From NCBI GenBank assembly GCA_963971425.1, contig OZ020519.1, positions 17,691,397 to 17,755,396 of the forward strand: a stretch of DNA of 64,000 nucleotides. The letters are read 5' to 3'. The notes under the pieces were generated by a model. That model was given only the letters and a program-made list of their open reading frames with translations. It was not told the DNA's origin and searched no databases. Within the stretch, counting starts at the first letter, position 1. Each line of letters begins with the position of its first letter. Position numbers and translations under genes: made by a program. This stretch comes from Bryoerythrophyllum caledonicum (taxonomy: Eukaryota > Streptophyta > Bryopsida > Pottiales > Pottiaceae). This document shows, piece by piece, positions 1 through 64,000 of the stretch.

Positions 1-3000
1 TCCTGACTACTCTAACCCACCGCTCAATAATTACACCCCTCCAATACCACAAAGCCCAACAAATAACCAACACAACACAGTTTTCATCACATAGAACGCA
101 ACATCTCTAAACACTATACTTCCTAGCATCCAAAACTTGACCACAGAACTTCAAACCACTCTAGCATTCATCTTCATACAAGAAACCAAAATATCAGCTA
201 CAAAATTAGCAAAATATATTGAAAGATTATTTCCGGACTATAAACCAATATTCAATAATACACAAGGACTTACCAGATGTATGCAACAAAGAAGACCCTA
301 CAGACATACTAGAGGAGGCCTACTGACACTCATTAACAAGATATATGCATTCCCTGGCAGTATAACCAAAATTCCCATCTCGGCTAACATATCACCTTAC
401 CTACAAATTATAAAAATCACAAACAATCCACTCCAACCTTGGCTACTCATACATCTCTACATGCCTTCACACCCGGAAGATATTGGACTTATACACGAAA
501 TACAAACAAGCATCACAATTCAAATCCAAAACCACCGAAACCACACCCATATTTTAATCGGCGACTTCAATAGGGATATTGCTCTTATTGGTCAAACAAA
601 CGGAGATCATATTACACCCCCCTAGGGTATAGACTTTGAATGGAGAACATACACTGACTACCTTCAAATGACATACATACACACCAACACCACTTTCTCA
701 AGGCAAGGTGGAAACAACTATACAGAGACTAGCCTAATAGATGGATTTTACATAAACACCCAAAATCAACAACAATACTCTTGCATAACACACACAGATA
801 ATAACCTAAATTCAGACCATTACCCACTTCAACTACATATCCCAGACGATACACTAATCAGCAGAATACCGGAAATAACAAACAACGACACAGTTAGAAT
901 CTTAAACCCCATACCAACAGACAGCATGGAAAAATTCCATAGCGCCTACTTTGAAAAGAACGCATTAATCATAGAACAACTTACCAATACTCTAAAAAAT
1001 AATATAAATCTTACTGACACAGAGTGGTTAGAAGCATGTAATACATTGGATACACTAACACAAGAGATATCAGCCACACTTGAACAAACTTGCAAAGCAG
1101 AACCTCTCCCCCAACTTACCCCCAGAACTGCACAACAAGGTGGATTCTTACCCCGTAAGCTAGCAAAACCATGGAAACAATATCTATCAACATACCACCT
1201 CATCCGTAAAACCATACGTATAGAAAAATCTACCGCTAATTGGCGTAACCATATTATAATCGTTAGCTTACGAACCCACATATATGTAAACATACCACAA
1301 CCACCCGCAGAAGACAACCTAATAGAAACATGGATTACAGAAATAGCACTATTAGCACGACAAGCCAAAAAACAGGCCCTAAAAATTACAACCAAATACA
1401 ATAAAGAATGTATAAGAAAGGCCATATCCAAATACAGACAATTATACGACAAAAGTCCCAAAAAGATAAATAAAAAGGTTTTCAAAGACGATACAATACA
1501 TGCACTTGACTGCATTATAGACCAACGAGGCAACATCCTTACAAGTCCGGAAGACATAGCTAATGAAATATATAGACAACAAGTGAAAATAAATAAACCG
1601 ACAATACCCCTATGTCACTACCAACATACACATCCAACTACATGTGTGTGCAGTGTTAGACAATACCCTTGAAACGACGTAGACGGACTTATCCTAGAAA
1701 AAAGAGGGGAGCCTGATATCCTACTACACACATACTTTAATAAAGAGATATTTGACATGTGCTTTAAAAAACTAAGTAAAAATAAAGCCCCTGGACCGGA
1801 GCGTATTCCAAACTCAATACTAAAAAAGATGCCCAAGAAATTCCATACATTACTATACATGTTTCTCAAACACTGCTACAGACAAAAAAGAATTCCCGAA
1901 CTATGGAAAACTAGCCTAACTATACTACTTTATAAAAAAGGAGACCCCTCTATCCTAACTAATCATCGACCAATCGCCTTAGCAAACACTATCTACAAAT
2001 TATATACAAGTACCCTAACATCAATCATGTCCACATATGGAGAGAGATATAACATATTACACGACAACCAAGAAGGGTTTAGAGCTGAACGCAGCACTGC
2101 TAGTCAAATATAAACATTATTAGCTGCTCTCGAAGACGCTAAATTCACCAATCAAGATATATACATTCTATATGTAGATTTTAAGAATGCATTTGGATCT
2201 ATAGACCATGCAAGATTACTTGCAATTATGACTGACCTCGGGTACCCAACTGATGCAGTTAAGGCTTATTGGAAATATCTACTCACAATCCACAACCTCA
2301 TTCACTGGAGAACACTTTGGGAAAACGCACCCAATTCCTATACAAAGAGGCACAATCCAAGGCGACACTTTAAGCCCATATCTCTTTGTAATATTCTTGG
2401 AACCTCTACTGAGATGGCTACAACGTGGAAACTATGGATATACACTAAGAACGTCAAGAATCACAATCAATTCTGCCGCATATGCAGATGACCTAGCAAC
2501 ATTATCCGACAAACCAAAATCCCTGCAAATACAAATAAATAAAATAGACAGATATTGCAAATGGTCTGGAATGGATGTTGGAGTACCCAAATGCGCAGTC
2601 ACTGGATGCCCCAATAAATCAAAATTGAACCCCACAACCTTTAAAGCACAAATGCAAGCCATAAATATTAACTATAGAAAGCAAGCTATCCCAGTACTAC
2701 ATCAGAATGAAGCATATGTATACTTAGGAGCTCAAATGGTACCCTCCTTAAAATGGAAAATCCAAACACATGTTACCACTACAAAACTCAACAAACAGTG
2801 CTTCGCACTTACAAATTGCCCAGCTACTATGAAACAGAAAATCAACAAGATAGACACTGTTATCAGACCTGGGATATCATATAGTTTCTATATTGTACCA
2901 TACTCAATGCCAACACTAAAAAGGTTAGACAAAAAAATCATAGCAATACAGAAAACAATATGTGGCCTCCCAAAATGCACATCAAACATATTGACACAAC

Positions 3001-4568
3001 TCCTACATAATCAGTGTGGCCTTGAAGCGTTCTCACTAAAGAATGACTACCTACGGTGTATTGGTGAACAATTGTTAAATGCTCTAAATGACAAAGGCAG
3101 ACTAGGAAAAATATTTGATGGATTACTACACTTCATATTAGCCAAATACGGAGGCGGAGAATCGATACCCAGAATAAAAAGCCCAGATTGTTACAGATCC
3201 CCAATCACCCACACGCTATTCTTACTCAAGACAGAAGAAAATACATACTTAAAACGCACAATAAACAATTTTCTCATCGCACCCGCACCCTTAGAAACTA
3301 TATGGCGAACAGAAACCCTGACACTCCCACATTTAATTGAACAAACGTCCATAAAACTACTACAAAAACTATTCACAACTAATATCACATCACTTAGCCA
3401 AATCACCTTACCAAATGGCACACATCTAATGAATGTAGATGAATTCCAAAGATACCATTCTAAACCCACCAAACTAATAAAAAGCGCATTAAACCTAGCA
3501 AAACAATTGTTTTGTCTTCCCGAATGTAATGGCTCATGCTTTAACACTTGCAACATGCATGCAAACCCATGTGCACTAAAAGAAGAATATACTAGCTTCA
3601 ATAACAATATAACCCCTAACATCCCTATCCCGCCGATCCACCCACCACACCCACCACAACCACGTTATCCCAAATCTCCTCCACATATCCTCAAAAATCC
3701 CACAACAAACCCTATACAACACATAATAGGAGTTAAACACCGTGCATACCAGGACATTAATGATATAAAAGAAGAGTATAATGTATTCCACTGCCATTGG
3801 GAAAACCAAGGAAATATATATAACCAATGGCAAAAACAACGAAACCTATTTCCATGGCACGATCCTAATACTGCCTCTCACCAAATAGAATGCCTCAAAC
3901 GATACTACCAAGCCCAAACCAACAAATTCTACTATAACATCATACAAGCACACCACCTACAAGACCAATGTATAGACACATGGTCCATCACACCCCCTAC
4001 ACAAATCCCCCTAGCACGGATTTCAATCAGAGAATGTAATCCTCAAAAAGACATTAAAAAACAAAAACACACTATTCAAATTCAACAAAACGAAGCACAC
4101 ATCTATAAAAATAGTGGAAAACACCTAATAACTATCTCCACAAGTAGACTAGAATGGCTTTGGAAACAATACCATTTAGCACTGAATACCCCACACAAAC
4201 TAGAACCAAAAACCCAACCATTTGAAACTAAAATTGTTTGGCTATATCAAAGATACAAATACAGTATTCCTAAAACTGACCCCCTTAAGAGGACACAATA
4301 CACCATACCAACAGAAATACTAGATTTCTTCACTACAACATATAACATTCAACAATCATACTTCTCATCCCCAGTCACATGTTCCACAAAGATATCTAAA
4401 TTTTTCTCCCCCTTCTCTAGAGACCAAATTTTTGGTTCACTTGGTAAAGCATTTGATTACAAATGGGATGGTATTGGATACGCACACCCACACAATAAAG
4501 ATGAAGCCAAACAAACATTACATTGGGCCAGAATTGCAGCAAAGCATAACTCAAAAAATATAACCTAT
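1..4568 (+). mobile_element. LINE (non-LTR retrotransposon), 5' and central part, interrupted at its 3' side
   Basis: This is the left half of a non-LTR retrotransposon. It encodes an AP-endonuclease-like domain followed by reverse transcriptase and a long C-terminal region. The plus strand is unusually rich in A and C throughout, and the same bias returns at 28931-30820, where an RNase H domain of the expected type appears. The coding frame stops being LINE-like at 4568, exactly where the inverted end of a large insertion begins. The true 5' end of the LINE may lie before base 1. In-frame stops and one frameshift show that this copy is dead. Confidence 0.9.
137..1672 (+). pseudogene. LINE endonuclease (EEP/AP-endonuclease-like) region
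   Basis: This is the N-terminal part of the LINE polyprotein. It should nick target DNA to prime reverse transcription, as EEP-family endonucleases do in APE-type LINEs. Visible motifs are FIQETK near the start, GGLLTLI, LLIHLYMPSHPED, the catalytic-type IGDFNRD (about 556-576) and a terminal SDHYPL (about 812-829). A TAG at 623-625 interrupts the domain, but the frame continues unchanged on the other side, so this is one gene with a nonsense mutation. The following 280 residues up to a TGA at 1670-1672 are a Lys-rich linker leading into the reverse transcriptase. I chose the first Met of the frame. Gag-like ORF1 is not seen. Confidence 0.85.
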
Positions 4569-4571
4569 CAT
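1673..4571 (+). pseudogene. LINE reverse transcriptase and C-terminal region (interrupted)
   Basis: This continues the endonuclease frame. Reverse transcriptase motifs appear in order: NKAPGPERIP, HRPIALANTIYK, QEGFRAERST, motif A YVDFKNAF (about 2172-2195), motif B RGTIQGDTLSP (about 2346-2378) and the catalytic YADD box (about 2481-2492). A TAA lies at 2111-2113, and a frameshift near 2300-2330 moves the protein into the third frame, where it then stays open to 4571. A cysteine-rich patch (CLPECNGSCFNTCNMHANPC, about 3517-3576) follows. Near the end, FGSLGKAFDYKWDGIGYAHP (about 4432-4491) resembles the start of a PCIF1-like adenine methyltransferase fold, though without its NPPF motif. The frame ends artificially inside the inverted end of the large insertion, and the natural continuation is at 28931. 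Confidence 0.88.
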
Positions 4572-4602
4572 TAGAGAAGTCTTGGGGTCTTGGAAAGGCC
4601 CT
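4569..4602 (+). repeat. Left terminal inverted repeat of the 24.4-kb insertion
   Basis: It begins CATTAGAGAAGTCTTGGGG and continues TCTTGGAAAGGCCCT. It pairs with 28897-28930 read in reverse complement, with 7 mismatches in 34 positions. Confidence 0.75.
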
Positions 4603-5001
4603 TGGTGGGCAGCTGATGGAGCAAGCCGGGTACACTGCCACATTGGAAAGATGTGTTGGCATGCAATGTGCCACAGTGCCAAGTTGTGCTCCATGTTGCA
4701 AACTTCCTCCAATCACAATTGAGCAATGTTGAAGGACATGTGACCGTGGCATGCTGACTCTCGCATGCTTGAGTGGGCGTACTACAATATTTTATTTTTT
4801 TGGCGTCCTTTTATCCAAATTAAAATACTGAAGGTCGTCCTATCTAAGTTGATTAAACAAATTATACTCATATGGCGGGAATGATAATGAGTCAAGAAAT
4901 GAGTCGCCATTGACAGTCTTTCAGGGTTAAGGGTCGGTCGTCTAGCTTTGTCATAACACGTTTTTCTTTGCTATAGCACGATTTGCTTTGCTCTAGCAAG
5001 G
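4603..5001. other. Subterminal region of the insertion
   Basis: No gene is seen. It holds short GC-rich words such as GGCATGC and TGCCAC scattered as possible subterminal motifs. Similar words (GGGCAG, ATGAGCAAG or ATGGAGCAAG, CACTGCCA) occur just inside the right end, which fits transposase-binding subterminal repeats, but I could not align the two ends beyond the terminal repeat. Confidence 0.3.
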
Positions 5002-6225
5002 ATGTCTAAGCCAATAGAAGAGGTGCACAGTGTTGTGCTTTACAATGATATTGATGCTCGTGGGAAGTGGATTTCTCTTCGGGTTGAGATCGGATCATGG
5101 GTTACATTGAGAGCGTCAAGCAGGGGTCCATGGTCTCGGGACGCTCGGGTTCATGGCGTGGATTCCTGTGCAGGTGCTTGGAAAGCTCAGATTCTAGAAT
5201 TTTGATTCAAAGTGATGACACGGCGGTGCAAAGACATGCTTCAACTTGATGCGATAAAGGTCCGACATGCATATCAACGCCGACAGCTGCAGCTTGATCC
5301 AGCGGCTGCTACGAACGAGCCACGCTCGTGTAACTTGCTTTATCAGTCGTATTGGGATGATTGGGTTGCGCCTAAAGCTGTGCTGGATGTGATTCTTGTG
5401 CTGCACCATGAAGTTGGAGAGGCTGGACGCAACGGCCGCAGTCACAGACAACTGTTGGAGAATGGAACTTTTTTCTTGAAAGATGTCTGTGTTCCCGAGT
5501 CTAGATCTTGCTTGTACGGGAGTTTGGAGGAGTTGCCACTGCCCGGGCTTGACGATCCTAACTGGCCCTTCCCGGACATGCAAACATCAGAAGCTTTTCG
5601 AGCAAGGCTTGCAATTGACATTGCTGAAGCAATGAAAGGTGGAATAGGGAGTAAAGTTGCCCATGTGAAGTGGTTTATGCCTGTGCATGTGATGGTGGAT
5701 CTCTTTGCTGTAGCAGACAACATACGCCCCACAGCCACAATGTATATCCTCAAGACACCATCGGCCGTAGTTTTGAGCAGTTTGATGGACGTTGGATAGG
5801 ATGAGAAGTTTCAAACAGGGCAAGATGTTCTAAAGTCCATGGTTAGCAAGGCCAGCATGCTCTTCCGCTATCATTTAGCACGGCAGGTTTAATATCTGAA
5901 TTTTCAATACGTGCATTACAGAAAAGAGGGCACCAGATGGGTGCCCATCAACCAGGTGGTGATTCCACACATGATGCCCATCACGGTTGAATTTGGAGGT
6001 AACGAGTTGTCCAAGTTCGAGGTCAAATCTATTTGGCCAGTGTCCCACATTCGAGAGGAGATTTCCATTTTGCTACCTCGAGATGTCATCTCCGAGTACT
6101 ACGATCTTGTTGTAAAGCGCCCCGGTCTTGCCGATTTCAAGATCAATGCATGGTCAGAGCGAAGCACAGAAATTGGTGCCCTCTTGGTAGGGAAGTCTAG
6201 TACATTGAAAATGGTCCCATCCTGA
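5002..6225 (+). pseudogene. Unrecognised protein of about 407 codons, three internal stops
   Basis: One frame is coding-like from an ATG at 5002 to a TGA at 6223-6225. It is broken only by stops at 5203-5205, 5797-5799 and about 5890-5892, so it is a single decayed gene rather than three small ones. Notable stretches are QSYWDDWVAPKAVLDVIL, PLPGLDDPNWPFPDMQTSE, KVAHVKWFMPVHVMVDLF and KRPGLADFKINAWSE. I do not recognise a domain. It lies 430 bp inside the left end of the 24.4-kb insertion and points inward, as element-encoded genes often do. Its GC content is higher than the surrounding spacers. It could be an accessory gene of the element or a captured host fragment. Confidence 0.6.
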
Positions 6226-6544
6226 TGCTTATGCACATCACATGGTGTTTAGGCAAAAGCTTGCTTTAGACATTGAGATGAGGTTTTAAAATCGCAATTG
6301 TACTTGGTTTGAAAATTGCATTTGCAACTCTAATTCAATGTCTACAGTCATTGCATTGTTTAAGCATTTCTTTCTTCTAATTTGTATTGTGTAGCAATTT
6401 TGTAAGTAAGCAAGGAAAGTTGTTTACAAAGATGCAACATTAGCTGTTTTGAAAGAATGTTCTAGACTTTACAGCTTCACAAATTGAATTTGCAGTATCA
6501 TAAGCACTTAAAAAGTTCTAGACTTCACAACAACACAAAAGTTC
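6226..6544. other. Intergenic spacer, nothing recognised
   Basis: AT-rich sequence between two convergent pseudogenes. I see no gene, repeat or RNA in it. Confidence 0.4.
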
Positions 6545-7450
6545 CTATAGTACACGGCTTTGAACTGTGCCTTTGTTTTTGTTCTTCCCACCACTGAGGT
6601 CATTGAAAGGAATGTTGTCATCTTCAGGAACAGCCTGTAGGATGTTGGAGAAGTTTTCGCACTCGGCACGGTGATGTTCCTCCAACACGCCGCCAAGTTG
6701 AGCCACCCACGGATCGGCACTGCTACTAGCTATATTTTGCATGCCGACACTGCTTGTGCAAGATAATTCGGCAATAATCTTGCACAAGCCTTCCACTTGC
6801 ATGCGCGTTGCAATGGGCCCGAGCTTCTGCGGATTGCGTCGCTGGTTCTTGAGTCTTCACTTTAGCCGCTCCATTGCTTCCACGCACCAGTTGAGAGGCA
6901 CCCCGTAGGTGAAGGTGGCGTAGCACGCCTTCAGAACAGGCAAAGAATAATATGAGTTGTCAGGTTTATTATCGTATACTTAAAAATATTGTTGTCCAAA
7001 CAGTTTGAGTTGTTCCGCACTCCTGCAATTTGCCATTTCATAACGATTTGACTGGCTGTCAATTCTCCAAACGTCCTTCATTTCTTCATTGGTGATGTGC
7101 GGATAGTACTTGGAGACGTTGCTCACCAGCGGACCTTCACTACAGTGACCAACGGGCACCGTAAAGAAGTGACGCCCGTCTACCGCATTGCGCCCCAACA
7201 ACATCGATGCTGCAGCGAGCATACGTTCTCTAACATCGCTCCGGATATATGTGAGGTTGATGGGATCATCGAACTCCTCCCAAGGTGTCTCGCGGTGACT
7301 CGGGGCCGCACGATCATGTGAAGAGTCCGACCATGATCCGGAAGTGTCCGAAGCATCCAAATGGACTTCATGTTGCCCATGCAGGAGAAGTTGTCCACTG
7401 GAGCCCTTCTTGCGCTTCCGCAGTGCCTTCTTCTTATGACATGGAGTCAT
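6545..7450 (-). pseudogene. Internally deleted paralog of the coiled-coil/Cys-cluster family
   Basis: Read on the minus strand, the protein starts at 7450 with a Lys-rich segment and the conserved N-terminal domain (WEEFDDP, RERMLAAASMLLGRNAVDG, SKYYPHITNEEMKDVWRI, NRYEMANCRSAEQ). It parallels the gene at 12506-14118 almost motif for motif. A stop at 6980, further stops and a frame change follow. Then come RRNPQKLGPIATRMQVEGLC and, directly after a short Ser-rich joint, DPWVAQLGGVLEEHHRAEC. In the full-length paralog about 220 residues (the coiled coil and the Cys/His cluster) lie between these two parts. This copy has therefore lost the middle of the gene and decayed further. Confidence 0.75.
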
Positions 7451-7980
7451 CGTTACCTATGACAACAACAAATGGTTACTTGCTACAAAATCGAACTACA
7501 ACAAATTGCTACAACATTGAATTACAACAAAATTGTAACAACCAAAAAGTCACTCATAAAATTTGGTGTAGGAAGGACTATGCTAAATCAAGGGTGAAGA
7601 AGCCAACATTCGGCTGATTCAGCAGCTAACATTACACCAAATTACAACAACCAGGAACTCACCTCAAAAACTTGCTGCAGAAATGGCAATATCATACGAA
7701 GGGGTCGAGAAGCCAATACTGGCCTGATTGAGTAGCTGGCGTTACATCATGGAGCTATAGTACAATGTAGTCAAGCTAATGACTCTGAATCGTCGTTGCC
7801 ATAGTCACACCCCAAGGCAAATCATTATGTGAAATTAGATTTTAGCCTACTTTGAGCCATTTTTAAGAAATCGTTCAATGCTTCGTGAAATCTTTAATGT
7901 GAAGTAGAACCGTGACTAGATGGTTGAATGAAACTTCTAAAAGATTCTAAATGGCAATAACTTTAATGAAACTAATACCA
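7451..7980. other. Spacer upstream of the deleted paralog
   Basis: The first 300 bases carry words such as ACAACAAATTGCTACAACA repeated loosely. A region of short AT-rich sequence follows. No gene or clear promoter element is visible. Confidence 0.3.
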
Positions 7981-8097
7981 TAACTTAATTTAACTTGAAC
8001 TTTGTTCCGCTTAAACAATAAATGACTTTTGGATTGTTATGGATTAATGGTGATAGGTAAGCCCGCAACCATGGGCCCGCCTTTACCAGACGAGCTG
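7981..8097 (+). repeat. Inverted repeat arm, partner at 18113-18230
   Basis: About 117 bp containing TTAACTTGAACTTTG, GGTTATGGATTA-like, GATAGGTAAGCCC and CTTTACCAGA. It recurs inverted at 18113-18230 with scattered differences, and similarity tails off outward on both sides. Both arms lie next to AT-rich spacers, so they may be the ends of a 10-kb element or of a segment later inserted into the 24.4-kb element. Confidence 0.6.
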
Positions 8098-8232
8098 CCA
8101 TATAAAATAAATTAGAGAGGGTTCTCCAATCATTCTAAATAATTCTCACATTAACCTTTCAACAAATCATGCCAAACTATTATACATTAAATATCCACCG
8201 GTATACTAATTGTAAAGTATGCAATCAAGGTG

Positions 8233-8572
8233 CACTGAAAATCTCATTTGGTGTATCTACACTAATTGATTTATAGTTGCTATAATGTTTTATTCTTGAT
8301 TAATATATTTACCAGATTGTAGTCTTGTATCTACACTAATTGATTTATAGTTGCTATAATGTTTTACTCTTGATTAATATATTTACCAATTGTGACTACA
8401 ATCGGATCTGCCTCTTTGAGTAGTATAGATAGTTGTGTTCTTAGTAAAAATCTTCATCAAAAGTAAAAAGCAATAGCACTTCCAAGAACTCTAGTACTCG
8501 GAGGAGGCATGCGTGAATATAGCACTTCCAAATTATATAGTAAAAAGGAAACACTGAATGAGATTTTCAGTG
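8233..8572. mobile_element. MITE with CACTGAAAATCTCATT ends and an internal 74-bp duplication
   Basis: The left end reads CACTGAAAATCTCATTTGG and the right end is its inverse (AATGAGATTTTCAGTG). Inside, a 74-bp block starting GTATCTACACTAATTG at 8253 is repeated at 8327. The core (ACACTAATTGATTTATA, GAGTAGTATAGAT, CATCAAAAGTAAAAAG) matches the complete element at 43454-43670, so this is a diverged member of that TA-target family. TA flanks the right end, but the left flank is not TA. Confidence 0.65.
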
Positions 8573-9239
8573 TAGTACCACCAAACAATACACTAGTATG
8601 TCAACTACTATAAAATATTGGTCAATTCTAGTAAAGGTTGGAAATGATAATTTAATGACATTGATGGATAAAAACTAGCTATCACCTGATTTGACAAACT
8701 TGTGTACTAGGATAAGTACAACATTTGTACCACTACAATGAATGCATTTTTTAGTGTAGTTACATAATATTCTCAATAATACATCCTGATATCACTTTTA
8801 TAATATTTACTTATCTGTCATTACTTTTGTCATTTCAATTAAGTAATCCATACTAACATGACCGACGTGAGGGACACGTATCCAAAAATAGTATTGTGAT
8901 ACATCTGTAATGGCAGTCTAGGTTGGATGCATGTGGATCCTACCTAGAAATCCACGCAGTAATCTTTTAATGATAGCTTGAAACCTAGATTTCTCTAAAC
9001 TGCATAATAGATGAATTTGTAATAACTGCATAATATATGACTTTGTAGTAATGGACTGCTTAACATTATTTGGGGCCGGATCGAAGACTCTGGGGCCGGA
9101 TGGAAGGCTCTGGGGCCGGATTGAAGGCCGGATTGAAGGGAAATCTAGCCCTACTTCCATCCGACCCTAGGCCTAATGTAAATTGGCCCTAACACTATCA
9201 CACCCTTATATGAAAAAAGTCTCAAGATGGGCCGCAGAG
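8573..9239. other. Spacer, nothing recognised except a short GGGGCCGGAT triplication
   Basis: No gene is seen. At about 9071-9137 the words GGGGCCGGAT and GAAGGCTCTG are repeated three times in tandem, giving a small GC-rich island in AT-rich DNA. Confidence 0.35.
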
Positions 9240-10850
9240 TCTTGGAGACATTCTCATTATGTTGCAATTAGTTTACAAAATTTAAAATTTTTATAACAAC
9301 ATTCAAGAAGACAACAGATACATGAAGATATATTTTCTATTGCCATAGGATACAATAACTTACTATTACCCGTCATACTAATTACATATGGATTATACTA
9401 TTCTGGATTATACTATAACGCTAAATAATTTATTTATTTTTGGATTATTCCAATCATACTATTCAAACTTATCTTATCAAATTTGCAATTTAATACTATA
9501 TACTTATTATATTATTTAAACTACAGTATATACAAATTAAACTCTTAAGGATAGACACCAATTATGTTAATTATCATTTACACTATTCATAATACCAACT
9601 AATTACACATTTATACTAAGTACAAATTATTATATTTAGTACCAATATAAATGCTATAGATTGATTACCAATATAAATTATTATATTTAATATCATTATG
9701 AGCTATATTGTTTACGTATATAAGATTTATACTATTTACTAGTATATACAAAAATATAAACACTACGGTACTAAATAAAGCTTTGATATTATGTTCTAAT
9801 TTAATCTATTATAATATTTATCAATTATAATATCAATGCAATGTACCTTTTGTAAAATGTATAATATTTATACTAATTATATTGAAGACTAATTTTCTCA
9901 TTTACCCTACGTCGTAGTCCCTTTCGTTCATAGTTATTTCAAAATAGGGAGTTGTCTAAAATTTTGGATATTTGAAGGGAATCAAGATTTGCCACTAGGC
10001 AATACTCGTGGAATACTAGGTTGACATCCATGCAATGTATAGGTGATATCCGTCCAATATCGAAATGATACCATGTAGTATCAATTTTGTCGAAAACACA
10101 TGTGTGGTGAAAAATAGTCATTCCCGTGGATAGGTGTTGAAAGCGACCACAATGTAAAATATATTGAGTATCATTTTTACTAATCATGTTTTACTATAAT
10201 AAGGCTATTTATTTATGTACCAATTATATTAATTATAGTGCAAAACTAACTTTATTGATACATTAATTATACTATTTATATCTTACACAAACTAGTGACT
10301 ATCATTTCACTAAGTCCTAATTATACCTTTTATACTTTGTACAAATTATACTTTGTTATTAGTATGTATTACTAGTAAGCCTTTTATATCATGTCACAAC
10401 TATACTATTTACACTATGTTAGGATTTGACCTTTTAACCCTCAATTGCCCAAAGTCTCCTCCGCGGACATTTTTAGTTCGCATACGGTACCACGTCCTCA
10501 ATTTTAGGCATTATTTTCTAAGATTTTTTATTTCATTGACAACTTTTTAATAGCTTCGCCTAGACACAAATTTCGTAGAAAATTGACTTACGGTTCAAAA
10601 TTTACAATTTATTTTCACTTAAATATACAAATAGTGCAGCAATTTGGTGTGACACATCACAAATATAGTCGCAAAACATTTATAACTTCTAAAGTGAATA
10701 GAAACTCAACTTTTTTTGTCCATCATACTACTAAAATCATAAGCCCCCTCTGAAAGTCACCTGTACTTAGAGTTTTACGTTTACTTTTACATTTAATTTT
10801 ATTTTGAGTTTTACTTTCATTTTGAATTTGAGTTTGACTTTTACTTTTCA
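9240..10850. other. AT-rich spacer with a possible MITE at about 9905-10170
   Basis: Long runs built from TATACTATTT, ACTAATTATA and ACCAATTATA words, with no coding potential. At about 9905-10170 lies a short GC-richer block with ACCCTACG..GTAGTCCCTTTCG at one end and GAAAGCGACCACAATGTA at the other. It matches the element at 14473-14718. A similar AT-rich tract occurs at 16900-17900. Confidence 0.45.
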
Positions 10851-10854
10851 TCTA

Positions 10855-11030
10855 GTGCGGATGAAATCGTATGCGGCGGATGAAAAAATGTGCAACAGAT
10901 GAAAATTGTCGCATCAAATGAAAAATAAGATGTGGATGAAAAACAGACTCTGGATGAAATTTTTGCAGCAGATGAAAATTTTCATAGTGGGTGAAAGTCT
11001 GAAAGATTGACTGTGGATGAAATTTTATAA
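10855..11030. repeat. Degenerate GGATGAAA array
   Basis: About ten GATGAAA words, mostly preceded by G, spaced irregularly by 12-30 bases. It looks like an eroded tandem repeat. No gene function is evident. Confidence 0.5.
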
Positions 11031-11182
11031 TATACATTAAAATGGTTGGACCAATGCGTTGCAAAGCAAGTGCCAACCGCTAGTTTAAAATAAAGAAATA
11101 TTCCTCTTAGGAAAGGAATGGAAATCTTTGCATCTATAGTGCAGATTTTTTATTTTCAAAAATATGAGAAGGAAAGTGCACT

Positions 11183-11282
11183 GTTGATTCACAGCACATA
11201 TCGTAGGTGAACCTCTGGTTTGGCACCTTAATGTTGATTCACAGCACATATTGTAGGTAAACCTCTGGTTTGGCACCTTAAT
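11183..11282. repeat. 50-bp tandem duplication
   Basis: The block starting GTTGATTCACAGCACATA at 11183 repeats at 11233 with two differences. The short motif GGTTCACCTACGGTAG at about 11610 is a further related piece in the opposite orientation. Confidence 0.7.
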
Positions 11283-11387
11283 GCCAAGTAATTAATTAAA
11301 GTGAAAAAATGACATTCGGCATTCAAAATAACAATAGTGTAATTTTCGGCAAGAAGTCATAGACTAGTGTATTTTACCTACTTTGAT

Positions 11388-11452
11388 GTCCATGGGGATT
11401 GAACTCAAGACCTTGGGATTCTAAATCCAAGAGTTGGCATGCATGTGATGCC
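11388..11452 (-). other. Degenerate tRNA-like 3' half (possible SINE head)
   Basis: On the minus strand there is an anticodon-arm-like stretch (TTGGATTTAGAATCC) followed by a T-arm-like GAGTTCAATCCCC. This resembles the 3' half of a tRNA-Leu with loop triplet TAG. There is no recognisable acceptor or D arm, so it is not a functional tRNA. Confidence 0.2.
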
Positions 11453-12505
11453 ATGAATGAAGACCTTTCCAAGCCTTAATCCGCTTTGATGTCTCTCAAA
11501 GTGACAAATGTTGTAAATATACATTTCCAATAAATTCAGCATTTTCAAAAAATTCTTTTCCACTTTAATTCGGCATGGACTTTTCTAATTATTTTAAGCC
11601 GAACTAGAGGTTCACCTACGGTAGTTGCCTTGTAGGATTTTTGAGTATATCTTCTACCCCTCTTCTACTTCTTGGTGCACATGTGCCTAATATGATCCTT
11701 TTCAAGTTAGAATAATAGATTCATAGCCCATACTGTAAAAAGTTGCCATAGAAGGTGGTTGAAGTTTGTTGAAGGTATTTAGTATGACCTCAAAAAAAGA
11801 GTCTATGCCTCCCTTCAAAAGAAAATATCTTTCGATCGGTGCGGTCAAACATATCAAAATATAGTACACACACTCTTATATAGTACACACAACATTCCAA
11901 ATTTTTGATCACTGTGTCCCGAAGAAGTTTCCGAAGGCGTTTCCAAGATTGAAATTTCAAGTTCTGAAGGTGCTTGGAGGAGTTCCCGGAGTGCCCAAGG
12001 ATTTCTTGTAACGTTCCCAATGGGTTCCTATTAGGAAGTCAATTTTACTTTTTGTTTCGTGGGATCCATCATCAGCCGTTGGAGTCCAAATGGATTTACA
12101 TTTGCACTCATGTGCGTGCGTAGACCTTTTTCAGTACAATCATATCATTGACGCCTTGTTTGATATAGGCATCAGGTAAAGGTTTATGGTACAAAACATC
12201 TCCTGTACTAAGAGTCTGCACATTGGGACACATACAAGTACCTAAAATTTTTCAATTATACAAAATTCAAGAAGATAAAATCCAAACGTAATATCCTCAG
12301 ATGCATCATAATCGTTTTAGCATAAAGTTTTAGCTTCCCCACCGTGAATCCACTGTAGTGAGTTACTCAAAATGAAATATTTGAGACTTCAGAGCGTCAA
12401 CTACCTGGCGACAGCAGAACCTATGAAACAAACGCACTGAAACAACATCTTCAACTACAGATTACAGACTCTATACACAAATGCGATAGAAATTGACATC
12501 GTTAC
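11453..12505. other. Spacer, nothing recognised
   Basis: Moderately AT-rich sequence with no convincing ORF, RNA or repeat. It is the 3' flank of the minus-strand gene at 12506-14118. Confidence 0.35.
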
Positions 12506-14118
12506 CTACAATTTCACAAACACATCCAACTTTGTCAACCCAACAACTTTTAGATTCCCCTTGTTGTCGCCTACAATGACTTGAGTGTCTCCAACCGAAT
12601 GGAGAGGAAGATCTTTCTCTTCTTGAATTTGCTTGAGAATAGTGGCGATGAAGTCGCACTCGGCACGCCCCTGCATGTCCATTTCTCCGCCAAATTGCGC
12701 CACCCACGTAGGAGCAAGGTGGATCGGTGATGAAGCAAGGTGCACATCCTTGCACCGCCTGCAACGAAAGTTTTTGCTAGCAACTAATTCAGCAACACAC
12801 GCCCAATGGAGAAAACAACCACAACTACAAAGGACAGCAGCTTTTGCCACAAAGCCAAGGTTACAATACGCACAGATTTGAAGGGCTGGGGTGCCTAAGG
12901 GGGGAACAAACTTTGCTTGAGGATAATTGAAGACATGCTTTGGCTTTAGTGTCAAATCTGCCTGTGTTGCTCGCTGATGTGCTGCTTGAGCATCCCGTAG
13001 TGATGCGAGCGCCTCGTCGTGCTTCGTGCGCCGCTCCATCAACACTGATTTCAAATTGCACCTCTCCTGACGGGCAACCTCCTCCATTTTGCGGTAGAGT
13101 GTGATTTTCACCTGCAAAATTGTCGCTTCTGCGGCTTTCGCAAGATAATCTTCATCGCAGACTGCAGGATCCCGAGCTAGACGGCATGCCTCCTTCGAGG
13201 CGGCAACTAACGCACCTTCCCACTCTTCCACCTCCACATCCTTGCCATTTGCGGATGCAAGTTCATAGGCAAGCTGAAGTTTTGCTGACATCTCCTCCAC
13301 CTCGGCTGCAACAACATCCACTTTTGCTAGAGCGGCGTCCACATTTGCTTCAGCTAGTCGGGAAGTCACTGCGGATTCCGCTACGAATCCAGTACTAGGC
13401 TTCGAGGCCAGGTCCTTGATAATGTTGCACAAACCCACCACTTGGGCGCGCGTCGCAATGGGACCTAGCTTTTGAGGATTTCGGTATTTTCGATCTGTCC
13501 GTTTCTTTAGCCGTGAGAGCGCTTCCGCCACCCAATTCACAGGTTTCTTGTACAAAATGTGAGCATAACATGCTTTAAGAAATCGCATAGAAAAGTACCC
13601 ACTATCAGGCTTATTACCATAAACCTTGTAGTACTGCATACCAAATTTTTGGGCTTGCTCTGCGGACGCACAATTTGTAATTTCGTAGCGGTGCGGCAAA
13701 CCACCCACCCTCCACACCACCTTCACAAGGTCGTCGGTCACGTGCGGGTAATGCTTCGAAACATCTTCTAGAAGAAGTCCCTGGTCACAGAGTCCAACGT
13801 GCAATTTGAAGAACTCGGGCCCATTCACAGCAGCGTGCCCCAGCAACATTGGCACTGCAACAACCATACGCGCTCGAACACCATCTTGGATCTCTGAGAG
13901 GTCCACCGTCTCATCGAACTCCTCAACCTACTTCGGTGCTTCCAAATCCCGTTCTTCCCGTTGCGGAGCTTCAGGCACAGAAGTGACTTGCGATTTCCAG
14001 GCTCGCCATGGCTGGTTGGTTGTTCTTCACTTGAATTGGCCGCAACAAACTTCCGCTTCTTCGCCATAGCTCCTGATTTCCCGCGAACAGGCTTCTTTCC
14101 TGTTGTCATCGTGGCCAA
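12506..14118 (-). pseudogene. Coiled-coil/Cys-cluster (RING-like) protein of the giant element
   Basis: Minus-strand gene, start probably ATG at 14118 with a basic N-terminus (MATMTTGKKPVRGKSGAMAK). A frameshift near 13980 and a TAG near 13926 precede an open stretch of 466 codons (13906-12506). Order of parts: a conserved N-terminal domain (ARMVVAVPMLLGHAAVNGPE, SKHYPHVTDDLVKVVWRV), a linker NPQKLGPIATRAQVVGLC, an Ala/Glu-rich coiled coil (roughly residues 170-320 of the open part), a Cys/His cluster of form CxxC..CxCGCxxHxxC..CxxC (about 343-384), and a tail beginning WVAQFGGEMDMQGRAEC. The cluster resembles a RING finger with an atypical second half, hence a possible ubiquitin-ligase or DNA-binding role; that is inference. 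It is the longest of three paralogs in the window. Confidence 0.7.
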
Positions 14119-14472
14119 GATACTATTAGTTTAGTAAAACAGACACACAAGTACAGCTACTGAAATGTGTAAAACGAGTATGATTGTAAAATAAGCGTGC
14201 GAGATGAGCTCAGCGTTGGCACAAAATTTTGGAACAACGGTGAATTAACAATGGCGTAGTGAGCTAGGTGAATCAACAATGGCGTTGCAGCAATCATTGT
14301 TGAAGCTTAAATGACATTGTATTCGGATGGGACATTTTGCTTGTGCAACTTCAATTAGAAGTCCGGTTGATAGGCCAGGTTTAGGCCCTACTCTTTATTG
14401 AAATCAAGTTCAAGGTTATGCATATGGTAGAATGATTTGAGATGATGAAGTATCATGTCATTGTGCATACTA
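14119..14472. other. 5' flank of the coiled-coil/Cys-cluster gene
   Basis: AT-rich. Contains GTTGCAGCAATCATTGTTG (14294-14312), which recurs at about 16807-16826. No TATA box stands out. Confidence 0.3.
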
Positions 14473-14718
14473 TGTAATACCCTACGCTATGGTCAGTTTC
14501 GTACATAATTAATTCAAATGGGGACTTGTCCAAAATTTTGGAAATTTCAAGAGATTTGACTAGGCGATACCTATGTAATACCAAGGTGACACCCGTGCAA
14601 GATCTAGGTGATACTCGTGCAATACCTATGTGATATCCATTGTGTTGAATCAATGTGACCAAACAAAAAATGCTTCAACACTTGCCTGCCGAAACTGACT
14701 GTAGCGTACGGTATTGTA
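14473..14718. mobile_element. MITE with TGTAATACCCTACGC ends
   Basis: The left end TGTAATACCCTACGCTATGG and the right end (inverse of TACAATACCGTACGCTACAG) form imperfect inverted repeats of about 29 bp, both followed inward by TCAGTTTCG. Length is 246 bp. The interior (GATACC, GTGACACCCGTG, GTGATA words) recurs at 37465-37708 and in poorer form near 9905-10170 and 17920-18080, so this is a four-member family in the window. Confidence 0.65.
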
Positions 14719-14768
14719 AGAAGTAGATTTTTGCAACAATAAGTGGTTGTTTAGGATATAGGTCACTA

Positions 14769-14945
14769 CACTAAATATCACTTTTAGTGTAGTGTACACT
14801 AAAAGCAAACCTGTACACTAATTGTGAACTGGGCAATTAGTGTAGTAACAAATCAATACACTAAATGTCAACTACAACACTATTTGTGAATTCCACTTAA
14901 GATTGCAATATAAATTTTTTCACTTGTGCACATTTAGTGTATCAA
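14769..14945. mobile_element. Partial TA-target MITE
   Basis: Begins CACTAAATATCACTTTTAG after a TA, followed by TAGTGTAGTGTACACTAAAA and several CACTAATTGTGAA-type words. It parallels the left part of the element at 34824-35408. No right end was found, so it appears truncated. Confidence 0.5.
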
Positions 14946-16409
14946 GATTAGAAGAAGATTATGTGTACATTTTGAGTATAAGAAGCGACAAAGATCTAAG
15001 TACATTCAGAAAAAAATAACATTTGGATAAATTAAATTAGAATTTAGATATGGAATGAAGGTGAAATTGCACCAAAAATTGATTTGGCAAATAAATGATT
15101 GAGAGTAAATAGAACCTAGATATGGAAGAAAAGTGGAATTGCAAAAATAGGAAATATTTGAAAATAGAAGATAGGAAAAATAAAATGTTGGATTTGAAAG
15201 GAATGTGAATTGGCAACTTTAAACATTTGAGAATGGATACATGGAAATGGAAACATTTGAAAATGGAAACCTTTGAGAATGGAAACATTTGAAAATGGAA
15301 ACATTTGACAATGGAAACATTTGACAATGGAAACATTTGAAAATGGAAAGATTTGAAAATGGTAACAATTGAAGAAATAAACATTTGAATAAATACACAT
15401 TTAGAAAGAAGACATTTGAAAAGAATTTCATTTGGAAAAATAAACAATAGAAACATGAAACATTTTATGAAGTATATGTTTAAAAAATGTACCTTTAACA
15501 TTTGGATGTTTAGTTACCTTTAACAAAAAAAAATGTACAAAAAAATTCAATGTTAACAAAAACATTTTGGAAAAAATGTACCTTGTTAAAAAATTCAATG
15601 TTAACAAAAAAAAACTGTACAAAAAAATCCAAAACTTTTGACATTTGGATTTAACAAAAAAAAATGTACCTTTAACATTCAGAATTTTTTTTTGAAAAGG
15701 TGCTTAAAATTTAAAGTACTAAAAAAGTAAAAGATTCAAGAAGATAACTTTTGAGAAAGGAGACATTTGAAAAACAAAATTTATGAAAAGAGAAGGGATT
15801 TGAAAAGTAAGGGTAGAAAAAGAAAAGGATTGAAAAAGTAAGGTTTAGAAAAAGTAAGAATATAAGAAGTAAAAGTATGAAAAGTAAGGGATTGATAAGG
15901 TAAGGGTTATAAAAAGTAAAGTTTAGAAAAAGTAAGGGATTAGAAAAAATAAGAGATTGAAAAATAAAAGTTAAAAAAAAATGGGTAAGAAAAAGTAATG
16001 GATTGCCAAAGTAAAGGTTAGGAAAAGTAAGGGTTAGAAAAAGTAAGAGTGAGAGAAAGTAAAGATTTTAAAAGTAAAAAGTTGAAAAAAATGGTGAAAA
16101 GGTAAAAAGGTAAAAAGATTGTAAAAGTAAAAAAGTTGTAAAAGTAAGAAGTTGAAAAGTAAAAGTTGAAAAGGTAAAGATCAGAAAAGTAATAAAATAA
16201 GTTAAAAGTTAAAAGTTGAAAAGTAAATAGTTGAACGAGTAGGAAGTCTAAAGATTGATTGAAACAACTTTTTTGTTGTTATAATGAGAGAAGATTGGTT
16301 CTGATTTTAGGTTGTTGTTATAAGGAAATTGTTGTTGTATCAGATGCTTGTATAAAATGCATCTATGTAAGCTTGGGATGTGTTTACAATTATCCAAAGC
16401 ACAAAACCT
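14946..16409 (+). repeat. Purine-rich low-complexity tract with a 16-bp minisatellite
   Basis: From about 15220 to 15380 the unit GAAACATTTGAAAATG is repeated about nine times with small changes. Onward to about 16250 the plus strand is almost pure A/G, built from GAAAAAGTAAGG and TTAGAAAAAG words. Long ORFs predicted on the opposite strand here are Phe/Ser/Lys-biased artefacts of the repeat. Such tracts can form triplex DNA, but no function is shown. Confidence 0.75.
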
Positions 16410-16680
16410 CCATTCTTGAGCATTTTAGGTACCATTATAAAGGGATTATTACAAATATCAAAACCTCGGTTTAGCAATTTCTTTGAATTCTAAGGTTTTT
16501 TGGTGTACAAGAATTATTTGAGTTATTAAACTCAAAATATTATCCACTATCTTTCAGTGACTCAGTAAATCATCACATCAAGGAGTACGTACGTTGACTC
16601 ACCCTTAATCTCAATGTACATACTTAGAGCATAAACAAGTCTTTTGGAATTGTCAAGCAGTACAAGTTTAGACTTATTTC
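16410..16680 (+). repeat. Dispersed repeat R4, copy 1
   Basis: About 270 bp with TTCTTTGAATTCTAAGG, ATTAAACTCAAAATATTATCC, CATCAAGGAGTACG and AATGTACATACTTAG in order. The same order is found at 19845-20072 and 20215-20475. Origin unknown. Confidence 0.65.
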
Positions 16681-18112
16681 TACAAACTAATATCCTTCAT
16701 TGATTTTATCTTCAAGTTCAATGCAGCTTTGTCAACTTCTAGTGTTACAACCTCCAGTGATCATGTCCTATCTGATTATGACAAAATAGAAGTGAACCAA
16801 CATTGATGTTGCAGCAATCATTGTTGGAGCACCAATGACGCTGCAGTAGATGGGACAATTTGGTCATCCTTTATCATGTGGCATTCAAATTCGCACTGTA
16901 GGTGTAGCACTGTGTACTAATTACACTATATATAACATTGTGTACCGATCATTTTTTTTAGCCTTTGGTCCGAGTGTTCTAAATACTCATTGATTTATTT
17001 ATACCATTGTATTAAATATACTATTTACATTCAAAGTACTAATTGACCTTATATGCTATGTATCACTTATATTTATGCAACGTACTTAGTTACAATATTT
17101 ATATTATTAGCATACCATACAGTTTCATCAAAGTACTAATCAAATCTTTGATACCATGTATCAATTACACTATTTATACCATGTATAATGATATCATTTA
17201 AACTATTTAAACCACATACCAACTATTCTATTTACACTACATATTGAATGATACTAATAATATGATTTATACTATATACATACAATATTGTTTATACTAA
17301 CTCCTACTTAAACCTTACATACTATATACCAATTAAACCTTTTATATTATGCACAAAATATACTACCTAGACTATCTATAAATATACAAATTGTCTTAAA
17401 TAAAATATATACACTAAATACTAATTAATCCTTTTATTCTATATTTCAATCATATCATTTATTCTTTGAACTCTTTAGACTCTCTATACTATTTTCTTAT
17501 CATGTACCAATTTTGAAATCATACTTATATTTACATATGTATATACTATGTACTAGTTACATTATTTTTAGTATACACATCAATTTTATTATTTGTTATA
17601 TATACATTGTATACCAATCATACTATGTATGCCATGTATTCATTACACCATATATGCAACATATTTGAATTATGATTTTAAATTATTTATCGACCAATCA
17701 TCTTTATTTGTATTAAGTACTAATTAAACCTATTATATTGATATCAATTATACTATTTGTAATATATACTAATAATATCATTTACACTATATATTACTCA
17801 TATCGCATACAAACCACTCTATTTATACTATACACTAATTGTACTGAATTTTATATTTACACCATGTTATTTACGCTAAGTACTAATTTAGCCTAATGTA
17901 CAATGTACCGTATGTAGTGGTCACTTTTGGCATCTGCTTCTTTGAAAGAATTATTTTTTACCATGCAAGTATTCTGGACAAGATTGCTATCACATGGAAT
18001 CACCAAGATATTATATGGGTGTCATTTTGGTGTAACATGGATATTGTCTAGCCAATTTTCATAAAATTTCTATAAATGTGGACAATCCCTACATTGAATC
18101 TTTGTATAATAA
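16681..18112. other. AT-rich spacer
   Basis: No gene. From about 16900 to 17900 it consists of TATACTATTTATACC-type words like the tract at 9240-10430. At about 17920-18080 a weak copy of the TACCCTACG-ended MITE (AGTGGTCACTTTTGGC on one side) is visible. Confidence 0.4.
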
Positions 18113-18230
18113 CAGTTCATCTGGTAAAGCTGGGCCCATGGCCATGGGCTTACCTATGACCGCTAATCCATAACCATCCACAAACCATTTATTATTGAAA
18201 TGAGACAAAGTTCAAGTTAATTTAAGTTAC
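18113..18230 (-). repeat. Inverted repeat arm, partner at 7981-8097
   Basis: Reverse complement reads TTAACTTGAACTTTG, GGTTATGGATTA, CATAGGTAAGCCCATGG and GGGCCCAGCTTTACCAGATG, in the same order and spacing as the partner arm. Confidence 0.6.
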
Positions 18231-19844
18231 AATTTTAGTTTAATTGAAGCAATTTTCAATTAGTATCTTATAATTTTGGTTAATGTTATACATTTACTTA
18301 ACTAGGCATTGCCTTTGCCCCGTTGGAAACAATGGGGATTTACAAGTCTACTTCTACTTTATAGAATAAATTTGATGGGCTTGATATCCAGTCGGTACTT
18401 AGGCACTCCACGTGATGACATGTGGCGATGAATGGTGCTATTTTAATAGTTAATTTTAATTCTTTAACTTTGTATACCTAGGCAACCCGGGTATACAAGG
18501 GGTATCTGAAGTATATAACAAGCATACATTCATATAATTGGGGATAATCCTTTGTCCGTTGGGGAGAACGGGGGATCCACTAGTCTATAATAATAGTAGA
18601 ATTCTGTCTATATGTTTGTTTGTTTGTTTGTTTGTCTGCTATACAATGGATTTTTTTTGTTTTTTGTTTTTTTTAATTTAATTTTTTTTAATAATTTTTT
18701 ATGAACATTTATGTTTATGTTCAATGTTCAATGTTCAACTACATATATCATGTTCATATAGATTAATTAGATTAATGGGTCTCCACAAGATCCTTACTTA
18801 ACATGTCTTCACTAGATTATTAACAACGGCCCCTATGGTACAACGGGTCCCCACTAGTTAATTATGTACAAAAACAACTATGGCATAAAGCACCTATGAT
18901 AATTATACTATTTGCAATATATGCTAATTATCTTAGTATATACTAAAAACTAATTTATCTCAACAACATAGATCATTCGTGTGCATGTTCATATTGTTCT
19001 TCTGATAAGATATACATAGTCATGGCTTGTTTCAGATCATTCGTGTGCATGTTCATATTGTTCTTCTGATAAAATATACATAGTCATGGCTTGTTTCAAT
19101 AGTAGAGTGTACCTCTTGTTGCATCATGATTGGTCACGGAGATTCAGATGTAGTGATTGGCAAATTGAAATCTTTGAGGGGTTTTGTACCTATTCTTTAG
19201 AGACTTAAAGGTCATCCTTCTTCATCACGAAATGCTTATGAGTACATATTATATGAGATAATACCGCAATTAGAGGTGTAAAAGGACCACTTAACATGGT
19301 AGAACACGCAAACCATGTATTCTTAAATGTGGTTCAATTAGTATTGATAATTTGTTTTTGCCATAATTAAGTTTTTAAGAATACAACTACAGGATCTACC
19401 TTCAAACTTATATAGGAGGATGTCTTTAATGTTTCTTGGCTTTTGACCATGTTTATTGAGAGATATTTGGATGTTGTCCTAGAAAGGAATATAAAACTAT
19501 GTAATTTATCATATTCCAAATATACCATATATACTATGATTTATGTAGTAAATATGAACATATTGAGATAAGTCTATGTTGGATATGCCATGTATCATCA
19601 CCGTGCTTCATCCCCAGACCTATTTGATAAAGACTCTTATGTTACATATTATACATACGCTATTATGATGTTAACACTATGTTATGATATATAAAATTAG
19701 CCGCACATGTAATGGTTACTATTTTATGATACATGTACTATACTAGTTGACAAACAATTTTGGTCTCCCCATTTAAGATTCAAAGAACCAACAAAAGAAC
19801 CAGAAGAACCTACGAAAATCATGATGGTTGGAAAATTGCATCTT
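18231..19844. other. Spacer with a TTTG microsatellite and a 64-bp tandem duplication
   Basis: At 18612-18638 TTTG is repeated about six times, followed by T-rich sequence. A block starting GATCATTCGTGTGCATG at 18971 repeats at 19035 (period 64). No gene is supported. Confidence 0.5.
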
Positions 19845-20475
19845 TGTTAGAAAGAGAATATTAAAAATATCAAATCCTTTTGAACGATTTCTTTGAATTT
19901 TGAGGTTTTGGATGTACCAAAATTGTTTGACTGATTAAACTCTAAATAATATCCACTACGATTCATTGAATAAATCGATTCATCAAGGAATACAGGCGTT
20001 GACTCATCCTTAACCTCAATGTACATACTTGTGCATAAACAAGTCTTTTTGAATTGTCAAGTAGTACAAGAGTCAATTTTTGTATGATATTTGTAATTAT
20101 AGTCTCTTTCCAGTGGTCTCTAAAAAGCACAGTTTACATTGTCTTTTTGAATTGTCAAGAGACTATTACATATTTGTAATAGTCTCTTTCCAGTGGTCTC
20201 TACAAAGCACAGAATTTGCACTCTTGGGCATTTTTAGAGACCACTGGAAAGAGACTATTACAAATATCATAACCTTTTGATCGTTTTCTTTGAATTCTGA
20301 GGATTTTTTGGGTGTACCAAAATTATTTGACTTATTAAACTCTAAATAATATCCACTACTATTCATTGAGTAAATCACCACATCAAGGAGTACAGGCGAT
20401 GACTCGCCCTTCATGTCAATGTACATATTTAGTGCATAAATAAGTCTTCTAGAATTTTCAAGCAGTACAAGCTTG
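19845..20475 (+). repeat. Dispersed repeat R4, copies 2 and 3, with direct and inverted 40-bp blocks between
   Basis: Two R4 copies (19845-20072 and 20215-20475) flank two direct copies of TATTTGTAAT.ATAGTCTCTTTCCAGTGGTCTCTA (about 20087-20133 and 20170-20213). One inverted copy lies at about 20232-20268 and could form a cruciform with the second. The arrangement suggests local duplication. Confidence 0.6.
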
Positions 20476-20559
20476 AGACTCAATTCTACACACTAAGTAG
20501 CCTTCATTGTTTTTGTCTTACCACTCATTACAGCTTCATCAACTTCGTGTGTCTCAACT

Positions 20560-20985
20560 TCACTGATTTTGTCTCATCGTTCTTTATCATACTTCAACAT
20601 TAGCCTACATTGATTTTGTCTCACCATTCTCTATTCTATCTCATCATTCGTAACTTCGTCAACTCACTCTATCGCAACCTTCAGTGAATTTGTATCACCG
20701 CCAGTTTTTATCACGCTTCGGCATTTAGTGTAGCTTTGACATCCACTGTAGCTTGCAGATCCAACATCCTTCACTAATTTTCTCTCATTGTTCTTTATCC
20801 TGCTTCAACATTAGCCTTCACTGATTTTGTCTCATCATTCTCTACTATATCTCATCATTCACTGTAACTTCGTTAATTCCTTTTTTGCAGCCTTCACTGA
20901 TTTTGTGTCACCGCAAGTCTATATCATGCTTCAACATTCACTGTAGCTCTGTCAATTTTGTGTGTAGTAGCACTCACTGATCTGG
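20560..20985 (+). repeat. Two-unit tandem repeat just upstream of the plus-strand coiled-coil gene
   Basis: Units of about 208 bp, marked by TCATCGTTCTTTATCATACTT at about 20576 and TCATTGTTCTTTATCCTGCTT at about 20784. Each contains CTTCAACATTAGCCT and several CACTGATTTTGTCTC words. They end 58 bp before the predicted start codon, so they may include or displace the promoter. Confidence 0.55.
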
Positions 20986-21042
20986 CAACAAGTCATACCA
21001 CCTGCAACAACACGTGGGAACTAACCAAAGTGGTAACCCAAG

Positions 21043-23563
21043 ATGGGCAGACGTGGGAAGCTAACCAAAGTAGTAATCCAAGATGTTGACGAGATTTCTA
21101 GTGATCGCAGTGATGAAACACTTCCCTATTTTCCTCACATTGTGAATCCTAGCATATGGGCGGACGCTTTTGACCTCAAGAACTTAGGCCCCAATATTAG
21201 GAAGCAGTTAACGATGAATGCGCCATTCCTTCTTGGTGACAACCGTTGCTACAGCACTGAGTTCTTCCATGAAGTGGGAGGGCTCTCGATGAAGGGCATC
21301 CCATTGAAGCGCTTGAAGGAAGAGCATAATCTTCCCTTGAAGGCAATTGTCAGCACTTATCCTCTGAACAAGAATGAGAACCGTCATCCACTAAGACACA
21401 TGGACGAATAAATTGCTGCTACAGCGTTGAGGATGTATCAACGTGTGTATGGTGGAACAGTCCCAGACAATGGAGAATTTGGGACTGCGTTTGTGAGAGG
21501 TCTTATGCTCGAAGGTAAGAAATGGAAGATCAATTGGGCTGAAGGCGCAACCGATATAGCACAGGTATGTTTCTTGCTATAGCAGTGACTTTGGGTACAT
21601 GGCAAAATCCATGTGCCTTAGCGAAGTGGTTTAAACACCATTATTTGCTATTGGTGAGATTATGTTAAATTAAAATAGTGTTGCATTCCTTGACACTCAC
21701 ATGCGGTAACCTACACACACATGAGACTAGTTTGTCTCACTGATTGAACATTGATGTAATGTGCTCAGTGACCAATCTAAATGACACTGTTGCAAGTGTC
21801 CTTTGTTCTAATGTAGCAAGTCTATCCACACGGAATAGGAGCATGCATGCTTCGAGGTTATTTGTTGGACCTAGTCCTCAAATATGAATACACATTATGT
21901 TGTGCTTGTGCGAAATCACAATGGTCCATTCTCATCAGCGGTGTGCTTCAGGGAAACCCTAAACCGTATTGTGCTCTTGCAAACTCTGAATTCCCAGTAT
22001 ATTTGGCACTGAATATCTGTATTCTAAACATGTACTATGCTTATGCAGGGCCGCCTCAAGAATCCGAGTAGCAATCCGGGAAAGCTCACTCCACCATGCT
22101 TGCGTGAGCAAATCCAAGCGATGCTGAATGTGTTCCGGGATTTGCTAACTAGAGCCCTCTCGGCAGCACCGAAGGGCGCAAGCAATGCACAAGTGGAGCA
22201 AGGCGCGCCACGCGTTGGCTCCATTGTGCGAAAACCATGCGCTTCAAAGACAGCCTCTAACGCAACACTCCGCGAATCACCACTCAAGCCTGCTGCAATA
22301 CTGAAGACTATGTCGGACACACCAATCCGCGAATCACCACCGAAGCCTGTTGGCGCAGTATCAAAGAAACGCGAGAAGAAAGATGGCGAGAGAATGATGG
22401 AAGCTCTAGTCACTGAGCCAACTCTCAAGGGGGCAGCAGCGTTGATGAAGCAACGTGAGAATATAGAAGTAGAGTTGCTTCAAATTGGGTCACAACTTCA
22501 ACATGCAGAGGCGGAGTTGGCGAAGCGACAGACGAGGAAACAAGAGTTGGAACGCGGTGAGGAAGAAAAGTGGGAGGAGTTTGCAAGTATCCAACAGTCA
22601 AAGCACGACATGATCTTGGACGACCATTGTAAGAAGGTGGTAGATGCTCGCCTACGTGCTGTGATGGAGGGTGCCACAGCTGTGTCTACCGCATTGACAA
22701 ACTTGTCACCTGAGATCATACATTGGACATCTGTTGCTGGAGGGCTGCGCACCAAACTGCTTCCGTTGCAGGACGCCATTGGCAACCTTACTGCAAAGAT
22801 TGACGTCCTCCTTGTTCAGGAAAGCTGTATTCGTCCCAAACAATTTTTTTCTGCATTTCCTGTGAATTGTGAGGGAATGGTACCGCTAAAGCATGATCTC
22901 TCATGCGTCAGCTGCGGACGCTTTTGGGCAGAGATGGCTTTAGCAAACCTGCCTTGCGGATGTTTGCTTCATCCATCCTATTTGTTTCAAGTTGCACTCA
23001 GCTCTCACCCATGTTGTCCTGGCTGCAACGTTGCGCCCACTGGAGGATGGATGGGGCAGTGGGGCGTCAAGACCAAGACCGCTGTACAAGAGTTTGCTGC
23101 AGCGGTGCAGAAGGAGGGATGGGCACCTCCACTAGGCCGCCTGAAGATGAAGTTGGAAGATTCCAAACGCTGACTTTCCGCCTCATTACTCGACTATCCC
23201 TCAAAACGAGCATGTCCCCCATTACCTAACAAGACTTGGTCCGACATTGCGGTCCCTAGCGATGATGTTCTAGCAGGTCCTGTTGTAGCTGTTGGTGGAT
23301 TTGTAGCGCCAACAACAAGTCATGTTGTACATACGCTCGGTGTTCTAGCAGCAGGTCTTGTTGAAGTTGCGCCTGACGAAGTAGCACTCGGTGACGTTAG
23401 TGATGTAGCAGCCGCAGACGTAGAAGCAACCGGAGAAGATGTAGCAGGCTGTGATAATGTAGCGCCCGCCCAGGGAGCAGCCTCCAATGAACAGCGCGAT
23501 GTGAACAACCATGTACTACCAGGCGAGATAGTTGTACTTCTCACACCAGAAGCTCTACCTTGA
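21043..23563 (+). pseudogene. Second coiled-coil/Cys-cluster protein, one intron, two premature stops
   Basis: Exon 1 runs from ATG at 21043 to about 21564 (donor GTATGT) and has a TAA at 21409-21411. Exon 2 starts after the acceptor TTATGCAG at about 22048. Parts in order: an N-terminal domain matching the minus-strand paralogs (NAPFLLGDNRCYSTEFFHEV, LRMYQRVYGGTVPDNGEFG), a Pro/Ser/Lys-rich linker with two RESP.KP repeats, a coiled coil, the cluster CVSCGRF..LPCGCLLHPSYLF..HPCCPGC, and a tail with WMGQWGVKTKTAVQEFAAAV. A TGA at 23171-23173 ends the frame, but it stays open for 130 more codons to 23563 with Val/Ala-rich, Asp-rich sequence (DVLAG, DVSDVAAADVEATGEDVAG), so the original protein may have been longer. 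It is convergent with the transposase-like gene. Confidence 0.7.
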
Positions 23564-24324
23564 AACTATGCGGATATCCTCAAGATTGCAAAGGATGTCG
23601 CCATGGAGGCTGATCCTGCTTCTAGTCCACCATGATGTTCTGCTATGGCATCTAGTTCGAGTGAACAACTTCATCAGTGGAGCACTTTGGAGTGTGACGA
23701 CCCCGAAAAGTCATGACTGGCGGCTGTGAGGCATCTAAGTTACGACCTACATATGTTTGACGTTTACTCTTCTAACTGAGTTAATTACTACTTCATTTTG
23801 ACGTTTACTCTTCTGACCAAGGCATCTACTATTACTTTATATTGTAGTCCATTGGCCTCTTATAATGTTCAGAATGTTCGAAGTTTAGATGTATTTTGAC
23901 TATTTCTAGGATGTGACTGTAATATCTACAAGAATCAATATATATACCATATTTAAGAGATATTTGAGAGATATCACTATGGGGCAGCAAATGTCGTATC
24001 TCTATTGACAAAAGACTAACTACTGCTAATTCTTCTTTTATGATTCATTTTGTGATTCTTTTTCACCTCACAAATTTTCTTTTTGTGGCAATGCACAACG
24101 ACTGCTCCTGATCTAGTGCATGCTTGAGTTTCAATATCCACGTTCTAAATAGTTCAAATAGAATGTATCTTAAACTGTTATAAGCTTTTACATGTGCCTC
24201 TCATAATACGATCATAAGCTTGAAAATGTCACTGATTGATATCAGGGATAGAATCTCTGCTAGTTTGAGAGTCTGAGCTACACTAGCCATCATCACATGG
24301 GCTTTCTCTGTTGTTGTTGGCCTC
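23564..24324. other. Intergenic space between convergent genes, nothing recognised
   Basis: AT-rich DNA between the 3' ends of the plus-strand coiled-coil gene and the minus-strand transposase-like gene. No ORF, repeat or RNA stands out. Confidence 0.4.
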
Positions 24325-26751
24325 TCAAATATCATTGCATCCATTGTCAGCACTACCAATGGGTTCTTCTATCTCTGGAGCTTCCGCACTACCAATGGGT
24401 TCTTCTGTCTCTGGAGCTTCGGCAGGTGCATATCTATTGCCATGTCGAGTACGTCCTTCTCGCCACGCTTCACATGCTTCTCGTGCCCTAGACGCATACC
24501 AAACATCGCGCCTACGAGACTTTGAGGCAATGATTCTTGGGTCAGGCAATGTTTGCTCAGCTTCAAGTATTCGTTTTTGCAACTTTGCCGCATATATGTG
24601 TTGTATATTCCTATACCAAAACTCATACTGTTGTACAATGACACTAGTCCTGGCTACATGTCTCTCCATGTTGTCCATGGTACTGGCTAGATGCCTTTGC
24701 TGCAAGGTGGGATTTCTCCATCCCTTGACAGTTCCAAACAGACAAACTCCCATATTTTCCAACGAACCAGGGTCAATGCTTCACTAGTACATGCTGCAAT
24801 CATTGGGAGCACAAATAGAAACGTTATTGAAGGGTTAGCTTTACTAAATGTATGTCTATAATAAAAGCTTTCTTTAACCATTTGTACAGATATTTCAAGC
24901 TATATGCTACAACAACAACCATAACTTAAGCTTGGGTCATAGTGATGACTTACAATGTAATGTGTCACGTGACCCTCACCATGGGCAGCAACGAAAGCCC
25001 TTCCGAAAGCCTCAATCAACACTCTACAACTCTTCCTCTGCTCATCTGTTAGAACAAGCCCTGTGAAGTATGGTTGCAATGCCTCAAGGGTCTCCCACAC
25101 TCGTCTGCGCTTCACCCTTGCATGGCCGTTTTCTAGGTTATTTGATTCTGAAGCAAGCACGTCCTTCCAAACCCGGTCATTTCCGGCCCATGAACTTGGT
25201 CCAAACAATTTGCTTGCCAAAACTCCGCCAATGCTCGGCTTTTGGACCACATTCCCTATTTTTCCAGATAGTTGCGGGTCTTGCTTTAGCACACAATTGG
25301 ATCCCTCTACACCAATTGCAGACATAGTTTTCTCCATCGCATCAATTGCAGCCAATTTCCTCTCTCCATCTTGCATGTTCGAGACGAACATGAAGTGAAG
25401 ATGCAGAACTTTCTCCGCAATACAAACCAGTGCATGCAAAGTACATACATGTGTCGTGCTCAAGGGAATTGGCAAAATCGGTTTCCATCGAGGATGTGTG
25501 TCGATGTCACACGGTGCACCTTGAATGCTTGTTGCAAACAAACCTCCTTCCTAGGATCCTTTTCCGCGAGAGGAGGTTGCCCGCTCTGCTTTAGCCTCCG
25601 TGCACGTCCTTAAACGTTCATGCTTTTGCTCGCAATATATGCAATTCATCTTGCATGACGGTCCATGTTGTAGCCCATACATACACTTGATCGTCTTCAT
25701 ATCTGCACTTAGATGCCACTCAATTGGAAAACTCCCATAACTTCGTACTTCTAGTTGTTCCCCATTGGATTGTGCTGTAATAACATCTGGAAACCTTGTT
25801 TGTTGAAACACCCATTGCAAGATATCATACGATTCTTTCTCCACTTGAAAGCAATCTATTGGCCAAATTTCTTGCTCAGATTGCACCGAAAAATATCTCT
25901 CATCATTTTTCTAAATCTCTGGATCTAGAGCTCGATTCATGAGTGTGAGACTCACTCGCTCAAACTTCTTTCCATGAAGCACTTCCGCCTCGTCCAACTT
26001 CAGCACAAATATAAGCGGTCCATTCTTGCACTCTGATATGAAGAAAAGTTAATGGGAAACACTAAGCATCAAAGACAGTTACAAGGCCCTCCTGCAGCAA
26101 ATTAAATCATATAAGAAATTAGATTTTGAGGCTCACCTTCAACTGTGATGTCATAGAACAACACCATTGATCGTTGAACGACTTTAATATCAGCAAAGAG
26201 GTTATTTTTGTCGTTGAGAATAACCTCCTTTGACTTTCTAACCACCTTCTTACCGACCCTTACTTCTGGAATGATTCGACGCCCATCTATGTGGTAATAC
26301 TCTCCAATGAACTGCGGGAGCTTACTATTCATATTCCTTCGCAATTCTGCCACTTTTTTACTGGACGGCAAGAGACCTCGCTTCATCTCAAGTGCTACAG
26401 ATGTCACTCAATGCTTAATAACCTTGCACACTGCATGGTATCCTCTATGTGTTACATTATTGCCATCACACACTCCCAATATTACTTCCTCTATCAACTC
26501 CCTTTGAATCTTCTTAAAAGCAGTCTACGTCGCTACCGCATTTGCTTGACTCATCCTCGTTTGCTCTCCTAACCTCAAAGCCTCACCTGCGGACAAAACA
26601 CTTGCAATAGCACGTGCTGTAGCAGTCTGAGAATCTCTTGCCCCAAACAATCTTTTCCTCTCCCCGTGTGCTTTGTTCCATCGCTGCAACTGACTGACTA
26701 GTCGAGGTTGAATCTGTGCTTGCAATATAGTCCGACGTCGTTTAGCATTCC
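24325..26751 (-). pseudogene. Transposase-like protein, spliced, decayed
   Basis: Three exons on the minus strand: 26751-26137, 26032-24954 and 24793-24325. Junctions keep frame (VEG donor GTGAGC to ECKNGPLIF; HVTHYI donor GTAAGT to HVLVKH). Exon 1 starts NAKRRRTILQAQIQPRL and contains CDGNNVTHRGYHAV and DGRRIIPEVRVGKKVV. Exon 2 contains FVLKLDEAEVLHGKKFERVS, WPIDCFQVEKESY, EWHLSADMKTIKC, a CKMNCIYCEQ motif and STTHVCTLHALV. Exon 3 contains YGSLSVWNCQGMEKSHLAA and YEFWYRNIQH. Asp in LKLDE, Asp in LSAD (about 97 residues later) and Glu in GMEKSH are candidate DDE residues; this is inference. Stops: two in exon 1, two in exon 2, one in exon 3, plus a frameshift near 24655. The superfamily is not named with confidence. 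It is the best candidate for the mover of the 24.4-kb element. Confidence 0.6.
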
Positions 26752-27624
26752 CTGATCATGCCATGCACGTTGTAAAACCCAATTCAGATCGATAGATTAC
26801 AAGAAAATGAGAAGGAAAGGAAATTGACAAGAATGAAGGGGGCCTCTCAAGCACAATTTATGACCAGGCCATTTGAACCACAACCCCCTCAAGCACAACA
26901 GGGAGGGCTCTCATTGCACCGCACGCACCAAGCTCATCTAAGCACAACCCGACACAAGGCCAAGGCAATGGCACCGCTAAGAAAACACAATCACCATTGA
27001 ATTTAGCATAGACTTTAGCACATGATCCAACATTTTATTAGGCATTGCATTGCGCAAAGGTAATCAAAAGCATCAGGCCTTTTTTTTTGGTTTCAGAGTT
27101 TTAGCCAGATTTGGCCAGAGTGGCGACACAAACTTTTTGACGACGGCAAGTTTGGCGACACAAAGTTTCTCTCAAAACCATACAAAACCAAATTTTCTCT
27201 ATAAATATCCATTTTGGAGAATCCATCTCTATAAACATAGAATTGTACATCCTTTTTGGCGACAAGTTGGAGTTCATTAGTAGCAATATGGCGATATGCC
27301 AACGGCCATCAATGAAGTTTTGGCAATATAAAATCTTAAGATTTCCCAATTTTTCGGGAATATTCTATTTTTGGAAATAAAATTTCGCTTTTTGGCCTCA
27401 GGTCGCCAAAAAAAAAAGGCCTGAAAAGCATGCATTCAGCAAAGACAAACAAAAGCATGCATGGACCAGCTGTATATTTCTATTACGATTTGTATCCAGC
27501 TGTACTAGTGTTACAGGCCATGAATGTGCATTCCACAGTACAATACTAGCACAGACGAGCCAATTCTCGTTGAGGATGAATTCAGCATAGATCTGCTTCA
27601 ATATCGGCACAGAAGATGAGCCGC
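26752..27624. other. Intron or spacer between the coiled-coil exon and the transposase exons
   Basis: No coding sequence is supported. A splice acceptor (GATCAG, about 26752-26757 on the minus strand) opens the next exon. A complete hAT-type MITE occupies 27074-27423. Confidence 0.4.
27074..27423. mobile_element. Non-autonomous hAT-type element (350 bp) with perfect 8-bp target duplication
   Basis: Ends are CAGGCCTTTTTTTTTGG and its inverse CCAAAAAAAAAAGGCCTG. The flanks are identical 8-mers, AAAAGCAT at 27066-27073 and 27424-27431. An 8-bp duplication with CAGG...CCTG ends is the hAT hallmark. The interior has no coding capacity. The perfect duplication suggests a fairly recent insertion into the 24.4-kb element. 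Confidence 0.9.
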
Positions 27625-28296
27625 CTAAGAACCTGGTGCAAGTTCATCTACGTTCTTCATGCTGGAGGTGTGCACACGCTTTCGGAGTCCCCTTGGAGTT
27701 TCCACCATGTATTTTACATTTGCTTGTAGCTCCATATACGATGCCCTAGATCTTGACAATTCAGTCTCCAAAGAAATTATTGTCCCTTGGCTTTTTTGAG
27801 CTGCTGCGGCAAGTGACATCCTCAATGCTTCACATATAGCTTCTAAATTTCCCACTTCGCTTTGCAATCGCACACGCTCCTTTACAAGCTCAGTTGTGGT
27901 GTTTGACAAATTGTCAACTACACCGCGATGGACCTCATATTCTTGCCGAAGATGTCGCATGTCTTCTTCGTATCCTCGAACCATCGACTGCAAGCTCATC
28001 GCTGCACTGTTCAAGCGCTTTGTGTATCCCGACATACCCCGCTCGCCGCGGCACAAAAAATCCAAATATTCTTTTGTTGTCCTAAAGCACGGAGGAGAAT
28101 TCGTAGCTGGATCCACTGGATATAAGCCCCCGTCAACCCAAAGGTCAATGTGAGTTTCACCATTTGCCCTCCTTGTTGCAAAGCTTGCACGACTACTTTG
28201 ATCATCTAAGAGCACACCTCTCTTGATAACTGGAGCATACCTAGAGCTCAACCTCACATTGGGAATATAAGTATTTGTAACGTCCCTCAGTGCCAT
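27625..28296 (-). CDS. Coiled-coil protein of 223 residues, possible first exon of the transposase-like gene
   Basis: Minus-strand ORF, start at the ATG at 28296 (MALRDVTNTYIPNVRLSSRY), which fits better than an earlier in-frame Met because the extension is Phe-rich and short. The N-terminal 90 residues contain HIDLWVDGGLYPVDPA and EYLDFLCRGERGMSGYTK. Residues about 95-200 form a long coiled coil rich in Glu, Leu, Ser and Arg (EEDMRHLRQEYEVHRGVVDN, KERVRLQSEVGNLEA). The end is a basic segment RGLRKRVHT then DELAPGS. It is the only undamaged frame among the element's genes. It lies about 600 bp inside the right inverted end. No family is recognised. It may be separate or spliced to 26751. Confidence 0.55.
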   Translation of the reverse strand: MALRDVTNTYIPNVRLSSRYAPVIKRGVLLDDQSSRASFATRRANGETHIDLWVDGGLYPVDPATNSPPCFRTTKEYLDFLCRGERGMSGYTKRLNSAAMSLQSMVRGYEEDMRHLRQEYEVHRGVVDNLSNTTTELVKERVRLQSEVGNLEAICEALRMSLAAAAQKSQGTIISLETELSRSRASYMELQANVKYMVETPRGLRKRVHTSSMKNVDELAPGS

Positions 28297-28896
28297 GTTG
28301 AAAGGACGTAAAAAAAAGGATGAGGCTAGTTTCATTAGAGAATGAGGCTAGGACACATAATACCATGTAAAATCTCACACGACTTTTCAAAGTGACTGTT
28401 GTAGCAAAATTCAGAGAGATAACTGAGAAAGACTTGGCCCATGTTGGACATGCCACATGCCACACCTCACAAGGCTTCCCGCCATTTTAATTATCTCCTT
28501 CCCGCCCTCCTACGCCTTGTTGGCATATTATACTAATAGTTACCTAGTACACAGATGCCTAATTGACATATTTAATTAACTTTCACTTAGTACAGTAGCT
28601 TGACTTTGAAGTTAAAAATTGTTTTTGGGAAGTACAGCTCATGAGCGTCTGATTATATTATTTTGAGGAAGGACACCCTAACACCCTACAGACGAATAAA
28701 ATAGAGTTAGTTGATTGCTGCCACGATGGCCAAAATTGCCAATATGGCTCTGATCTGTGCGCCACACGATGTACATCCATGTACATGCATGTGGTACATC
28801 ACGCTTGCTCATGATGGCAGTGACTCTGCCCGCAGCCTCGTAATTGCTGCCCATGCATCAACAATACCAAATATGACCTGCCCAAATCACCCTTGC
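28297..28896. other. Right subterminal region of the insertion
   Basis: No gene. The last 200 bases contain inverted and direct words such as GTACATCCATGTACATGCATG and GCTGCCCATGCATC, comparable in style but not alignable with the left subterminal region. Confidence 0.3.
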
Positions 28897-28930
28897 AGGG
28901 CCTTTTGGAGACCCCAAAAAGTTTCTAATG
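28897..28930 (-). repeat. Right terminal inverted repeat of the 24.4-kb insertion
   Basis: Reverse complement begins CATTAGAAACTTTTTGGGG and continues TCTCCAAAAGGCCCT, pairing with 4569-4602. Confidence 0.75.
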
Positions 28931-30820
28931 CTTGTATTGCCAGATGAAGATTGGTACCAAAATCTTACTTCCCATAAAGGTTCATTCTTAGACTCTCACA
29001 TTATATATCTATTCCCAGCAGAGACCATAACCTACTTTGAACCAAGCATACCAGGAGAACTAAACAAAAAACCCAGAACAAAAAAATCCACATTACAAAT
29101 AATATGCGTACATCATCAAAACAACACAATAGGCACCAAAATAAATATAGAACATTTAAAATCACTAACCAATACCCTCAACATAACACAAATATATGCC
29201 AACCTAGCTCCATCAACACCCACACCTATCACGGTTAATCGTCACAAATAATGGTCCAAAGCCAAATACCCAAATTCAATTACAATACCTCCAACTATTT
29301 CAACACCACTTCCATCCTACAATACAAACCTACCACTTAAATTTAACCCAGAATATAGCTACTACACGGACGGATCATAAAAAGAACCTGAAGAAGTAAG
29401 GCCAAGACACTGGCACAGAGAAAAAGCCGGCTTTGGCATATAGAATGCACCAAAAGACATCAAAATAGCCAAAAGACTATAGGGACTTCAAAACATCATC
29501 AGAGCCGAAATGATGGCTGTCCATAAAACACTACGCATTCTAAATGCTAAATATCTAGATGAGCCCGCATACATATTTACAGACTGCATCAATGTATTCT
29601 ACCTCCTAATCACACAAATTCAACATCCTACTATGCACAATGGCCACCCTGATAAAACTATCTTAGCATCAATGGTACAAATGCTACAAGCAAGAACCCA
29701 ACCCATATGATTACACAAAGTTAGAGCTCATGTGAACATCGATGGGAATGAAAAAGCAGATGAACTAGCAAAAAATGGTAGAGAAAGAGCACATAGAGAA
29801 GCCAGAGAACCATTCGAACATGCCCACCCCACACCTTACTATTATCAAAGGAAAGAGTGGCCATCTATGGATGACACCCCAGACAAAAGCCCCATTAGAT
29901 TCCTACCAAAATACCTTAAAAGATATGATTTAGACAACAACTTAACAGAACTTGCTAGAAATTTTCCAAACATAGAAAAGTGGACAGGAAACAAAAACAT
30001 TGACAAGGAACTTTCCAATGAATTTTGGTCAAACCCTCTTATCACATACTCACAAAAAACTTGTCTCATAAAATTTAGAACATGTCAATGTATAGGAAAT
30101 GCTCGAAAACAACTATTCTTCGGACGAGAAAGATTCCCCTCCATTACATGTCCCATCTGCAACTCCACCAAACCAGACACGTGGTTGCAAGTATTACTTA
30201 AATGTCAACAACCACACATCCACGCACTAATTGTCAAGAGACATGACAAAGCAGTATGGGAAATTAGAAAATTATTTGTATCTTCTAGCAAATCTACGTG
30301 TCTCATCTATATGAACGTTGGCACCTTTCACAACAACCCACCGGAAAACACTGTCCCTCAATGGCTACTACCATGTACATGCAACACTCAGAGATGCCAA
30401 TGCAACGCCAGATTTAAACTAGACTTACTATGCATCCGAGGCGTGCCACACAATCATCCTCCACTAATAACCCCAAACCCAATTTTCACCATACAATTCA
30501 TAGAATTCACATATTGCAATGACCGGTTCCCCCCGGGAAAAATAACATACAAAACCAACAAATATCAGCCTCTTCTCGATGAAATTAGCTCAATAGGATG
30601 GAAAGTGGACCCATTAATTGTAATCACGGCCGGAGCCAGAGCCACCACGCATATTCCCTCCATGGAATCACTCGAATCCACATTTAAAATCTCAAAGACC
30701 TCCATTAAAAATACCTTCAAAAACTTTAACACCATTGCTATCCAACATGCTATGTCTATCCTCCTACACAAACGGAGACTTGAAAACAATCAACCAATGT
30801 CTGACCCACATACCTCTTAG
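28931..30820 (+). pseudogene. LINE C-terminal part with RNase H domain
   Basis: This resumes the LINE frame broken at 4568. It begins LVLPDEDWYQN, which would complete the methyltransferase-like fold, followed by a linker. RNase H motifs follow in one frame: YYTDGS (about 29360-29377), RAEMMAV (about 29501), FTDCINV (about 29576) and RAHVNIDGNEKADELAKNG (about 29724-29779). RNase H removes the RNA strand during reverse transcription. Stops at 29249-29251, 29378-29380, 29441-29443, 29480-29482 and 29708-29710 break the frame, but the last 362 codons are open. That tail contains a Cys cluster (CPICNSTKPDTWLQVLLKC) of the zinc-knuckle type seen near the C-terminus of many LINE proteins, and a CTCNTQRCQC patch. 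Confidence 0.88.
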
Positions 30821-31026
30821 ACTTATCTAAATTGCCATGTTTGTTTTTCCAAAATACCAGTTTTCTCCTTTTCTTTGTTACTATAGTGTATACCCTTGAA
30901 AGGGAGAAGTAGTTCCACCCTGCTAAACCTTTGTCCAGTGGGCATTGTTTTAGTAAGTGGTACGAACAGACACTCTATTCACGCCGGCCTCCTTTCAGAG
31001 ACCGGAGTTCTTCTTCTTCTTCAACA
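30821..31026 (+). mobile_element. LINE 3' UTR ending in a TTC microsatellite
   Basis: This follows the LINE stop codon and ends in TTCTTCTTCTTCTTC at about 31010-31025. About 115 bp of it (GTCCAGTGGGCATTG, ACACTCTATTCACGCC, AGACCGGAGTTC) is repeated at 46140-46250 with the same TTC tail. Recurrence of a 3' end with a simple-repeat tail marks it as the LINE terminus. Confidence 0.65.
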
Positions 31027-31034
31027 AGTATCAG

Positions 31035-31659
31035 TCATTCGAACCCACTACAGGTACTCACAGTCGGCAAAGAGACCCTGTCCTCTCCCGGCGTTGACAT
31101 TGCTGCCAGCATGAAGGTTGTGAATCTACAAAACCTAGCTGCATTCGCAGGAATCCAGTCGTTAAAATTGAAACAAATGATGATTAAAAGATTATTTCAG
31201 CCAGACTCGCTCCACTACCTTTTTGCCGCGCCATCACTGGATATATATTTCTATTTTTATTATATTCACTGAATTGTGCCTCCATGGCTTCTGCAAATCA
31301 GGAGACATGGTTGGCATTTGCAGGCACGCTGTGCTTCTCCAATCACTTCTGGCGCTCAGCACCAACTTGGACCTGGAAACTGGAAAATGTAGGACAGAAA
31401 TTTCGGCAAATGGTTGACTAGTGTTGACTCCCAGCCTGTAAATATAATCACAAGAATTTCATGGAGAAATAATCCAAAGGTGTGAGGTGCTTGGTAAGGT
31501 TGAATACATTGTTCGTATTCTACAGAGTGAAATACGTGCCCGTATATACGGTTCTCCACCGACGACGCTTATGGGTTACCGCAACCATCGGCATCGGCGC
31601 TATCGACTTCCACGGCGTCGGGGCTCGAGATCGATCGACAAGCGTCTACGACCTGCAAA
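31035..31659 (+). promoter_or_regulatory. Peroxidase A upstream region (duplicated)
   Basis: Shared with the upstream regions of peroxidase B (39840-40760) and C (50320-51400, inverted), for example CATTGCTGCCAGCATGAAGG and GAGACATGGTTGGCATTTG. It starts where the LINE tail stops. It lacks the MITE found in B and lacks a 200-300 bp block present in C. Confidence 0.5.
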
Positions 31660-31668
31660 TATATAAAG
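31660..31668 (+). promoter_or_regulatory. TATA box of peroxidase A
   Basis: TATATAAAG, 144 bp before the start codon, conserved at the same distance in copies B and C. Transcription should start about 30 bp downstream. Confidence 0.7.
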
Positions 31669-31803
31669 CGCAGTACCATCGTCGAACCCGTGCCAAACAC
31701 TTTCTGCAGCGTCGGTCCTTCGATCACTGCTCTACCAGCAGTTGGGTTGCGGTTTGTTTCAGCTACAGTTTTGTTGACATCGATAGATCTGCTCTGGAGC
31801 ATC

Positions 31804-33120
31804 ATGGGTCCTGCACGTGCGTTGGCATTGCTTGTGGTGGTACTGGCCTTGACACTAGTAAGCGTTGAGGTGGCCGATGCGCAGCTGACGCACAGGTTTT
31901 ACAGGAAGAGTTGCCCCAATGTCGAGAAGATCATCTACAAGGAGGTCAAGAAGGCGTTCCACAAGGACAAGACGATCGCGCCCGGACTCCTTCGCCTCAT
32001 CTTCCACGACTGCTTCGTCCGGGTGAGCAGATGCTAGTTTCTACGGGTCGTACGTCTGGTCTGGTCGGTGAGGTCGCTCCTGTTATTATCTGTAGTGTAG
32101 TTGAATCTGCGATATGAGTCTGGTCTGTTTGGTATCGTAGCTCCAGTAGTTGATATTCTGGCACCGATCAATGTGGTTGGAAGCAGCGACCAGTCTCGCG
32201 TGGATTTGAGATTTGGATATGATCTGCATGGTATCCAGGAGCTTCAGATGATCTTTCTCGCAAGTGCTGATCAATGCATGGCGTGGTTCCAGTCTAATTG
32301 AGTCTGAGGCTGGAAATCCGGTCTGTTTTGTATCCTACCTCCAGTGATTAGTGATTTCTAACTTGGGAGACGTACTGACCGGTTGCAGGGGTGCGACGCG
32401 TCCGTGCTTCTGGCGGGACCCGGCACCGAAAGGACCTCCATCACAAACGCCAACCTGCACGGTTTTGAGGTGATCGACGCGATAAAAGCTAAAGTGGAGA
32501 AGGCGTGCCCGAACACAGTCTCGTGCGCCGACATCCTGGCGTACGCGTCGCGTGACAGCGTGCGGGTGACGGGCGGGAAGAGCTGGAAGGTTCCCGCGGG
32601 CCGCCGCGACGGCAGAGTCTCGCTGGCCGCGGAAGTCGTCCAGAACCTGCCCCCAGCCACCGCCGCCGCGCAGGAACTCGTCTCCACGTTCGCGCAGAAG
32701 GGCCTCACCCCTGAGCAGATGGTCGTCCTCTCGGGCTCGCACACGCTCGGCGTAACGCACTGCGTGCAGCTCCGCGACCGCATCTTCACGGTGATCGACC
32801 CCACCGTGCCGAAACGCCTCCTGAGATCCCTCCAGAAGGTCTGCCCCACGCTCGGCACCACCACGCCGCTCGTGATGGATCGCCGCTCCGTGCACAAGTT
32901 CGACACGGCCTACTTCAAGAACATCGTCAACGGGAATGGCCTGATGACGTCCGACCAGACGCTGTTCGCGGAGCCGTCCCTGCGTCGCCACGTGCTCAAG
33001 AACCTGCGCCAGAGGACGTTCGTGCACCGGTTCGGGAAGGCGATGTTCGCCATGACCAACATCGAGCCGCTCTTGTACCCCGAAGGCGAGATCCGCAAGC
33101 GCTGCCAGTTCGTCAACTAG
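31804..33120 (+). CDS. Class III peroxidase, copy A
   Basis: Secretory haem peroxidase (donor:hydrogen peroxide oxidoreductase) acting in the cell wall or vacuole on phenolics and in oxidative signalling. Exon 1 is 31804-32022, a GT-AG intron of 366 bp follows, and exon 2 is 32389-33120; the product is 316 residues, normal for the family. Signal peptide is about 1-26 (MGPARALALLVVVLALTLVS, cut near ADA/QL). Arg64 and distal His68 lie in LRLIFHDCFVR, proximal His191 in LSGSHTLG. Eight cysteines (37, 70, 75, 113, 119, 198, 225, 312) match the four conserved disulfides. Only the first of the classical three introns is kept, splitting FVR from GCDAS. Coding GC is far above the flanks. It should be functional. 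Confidence 0.96.
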
Positions 33121-33475
33121 GTAATCTAGTGTGTTGATTTCAATAGATTTTTCCAGGTTCTTTCGATTTGGATTGCGCCTTCGACACTACTGTCTGGGAT
33201 TGTGCCATCGACAGTGCTGTCGGTGGAAGTACGTCAGGGCGTGGTTTGATCATGGTAGAAGTAGTAGTGGCAAGAGATGGTCGATCAATGCCGGTGAAGA
33301 TTGTGCTTGTCACGCTGTAAACAACAAAAGACTGAGTCTTTACGATATTTTTTCAATATATTTCAGTATTTTTCGTCAGTCTGGACATATATATTTGGGC
33401 TTTTTGTGAAAACGTGTTGAATGCGTGATTCATTTATTGCGGAGGAATCTCTACTCCATTGATTGGGTACAGTTA
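33121..33475. other. 3' flank of peroxidase A
   Basis: Includes the 3' UTR. Homologous to the flank of copy C at 48500-48860 read on the minus strand, but not to copy B beyond about 33163. Contains the CTTCGACACTACTGTCTGGG word of the downstream minisatellite. Confidence 0.5.
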
Positions 33476-33590
33476 TGGATTGCGCCTTCGACACTGTCTG
33501 GGATCATACTACCGGCAATGTCTAGGATTGCAACTTCGACAATGTCTAGGCCTAGGGTTGAACCTTCGACAGTGTCAGTGGAAGTTGCGG
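33476..33590 (+). repeat. Minisatellite, about 5 units of 21 bp
   Basis: Units alternate between CTTCGACACTGTCTGGGAT and CGGCAATGTCTAGGATTG types. The same array is about twice as long 3' of copy C at 48275-48510. Confidence 0.65.
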
Positions 33591-33804
33591 TGTGATTTTG
33601 ATCATTGTAGAAGTAATGGCAAGAGATGGTCGATCAATGTACATGAGGTTTCAGGATTCATGTGTTTGTCAGGCTGTAAACAGCATATAACTGATTCGTT
33701 ACGAATTTTTTCAGTGTTTTTTTCTTAGTCTGGACAAATTGGTTTGGTTGTTAGACGTGCCGAATGTATGATTAATAGAGGGATTTCGGCGGGTCGAGCC
33801 ATCC
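33591..33804. other. Shared flank of the peroxidase duplication
   Basis: Matches the reverse strand of about 47995-48200, including GATTAATAGAGGGATT. No gene. Confidence 0.45.
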
Positions 33805-34520
33805 TTAGCTCCTGAATTTCGTTTACAATTTTACACCTAAAACATTTCAGTACGGTTGGTCTAGTGCATTGAGTAAATCGAGTGCATAGAGTAAATCGAG
33901 CGCATTGAGTAATCTAGTGTATTTAGAAAGGGAAGAAAATCCTTTATTTTTATTTTTAAGCATAGGACAATTTAGACTATTCAAGTAACCTTGTCACAAA
34001 ATTTTATAAAGTTTTTGTGAACTAAATAATTTTTGGAAAGAGAATCCAAATGGTCAATAAGAATCATTTTACCACATCTTGTAGTAGAAAAAATAAAATG
34101 TAAAAATTATGGAGATCTCTATGTTTTATGTGGAAAAAAAGAATTTTTTTGGTACCTTGCCCGACTTTGTGTGAAAATGCTTGACTTGGGTTAATATGTT
34201 GTTTTTCACTAAAGGCAAGTATTTTTGTTTCACAATATGAGAGGAAATAATATTAATTGTTAGCATTGAAAATCTCACATTTAATAGAGTGTTCTAGAAA
34301 AAAAAATTGGAGTTGCCTGACGTGCCCGCTATCCCCATTTGAAATTCAAAACACCGTAGCTTTTGCATTGAATGTCGAATTTAGAAAAAATTGGACTTGC
34401 ACAATTTTTTTTATAATGTCCATCTACTCTAAAAGTTTCAAAAAAGAATTTTATAAATTGTCACCATTGGAACTGCTGAAACCTACAATAGTCCCTTGAG
34501 GGACTCCTGGGCCTTTAGGA
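33805..34520 (+). mobile_element. TTAA-family repeat, copy 1 (degenerate)
   Basis: Collinear with the better copies at 37709-38657 and 44717-45645 (ACACCTAAAACA..., GACTTGGGTTAATATG, GAAAATCTCACAT, CGTGCCCGCTATCCCC, AGTCCCTTGAGGGACTCC). Ends are decayed, and the right end reads CTGGGCCTTTAGGATTTAAA. Peroxidase C carries the equivalent copy, so the insertion predates that duplication. Confidence 0.6.
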
Positions 34521-34719
34521 TTTAAAGGGTGGATGTATTGATAGTGTGGATGAAATTTTTTGGTTTGAGAACATAATTTATGTTGAAACCTTTTGCATTA
34601 GCTCCCTGCCACAACTTCACAATTTTAGCCACGTTTGCACGAATTTGTTTAGAACCTTGAGTTTGCCATTGTCCGTGCATATTTACTTTACACATATCTA
34701 CATTAAATTTGTATCACTA

Positions 34720-35530
34720 CACTGATTTTGATGTTTAGTGTCATGGGTAGTGAATGACTTTGTAAATGTTGTAAGTTTTTACTTTGATATAAATTGTTAC
34801 TGAGAGCACCACAATCTATACTACACTAAACATCGCATTTAGTGTAGTCTACACTAAATATGAACTCTTACACTAAATGTAAGAATCACAATTAGTGTAA
34901 TGACACAACACTACACCAAATGTGAAACATTACACTATATGTGAATGGCAGTAAAACTTGGAATATTATTTATTTTACTTGTGCACAATTAGTGTATGAA
35001 AAGCATGCTATTGTATATGAAAACCAACACTGTTTAGAGGAGCTTAACTCACTTAAAAAGGATCGGAATTACACTCATGAGATGTTATTTGACATCTACA
35101 TTTTCTATAGATGTCAAAAAAACATCTCATATGTTTAATTTGAAGAAAATCTGAATAAGTTATGGGCATTCAAAGATTTTGATGATGTAAATTAAACAAA
35201 GACGGCCGGTAAGCAATTAATTGGGGGTAGGGTGAGGTGGGAAATATGAAAAGTCAACATAGAGAATAAAGACATGACGACTAGTAGGCGGTTGATTGAG
35301 GCATCATTAATGATGTTGGCGGCTAACACTAATCGAGAACTTGTTTGCAAATAATGTAGTAGGGTAATTACACTATTTGCGTGACTACACTAAATGTGAT
35401 GTTTAGTGTACTCATAAAGGGGGATCATAGTCGACATGGTCAGTAAAAAAACTCATAAAGAATGAAAACTTATAGCATTTACAAGTCATTTATTGCCCAT
35501 GACACTAAACATCAAAATCATTGTTTACTG
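34720..35530. mobile_element. TA-target MITE, interrupted by another one
   Basis: Outer arms start CACTGATTTTGATGTTTAGTG (34720) and end with its approximate inverse ending at 35530, each flanked by TA. The interior matches the complete element at 43454-43670 read on the opposite strand: GAGCACCACAATCTATACTA on the left and CTCATAAAGGGGGATCATAG on the right. These two parts are contiguous in the complete element, so 34824-35408 is a later insertion. Confidence 0.75.
34824..35408. mobile_element. Nested TA-target (Stowaway-like) MITE, 585 bp
   Basis: Ends are CACTAAACATCGCATTTAG and the inverse of CACTAAACATCACATTTAG, with TA at 34822-34823 and 35409-35410. The disrupted host sequence CTATACTA / CTCATAAAG is rejoined when the element and one TA are removed. 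The interior holds an imperfect hairpin at about 35079-35130 (GAGATGTTATTTGACATCTA paired with TAGATGTCAAAAAAACATCTC). TA duplication suggests Tc1/mariner mobilisation. Confidence 0.8.
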
Positions 35531-36335
35531 TAGTACATAACCAACCCACACTGTTTCTGTAGTACAAACCAACTTAACCCACAATCTATAGTACAGTACT
35601 AACCCACACTAAAATCTGTACTACACAATCTGTAGTACAGAACCAACGCACATTATTTCTGCAGTACATGATTTGATGTGGATTGGGAAATAAGGAGGAT
35701 CACTGTAATTTCCATATTATACAGTAGTTTCGAAATAGTTCAGTCCACACTAAATATACTGAGGTGATCGGCGTACCGTTCTAATTATATCTTTAAATTT
35801 GAATTAACTGGATGGCCACAGTAAATTCTGTAATCATACAAAGCATGTTTCAGGGTGTGCTCCAGCAGGCACTGTGACTCAATAGCACTTGTATGCGCTG
35901 CCTCTTATCCATTATTGGTAGAATATGCACAGTTTGAAACTGCCAGTAATTCATTCAGCTCGGCGTATGGGTTGTGCTTTCCACAAGCCAGCAGGTGCTT
36001 TTCACCTTTTTACCTTTTCCTCTGAGATAGTAAGGAAGTTTAGCTTTTTTTTAAAGTTTTTTTCTGAGGGGGTATGGAAGCTGATTTCTGAAAACATGAA
36101 AAGTGGGAACAATTATCTGGGTCAGAGGAACTTTTTATCAGCAGGTAGGTAAAAGTATAATTTACACAGTGATAAAAGACATGCAATGTAGGAATTCGTA
36201 CAAGCACCTGGCAGATATAAGTTACTGTAACTTCAGGTGAGGATGTTAATGGGATTGGGATCAATTCTCGAGTCAGTTCAGTAACACTTATTGATCTCAA
36301 AAAACAGGAAAAATCTCAGTTCCAGTTTCTTGCTG
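35531..36335. other. Spacer with CTGTAGTACA repeats
   Basis: At about 35526-35670 the words CTGTAGTACA and ACCAACCCACACT occur four to five times as a degenerate tandem array. The rest holds nothing recognised. Confidence 0.4.
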
Positions 36336-37283
36336 TTAACCCTTTGACCTCTAAATTACCAAGCCATTTTCAAACCAAAAACGCTTCAAAACTGCTCGTT
36401 TCAGTGCAATGAGTACGGAAGAAAACCAAACTTTTATTTCTAGTTTCAACCGTAGGATCTCAATTAGCACTTATTAAGAAACGTACACACAAAATTTCAT
36501 AAACTTTGGCCGCACAAACTGAAGGATTATAACGTTTGTAGTATAGAAAAGGGTTCATTTTCTTCCATGCGTTTAGAGGATCAGCAAACTTTGACTTCAC
36601 TTGGTGTCCAATTTTTGCACTATACAAGGTCTACATTTATTACCACCATGCTAAGCATGATATTAGTTCCTTATACACCAATTTTGTTGAGGTAAAAAAA
36701 GGGTGTAGCATATTCAAAAAATTGTGCAAGGAATGGAGGTTCAATTATTTTTTGTGAACTTAATTTGTATTAGAATGAGAATCCAAATGGTCAATGAAAC
36801 ATTGAAAAGGTTTACACCACATAATGTTGTGGGGGAAATGAAAAGTAAAAAAATATGAAGATCTAAGTTTTATCTAGAAAGGAAGAAGATTTTTCGGTAC
36901 CTCGCCTGACAATGTGTGACAATGTGTGAAAATGTTTGACTTGGATTAATATGCTATTTTTCACTATAGACAAGAGATTTTTTTGGAAATCATGAAAGGA
37001 GATAATATTGTTTGATATTATTGAAAATCTCACATTCAATAGAGTGTCCTTGCAAATGTTTTTTGGAGTTGACCAACGTGCCCGCTCTCCCCATTTGAAC
37101 TCCAAAACCCTACAACTCTTTCATCAAATGTCTGATTTAGGAAAAAATGGACTCGCACAAAGCTTTTAGTAATTTTCATCTACAATGAAAATTTCAAAAA
37201 AGAATGTTATAAATTGACATAGGAGGAACTTGCCCAAACCTTCAATAGTCCCTTGAGGGGACTCTTGGTACTTTAGGAATTTA
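36336..37283 (+). mobile_element. TTAA-family repeat, copy 2
   Basis: Starts TTAACCCTTTGACC and ends CTTGGTACTTTAGGAATTTA, about 948 bp. The interior is collinear with copy 3, including the GGATCAGCAAACTTTGACTT and TAGTTCCTTATACACCAAT blocks. The right TTAA is mutated. No coding capacity. Confidence 0.7.
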
Positions 37284-37464
37284 CCTGACGAGCAAGACCA
37301 AAAGTGGTCGATTTTGGTCACACGGTTATAGGCATTACATATGGGGATCATTACACATGGGTATCACCTAGACATTACATAGGGCTCATCTTTAAAGAGT
37401 TAATATCATGAGCTGTAGTAATTGTCCATATATTAGCGGTGAATGTTGAAGGTCCTTATTTTTA

Positions 37465-37708
37465 TACAACCCTACGCAGTGGTCCCTTTTGTGCATTATT
37501 AATTCATAATAGAAAATATCCAAAAAGAAAATGTAAAATTTAGATATATTTGTCTTGGTGATCCCCATGTAATGCCAAAGTGACACCCGTGTAATACCTA
37601 CGTGATCCCCATGTAATGTCTAGGTGATACTCTTGTGTCCGAATCACCAAGATCTAGAAAAATAAATAGTTTGCGGGTAGTGTCTGAAAGTGACCACTTT
37701 GTACTGTA
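37465..37708. mobile_element. MITE related to 14473-14718
   Basis: Left end TACAACCCTACGCAGTGGTC and right end (inverse) with AGTGACCACTTTGTACTGTA. The interior contains GTGACACCCGTG and GTGATCCCCATGTAATG words shared with the other family members. It abuts the next TTAA repeat. Confidence 0.6.
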
Positions 37709-38657
37709 TTAACCCCTAAGGTACCAAGGCAGTTTTACACCAAAAACACTTCAAAATTAATGAATTCTAGTGTAATGAATAAAGAAGGTAACAAAAACTT
37801 TGATTTTTAGTTCTGACCGTAGGATCTCAATAAAGGCTTATTAAGTAATACATGTACAAAATTTCATAAACTTTGACCGCACAGATTGAAAGATTATAGT
37901 GTTTGAAGTCAAGCAAATGGTTCATTTTCTTCCCTGCGTTTAGTGGATCAGCAGACTTTGACTTCAGATGGTGTCAAAAATTTTCACTACACAAGTCTAA
38001 ATCTATTACCATCTTGTTAAGCATGATGTTAGCTCCTTACACACCAATTTTTAGAGGTAGAGACAGGGTGTAGCATATTCAAAACAAGTGTGCAAGGAGT
38101 AGAGGCTTGAAATTTGTTAATTCTCACTTTAATTTTTTTTGAACTTAATATGTTTTTGATTGATAATCCGAATGGTTAACAAGAAGGTTTACATTACATA
38201 TTGTTGTGGAAAAATAAAAAGTGAAAAATATAAAGATACCCAGGTTTTATGTGGAAAAGAAGAAGTTTTTTGGTACCTTGCCCGACAATGAGTGACAATG
38301 TGTGAAAATGTTTGACTTGGGTTGGTATGCTATTTTTCACTAAAGACAAGAATTTTTTTTTACAATATGAAGGGAAATAATATTACTTGCGAGTACTGAA
38401 AATCTCACTTTCAATAGAGTGTCCTATCAAAAGTTCTTGGAGGTGCCCGAGGTGCCTGCCGTCCCCATTTAAAATTCAAAACCCTATGACTTTTTCATCA
38501 AATGTCCAATTTAGGAAAAAATTGTTTTCCCACTAAGGTCTTGGTAATGTCTTTCTATAGTAAAAATTTCAAAGAAGAATGTTGGAAATTGACACCATAG
38601 GAACCTGACCGAACTTTCAAAAAGCCCATTCTTGACACTTGGTACCTTAGGGGTTAA
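37709..38657 (+). mobile_element. TTAA-family repeat, copy 3 (best preserved), piggyBac-like non-autonomous element
   Basis: TTAA lies at both ends (37709-37712 and 38654-38657). Immediately inside are perfect 16-bp inverted repeats CCCCTAAGGTACCAAG. A TTAA target with CC-starting inverted ends is the piggyBac signature. Total is 949 bp with no transposase. Five to six relatives lie between 33.8 and 48 kb. Confidence 0.8.
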
Positions 38658-39988
38658 ACAATTCTAGAGGTTGTCAAAATTCAAATGAAATGGTCTAACA
38701 CAAGACACCTCAAAATAGGCTTAGACTACAATTCATAAGATCAGTGAATGGAATGGCCTTCCACAACTCATGAACTATAATATGATGTAAAAATGAAAAG
38801 AATGTAGGTGTCAGCGGAAGCACTTGGGAAGTGTCCTCTGCCTGGCGGGGGCCCGCCCTGTTCTCTTTCACTGCAGTAAAGTCTTCCTTTGCTTGTGTAA
38901 AAAAAAAGAAAATAAAAAAGAAGAGTCCTCTGGAACTGTATGCAGGGGGTCAAAGGCGAAGATCCATGTAGTGACGCTCACGTGCAAAGGGAATTAGAAT
39001 GATTCACGTGATGGTAAGATGAAGACGAACTTAAGTGTGTGTGCGTGTGTGCGTGTGTGCGTGTGTTTTTATTTTTTATTTTTTACACAAAAACAAAAAG
39101 AGTTAGAATTGCAAAAAGAATGATTCACGTGATGGCAAGATGAAGACGAACTTAACTGTTTGAATTGGTGATGGATGCGTTGAATTGGATCCACCGATGC
39201 CAACCAAGGACATTGCATTCTTGGCAGGCTCGCTAAAGAGCCACACTATTGGGAGCCTACCACAACTGGCTTCATATTATTGTTACAACGACTTGAGTGG
39301 GATCCAGAAATATTGCAAGCTCCTCGCAGCACATGCACCTTCAAAATGGAAAAAACCTGTGTGACGTATCAGCCATAAATAGGTCAACCTTTCGAGAATG
39401 ATGCCTACACTGTACTCGTGTGTGCCAAATAAAAACATTTTAAAATAGAGAATTACAAGGCAACTGTGATGAACATGTCAAGTGACAGCTCCCTCCGTTC
39501 GCCTTTGATCATCTGTTTGGTTGAGTTTTTCTTCCCATTCATATGTAAGAGAGCAGAATCTGTTCCCACTAAGTCAAAGAATTATGGCTAAATTGTGGAT
39601 CCTTCCTAACCTCCTTACTAAACCGGAGTTCAATCATCTTTTCTTGACTAATTCCCGCGAGGCAGTCATAAAATTAGGTCGATCATGTCTGGAAGTTGAA
39701 TAATTTCTCTCATGACTAGTTCACGGTAAGCACCTTGACCAGATCCACACAAGACAGAAAAACATACTGAAACCTCGAGGTTACAAGTCAGCGCTGGAGA
39801 GAGTTTCTTGCAAGATGAGAACAGACATACAGTACACCGAATTCACAGTCGGCAAAGAGACCCTGCTCCTCTCCTGGCGTTGACATTGCTGCCAGCATGA
39901 AGGTTATGAATCTACAGTCATATTCAGTTAAATTTAAACGGAATGATGATTAGAAAAGTATTTCCGCCAGACTCAGTTCTCAACCTAA
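38658..39988. other. Spacer with a GT microsatellite flanked by a direct repeat
   Basis: A GTGTGTGCGTGTGTGCGTG tract at about 39034-39067 is flanked by two copies of GAATGATTCACGTGATGG (38997 and 39119). No gene is supported. From about 39840 the duplicated upstream region of peroxidase B begins. Confidence 0.45.
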
Positions 39989-40275
39989 GGGCGAGTTTCC
40001 ATGTAATGCCCGACCCGATTTATCACTGTAGATTCCCTACTTGCAGAATGTAGGGAATTAAATGAAGGGCCACTTCCATGTGTCACACCCGTCAGCTATT
40101 ATAATCAACCCAAGTGCTGTGATTAGTATGTTGGGAGGAAGGGGAGGTTAACGGGCTTGTAAAGATGCTCCACCATGCCCGAGATAATTCGCTACACCCG
40201 ATGGTTCTTTTCTGGGTAGGGTGAATAGCTCACTACATGGAGATGACGGGTCGGGCAATACATGGAACCAGGCTC
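39989..40275. mobile_element. PIF/Harbinger (Tourist-like) MITE in the upstream region of peroxidase B
   Basis: 287 bp. Ends GGGCGAGTTTCCATGTAATG and (inverse) GAGCCTGGTTCCATGTATTG, both continuing CCCGACCCG; 24 of 29 match. TAA is duplicated on both sides (39986-39988, 40276-40278), the PIF/Harbinger target. Copies A and C lack it at the matching place, so it inserted after, or only in, this duplicate. Confidence 0.85.
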
Positions 40276-40764
40276 TAATTCCCGCCAAGACTGGAAATAT
40301 TTTTATTTTTATTATATTTGATTGAATTTTCTGCAATTCAGGAGACACAGTTGGCATTTGGAGGCAACTTGTGCTTCATCAGTGGCTTCTGGTGGTGAGT
40401 ATGATGCCGACAGAGTCTGGAATCAACGATACCTAGATACTCAGGTGATACTCGGGGTGATATCCAGGGAAAGGCATCATCTTCCATAAATTCTTGTGAA
40501 TCCAGACACTGTCCGTCTTGTTGTGTGAATTGGTGCACGGGTAAATACGAGAAACTTACTGAGATTCTTCAACGTAAAATGGTTGGACGCTGCATCTCCG
40601 CATCCACTCCTACACTATCGTTCAAAGGAAGTTGCAGTAACTTCAAGTTCGTATTTCCAACGTCAGTATACGGTTATGGGTTACCGCAACCATCGGCATC
40701 GGCGCTATCGACTTCCACGGCGTCGGGGCTCGAGATCGATCGACAAGCGTCTACGACCTGCAAA

Positions 40765-40773
40765 TATATAAAG
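40765..40773 (+). promoter_or_regulatory. TATA box of peroxidase B
   Basis: TATATAAAG, 144 bp before the start codon. Sequence upstream is shared with copy A only back to about 40671. Confidence 0.7.
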
Positions 40774-40908
40774 CGCAGTACCATCGTCGAACCCGTGCCA
40801 AACACTTTCTGCAGCGTCGGTCCATCGATCACTGCTCTACCAGCAGTTGGGTTGCGGTTTGTTTCAGCTACAGTTTTGTTGACATCGATAGATCTGCTCT
40901 GGAGCATC

Positions 40909-42225
40909 ATGGGTCCTGCACGTGCGTTGGCATTGCTTGTGGTGGTACTGGCCTTGACACTAGTAAGCGTTGAGGTGGCCGATGCGCAGCTGACGCACAG
41001 GTTTTACAGGAAGAGTTGCCCCAATGTCGAGAAGATCATCTACAAGGAGGTCAAGAAGGCGTTCCACAAGGACAAGACGATCGCGCCCGGACTCCTTCGC
41101 CTCATCTTCCACGACTGCTTCGTCCGGGTGAGCAGATGCGAGTTTCTACGGGTCGTACGTCTGGTCTGGTCGGTGAGGTCGCTCCTGTTATTATCTGTAG
41201 TGTAGTTGAATCTGCGATATGAGTATGGTCTGTTTGGTATCGTAGCTCCAGTACTTGATATTCTGGCACCGATCAATGTGGTTGGAAGCAGCGACCAGTC
41301 TCGCGTGGATTTGAGATTTGGATATGATCTGCATGGTATCCAGGAGCTTCAGATGATCTTTCTCGCAAGTGCTGATCAATGCATGGCGTGGTTCCAGTCT
41401 AGTTGAGTCTGAGGCTGGAAATCCGGTCTGTTTTGTATCCTACCTCCAGTGATTAGTGATTTCTAACTTGGGAGACGTACTGACCGGTTGCAGGGGTGCG
41501 ACGCGTCCGTGCTTCTGGCGGGACCCGGCACCGAAAGGACCTCCATCACAAACGCCAACCTGCACGGTTTTGAGGTGATCGACGCGATAAAAGCTAAAGT
41601 GGAGAAGGCGTGCCCGAACACAGTCTCGTGCGCCGACATCCTGGCGTACGCGTCGCGTGACAGCGTGCGGGTGACGGGCGGGAAGAGCTGGAAGGTTCCC
41701 GCGGGCCGCCGCGACGGCAGAGTCTCGCTGGCCGCGGAAGTCGTCCAGAACCTGCCCCCAGCCACCGCCGCCGCGCAGGAACTCGTCTCCACGTTCGCGC
41801 AGAAGGGCCTCACCCCTGAGCAGATGGTCGTCCTCTCGGGCTCGCACACGCTCGGCGTAACGCACTGCGTGCAGCTCCGCGACCGCATCTTCACGGTGAT
41901 CGACCCCACCGTGCCGAAACGCCTCCTGAGATCCCTCCAGAAGGTCTGCCCCACGCTCGGCACCACCACGCCGCTCGTGATGGATCGCCGCTCCGTGCAC
42001 AAGTTCGACACGGCCTACTTCAAGAACATCGTCAACGGGAATGGCCTGATGACGTCCGACCAGACGCTGTTCGCGGAGCCGTCCCTGCGTCGCCACGTGC
42101 TCAAGAACCTGCGCCAGAGGACGTTCGTGCACCGGTTCGGGAAGGCGATGTTCGCCATGACCAACATCGAGCCGCTCTTGTACCCCGAAGGCGAGATCCG
42201 CAAGCGCTGCCAGTTCGTCAACTAG
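40909..42225 (+). CDS. Class III peroxidase, copy B
   Basis: Exon 1 is 40909-41127, a 366-bp intron follows, and exon 2 is 41494-42225. The 316-residue product has the same sequence as copy A. The signal peptide, Arg64, His68, His191 and all eight cysteines are present. The intron differs from copy A at about four positions (for example GAGTATGG for GAGTCTGG), and exon 2 shows no difference. The longer frame that reads in from 40525 is spurious, because it crosses the TATA box. Downstream homology to A stops at about 42265, so its 3' UTR and any polyadenylation control differ. Upstream it carries the TAA-flanked MITE and a rearranged distal region. Confidence 0.96.
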
Positions 42226-42574
42226 GTAATCTAGTGTGTTGATTTCAATAGATTTTTCCAGGTTCTTATTGGATGACTGATTTTGTGCGTGCAATGATTC
42301 TGTCGATGAACTCTGTTTGTTCAGGACTGTTGTTTGCGTATAAATGCTGCGAGCATTGGCTGATCTTCATCTTGCATAGTTGTGTGTAGAGAGAGTGATA
42401 GCAGTGAGCTTGCGTTGTTCGTAATGCAGACGGAGCAATTGGATCCTAGTCTCAGATTAAATAGAAACATTGTGTAGAGATCATTTTGTGTAAAAGCATC
42501 GTGCCGTTTGCACATTTAGGTATAAGAAGAAATCGGTCCTGTTGTCTATTAGTAGTTACATACGATCTGCTGCA
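42226..42574. other. 3' flank unique to peroxidase B
   Basis: The first 40 bases match copies A and C and then diverge. No repeat or gene is recognised. This could be the original 3' UTR. Confidence 0.4.
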
Positions 42575-43168
42575 CTAGAAAGTCAACTGGTAATTCTTAT
42601 GGTGAACTTCGTCTGCTGACTTCAGCTCAAATTTGTTGAGTTCATACTTCTTTTCCAACAGAACATACGTCTTAGCGTCCTCGTTCTCCAACATGTTCTC
42701 ATCAAATTGCATCAATAATATCATGTTTTGGTCAATCGAACCTTGGGCCTTAACCATGTGAGCATCAGCCATCTTATGTGTTGCTTCTGCATGTTTGTGA
42801 ATTTCAGCCTCCTTCTGCTTCAACCGCATTTGTTCCTCCTTCACAGCCTTCACTCCACCTGGTTCTGCTCCTGCTCTGAATTGCATGCCCACATCTCCAC
42901 CACTACCGTCACCAACCTCCGCTAACGCCTCAGCAGTGGAGAAATCCACACTTCCACCACATGTATGAGTTCCTTCAAGTCCGTAGCCAAGCTCCTCAGG
43001 TGCCTTCCTCTTCGACGTTGGAGGTTTGGATGCATATCCATCAGCCCAATTAGGATAAGCTCTCAGTACAAGCCAACAGTGCTCGTAGTGAAACTCTGAA
43101 AACTTTGGAGTCTTTTGTTTGTAGAGTACGCGCTTTTGCCTGAAGACATCAGCGGTATTTGAGCCACA
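42575..43168 (-). pseudogene. C-terminal fragment of a Myb/SANT-NAM-associated protein (PIF/Harbinger accessory type)
   Basis: A minus-strand frame is open from a stop at 43169-43171 to 42575. It contains FHYEHCWLVLRAYPNWADGY, which matches the conserved FxFxHCWxxLxxxPKW core of plant NAM-associated C-terminal domains, then KPPTSKRKAPEE and a Gln/Lys/Glu-rich helix (EEQMRLKQKEAEIHKHAEAT). Such proteins often accompany PIF/Harbinger transposases as Myb-like DNA-binding partners. The N-terminal Myb domain is missing (a stop and unrelated DNA upstream), so it is a truncated remnant. Confidence 0.6.
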
Positions 43169-43453
43169 CTAGTACGCAAACCTAGGACTGCAAGATTTTT
43201 TTTCTATAATGTGGTAGATGATGCCAAAGAAATAAAAATAGAATACATGCATTAGATGCATGTTCAGTTTAATTATAATGTTTTTCTTAGAACTGTTAAG
43301 AAATGAACTTCATTACTTAGAATCAGTAATCAGAGTTTCTTCAAACTATCCAGTCATTTAGAAATGATGGACATGATTTACAGCGACATGATTTACAGTC
43401 TCATGTTATTCACATTTTCAAAAAATAATGTAATGACACATCAACAAAGACTA

Positions 43454-43670
43454 CACTAAAGATCACATTTAGTGTATGTCACACTAATTGATTTATAAAT
43501 GCTATAACTTTTTACTCTTGATGAATATTATTATCGACTGTGTCTATAATGATGCACCTCTTTGAGTAGTATAGATGGTTGTGCTCTTAGTAAAAATGTT
43601 CATCAAGAGTAAAAAGTTATAGCATTTATAAATACCTTAGTGTGACATACACTAAATGTGATCTTTAGTG
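43454..43670. mobile_element. Complete TA-target (Stowaway-like) MITE, 217 bp
   Basis: Ends CACTAAAGATCACATTTAG and its inverse, flanked by TA at 43452-43453 and 43671-43672. The arms are nearly complementary over about 90 bp (TTATAAATGCTATAACTTTT pairs with its inverse), so the whole element folds into a hairpin. It is the reference for the copies at 8233 and 34720. Confidence 0.85.
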
Positions 43671-44716
43671 TAGTCTCCACTGTATCAAGACACTACTCTT
43701 TCATTTCGAAAATCTACATGAGTCTCATATTATCCACATTCCCACAAAATAATTTAATGACACATCAACAGAGATTAGTCAAATCAGTTGAATAAGTAAT
43801 GAAGCCAAGTAAGTTTACTATTTAACCCCGGTGAACAATCAATGAACTGTTCAACCCCGTTGAACATTAAAATCAGTTAACTTATTTGACTAAATTAGTT
43901 AAATTGTTGCAAAAAATGGTTCCTTGAGATTCCACTGATAATTGTACCTTCGTTATCAAATCTTCATATTAACACTAATTACAATGATCAACAACAAGCA
44001 ACAAATAATTTATATTTACAATAACCACAAAACGCATTGATCCCACATAAGTTATACAAAGATGGTGACTATCCAAACATTTCATAACTTGAACCATACC
44101 AGAAGCCTAGAAAACAAAAGCCACCACAGGGTGAATAACCAAACATCTCATAATCATCACCAGACCATAAACCTAGAAAACCAAAGCCGCCACATGCGGG
44201 ACTAATTCTGTACAAATCATGAGGTAAGTGTGTTCTAATGATGGCTAGTGTCATAATACTATCCTAGTGACCATAAGAAAACACATAAAAAATTCGACAT
44301 GGCTGAATGACATATCATTGAAGTAATCAATGCTAACTGTTTTCACTGGAAGAGTAATGATCACAGGAATAGGAGAGCCCTATTTTTATGTTGGAGGGGG
44401 GCCCTATTTGATCATAGGGGGGCCTTTGAGGGTAATTTGTTGCCGCAGGCCCCAAATTTGGCAATTATTTTTTTCCAAATAGCCTCTAGAGCCCTAAAAG
44501 TTAAAAGGCCAGAAAAATGGACCATCCAAGGCTAAGGCTTGGTGCAACGCTCAACCAGGGTAAATAGGGAGATCCATCTTCTCCCCAACAATGTAAAACT
44601 GATAATAATAACAAGGTGGGAACCTCTTTTTTTCAAAAATAATCATTGGAGTGAATTTATTTGAAATCATTGTTAATGTACAGGTTAATTAGACTCTGCA
44701 GAAGCAGACTACAAGA
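43671..44716. other. Spacer with a 66-bp tandem duplication
   Basis: The block starting CCAAACATTTCATAACTTG at 44073 repeats at 44139 (about 44073-44204). On the minus strand it would encode a repeated CGGFxFLG..YEMFG motif, but the frame is short. At about 44389-44420 lie GC-rich GGGGGGCCCTATTTGATCAT words resembling a transposon end. No partner was found. Confidence 0.4.
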
Positions 44717-45645
44717 TTAATCCTTAAAAGCCCGTGACAATTTCACACCAAAGAGACTTCAAAATTGTTGATTCTAGTGCAATGAGTAAGGAAGGAAACA
44801 AAACCTTATACTTATCATTTTGACCGTAGGATCTCTATAAAGACTTACTAAGTAATATACTCACAAAATTTCATACACTTTGACTGCACGGATTGAAAGA
44901 TTATAGTGTTTGAAGTCAAGAAAATGGTTCATTTCTTCCTTGCGTTGAGTGGATCATCAGACTTTGACTTCACTTGATATTAAATTTTTGCACTACACAA
45001 GGTCTAAATCTTTTACCATTATGTTAAGCATGATGTTAGTTCCCTATACAACTATTTTTAGAGGTAGAGAAGGGGTGTAGCATATTCAAAACAAATGTGC
45101 AAGGAGTGGAGGTTCAAAAGTTGTCAATTCACAATATATTTTTTTGAGAATTTGATATGTTTTAGAATGACGATCTAAACGGCCAATAAGAAGGTTTACA
45201 CCACATATTGTTGTAGAAAGAATGAAAAGTGAAAAATATGAAGTTCTCTAGGTTTTATGTAGAAAAGATGAAGTTTTTTCCCTGCTTGCCCGAAATGTGT
45301 AAAAATGTTTGACTTGAGTTCAAATGTTTTTTTACACTAAAGGCAAAAAAAACATTGATATCTTCAAAGAAAGTAATATTCTCTACATATATGGGATATC
45401 TCAATGTCAATAGAGACTTCTAGCAAAATTTTGGAGCTACCATGAGTCCCCATTCTAGCTTTGAGTGATACTAAGTTACTTTCAAACCATGAATCCAAAA
45501 ATAATAATAAAAACATCTCCATGGAGCTCTTATCAGGGAAAATCTAGTATAAGACTTTTAAAATCAAATCAAATTTTTTCAAATTTTAGGAACTTGCCCA
45601 AAATTCAAAACATACCCCACGTGCACTTGGGCTCTTATGGGTTAA
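44717..45645 (+). mobile_element. TTAA-family repeat, copy 4
   Basis: TTAA at 44717-44720 and 45642-45645. Inverted ends TCCTTAAAAGCCC and (inverse) CCCATAAGAGCCCAAG. The interior is collinear with copy 3 (ACCGTAGGATCTC, TTTGACTGCACGGATTG, GGATCATCAGACTTTGACTT) for most of its length. Non-coding. Confidence 0.7.
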
Positions 45646-46109
45646 TTTCAAGAATGTGAGATACAATGTGGGAGTTCAATTTTTTTTTTGTTGAGCCTAA
45701 AAATCTTGACAGTTAAAGAGAATGTTTATTTTTTTAATGTTTTGGGGAATTATAATTTTAACAACAATTGTACACTACAAAACCCTTAAATTCAGAAAAA
45801 AGAAGTAATGTACTTTAGTAAATCAAAGTGTAGTGTTGTATGGAAACCTAAAATAATTCAATAGAGTATGAAATCACCTGAAAATATGACGAAGTAAACA
45901 AGCTCAGAGCATATTTTCTGTACTCTACAAAGCCCTAAAATTTTAGCCAAAAAGGAGTATTGTACTTAAAAAATTCTAAGCCTAGTGTCTTCAGGAGCCC
46001 TAAAAAATTCAATAGCATAAGAAGTCACCTGCAAATAGCAACTAGTAAACAAGCTTACAACACATTTTATGTTGCCCCATTTTGACTCCAATTAGCATTT
46101 TGGTTGCTC
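45646..46109. other. Spacer, nothing recognised
   Basis: AT-rich. Two similar 100-bp stretches (TACTACTTAGTAAATC-like and CTAGTAAACAAGCTTAC words near 45900 and 46040) hint at a local duplication. Confidence 0.3.
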
Positions 46110-46250
46110 TCCCCTAGTCGGTTCTTGTTGTAGTGCTCCGCTTCTAGCTTACTATTTCCCTGTCCGGTGGGCATGGTCTTAGTAGTGGAACGAATAGACA
46201 CTTTATTCACGCCAGCCTCCTTTGAAGACCGGCGTTCTTCTTCTTCTAGT
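46110..46250 (+). mobile_element. LINE 3'-end fragment
   Basis: GTCCGGTGGGCATGG, ACACTTTATTCACGCC, AGACCGGCGTTC and a TTCTTCTTCTTC tail match the 3' end of the split LINE at 30910-31026. Nothing upstream resembles the LINE, so it is a severely 5'-truncated insertion or a SINE that borrowed the LINE tail. Confidence 0.6.
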
Positions 46251-47279
46251 GCTCGGCTATACAGTCCATGAAAACTGGGAAGCATTGTTCACTGCCGACA
46301 ATCCTATCCTGTGAAATATGCAAGAAAGACCTACAAAGCTGTTGTTCTTCCATCCTACAATAAACCTTGCCTTTGGTTTTTCGTCATGGCTACTCACAAA
46401 GAAATGAAGAAATTCAAGAGGAATGCAGATGCACGAAGAACGTAGACACACACACAATAATCATACTCCATACTGAAGCAGCATTGTGATAATTACCGCA
46501 ACACTAAAAAATTGACGCGGGCTTTACTTACGGCTCTACTTGCACGGAGTAAGTTTGTGATCAATGAGGAGCACCTCTACCTGCGCCATCCACCAGGTTG
46601 GAAATGCGGTGGGGGTGCTCTAACAACTTGCCCGAAGTGCGTTTTAAAGACCACGATGACAATGAGTGATTGTGGAAAAACCAAAATGAACTCTCCTAGG
46701 GCCTCGTATGCGTTGAAGGGTTAAATAATCAACAAACTTTGACTTCACTTGGTATCAAAGTTTAGGATTGCAAAAGTTCTAGATTTTGTACAATTACAAT
46801 GTACGTGATGTTACTTCCTTGTACAGGTAGCTCCCTCTACAACAACCCCATTTGTCATATTATAATTTACCATCATCTATTGAGTCCACCCCTCATATCT
46901 ACCATGGGAATAAATAACTTCCTTAACAAAAGATCTTGGTTGATCTAACGGATGTTATTTCAGAGGGAACATTTTTTTTTTAAACTCATGATAAGCCACT
47001 TCATATAATTTGCATTTAACATACATTTTTGATAAAACAATACTAGTCCACATTTAGATTTTTTTTCTAATTTCAATTTTGTGTAAATCAATTATCCAAT
47101 CTATCAAAAGCAAGGTTCATGCTTCTTCTTGAAGTTGAAGATTCTGAATGGAGCTAGAAAGAATGAAGATCCTCAATCCTTATGAGGATTAAAAATTTGT
47201 TTTAAGCATGTTGCTCAAAAAAAGTGAGAAAACTTTGGCTTGTCTTGAAGTGATTAATTTTCACTAAGGCACGGTCTCT
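46251..47279. other. Spacer with a partial TTAA-family repeat
   Basis: At about 46725-46840 a block with AACTTTGACTTCACTTGGTAT and ATGTACGTGATGTTACTTCC corresponds to the middle of the TTAA repeat. No gene is seen. Confidence 0.35.
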
Positions 47280-47990
47280 CCTTACAATCTCAAATAAAAT
47301 AATGTTAATTACTTGTATAAAAGTTTTTATATTTGATAAAAAGTAAGTCTTAGTTTCTGAAGTTGTACAAAGTGCCCACTTGACAATTACTTTTTTAATG
47401 GCATAACCTATTTTCTATAGGACCTCCAATAAAAATGAGAATTATGTTGCAAGCCAACCATTTTCCACATTGTTGCACATTGTCAAGCAAAGTACCAAAA
47501 AATCTTTTTCTTTCCCACATATGGTCAATGAACCTCCTTATTGACCATTTGGGTCATTATTCTAAAACATATCAAGATCACAAATAAATATAATATGAAT
47601 TGGCAATTTTTGAACCAGGTCCTTGCACAATTGCTTTGAATATTCCAAATTCCTCCTCTACCTCTAAAAATTGGTGTCCAAGGAACTAATATCATGTTTA
47701 ACATGATGGTAATGCATTTGGGCCTTGAGAACTGCAAAAATTTGACATAAAGCAAAGTCAAAATCTGTTGATCCACTCAACGCACAGAAGGAAATGAACG
47801 GAAATCTCTACTCCAAACACTATAATCTTCATTGTTAAAGTTTATAAAATTTTGTGAGTACGTTACTCGAAAAGTCATAATTGAGATCCTACACTAAAAA
47901 ATAAAAATAGAGCCTTTTTCTTTCCTTTCTTACTCAATGCACTAGATCAACAGTATCGAAGTGTTTTAGGTGTGAAATTGTAAAAGAAAT
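47280..47990 (-). mobile_element. TTAA-family repeat, copy 5 (inverted)
   Basis: Read on the minus strand it starts with the same junction as copy 1 (CTCCTGAATTTC...TTTACAATTT.ACACCTAAAACA) and follows its internal order. It sits downstream of peroxidase C just as copy 1 sits downstream of A. Confidence 0.55.
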
Positions 47991-48274
47991 TCAGGAGTTA
48001 CGGTTGACTCGACCCGCCGGAATCCCTCTATTAATCATACATTCAACACGTCCAACAAGCCGATTCAACCAATTTGTCCAGACAGCGTGACAAACACATG
48101 AAAGCTGAAACCTCATGTACATTAATCGGCGATCTCTTGCCACTACGTCTACCATGATCAAAATCCCACCGCAACTTCCACCGAAAAAACTCGGTTTACA
48201 CCAAAAATTGATCGGGCATCTCATGCCACTACTTCTACCATGATCAAAAGCACACCGCAACTTCCACCGACACT
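47991..48274. other. 3' flank of peroxidase C, distal part
   Basis: Matches the flank of copy A at 33591-33804 (inverted), including two copies of GCCACTACTTCTACCATGATC about 80 bp apart. No gene. Confidence 0.4.
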
Positions 48275-48510
48275 GTCGAAGGTGCAACCCTAGACATTGT
48301 CGAAGTTGTAATCCTAGACATTGCCGGTGGTATGATCCCAGACAGTGTCGAAGGCGCAATCCTAGACATTGTCGGTAATACAATCCCAGACAGTGTCGAA
48401 AGCGCAATCCTAGACTGTCAGCAGTATAATCCCAGACAGTGTCGAAGGCTCAATCCTAGACATTTTCGGTGGTATAATCCCAGACAGTGTCGAAAGCGCA
48501 ATCCATGACA
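48275..48510 (-). repeat. Minisatellite, about 11 units of 21 bp
   Basis: Units of type GACAGTGTCGAAGGCGCAATC and CTAGACATTGTCGGTGGTA alternate. It corresponds to the shorter array at 33476-33590, so the number of units changed after duplication. Confidence 0.7.
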
Positions 48511-48860
48511 GTATCTAATCAATGGAGTAGAGATTCCTCCGCAATAAATGAATCACGCATTCAACACGTTTTCACAAAAGCTGAACCAATATGTCCAGAC
48601 TGAGGAAAAATACTGAAATATATTAAAAAAAATGGTAACGAATCGGTCTTTGGTTGTTTACAGCGTGACAAGCACAACCCTGAAACTTCACCGGCATTGA
48701 TCGACCATCTCCTGCCACTACTACTTCAACCGTGATCAAACCACGCCGCGACTTCCACCGACTGCACTGTCGATGGCGCAATCCTAGACAGTAGTGTCGA
48801 AGGCGCAATCCAAATCGAAAGAACCTGGAAAAATCTATTGAAATCAACACACTAGATTAC

Positions 48861-50177
48861 CTAGTTGACGAACTGGCAGCGCTTGCGGATCTCGCCTTCG
48901 GGGTACAAGAGCGGCTCGATGTTGGTCATGGCGAACATCGCCTTCCCGAACCGGTGCACGAACGTCCTCTGGCGCAGGTTCTTGAGCACGTGGCGACGCA
49001 GGGACGGCTCCGCGAACAGCGTCTGGTCGGACGTCATCAGGCCATTCCCGTTGACGATGTTCTTGAAGTAGGCCGTGTCGAACTTGTGCACGGAGCGGCG
49101 ATCCATCACGAGCGGCGTGGTGGTGCCGAGCGTGGGGCAGACCTTCTGGAGGGATCTCAGGAGGCGTTTCGGCACGGTGGGGTCGATCACCGTGAAGATG
49201 CGGTCGCGGAGCTGCACGCAGTGCGTTACGCCGAGCGTGTGCGAGCCCGAGAGGACGACCATCTGCTCAGGGGTGAGGCCCTTCTGCGCGAACGTGGAGA
49301 CGAGTTCCTGCGCGGCGGCGGTGGCTGGGGGCAGGTTCTGGACGACTTCCGCGGCCAGCGAGACTCTGCCGTCGCGGCGGCCCGCGGGAACCTTCCAGCT
49401 CTTCCCGCCCGTCACCCGCACGCTGTCACGCGACGCGTACGCCAGGATGTCGGCGCACGAGACTGTGTTCGGGCACGCCTTCTCCACTTTAGCTTTTATC
49501 GCGTCGATCACCTCAAAACCGTGCAGGTTGGCGTTTGTGATGGAGGTCCTTTCGGTGCCGGGTCCCGCCAGAAGCACGGACGCGTCGCACCCCTGCAACC
49601 GGTCAGTACGTCTCCCAAGTTAGAAATCACTAATCACTGGAGGTAGGATACAAAACAGACCGGATTTCCAGCCTCAGACTCAACTAGACTGGAACCACGC
49701 CATGCATTGATCAGCACTTGCGAGAAAGATCATCTGAAGCTCCTGGATACCATGCAGATCATATCCAAATCTCAAATCCACGCGAGACTGGTCGCTGCTT
49801 CCAACCACATTGATCGGTGCCAGAATATCAAGTACTGGAGCTACGATACCAAACAGACCAGACTCATATCGCAGATTCAACTACACTACAGATAATAACA
49901 GGAGCGACCTCACCGACCAGACCAGACGTACGACCCGTAGAAACTAGCATCTGCTCACCCGGACGAAGCAGTCGTGGAAGATGAGGCGAAGGAGTCCGGG
50001 CGCGATCGTCTTATCCTTGTGGAACGCCTTCTTGACCTCCTTGTAGATGATCTTCTCGACATTGGGGCAACTCTTCCTGTAAAACCTGTGCGTCAGCTGC
50101 GCATCGGCCACCTCAACGCTTACTAGTGTCAAGGCCAGTACCACCACAAGCAATGCCAACGCACGTGCAGGACCCAT
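48861..50177 (-). CDS. Class III peroxidase, copy C
   Basis: Exon 1 is 50177-49959, a 366-bp intron follows, and exon 2 is 49592-48861, all on the minus strand. The 316-residue product has the same sequence as copies A and B, with all catalytic and disulfide residues. Exon 1 carries one silent change (GATAAG for GACAAG). The intron shares two variants with A and two with B, so its history is mixed, which fits gene conversion. Its 3' flank matches A, and its upstream flank shares blocks with both A and B. It lies tail-to-tail with copy B, about 6.6 kb away. Confidence 0.96.
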
Positions 50178-50312
50178 GATGCTCCAGAGCAGATCTATCG
50201 ATGTCAACAAAACTGTAGCTGAAACAAACCGCAACCCAACTGCTGGTAGAGCAGTGATCGATGGACTGACGCTGCAGAAAGTGTTTGGCACGAGTTCGAT
50301 GATGGTACTGCG

Positions 50313-50321
50313 CTTTATATA
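50313..50321 (-). promoter_or_regulatory. TATA box of peroxidase C
   Basis: TATATAAAG on the minus strand at the same distance from the start codon as in A and B. Confidence 0.7.
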
Positions 50322-50824
50322 TTTGCAGGTCGTAGCCGCTTGTCGATCGATCTCGAGCCCCGACGCTTTGGAAGTCGATAGCGCCGTGCCGATGGTTGCG
50401 TTAACCCTGAAGCGTCGTCGGTGGAGAACCGTATATACAGGCACGTATTTCACTCTGTAGAATACGAACAATGTGTTCAACCTTACCAAGCACCTCACAC
50501 CTTTGGATTGAAGATCCTTTTATTAACGTCGTTCATTTGGAGGTCATTTGAATAGATCTCAACCTTATCATGTTTAAATACGACACCAGAGATGTAGAGT
50601 TTTGTGGTCACGAGTGGCACCGTTGGACCTTCAAGGTTAAGTTGCTTGACTTCTATCCGTTAGTAGTATATAGATACGTTGGAAACACGTTAAAGTTACT
50701 GCAACTTTCTTTGAACGATGCTGTCGACGAGGGGATTCCGAGATGGAGCGTTCGACCATTTTACGTTATAGAATCTCAACTTATTATTTCTCGTATTTCC
50801 CCGTGCACCAATTCACACAACAAG

Positions 50825-50925
50825 GCGGACAGTGTCTTGTAGGAAGACACTGTCCGCAGGAATCCGTGCCGGAAGCTGCGGAAGGCGGACAGTATCGTGT
50901 AGGAATCATCGATACCTACACGATA
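50825..50925. repeat. Two hairpins upstream of peroxidase C
   Basis: GCGGACAGTGTCTT at 50825-50838 pairs perfectly with 50844-50857 across a 5-base loop. A second palindrome, GTATCGTGTAGG paired with CCTACACGATAC, lies at about 50891-50925. Copy B keeps only a remnant (ACACTGTCCG near 40507). Both could be transposon footprints. Confidence 0.6.
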
Positions 50926-51457
50926 CATAGGTGATACTCGGGGTTATATCCCGGGCAAGGCATCATCCTCCATGAAATTCTTGTGATTATATTTCCAGGC
51001 TGGGAGTCAACACAAGTCAACCATTTGCCGAAATTACTGTCCTGCATTTTCCAGTTTCCAGGTGCAAGTTGGTTCTGAGCACCAGAAGTGACTAGAAAAG
51101 CACAGCGTGCCTGCAAATGCCAACCATGTCTCCTAATTTGCAGAAGCCAAGGAGGCACAATTCAGTGAATATAATAGAATTAGAAATAAATCCATTCATG
51201 GCGCGGCTAAAAGGTGGAGGAGCGAGTCTGGCTGAAATAATTTTTTAATCATCATTTGTTTCAATTTTAACGACTGGATTCCTGCAAATGCAGCTAGGTA
51301 TTGTAGATTCATTACCTTCATGCTGGCAGCAATGTCAACGCCGGGAGAGGACAGGGTCTCTTTGAAGTTTGCCGACTATAAGTACCTATATTGGGTTCGA
51401 ATGACTGATGAATGTTGACTTGACATGAGGGCTTAGCTTTGAAATGTTTTTATCATG

Positions 51458-51631
51458 CACTACAAGAAAACAGGGTGTTTAGCAACGTTCTGAAAAATCC
51501 CTGAGCAAGGCTTGGGGGCTTGCTTTCTACAGAAGAAATAGCAGTAGCGCGGTTTTATCTACAAAGAAAGGCCCTAGGCGTTGCTTAGGAATTTTTCAAA
51601 ATGTTGCTAAACACCATGTTTTCTTGTAGTG
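51458..51631. mobile_element. CACTA-type MITE, 174 bp, with perfect 3-bp target duplication
   Basis: Ends CACTACAAGAAAACAGGGTG and (inverse) CACTACAAGAAAACATGGTG. Inverted similarity continues about 55 bp inward. ATG is duplicated at 51455-51457 and 51632-51634. CACTACAAGAAA with a 3-bp duplication is the plant CACTA/EnSpm signature. Non-coding. Confidence 0.92.
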
Positions 51632-52562
51632 ATGCCAACTTCAAGCGTTTGTATCACGCCTGCTTCAAGGTGTTACCTCAATCTTTTGGACTTCTGATCA
51701 ATGGATGTTTGGTTCCTTCCAAATATCAAATTTTTCTTGCATCATGTGAACCGAAATTCACCTTAACTCACAATTACTTAGAATGCACAGGATTGAAGTG
51801 CTCCAGCCAACAATCTTAAGCCCCCCCCCGCTCTCTTGAATTAATGCATACCGAGTGATTTAAGTGGATTTGGTAATGGGTACTAGAATTGATTAGCTGG
51901 TTTACTTAATGAGACCTTGATTACTGACTAGATTCCGCTTAAGTGATTGCGTAAGACTCGACCAGTTTAATTGGGGTAAATGTTTACCTACCTTAAGTAA
52001 CTTTGACTTACCGTGAGTAAATAAGTTAAAACAAAGTAAATTAGATCGACCACAGTTTAATCTACCTTAACCTCGACAGTATCTTACCGCTGCCAACGTA
52101 ATTAGTAAATCAATTAACCTTAGTAATTTTTATTTTTTTCCACCTTTAATCTTCACAATTAATTTTACTATGGTAAATAACAAACACCTAGTAATTAGGA
52201 TTCACTCAACTTAACTTAACTCCGACTTACACTTGGTTGAAGAGTGAATTACCAACTACGCCCAAACAACCAATACTTTTAAGACCACAATTCCATGGGT
52301 TTTAACATGATCTATTTCCCACACTTATGATATTTATAAGCATCAGCGGCATCGGAACCGTTCCCGAAGGCTAGGGCTTCCGCATGCGCCAACACTCATC
52401 AATCCACAACGCAACCACAATTGACTATCACATGAATTACACTAAGGACAACAACTCATACAACAATTCCAACATTTATAACGAGGTGATGGCATCCATC
52501 CATTTACAGGGGAAATTCGGCCAGCGCAATAATTGGCGCTCGCGCTCTTTAGGCTTTGAACT
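51632..52562. other. Spacer, possible copia 3' LTR
   Basis: No gene. On the minus strand from 52394 the sequence starts TGTTGGCGCATGCGGAAG and has a TATAAATA about 55 bases in, as copia LTRs often do. It lies 170 bp past the pol gene. No second LTR copy was found to prove it. A C9 run is at about 51821. Confidence 0.3.
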
Positions 52563-55500
52563 TCAGTTAGGGTTTGGTGAAAAAGAGATTTTTATGACGC
52601 TGAGAAGTGACCATAATGTAGAGAACGTTTTGCGGGATACAACTGTAGTAAATATGTCGGCTTGCTGGTTCTTGGTGTTGACATAGCGAATGTCCATCCG
52701 CCGCTTGTTAAATTTCTCGCAAATGAAGTAGTACTTGCGCTCAATATGCTTCGTCTTCTTGTGGTATCGTGGGTTTTTGACCAAGTGGATAGCCCCCTGA
52801 TTATCAGAAAATAGGATGGTAGGATTATCCTATCGGATATCGAGACTTCAAAGTAGGTTGCAGAGCCATAAAGTGTCCTTGATAGCTTCTGCGATAGCAA
52901 CAAACTCAGCTTCAACTGTAGATTCGGCTGTACAACCTTGCCGCTTGCTTGTCCAATTGATAGCGCCATGGCTCAAGACCATGACATAGCCAGTTCTTGA
53001 TTTTAGGTCATCTTGATCGTTGGAAAAATCAGCATCACAAAACCCGTGGAGGATCAAGTCATCCATAGAGCCGTGATAGAGGATTCCAAAATTAGCCGTG
53101 CCTTTGAGGTAGCGCAAAATGCGTTTTGCTGCTATCCAGTGCCGATGGTGAGGGTGATCAGTGTAAGTAACTACGCGACTAACCGCATAGCAGACATCAA
53201 AACAAGTAAGAACCATGGCGTACATGAGGGAACCAATTAGGGCCTTGAAAGGAATATTGGGACTGAATAATTCATCAGCATGATCATCCCAGATTGGGGA
53301 ATGAAGATCGGCAGGAGTAGAGATAGGGTTTGCATCCTCCATGTTGAATCGTTTAAGGATGTCTAGAATGTACTTGTTCTCATGTATGAAAATAGAACCT
53401 GTTGAGGAATCACGTTGTATCTGGAATCCAACATAGCATTCTCCATTGCTCCGAACCACTTTGAAAACCGCTTCAAGATGTTGTGTGATGACGTCAAGCT
53501 CCACAAGATCAATAGAGCAAGCCAAGCCGTCATCCACAAAAATTCCAACGATAGCGTCAATATCTCCAGAAGAGTTGACACGGTAGTAGACACAAGAATC
53601 GTAATCGCTGGGAGTGAGATTGTGTCGTTGTAGGAAATCGTCAAACTTGATATTCCATTGGCGACCTCACTCTTTCAGTCCATATAAGCTCTTGAGTAGT
53701 CGACAGAAAAAATCTTGATGAGAAGAGTCTTCGTAACCATTAGGTTGCTACATGTAGATATCTTCAGCTAGGTCGCCATTAAGGTATGATGTACCAATAT
53801 CAAATTGCATCAGGTGCATTTGACGAGTAGCGGCTATAGCGAAGATAGTGCGGATAGAAGCATGTTTGATCACTGGGCTATAGGTTTCCTCATAGTCGAT
53901 GCCAACAACCTGGCTGTAGCCTTTAGCTACAAGACGAGCTTTATACTTGTCGATTTCACCAGAAGCTTTGTACTTCAGCTTGTAGACCCATTTGTTAGAA
54001 ATAATCTTCCAACCAGGAGGAGCAGGAACAAGAGTCCAAGTATTGTTGTCCAGAAGCGATGATATTCTTTGTCCATAGCAGTTTGCCATAAAGCGGCGTC
54101 AGAAGATTTTACGGCAGCCTTGTATGTTTGAGGTTCCCTGTAGGTACTTGCAGAATCGACAAGAGCAGCGTAGGATTTTCTGGTGCAGGAGTGTTCTTCG
54201 TCCGACAAGTGGCCCTCATTAGCGTAGATATCGACAAGAGATCGGAGCTTAGGAAGATTCGGCGAAGAATCATAATGAGGAGAGAAACAAGGTCCCAAAG
54301 GTCGTAGAAGATGGCAGTCTGAACTCGGTGACGAGTAGCTTGGAATAGTACGAATTGAATTTCCCACTAAAATAGTAGGTACTCCTACTGAAATAGTAGA
54401 ATCCTCCGATTGGCCTCCCACTAGAATTGAAGTATCAACAAGTGGAGCGGATGTGTCTCCCACTGAGGTGTTACTGTTAGTAGAAAAAGGATTATCGAGT
54501 GGATCGGATAGAGAGCCGGATAGCATGTCGTGAGAATGATCATGATCAAAATTTATAATAGGTCTAGTAGGAAGTGGTGTGTAGTCGTCAAAATCCGGGA
54601 AAATAGTATGTGGAAGATCATGAGCTTGAGAATATTCGCCTTGAAATAAGGTCGGAGAGTAGTTGAGAGTCTCATCAAAAATAACGTCAGAGCGTTCAAC
54701 AACCTTTGTAGTCCCTAGTTCCCAGAATCGCCACGCTTTGCTGATGTTGCTATATCCGACAAAAACAACACGCTTGCTGTGAGGGTCAAACTTAGTGCAA
54801 AACCGCTTGTCCAGGAAGATATAAGCAATTGTCCCGAAAACACGATAGTGGTGTACGTAGGCTTTTTTAGATGCCAAAGTTCATACGGAGTTGTGATGCC
54901 GACCTGTCTGTTGATGGTGCGATTCAGCAGATAGACAGCGGTATTCACAGCTTCTGCCCAAAGTGTAAAAGAAATCTGCATAGTATGTAGCATACTGCAG
55001 GCTGATCTAATGATAGTTCGGTTGTCCTTTTCGACTATCCGTTTTGCTGTGGTGTATAAACCACACTCAATTCTCGTGTAATCCCTTGGTGTTCAAGAAA
55101 ATCACTAAACTCCTTGTCGTAAAACTCTGTCCGTTGGTCAGTATGGAGAAACTTGATGTCGTTGCTGGTTTGACGTTCAATCATTCGAATGGCTTGGATA
55201 ACATGAGACAGAGTCTCCGATTTATTTTTCAGAAAATAAATGAACATGAAGGAAGTACAGTCATCTTTGAGAAGCAGATAGAAACGAGCTCCGCCTAGAG
55301 AGGGTTGAGATACTTTGCCCCATAGATGAGCCTAAAGACCCTCTCCTGGTAGTGTAGAACGTTGTTTGTCAAGATCGTTAGAGTATGAAGCTTTGTGTTG
55401 TTTGCCAAAAACACACCCTGAGCAAATATGAGGAAGCTTAGCTGATGGAGCAATAGTGAAATCCAGAAGGCTTGAGTGTGTGCTCATTGTCTTCATAGTA

Positions 55501-55661
55501 GAAATATTAATGTGGCCCATACGTTGGTGCCACAGAGCAAGATTTGTGATAGGTCGAGATGTCAAGGTACTGAGAGCTTGAGTAGTATGAGGTAAAGAAG
55601 GTTTTGGTAGAATAGGCTTAAAGGATAATTGATAGAGAGTGCCAATACGAACTCCTTCCAT
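52563..55661 (-). pseudogene. Ty1/copia pol remnant, 5'-truncated
   Basis: Minus strand, order as in copia: GAG-pre-integrase (LWHQRMGHINISTM, CSGCVFGKQHK; 55661-55332), integrase (LKDDCT, HTDQRTEF, TPQQNG; about 55320-55035, then a stop), integrase tail (LWAEAVNTAVYLLNRT; VFVGYSNISKAWRFW), linker, reverse transcriptase (NKWVYKLKYKASGEIDKYKA, then catalytic IFVDDG near 53540) and RNase H (GFCDADF, VEAEFVA, FSDNQGA, KHIERKY). The usual integrase LRTDNGxEF and RT YVDD are slightly altered. At least two frameshifts (near 54870 and 54000) and several stops are present. Gag and protease are absent beyond 55661, so it is a truncated, dead copy. Confidence 0.92.
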
Positions 55662-56363
55662 TATCTTTGAACACCATATTCATTAAAATGAGACAAATTG
55701 TGAATTTTGAGACTAAAAGCCTATTATTTCGGAACAGTAACCAACGTGTATAGTTATTACAAACTGTAAAATACAATAAACAATATAAGGAAAAGCATCA
55801 CTTAGCGGTCCCCCTAACATTGTAAGGGCAAAATTCTAAATATTTATCTTCAAAGAAAAGGTAATTTACTGAATTTGGGCCAATTATCAACAAGTTAGGG
55901 AGTGCCTATATTGGAAGACAGTTCTCTTAGAGTACATACTATTGTGTTATGTTTCAAATAATAACTAAAGACTTAGACATTTAGTTAATTGTTAATTTAA
56001 AGTGATATGACAAGATAGATCTATCTTCGCTACTACCATAGAGAACCGACCATTCACCAAAACTAAATGCTCTTGAAAAATGGCAATCTAAAATAAGAAA
56101 TCACAAGTGCTAAAAAAAGGTGATAGCATGGTAGAAGGCAAAAGCAAAGTAAACATGCAACAGTTCCAACTATAAATTAATAATAGTAGAACACCATACA
56201 AAAATACATGCATTTAGAAAAATATGCACAAACGAAATGAATCATTTAGAAAACTTTATTTATAAAATCCAAACAACTCATTGCTGGCTATACACGGAGA
56301 CAACTTCCCGAATAGATTCTAGAAAAATCAACCCTAACAAACTGAATCATCATATAATATTGT
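55662..56363. other. Spacer, nothing recognised
   Basis: AT-rich sequence upstream of the copia remnant. No LTR, primer-binding site or gag is visible. Confidence 0.35.
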
Positions 56364-56756
56364 CTACTCAAGTTCTAGGGCCTTCAGACGCAATGCCTCT
56401 TGCGCTTTAAATTTTGCATAACCAATCATGATTTCCCTTCTCCGAGAATAAGGCTTAAAACACCAATCCGGGTCAACTGCCAGCACACTTTCAGAAAGTG
56501 ATGACATCGGACACAGACCAATATGAGCCCCACGACCATCACGAACTCGAGACGGAACAGACTTCACTTGATTCGTTGATGGTCCTGAGCTTCAAAGCCT
56601 TGGCTGTACACCCACAGATTGAGTTTGACACCTCACTGATCGACTGGGACGGGCTATGTCCTTCATAGCACCTTGAGAACGTGTAGCGGAATACCGGCTT
56701 TGCTTAGCGGGTGGCTGTCTACGATCGGAAGAATTAGGCACATCCTCCTTCTCCAT
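56364..56756 (-). pseudogene. Small basic protein of unknown function, one internal stop
   Basis: A minus-strand frame of 130 codons from ATG at 56756 with a TGA about halfway. It contains PPAKQSRYSATRSQGAMKD, then RGAHIGLCPMSSL and PDWCFKPYSRRREIMIGYAK, and ends in a helix-like EALRLKALELE. No family is recognised. It could be the last exon of a gene whose stop is real, or a decayed gene. Confidence 0.35.
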
Positions 56757-57400
56757 GTTCAGATGGACAATGCCACATTTAAGTAAATCTGGACTTTGAG
56801 ATGAATCTTGGACTCTGGCACATTTCTATGAGTAAGTGGCTGGACCGGGAGATCCTCCAATGATACCGGTGCGACAGAATATTTGCATCAAGTAGTATGG
56901 AAGTTATCAAGTGATGTAGGGTCGAAGCAATAGATAAGCAATAAATGCAACATATAGGGTTTAGGGAAATGCAACATTCAGGTAAGCACAAAATGCGACA
57001 TCATGGTGAGCACGAAATGCGACATTCAAGTAGGCACAAAGAATCTGTTGAGAATTATCTGTAATTGAAATTCAATGAGAAGCAATGCCTCTGATGAGGG
57101 ATGTGGTCAAAAAATAGTTTGTAGTAATACAAGTCACATCGAGGGATCTCCCAACTGTTATATATTCTATTGAGAGTTAACTGTAATTACAGTTCAATGA
57201 GAAGCAATGCCTCTGATGAGAGATGTGTTCAAAAAATTGTTTGAAGCAATCCAAGTCACATTGAGGGATCTCCCGACTGTTATACACTCAAGTAGATAGG
57301 AAGAAGATGAAAATCAGTTGATGCTTTATTCATATAAATAACTCAATGACAAGTACTGATAAGAAAGATGGAGGGAGTACCTATTTAATCCAGGAACCAT
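56757..57400. other. Spacer with a 122-bp tandem duplication
   Basis: The block starting TTGAGAATTATCTGTAATTG at 57048 repeats at 57170 (through about 57290). At 56950-57040 the words ATGCGACAT and GTAGGCACAAA recur three times. No gene. Confidence 0.55.
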
Positions 57401-58042
57401 TTATAAAGTACGCAATACTTGCTCAAAGTGCCATGGTTCAAGCAGTCTTTGTCTAAACTTTCCATCCATCTCATGTGCACGAAGATACGCCTTCACCGAG
57501 CTAGAAGCTCGCAGGGGAAGAATGAACGGAAGCAAGGCCGTTCCAATGTTAGGTATAACGTTGCCGGCATTGGGAAGGGCCATTTCACCACGCCATGGCT
57601 TTGGAAAGCAGCAAACAAAGTCTCCGTTGAAGACATGCCGCATTGGCTGGTCATCAACCATTAGTACTCTGTCAGGGAGACAAGAAGTCCTAGTTTTCCG
57701 ATCAATTGATAGTCTCTGGAGGACCTTGTCGTAGAAAGGATAAAGATGTGGCCTTGAGCACTTGTTCCGGCCATAGACGAAAATGAGTCGAGTCCTTATA
57801 TCTTCGGGAAGGATAACATCAAGAACCTTCTTCAGGCGTGACGGAATCATGGAAGACCAGATACCGACATGAAAGGACTTCAGAAGGATTCTGAAGAACT
57901 CTAGGAGACCAGGACGAACTACAATATTATCTCGATTGAAGCGTCGTCGGGTGCAGTAGTCGTATTTCTCGAAACAAAGGACTCCGTTCAGGGACAATAC
58001 AATAACTTTCTTCTGGTTGTGTAAAAGCTGTGAACATGACAA
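57401..58042 (-). CDS. FCP1/NIF-like HAD phosphatase domain protein, catalytic Asp replaced
   Basis: 213 residues, minus strand, ATG at 58042. FCP1-like proteins dephosphorylate Ser/Thr on proteins such as the RNA polymerase II tail, using a DxDG or DLNG motif. Here motif I reads VIVLSLNGVLCFEK, with Ser where the nucleophilic Asp is expected. Motif II-like HVGIWSSMIPSRLKKVL and motif III-like VLMVDDQPMRHVFNGDF are present, followed by PKPWRGE. The protein is probably an inactive paralog of its upstream neighbour, or a diverged one. The frame is otherwise intact. It ends EPWHFEQVLRTL. It is not certain whether the Met shown is the true start. Confidence 0.65.
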   Translation of the reverse strand: MSCSQLLHNQKKVIVLSLNGVLCFEKYDYCTRRRFNRDNIVVRPGLLEFFRILLKSFHVGIWSSMIPSRLKKVLDVILPEDIRTRLIFVYGRNKCSRPHLYPFYDKVLQRLSIDRKTRTSCLPDRVLMVDDQPMRHVFNGDFVCCFPKPWRGEMALPNAGNVIPNIGTALLPFILPLRASSSVKAYLRAHEMDGKFRQRLLEPWHFEQVLRTL

Positions 58043-58306
58043 AAGATCGGGAGGTTATAAATAACATCGACAGATCCTTCGATCATCCAGAAAAACAACG
58101 AGCGACGAATAAGGACACGTGAATGTGATAATGAAAGGGGGAAAATTAGGAAATATAACAACGGAGATAAACATGGTGGTCTTTTTTTAAATGAACGGAA
58201 CATCCTTAAAGGCAAAAATATCCTTAAAAAATATAAACAATATTTACAATATAAACAATATTTAAAAAATATAGACAATATTTACGTCATCGATGAGACA
58301 GAAGTG

Positions 58307-58990
58307 TCATTGAAATCCTGGGATCGAGGGATCCCACTTCCGAGAACACCTTGTTATAATATTCCTAGAAAGCTCAGTCGTCCTCAACGTACGACCATCC
58401 TGACATTCAGGGAGGGGATTGTTCTGAACAAACTCTGCTACATGGATGCATGACGAAAACATTTTCGTCAGCCAAGGCTTCAGGCGCGTAGCGAGAAACT
58501 TGTCCTTCAAATCACCAGTCCAAGGACGAGGATGTATAGCATTGAACTCGCCATTGAGGAGGTTCTTCTCCGGACTGTCGTCTATGAGCAAAGCGAGATC
58601 AATGTCCACGTGATCATGAAGCCAAACGAGTTCCATGAGGTCCTTCAGCATGTATCGTTTGGATGGATTCTCCTTTCTAGGAAAGGTTGACATTGTAGTA
58701 TCAGCTTGGGACAGAACTAAAAGGTCAGTTGGCTTCAGGAGAGAGTTGCTCAGGGCATCTACTAACATGCTATCGACATTTGTCTTCATCGCACAGCTCC
58801 ATATCACAATATTAGCGATTTTGTGCAACCACTCCAGAAAGAGACGACAGTCGGGTCTAGGAATACTACTGTGCGGCGGAGAAGTCCTATGAATCAAAAA
58901 TCCATTCAAGTCGAGGACAACAGTGTATCTCGGATGCCTTACCTTCGAATCGCCGGGGGGTGCAAGCCGAGTACCTCCTCGTAGTGACTC
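58307..58990 (-). CDS. FCP1/NIF-like HAD phosphatase exon
   Basis: Open minus-strand exon starting after an acceptor-like CTGCAG at 58991-58996. Reads SLRGGTRLAPPGDSKVRHP, then motif I YTVVLDLNGFLIH (catalytic Asp present), motif II-like NIVIWSCAMKTNVDSML, LLVLSQADTT, and motif III LALLIDDSPEKNLLNGEF followed by HPRPWTGD. About 228 residues. These match the order of FCP1-like/NIF phosphatases. It resembles the downstream ORF (57401-58042) in all motifs, so the two are tandem paralogs on the same strand, 265 bp apart. An upstream exon is likely. Confidence 0.7.
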   Translation of the reverse strand, partial: ESLRGGTRLAPPGDSKVRHPRYTVVLDLNGFLIHRTSPPHSSIPRPDCRLFLEWLHKIANIVIWSCAMKTNVDSMLVDALSNSLLKPTDLLVLSQADTTMSTFPRKENPSKRYMLKDLMELVWLHDHVDIDLALLIDDSPEKNLLNGEFNAIHPRPWTGDLKDKFLATRLKPWLTKMFSSCIHVAEFVQNNPLPECQDGRTLRTTELSRNIITRCSRKWDPSIPGFQ

Positions 58991-59112
58991 CTGCAGTTAA
59001 GCGAACATGTAAGTATGAGTGAGGCGCATGGCGATCGGAGGATCCTTCGAGCAAGTCATATACAAACCAGGAATTGAAGACAGTGAAGTAGAAGAATGGA
59101 CATGAAACTCAC

Positions 59113-59517
59113 CTTCTGTAGAGGATGTCGAACCAACAGGAGGAGCGGATGATTCACCCATTCCACCAACATCAGCTACAGACGACCTTGGAATAATTCT
59201 AGGAGGGCTGAAGGCTAGAAGATCTTCGAATACGCCATGATGAACATCTTCCTCGTCTACATGGACAGCCGTAGAAGCTGTTTCTGCTTGGTGAAGACCT
59301 TGAGAAACAGGAATTGGCAACATGTCAACCAGATTTGCCAAAGTCGCTGCGGCCAGTGACTTTGCTATGTTTTGCGGAGGGTCAGAAACAGATTCCACTA
59401 CGTGGCTGGAAGAAGGCTGAGATTCAAGTGCATCCAACTCTATTGCTACAGGGCCGGATGTCGAAGGCTCAACATTGCCAGGTGGAACTAGATTACGTAC
59501 AATCTTGCAAGTAACTC
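59113..59517 (-). CDS. Probable upstream exon of the FCP1-like gene
   Basis: Open minus-strand region bounded by an AG at about 59518 and a donor GAAG/GTGAGT at 59112. It encodes a Ser/Pro/Glu-rich, low-complexity segment (ESQPSSSHVVESVSDPPQN, STAVHVDEEDVHHGVFED, PPRIIPRSSVADVGGMGES) of the kind found N-terminal to FCP1 domains. The splice phase to 58990 does not match with the obvious sites, so the exact junction is unresolved. First exons further upstream are not identified. Confidence 0.4.
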
Positions 59518-60197
59518 TAGTTCAAGAACCCCGCTCGTTGCCAAAATTAGTGACTATTGGCTTGGGCGAGCACCAAGGCCTCTCAGCCCACTCCGCTGTC
59601 GTGTTGTAAATTACTACACTATGTAAAAAGATAATATAGATACAAAAAGTGTGGTCGTAGAGTGACCTACAGTTTAATTCAATGTGGGAACATTTGGAGC
59701 TTGTTAGCCTAGCTTGGATGTACTGCATCTCTTGTCTCTAGCTCAGGGGTAGGTAGGTGGCCAGTTGGCTGCTTATTTTCCTGCTCTCACTAGCAAGTGC
59801 CAAGCCGCAGCCGCCCGAACAGTTCAACGAGTTCAATGGGACTCGAACTTGGAATCAGTCGGCGGATAACAAACGGGCTCTAACAGCCAACCAAGTCTGC
59901 AACTTGGCGATTATCATCGAGCCTGCAATAGTCTTATACTGCTACAGATAAGTCGTTTGTTTCTTAATCTGACTTTGCTGTGGACCATCTTTTAGATGGA
60001 AAGGCATCTATGGCTACTTAAATTTGCTTAGCCGTTTCCAATTAAAGAAATGTCATTGAGTTAATGTTAGGGAAGGCAAGCTTCTTGATGAAGTTATCGA
60101 AAAACATATAAAGGATAGATGGTTGCCGTGCCTTATGCATTACTTCAGGTCATTATTAGTTTGGATTGTTTCTTCTTAGTTTCTATAGGTTGATAGT
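59518..60197. other. Intergenic region, nothing recognised
   Basis: Between a minus-strand gene and a plus-strand ORF, so it may be a divergent promoter region. No TATA box is convincing. Confidence 0.3.
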
Positions 60198-60629
60198 ATG
60201 GCTTCTCAAGACCCTGATGATTGGGAGTTTCCTTTAGCTCACTCACCGGATGATCTAATTCAACTTTCTCAACCATCAACATCAAGGCGACGTGAGCGAG
60301 AGGAAGCAGGGCCTTCTGAGCGCCGTGTTCAACCACGTACCGCTTTTGATCCTCAACAAGTTCCTTTGACAAGTTTAAGAAGTTTACAACCGGAGGCAAG
60401 AACTTTAGTAATCGTCTTGGAGGTTGGAGATGTGCTTGTCGAAGGCCATCAAGTGGTGTTTGAAGGGTGTTTTCAAAACACTAATGAAGGTCAAATGGTA
60501 ACCCGCTTGTCCAATGACCTTGGTCACCGTCTTTGGCTTCAAGGCCCGCTCAGATACTTGGGTAGTGAAAGGCGAGCAAGTTACATTGTTGCTGTTCTTC
60601 GTGAGATTCTTGACTTTTTACATGTTTAA
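60198..60629 (+). CDS. Unassigned 143-residue protein
   Basis: ATG at 60198 in a good context (TAGTATGGC). The first 55 residues are acidic then basic low complexity (QPSTSRRREREEAGPSERRV). Residues 60-143 look folded, with LEVGDVLVEGHQVVFEGCF and RLSNDLGHRLWLQGPLRYL. No family is recognised. It lies just upstream of the presumed gypsy LTR region and could be a host exon or a retroelement-derived ORF. Confidence 0.4.
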   Translation: MASQDPDDWEFPLAHSPDDLIQLSQPSTSRRREREEAGPSERRVQPRTAFDPQQVPLTSLRSLQPEARTLVIVLEVGDVLVEGHQVVFEGCFQNTNEGQMVTRLSNDLGHRLWLQGPLRYLGSERRASYIVAVLREILDFLHV

Positions 60630-62039
60630 TCCATCTAGGGGCTGAAGTTGAGACCATTTGTTGTTATTTTTCTTAATATATTTGTAGTTAGTTGTTGTTG
60701 TTGAAGAAACCCGGTCTTTAGATTGATGACCAGGTAGTTAGTGTTTAAAAATGCAAAGAATAGAAGGGATAGAGGGATGATAAGAGTTGATAAGGGGGAG
60801 AATTTGGGCAACCAATGGGGTTTAAGATGCCCATGTGGCCTTTGAATGGGCTGAGGTTAGTTGTGATTGGCTCCTTTCCCCGTTTTGGGGGTTGGGTTCT
60901 TCCTTACCAAGGAGGGGCTGGACTGCGGGGGCTCTCTCGGGTTGCTTTTGTTGTAGTTTGTTTTGGTTTTTGAGTATGTTGTAGCCCTTGTTGTTAGCTC
61001 TCTATGAAGCTATCACTCGGTCTTAGAGCTAAAAGTATGAGTGAACGGCGCCTTGTCGAACACAAGGGGGTCTGCTGCCCCATGTTTTCATGAGCAGTAG
61101 GTTTGAAGCCTTGTAGCAAGTTGTACAAAGTATATCTAAATGACATCTTTGGTGAGTGTTTGTACACTGTAAATAGCTTTCCAAAGAGCTATCTTATGCT
61201 CTATTTCGAGCTTTTGTGAAGTCATAGCACTAGTTTGAAAGAAGAGGGGTCAGCTGATTTGAGTTTTTGTAAGAAGTAACTTTGATTGCACATAACGGCT
61301 GGCCAGATGGGTTTTTGGGGGTGAAATTTGGTGTGTATGTGGTGTATTTTAGTGGCTTTTCAAGTAGCTATAGCACGACTCATTCCGAGTTTATATGAAA
61401 CCGTAGTGGTATTTTGAATTAGAAGGTTAATCAAGAGTTTAAAAGAGAGTTTGAGTTCGGTTTGTACTTAATGAGAGGTTAGAGAAATGATTTCAAAGGG
61501 AGTAAGGGTATATAGGAGAAGGGTATGAAGTGGTTAGGGTATGTAAGGGTAAGGGTATGTGGGATTGTGGTTAATTAGGGAATTAATTATCTTAATCAAG
61601 GTTAATTGTGTTAAGTAAGATTAACTAGTCTAATTGTAATTAAATAGCTTAACTAAGATTAAGTGGATTAATTAAGGTTAATCATATTATTTAAATATAA
61701 TTATCTTAACTATTAATTAATTATTATTAAGCGAACTTAGTTAATTTAATCTGAGTTTAATTAAGGCTTGATTTAGATTAAGGATAATTAATGTTTTGAG
61801 TTAAGTTTTTGAGAGACAAGTTCTACAAGACATCTGCATCATGTCTTACTATATGTACATCGAGTTTTATTATACAAGTTGAAGATTGAAGGCCTTTCTC
61901 GTATGCTAAATGAGGACTTATGAGTTTATATGGGCTTGAACACAAAATTATATGTTCCATATTCTCCATTTCCCTCTCTAAACCAAGTGCAGCCAAGAAC
62001 CCTGCGTTTTCCTGAAGCAAAGACTCTCTACACAACATA
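60630..62039 (+). mobile_element. Presumed 5' LTR and leader of the Ty3/gypsy element
   Basis: No gene. The sequence just before the primer site ends ACAACA. A start (TG) is not determined, since only one LTR lies in the window. Includes an ATTAA-rich tract (about 61570-61790). The assignment rests on position next to the primer-binding site and gag. Confidence 0.4.
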
Positions 62040-62058
62040 TGGTGCTTCCACTGAGAGC
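62040..62058 (+). other. Candidate primer-binding site of the gypsy element
   Basis: TGGTGCTTCCACTGAGAGC, two bases after the apparent LTR end and 30 bp before gag. It resembles the TGGTGCTTTCATTGAGAG leader motif known from plant gypsy elements. Confidence 0.45.
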
Positions 62059-62087
62059 GCTTTAGGGCATTTGATTAAGAGGGAAAG

Positions 62088-64000
62088 ATGGATGATTCTG
62101 GAGGAACTCGAGGTGGTGGAGGTGGTCAGAATCTTGCAGAGGAGTTTATGAGGGCCATGCAGATGCTTATGGGCCAACAAGCTGCTAATACATCGGGACA
62201 AGGAGCTACGAAGGCTTTGAAGACTGTCATCAACAAATTAGGGAGGTTTGATGGCAAGAATGTTTCCAAGTTCTTGAGGGTCTATGGATGCGAGATGGAG
62301 ATTTATCAAGTAGCTGGAGAAAGGATGATAGAGACTTTCCACCTTGCAGTTGTACCTGAGATCAGGGAGAGGGTCAGACAGTTGCATGAGGGTATAGATG
62401 TGCCCTCATGGGCTGCATTTGAAGAAAGACTCAGAGATGAGTACTTTGAAGAAGATGCTGAGAGGATGTCCAAGAGAGGATTTCTTGATTGGGTGGAACA
62501 ACGACCTGGCAAACACATGGGGCCTAACGAATTACTGAGAGAGTTTGAGAAGAAGTTTGGACAGTTACCTTTGGTTGAGAAGCGTCTTCTGGAGGTGAGG
62601 AAGTCCGAGCTTTTTCTACAAGCTTCGGATGAAGCATTAGAAGACAGATTGCTTCTCTTCCTCTCAGACAGTACTACCGAAGGTGGGTTTACCACTAATT
62701 GGAGGAGATTGGAGGAAGGGGTGAGCATTATTGCTAAACAACAACGTGTGAAGGCAAGAGGACTTGGAGCAAAGATAGAGGCTTTACCGATGGTAGAAAA
62801 TAGAGCTTCAACATCAACCCTGCCTACTTCTACTCCTCTAGGTTCCTCAAAGGGCAAAACGGTGGATGATGCTACAATTCAAGAGCTTATGAAGGGCATC
62901 AAGGAATTGAAGGTGGAGATGAGTACGCTTATGAGGAATACCAAAACGAGTGGTTCACAACCAAGTGGAGGGCAAAAGGATTTTGTCATGAGGTGCATTT
63001 GGTGTGATGATCCAAGCCACAAGCGTGGGGATTGTACGTCGTATGCAGATGCTATGAAGAATGGCATTATTTCTTTCAAAGAAGGAAGGATTAGAGATGC
63101 TTCGACGGAAGAAGTTTTGAACACCAACTTTGGAAGAGGGGGCATGAAGAAGTTGATGGATGAACGGTTGAAAAATGGCAGTTCTTCGAAAGGCAAAGAA
63201 GCAGAAACCTATAGCATTGAGGTCGAGCAGAGTAAGGTGAAAACCTTATCTCATGTATCCACAGAACTAATGGTCAGAGGAGCACAAGCTATCAGACAGC
63301 TTACTGGATGGGATGATCCGGTAGATGCGATCACCATCAGGGCATATCTGGATAATGAGCAAGGGATCGATTTCCCTAGCGATGCTTTGGTCGAAGCCAA
63401 ACGTGGCAGAGATGAAGAAGAAGAGACGGCGGAGCCAGTAAGCAAGAGGAAGCCTTCAAGCAACAAGGATTCTACTCCATCACAAGGGCCAGCGAATCAC
63501 ACTCGCCAGAAACAAGATGCTGGACCTTCTAACTTGCATCCAGGGAATGCGCCATTACCAAAGGACAAATGGGAGGAAAGGATGAGCAGTAAGAAGGGAA
63601 AAGAAAAGGAAGATTCTGCAAAGGGAAGAGGTAAAGTACCAGCCTACAAACTTCAATCCGATATTGAATCTTCAATTGATATGAAGGGCATTCTTGAAGA
63701 GAGGATTCTTGATGCAAAGATTGAATTCACTTTGAGAGAAGCTCTTGGTATCGCCAAGAAAGACTTTCACGAGCTGATAATAGATGTTATCAAGAGAAAG
63801 AGGCAAATGACAGCAGAGACAGTGATGGCAAAGGCGATAGATACTCACGTGACCGAAGATGAGGAAGAAGAGATTGGGCAAGTGTTTGTTATGATGTGTG
63901 ATTCTACAAGCTCGAGGGAGAAGGATGTGGAAGATGTTTCAACTCTTTTGGATGGAGAAATGGAAGATGAGGTCTTGCAGATGTTTTCCTTAGAATTCAT
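62088..64000 (+). CDS. Ty3/gypsy gag (open to window end)
   Basis: One uninterrupted frame of 637 codons from ATG at 62088 to the window end. Gly-rich start, then a capsid-like helical region (GRFDGKNVSKFLRVYGCEME, AAFEERLRDEYFEEDAERMS, LLREFEKKFGQL), a linker, and a zinc knuckle CIWCDDPSHKRGDC (CX2CX4HX4C). After a Lys/Glu/Ser-rich linker comes ILEERILDAKIEFTLREALG, a conserved segment preceding the protease in many plant gypsy polyproteins. Gag packages element RNA into particles. The lack of stops over 1.9 kb, in contrast to other elements here, suggests recent activity. The protease and reverse transcriptase would lie beyond the window. Confidence 0.9.
   Translation, partial: MDDSGGTRGGGGGQNLAEEFMRAMQMLMGQQAANTSGQGATKALKTVINKLGRFDGKNVSKFLRVYGCEMEIYQVAGERMIETFHLAVVPEIRERVRQLHEGIDVPSWAAFEERLRDEYFEEDAERMSKRGFLDWVEQRPGKHMGPNELLREFEKKFGQLPLVEKRLLEVRKSELFLQASDEALEDRLLLFLSDSTTEGGFTTNWRRLEEGVSIIAKQQRVKARGLGAKIEALPMVENRASTSTLPTSTPLGSSKGKTVDDATIQELMKGIKELKVEMSTLMRNTKTSGSQPSGGQKDFVMRCIWCDDPSHKRGDCTSYADAMKNGIISFKEGRIRDASTEEVLNTNFGRGGMKKLMDERLKNGSSSKGKEAETYSIEVEQSKVKTLSHVSTELMVRGAQAIRQLTGWDDPVDAITIRAYLDNEQGIDFPSDALVEAKRGRDEEEETAEPVSKRKPSSNKDSTPSQGPANHTRQKQDAGPSNLHPGNAPLPKDKWEERMSSKKGKEKEDSAKGRGKVPAYKLQSDIESSIDMKGILEERILDAKIEFTLREALGIAKKDFHELIIDVIKRKRQMTAETVMAKAIDTHVTEDEEEEIGQVFVMMCDSTSSREKDVEDVSTLLDGEMEDEVLQMFSLEF

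Follow-up and report, generated by a model that had tools for sequence, protein, structure and literature searches.

A short duplication of fixed length marks the insertions of almost all cut-and-paste transposons, and annotation programs depend on it. Spy, a member of the PHIS superfamily, has inverted repeats, makes no target duplication and prefers AAATTT targets, and Mavericks generate 6-bp duplications. In PMC12730594, members of the CMCT clade are described with CA..TG ends, a transposase with the motif order D-D-C(2)C-H(3-4)H-E and target duplications of 2–5 bp, and the KDZ elements with duplications of 7–8 bp. The CMCT clade is taken here as EnSpm/CACTA, Mirage, Chapaev, Transib, Plavaka, ESTA and Lanisha.

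The window, the whole stretch of DNA analysed here, is 64,000 nt of Bryoerythrophyllum caledonicum (GCA_963971425.1, OZ020519.1, positions 17,691,397–17,755,396). It contains a complete 24,362 bp giant TIR DNA transposon lacking a target duplication (coordinates 4569–28930), delimited both by the ends that it shares with other copies and by an exact empty site. We consider it likely that this is a member of a family of giant elements with CATTAGA..TCTAATG ends that insert with zero duplication, using a putative zero-stagger DDE enzyme.

The left terminal inverted repeat (4569–4602, forward strand) begins CATTAGA and the right terminal inverted repeat (28897–28930, reverse strand) ends TCTAATG. 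Comparison of 4569–4602 with the reverse complement of 28930–28897 gives matches at 27 of 34 positions, the same figure as in an earlier note on this DNA. When the 261-bp edge stretches were shuffled under a Markov model, 2 of 2000 trials scored as high, as did 17 of 4951 random pairs of places within the window, which itself holds real inverted duplications; these chance figures leave aside the additional fact that both ends fall exactly at the break in a LINE. Both ends are present in five close copies in the same genome, and a diverged copy of 18,060 bp is bounded by the same ends. The first base is identical in all seven close copies with a left end and the last base in all five that are complete (the window copy is included in each of these counts of close copies), such that the same two terminal bases bound independent copies. 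Two further copies (C11, and C7 at 22.53 Mb) have a left end but no right end within the stretches covered, and a C3 copy whose left end lies inside gene T of another copy is nested and ambiguous and was excluded from the count. The family thus has inverted repeats at the exact termini of dispersed copies, as is characteristic of TIR DNA transposons, and its members range from about 18 to 24 kb before nesting. The gene set is common to the close copies, except that gene B is missing from one of them. An assembly artefact or chance association, in which two unrelated pieces had been joined beside a LINE, is scarcely conceivable, has nothing in its favor and is refuted by the independent copies on other contigs, which share both the ends and the internal order; copies at other sites with these termini and internal genes are what the earlier note had proposed looking for.

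The host LINE is represented by a 5′ part (95–4568, forward) encoding a reverse transcriptase (RT) and the beginning of a PCIF1_WW domain, and a 3′ part (28931–30820, forward) with the remainder of PCIF1_WW and an RNase H-like domain. The order of RT and RNase H described previously is correct, but the description omitted the PCIF1-like domain that sits between them and that contains the insertion point. The LINE is rich in A and C on both sides of the insertion and the element interior is not, in agreement with the matching composition noted before. The LINE register is regained on joining 4568 to 28931, as had been claimed, and none of the 12 LINE relatives aligned (of 19 found) has an extra residue at the joint. 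DNA provides the strong test: when the joined 245 aa are compared with copies of the LINE in this genome that lack the insertion, the three best rows span exactly 735 nt, and other rows 732 or 744 nt. These three copies, which provide the uninterrupted LINE sought as an empty site, are identical to the joined sequence at 93, 96 and 94 of 100 bases across the joint, with no gaps. The PCIF1_WW profile match extends 3–6 residues beyond the joint if it is in frame and ends short of it if out of frame, but the profile is a weak test, with nearly equal scores (40.6–43.5 bits) that include that of the left part alone.

Two other joins were considered and rejected. An AT dinucleotide duplication (joining 4571 to 28930) breaks the LINE frame, and the right side then matches the empty copies at only 15–16 of 50 bases. 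Retention of CAT (joining 4571 to 28931) is in frame and scores slightly above the direct join with PCIF1_WW (43.5 versus 41.9 bits), but it adds a codon that is absent from all 12 aligned relatives and from the three genomic copies.

The absence of a target duplication, noted earlier for this insertion, extends to the family. None of the six copies with both ends (five close and one diverged) has a duplication of at least 2 bp, and there is either no matching base or a single one at each of the six junctions (tat|ctt, cta|ttt, ggg|gaa, ttg|aaa, tct|tta and aaa|tca). No shared target motif was seen across several insertion sites. Six of nine other elements nested within the same copies have 3- to 8-bp duplications, showing that the method of detection works. 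Interruption-free relatives exist for four of the six sites, and at the three where the junction letters were read (the window, C9 and C15) there is neither gain nor loss of bases. At the C9 site an empty relative reads across the junction with zero net bases, and at the C15 site one interruption-free copy is identical to the joined flanks at 201 of 201 positions, also with zero net bases at the joint; the evidence at the C1 site is from match lengths alone, where four rows that cover query bases 1–297 are each 297 nt long. At the C9, C15 and C1 sites, many empty relatives are a few bases longer or shorter than the joined query, and in the one such C15-site copy that was read the difference lies away from the joint. 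Insertion neither duplicates nor deletes target bases at the sites read, which is highly unusual for this kind of DNA element.

The zero net bases at three sites, together with the fitting lengths at the fourth, would also suit integration by something other than a DDE enzyme, such as a recombinase or a single-strand or circular-intermediate route leaving no duplication. We find this improbable, as the length of the inverted repeats and the acidic D..D..E residues favor a DDE enzyme and no target motif is seen. Furthermore, the seven of ten element ORFs of at least 150 aa that were scanned have no recombinase or Helitron-type Pfam match, and such matches are at chance level only among 47 transposase and eight gene B sequences.

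The DDE reading is centered on gene T, a leftwards-oriented gene of four exons with a DDE-transposase-like motif order, D-D-C(2)C-H(4)H-E. Exon 1 (27628–28347, reverse) is an ORF with a coiled coil and aligns to the N-terminus of P0041 (E 3e-15). It is followed by exon 2 (26137–26755, reverse), which contains in-frame stops, and by exon 3 (24954–26032, reverse), the putative catalytic core, which has D..D and C(2)C as well as in-frame stops in the window copy, and for which there are 47 core relatives, the best at 88% identity. Exon 4 (24328–24793, reverse) encodes an HVLVKH..E motif and has a stop and a frameshift in the window copy; it is open in all six other copies over the stretch read. 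An extra piece of about 350 bp in intron 1 (27073–27424) is missing from all five other copies spanning this place. In the core alignment the first aspartate is present in 41 of the 42 rows having a residue and the second in all 47, and the C(2)C cysteines are present in 45 and 44 of 46. The H(4)H pair and E of the last exon are conserved in seven of seven close copies, and were seen in close copies only. Upstream lies another, almost invariant H(4)H pair, HICTLH, and either could be the motif pair.

This motif order suggests that gene T encodes an EnSpm/Transib-like DDE transposase with an RNase H fold, both the fold and the chemistry being predicted from the arrangement of the motifs. Neither the core nor its 47 relatives has a Pfam match beyond chance-level ones in single relatives, and a weak coiled-coil match (E 0.038) is the only one for gene T in PDB. 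The Transposase_21 domain (PF02992) of plant EnSpm/CACTA elements is matched neither by the core nor by any of the 47 relatives, and no match at the element is among the 150 listed of 420 candidates in a search of the genome with this profile.

Lanisha was reportedly described by Maumus, McDaniel and Carey in Repbase Reports in 2020, and its authors work on mosses. This connection lends some appeal to a reading that we regard as doubtful, in which the element belongs to an already described lineage of the CMCT clade, possibly Lanisha, and insertion with zero duplication is characteristic of that lineage or of a subfamily. The CA..TG ends and the motif order fit the clade as portrayed in PMC12730594, but the 2–5 bp duplications given there, and the results with PF02992, argue against it.

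The element also carries genes A, B, B2 and C, three of which (B, B2 and C) are RING-like paralogues. The gene A region (5002–6222, forward; ORFs 4957–5202, 5206–5796 and 5893–6222) is of no known family; it is present in all six other close copies, and a genome search gives 36 diverged match rows. Gene B (12509–13927, reverse) has 473 open codons encoding a coiled coil and a RING/PHD-like Cys/His finger, the Cys/His pattern of which is invariant in all eight aligned sequences (gene B and seven relatives). It has 92 match rows in the genome, weak RING/PHD Pfam matches only, and matches to NSMCE1 chains at E 0.0008. Gene B2 (6548–7456, reverse) is a shorter paralogue of gene B (49% identity, E 4e-32), and the gene C region (21037–23560, forward; ORFs 21037–21408, 22028–23170 and 23174–23560), found in six of six other close copies, is a distant RING-like paralogue with weak similarity to B (E 0.002–0.005).

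Of the ten element ORFs of at least 150 aa, seven were scanned against Pfam, with nothing decisive found. An endogenous virus or Maverick-like element, suggested by the size, the several genes and the inverted repeats, is very improbable: Maverick/Polinton elements have protein-primed polymerase, integrase and capsid genes and 6-bp duplications, and the scanned ORFs have no capsid, polymerase, ATPase or integrase match.

The copies and the empty site instead support the earlier proposal of a giant multi-gene DNA transposon within a LINE. Its cut-and-paste mode is putative, as neither excision nor transposition was seen, and its transposase chemistry is a prediction from motif order. The gene T enzyme would excise the element at its CA..TG termini and attach both of them to the target at phosphodiester bonds lying directly opposite each other (zero stagger); with the joining points so placed, there would be no gap to fill and no duplication. 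Genes A, B, B2 and C may have accessory roles in DNA binding, regulation or ubiquitin-type functions. Stops and a frameshift in gene T make the window copy dead. A multi-copy giant family of this type would escape annotation programs that rely on duplications, and would allow the way in which a transposase can join the two DNA ends at opposed positions to be tested directly.

Among known lineages, the EnSpm-like CMCT clade and Spy come closest, and the element is set apart from both by their descriptions. As in the CMCT clade, it has 5′-CA..TG-3′ termini with inverted repeats. The motifs of gene T occur in an order that would fit D, D, C(2)C, H(3-4)H, E, with no profile match to any member; in contrast to the 2–5 bp duplications of the clade it has none, and it differs in its RING-like paralogue gene set, with no detectable Pfam model match. 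Spy likewise has inverted repeats and no target duplication, but it prefers AAATTT targets, whereas AAA|TTT is found at none of the six sites, and there is no PHIS-type Pfam match. The KDZ elements (Kyakuja, Dileera and Zisupton) are also eukaryotic DNA transposons with extra genes, but have 7–8 bp duplications, whereas this element has none and has no Pfam match to any DDE family. It is conceivable, at somewhat short of even chances, that these giant eukaryotic DNA transposons constitute a superfamily not described before, spread through land plants, ferns among them, with stagger-free DDE-type joining, no target preference and a conserved RING-like partner family.

The element (4569..28930) lies within a host LINE that begins before 95, ends near 30820, and is interrupted at 4568/28931, inside a PCIF1_WW domain that we take to be of the cap methyltransferase type. 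The inverted ends (CATTAGA..TCTAATG) described in an earlier note are present, with 27 of 34 positions matching between 4569-4602 and 28930-28897. Its claim that removal of the element restores the LINE reading frame is borne out: the flanks joined directly read N-I-T-Y-L-V-L-P-D, with no added residue and in the same register in all 12 of the LINE relatives aligned (of 19 found). The proposed domain order, reverse transcriptase then RNase H, holds as an order, with PCIF1_WW between the two, and the RNase H-like stretch matches at E 0.0003, below Pfam's cut-off. The PCIF1_WW profile hardly separates alternative joins, scoring 41.9 bits for the direct join, 43.5 for the join that retains CAT, 40.6 for the out-of-frame join, and 43.3 for the left part alone. 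This Pfam label is also found on 17 of the 19 relatives.

Uninterrupted LINE copies were sought in the genome with the joined 245-residue query, for which 150 rows were scored of 5183 first-look candidates. The top three of these rows are 92-93% identical and span exactly 735 nt; many of the remainder are also 735 nt, and others are 732 or 744 nt. Across the joint of the two flanks the top three copies match 93, 96, and 94 of 100 bases, gap-free, and the insertion thus added 24,362 bp while duplicating and removing no bases. Elsewhere in the window, three very similar peroxidase-like genes, one of them inverted, were read by eye (31531-33120, 40405-42225, and 48861-50519). The window appears to be nuclear DNA of a plant, judging by readings recognised by eye as class III peroxidase-like and copia-like.

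Copies sharing termini and internal genes, which the earlier note suggested seeking, are present on other contigs, after which they are named here; the window itself is C7:17691397-17755396. The left kilobase as query gave 44 match rows in the 437-Mb genome (40 candidates of 71 scored), comprising eight rows of 94-100% identity at seven close places, all with CATTAGA at the left end, and 36 diverged rows of 68-79%; a right-end query gave 61 rows. Both ends are present in five close copies: the window copy (24,362 bp), C15 (24,417 bp), C9 (20,861 bp), C2 (44,216 bp, with a nested 21,130-bp insert), and C1 (42,273 bp, with a nested 18,221-bp insert). Compared block by block with the window copy, the others show about 88-97% identity. 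A sixth, diverged copy, C4 (18,060 bp), has the same ends, with 70-81% identity in the matched end regions; genes A, B, and T all find matches in it, with order and strands as in the window copy. Pairwise differences among close copies are 1.9-5.9% over the three blocks compared, where C2 and C15 are the closer pair and sub-structure is otherwise slight, as after one burst. At C3:9857295 a family left end lies, by eye, within a match to exon 1 of gene T, and family members thus insert into each other.

The absence of target duplication noted earlier is real. Direct repeats at six junction pairs are 0, 0, 1, 0, 1, and 0 nt, and uninterrupted copies exist for four insertion sites (window, C9, C15, and C1), all within repeats. 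For the C9 site (300 query bases; 40 rows scored of 1061 candidates) some rows are exactly 300 nt, while others fall short of this by a few bases or exceed it by one; the three uninterrupted copies read match 71-73 of 80 bases over the joint, gap-free. At the C15 site the best two rows are 201 nt (100% and 99% identity) and most of 38 further rows are 202-209 nt; one 202-nt copy shows no difference over the joint and therefore carries its extra base at some other position. For C1, judged by match lengths, query bases 1-297 span 297 nt in four rows, and the top row and others are off by one to four bases. Zero duplication is thus claimed for six copies, four with uninterrupted relatives and three read at the joint. 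Nine pieces nested in copies of this family serve as a positive control, and six of them carry target duplications: the three large ones have taat, cacta, and cctttcca, and smaller ones have ttgcacgt, atgac, and tgt as read by eye. A clear duplication is absent at the other three (C9a, C9b, and C11a).

Several nested pieces are themselves large. The C2 insert, flanked by the 4-bp duplication taat and bearing a matching inverted repeat (AACACCATATTCG..), is a second giant transposon, and the C1 insert, with the 5-bp duplication cacta, is a third giant insert. A further copy on C7, at 22.53 Mb, holds a 19,373-bp insert with CAGGGTTGTC ends and an 8-bp duplication, presumably hAT-like from these two features; a 3,068-bp insert in the C11 copy has ends similar to these.

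Besides gene A (5002..6222, plus strand), for which comparison with Pfam gave no family, the element carries the paralogous genes B2 (6548..7456, minus strand) and B (12509..13927, minus strand), which share 49% identity (E 4e-32), and their distant paralogue gene C (21037..23560, plus strand). For gene B, seven relatives were found, in which the Cys/His finger is invariant, and the genome gives 92 match rows; the gene is missing, along with its region, from the C9 copy. AT-rich repeats of 16-bp period and a 400-bp tandem pair also occur within the element (15200-16250 and 19906-20430).

Gene T (24328..28347, minus strand) has four exons and encodes a putative DDE transposase. In the metagenome protein P0041, whose N-terminus aligns with exon 1, this part and the core (exon 3, 24954..26032) share one reading frame. 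Among 5.8 billion proteins the core has 47 relatives of 30-88% identity, including one named protein, P0047 of the fern Adiantum nelumboides (59% across 17% of the query), and D1, D2, and C(2)C are almost fully conserved among them. The exon 4 motifs, HVLVKH and the presumed E, are known from close copies only; in all six other close copies the exon keeps an open frame throughout the part read, and in the window copy it has a stop and a frameshift. The first C lies 20 residues after D2 and the presumed E 20 after the last H of HVLVKH, the corresponding distances in RAG1 being 19 and 20. A further H(4)H pair, HICTLH, stands upstream of HVLVKH and hardly varies, so either pair may be the one that counts. 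The core gives at least 117 match rows in the genome, each a piece, of which seven hold at least 336 of 363 core residues without a stop. Intron 1 of the window copy contains an extra ~350 bp (27073-27424) missing from all five other copies spanning it.

The simplest account of the insertions, judged from sequence, is a putative DDE enzyme that would join both ends with zero stagger; integration by a non-DDE route is less likely. The element was not found in print among open-licence papers, a scope outside which Repbase falls, and Lanisha is the chief candidate for a possible earlier name.

Two known systems bear comparison with the proposed DDE enzyme. Members of the CMCT clade, as described in PMC12730594, have CA..TG ends, as the element does, and the D-D-C(2)C-H-E order, which the motifs assigned to gene T would match, but they duplicate 2-5 bp, whereas the element family shows 0-1 nt at six junctions. 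Spy, as described in PMC4482050, resembles the element family in making no target duplication but prefers AAATTT, whereas the six element junctions share no common motif by eye.
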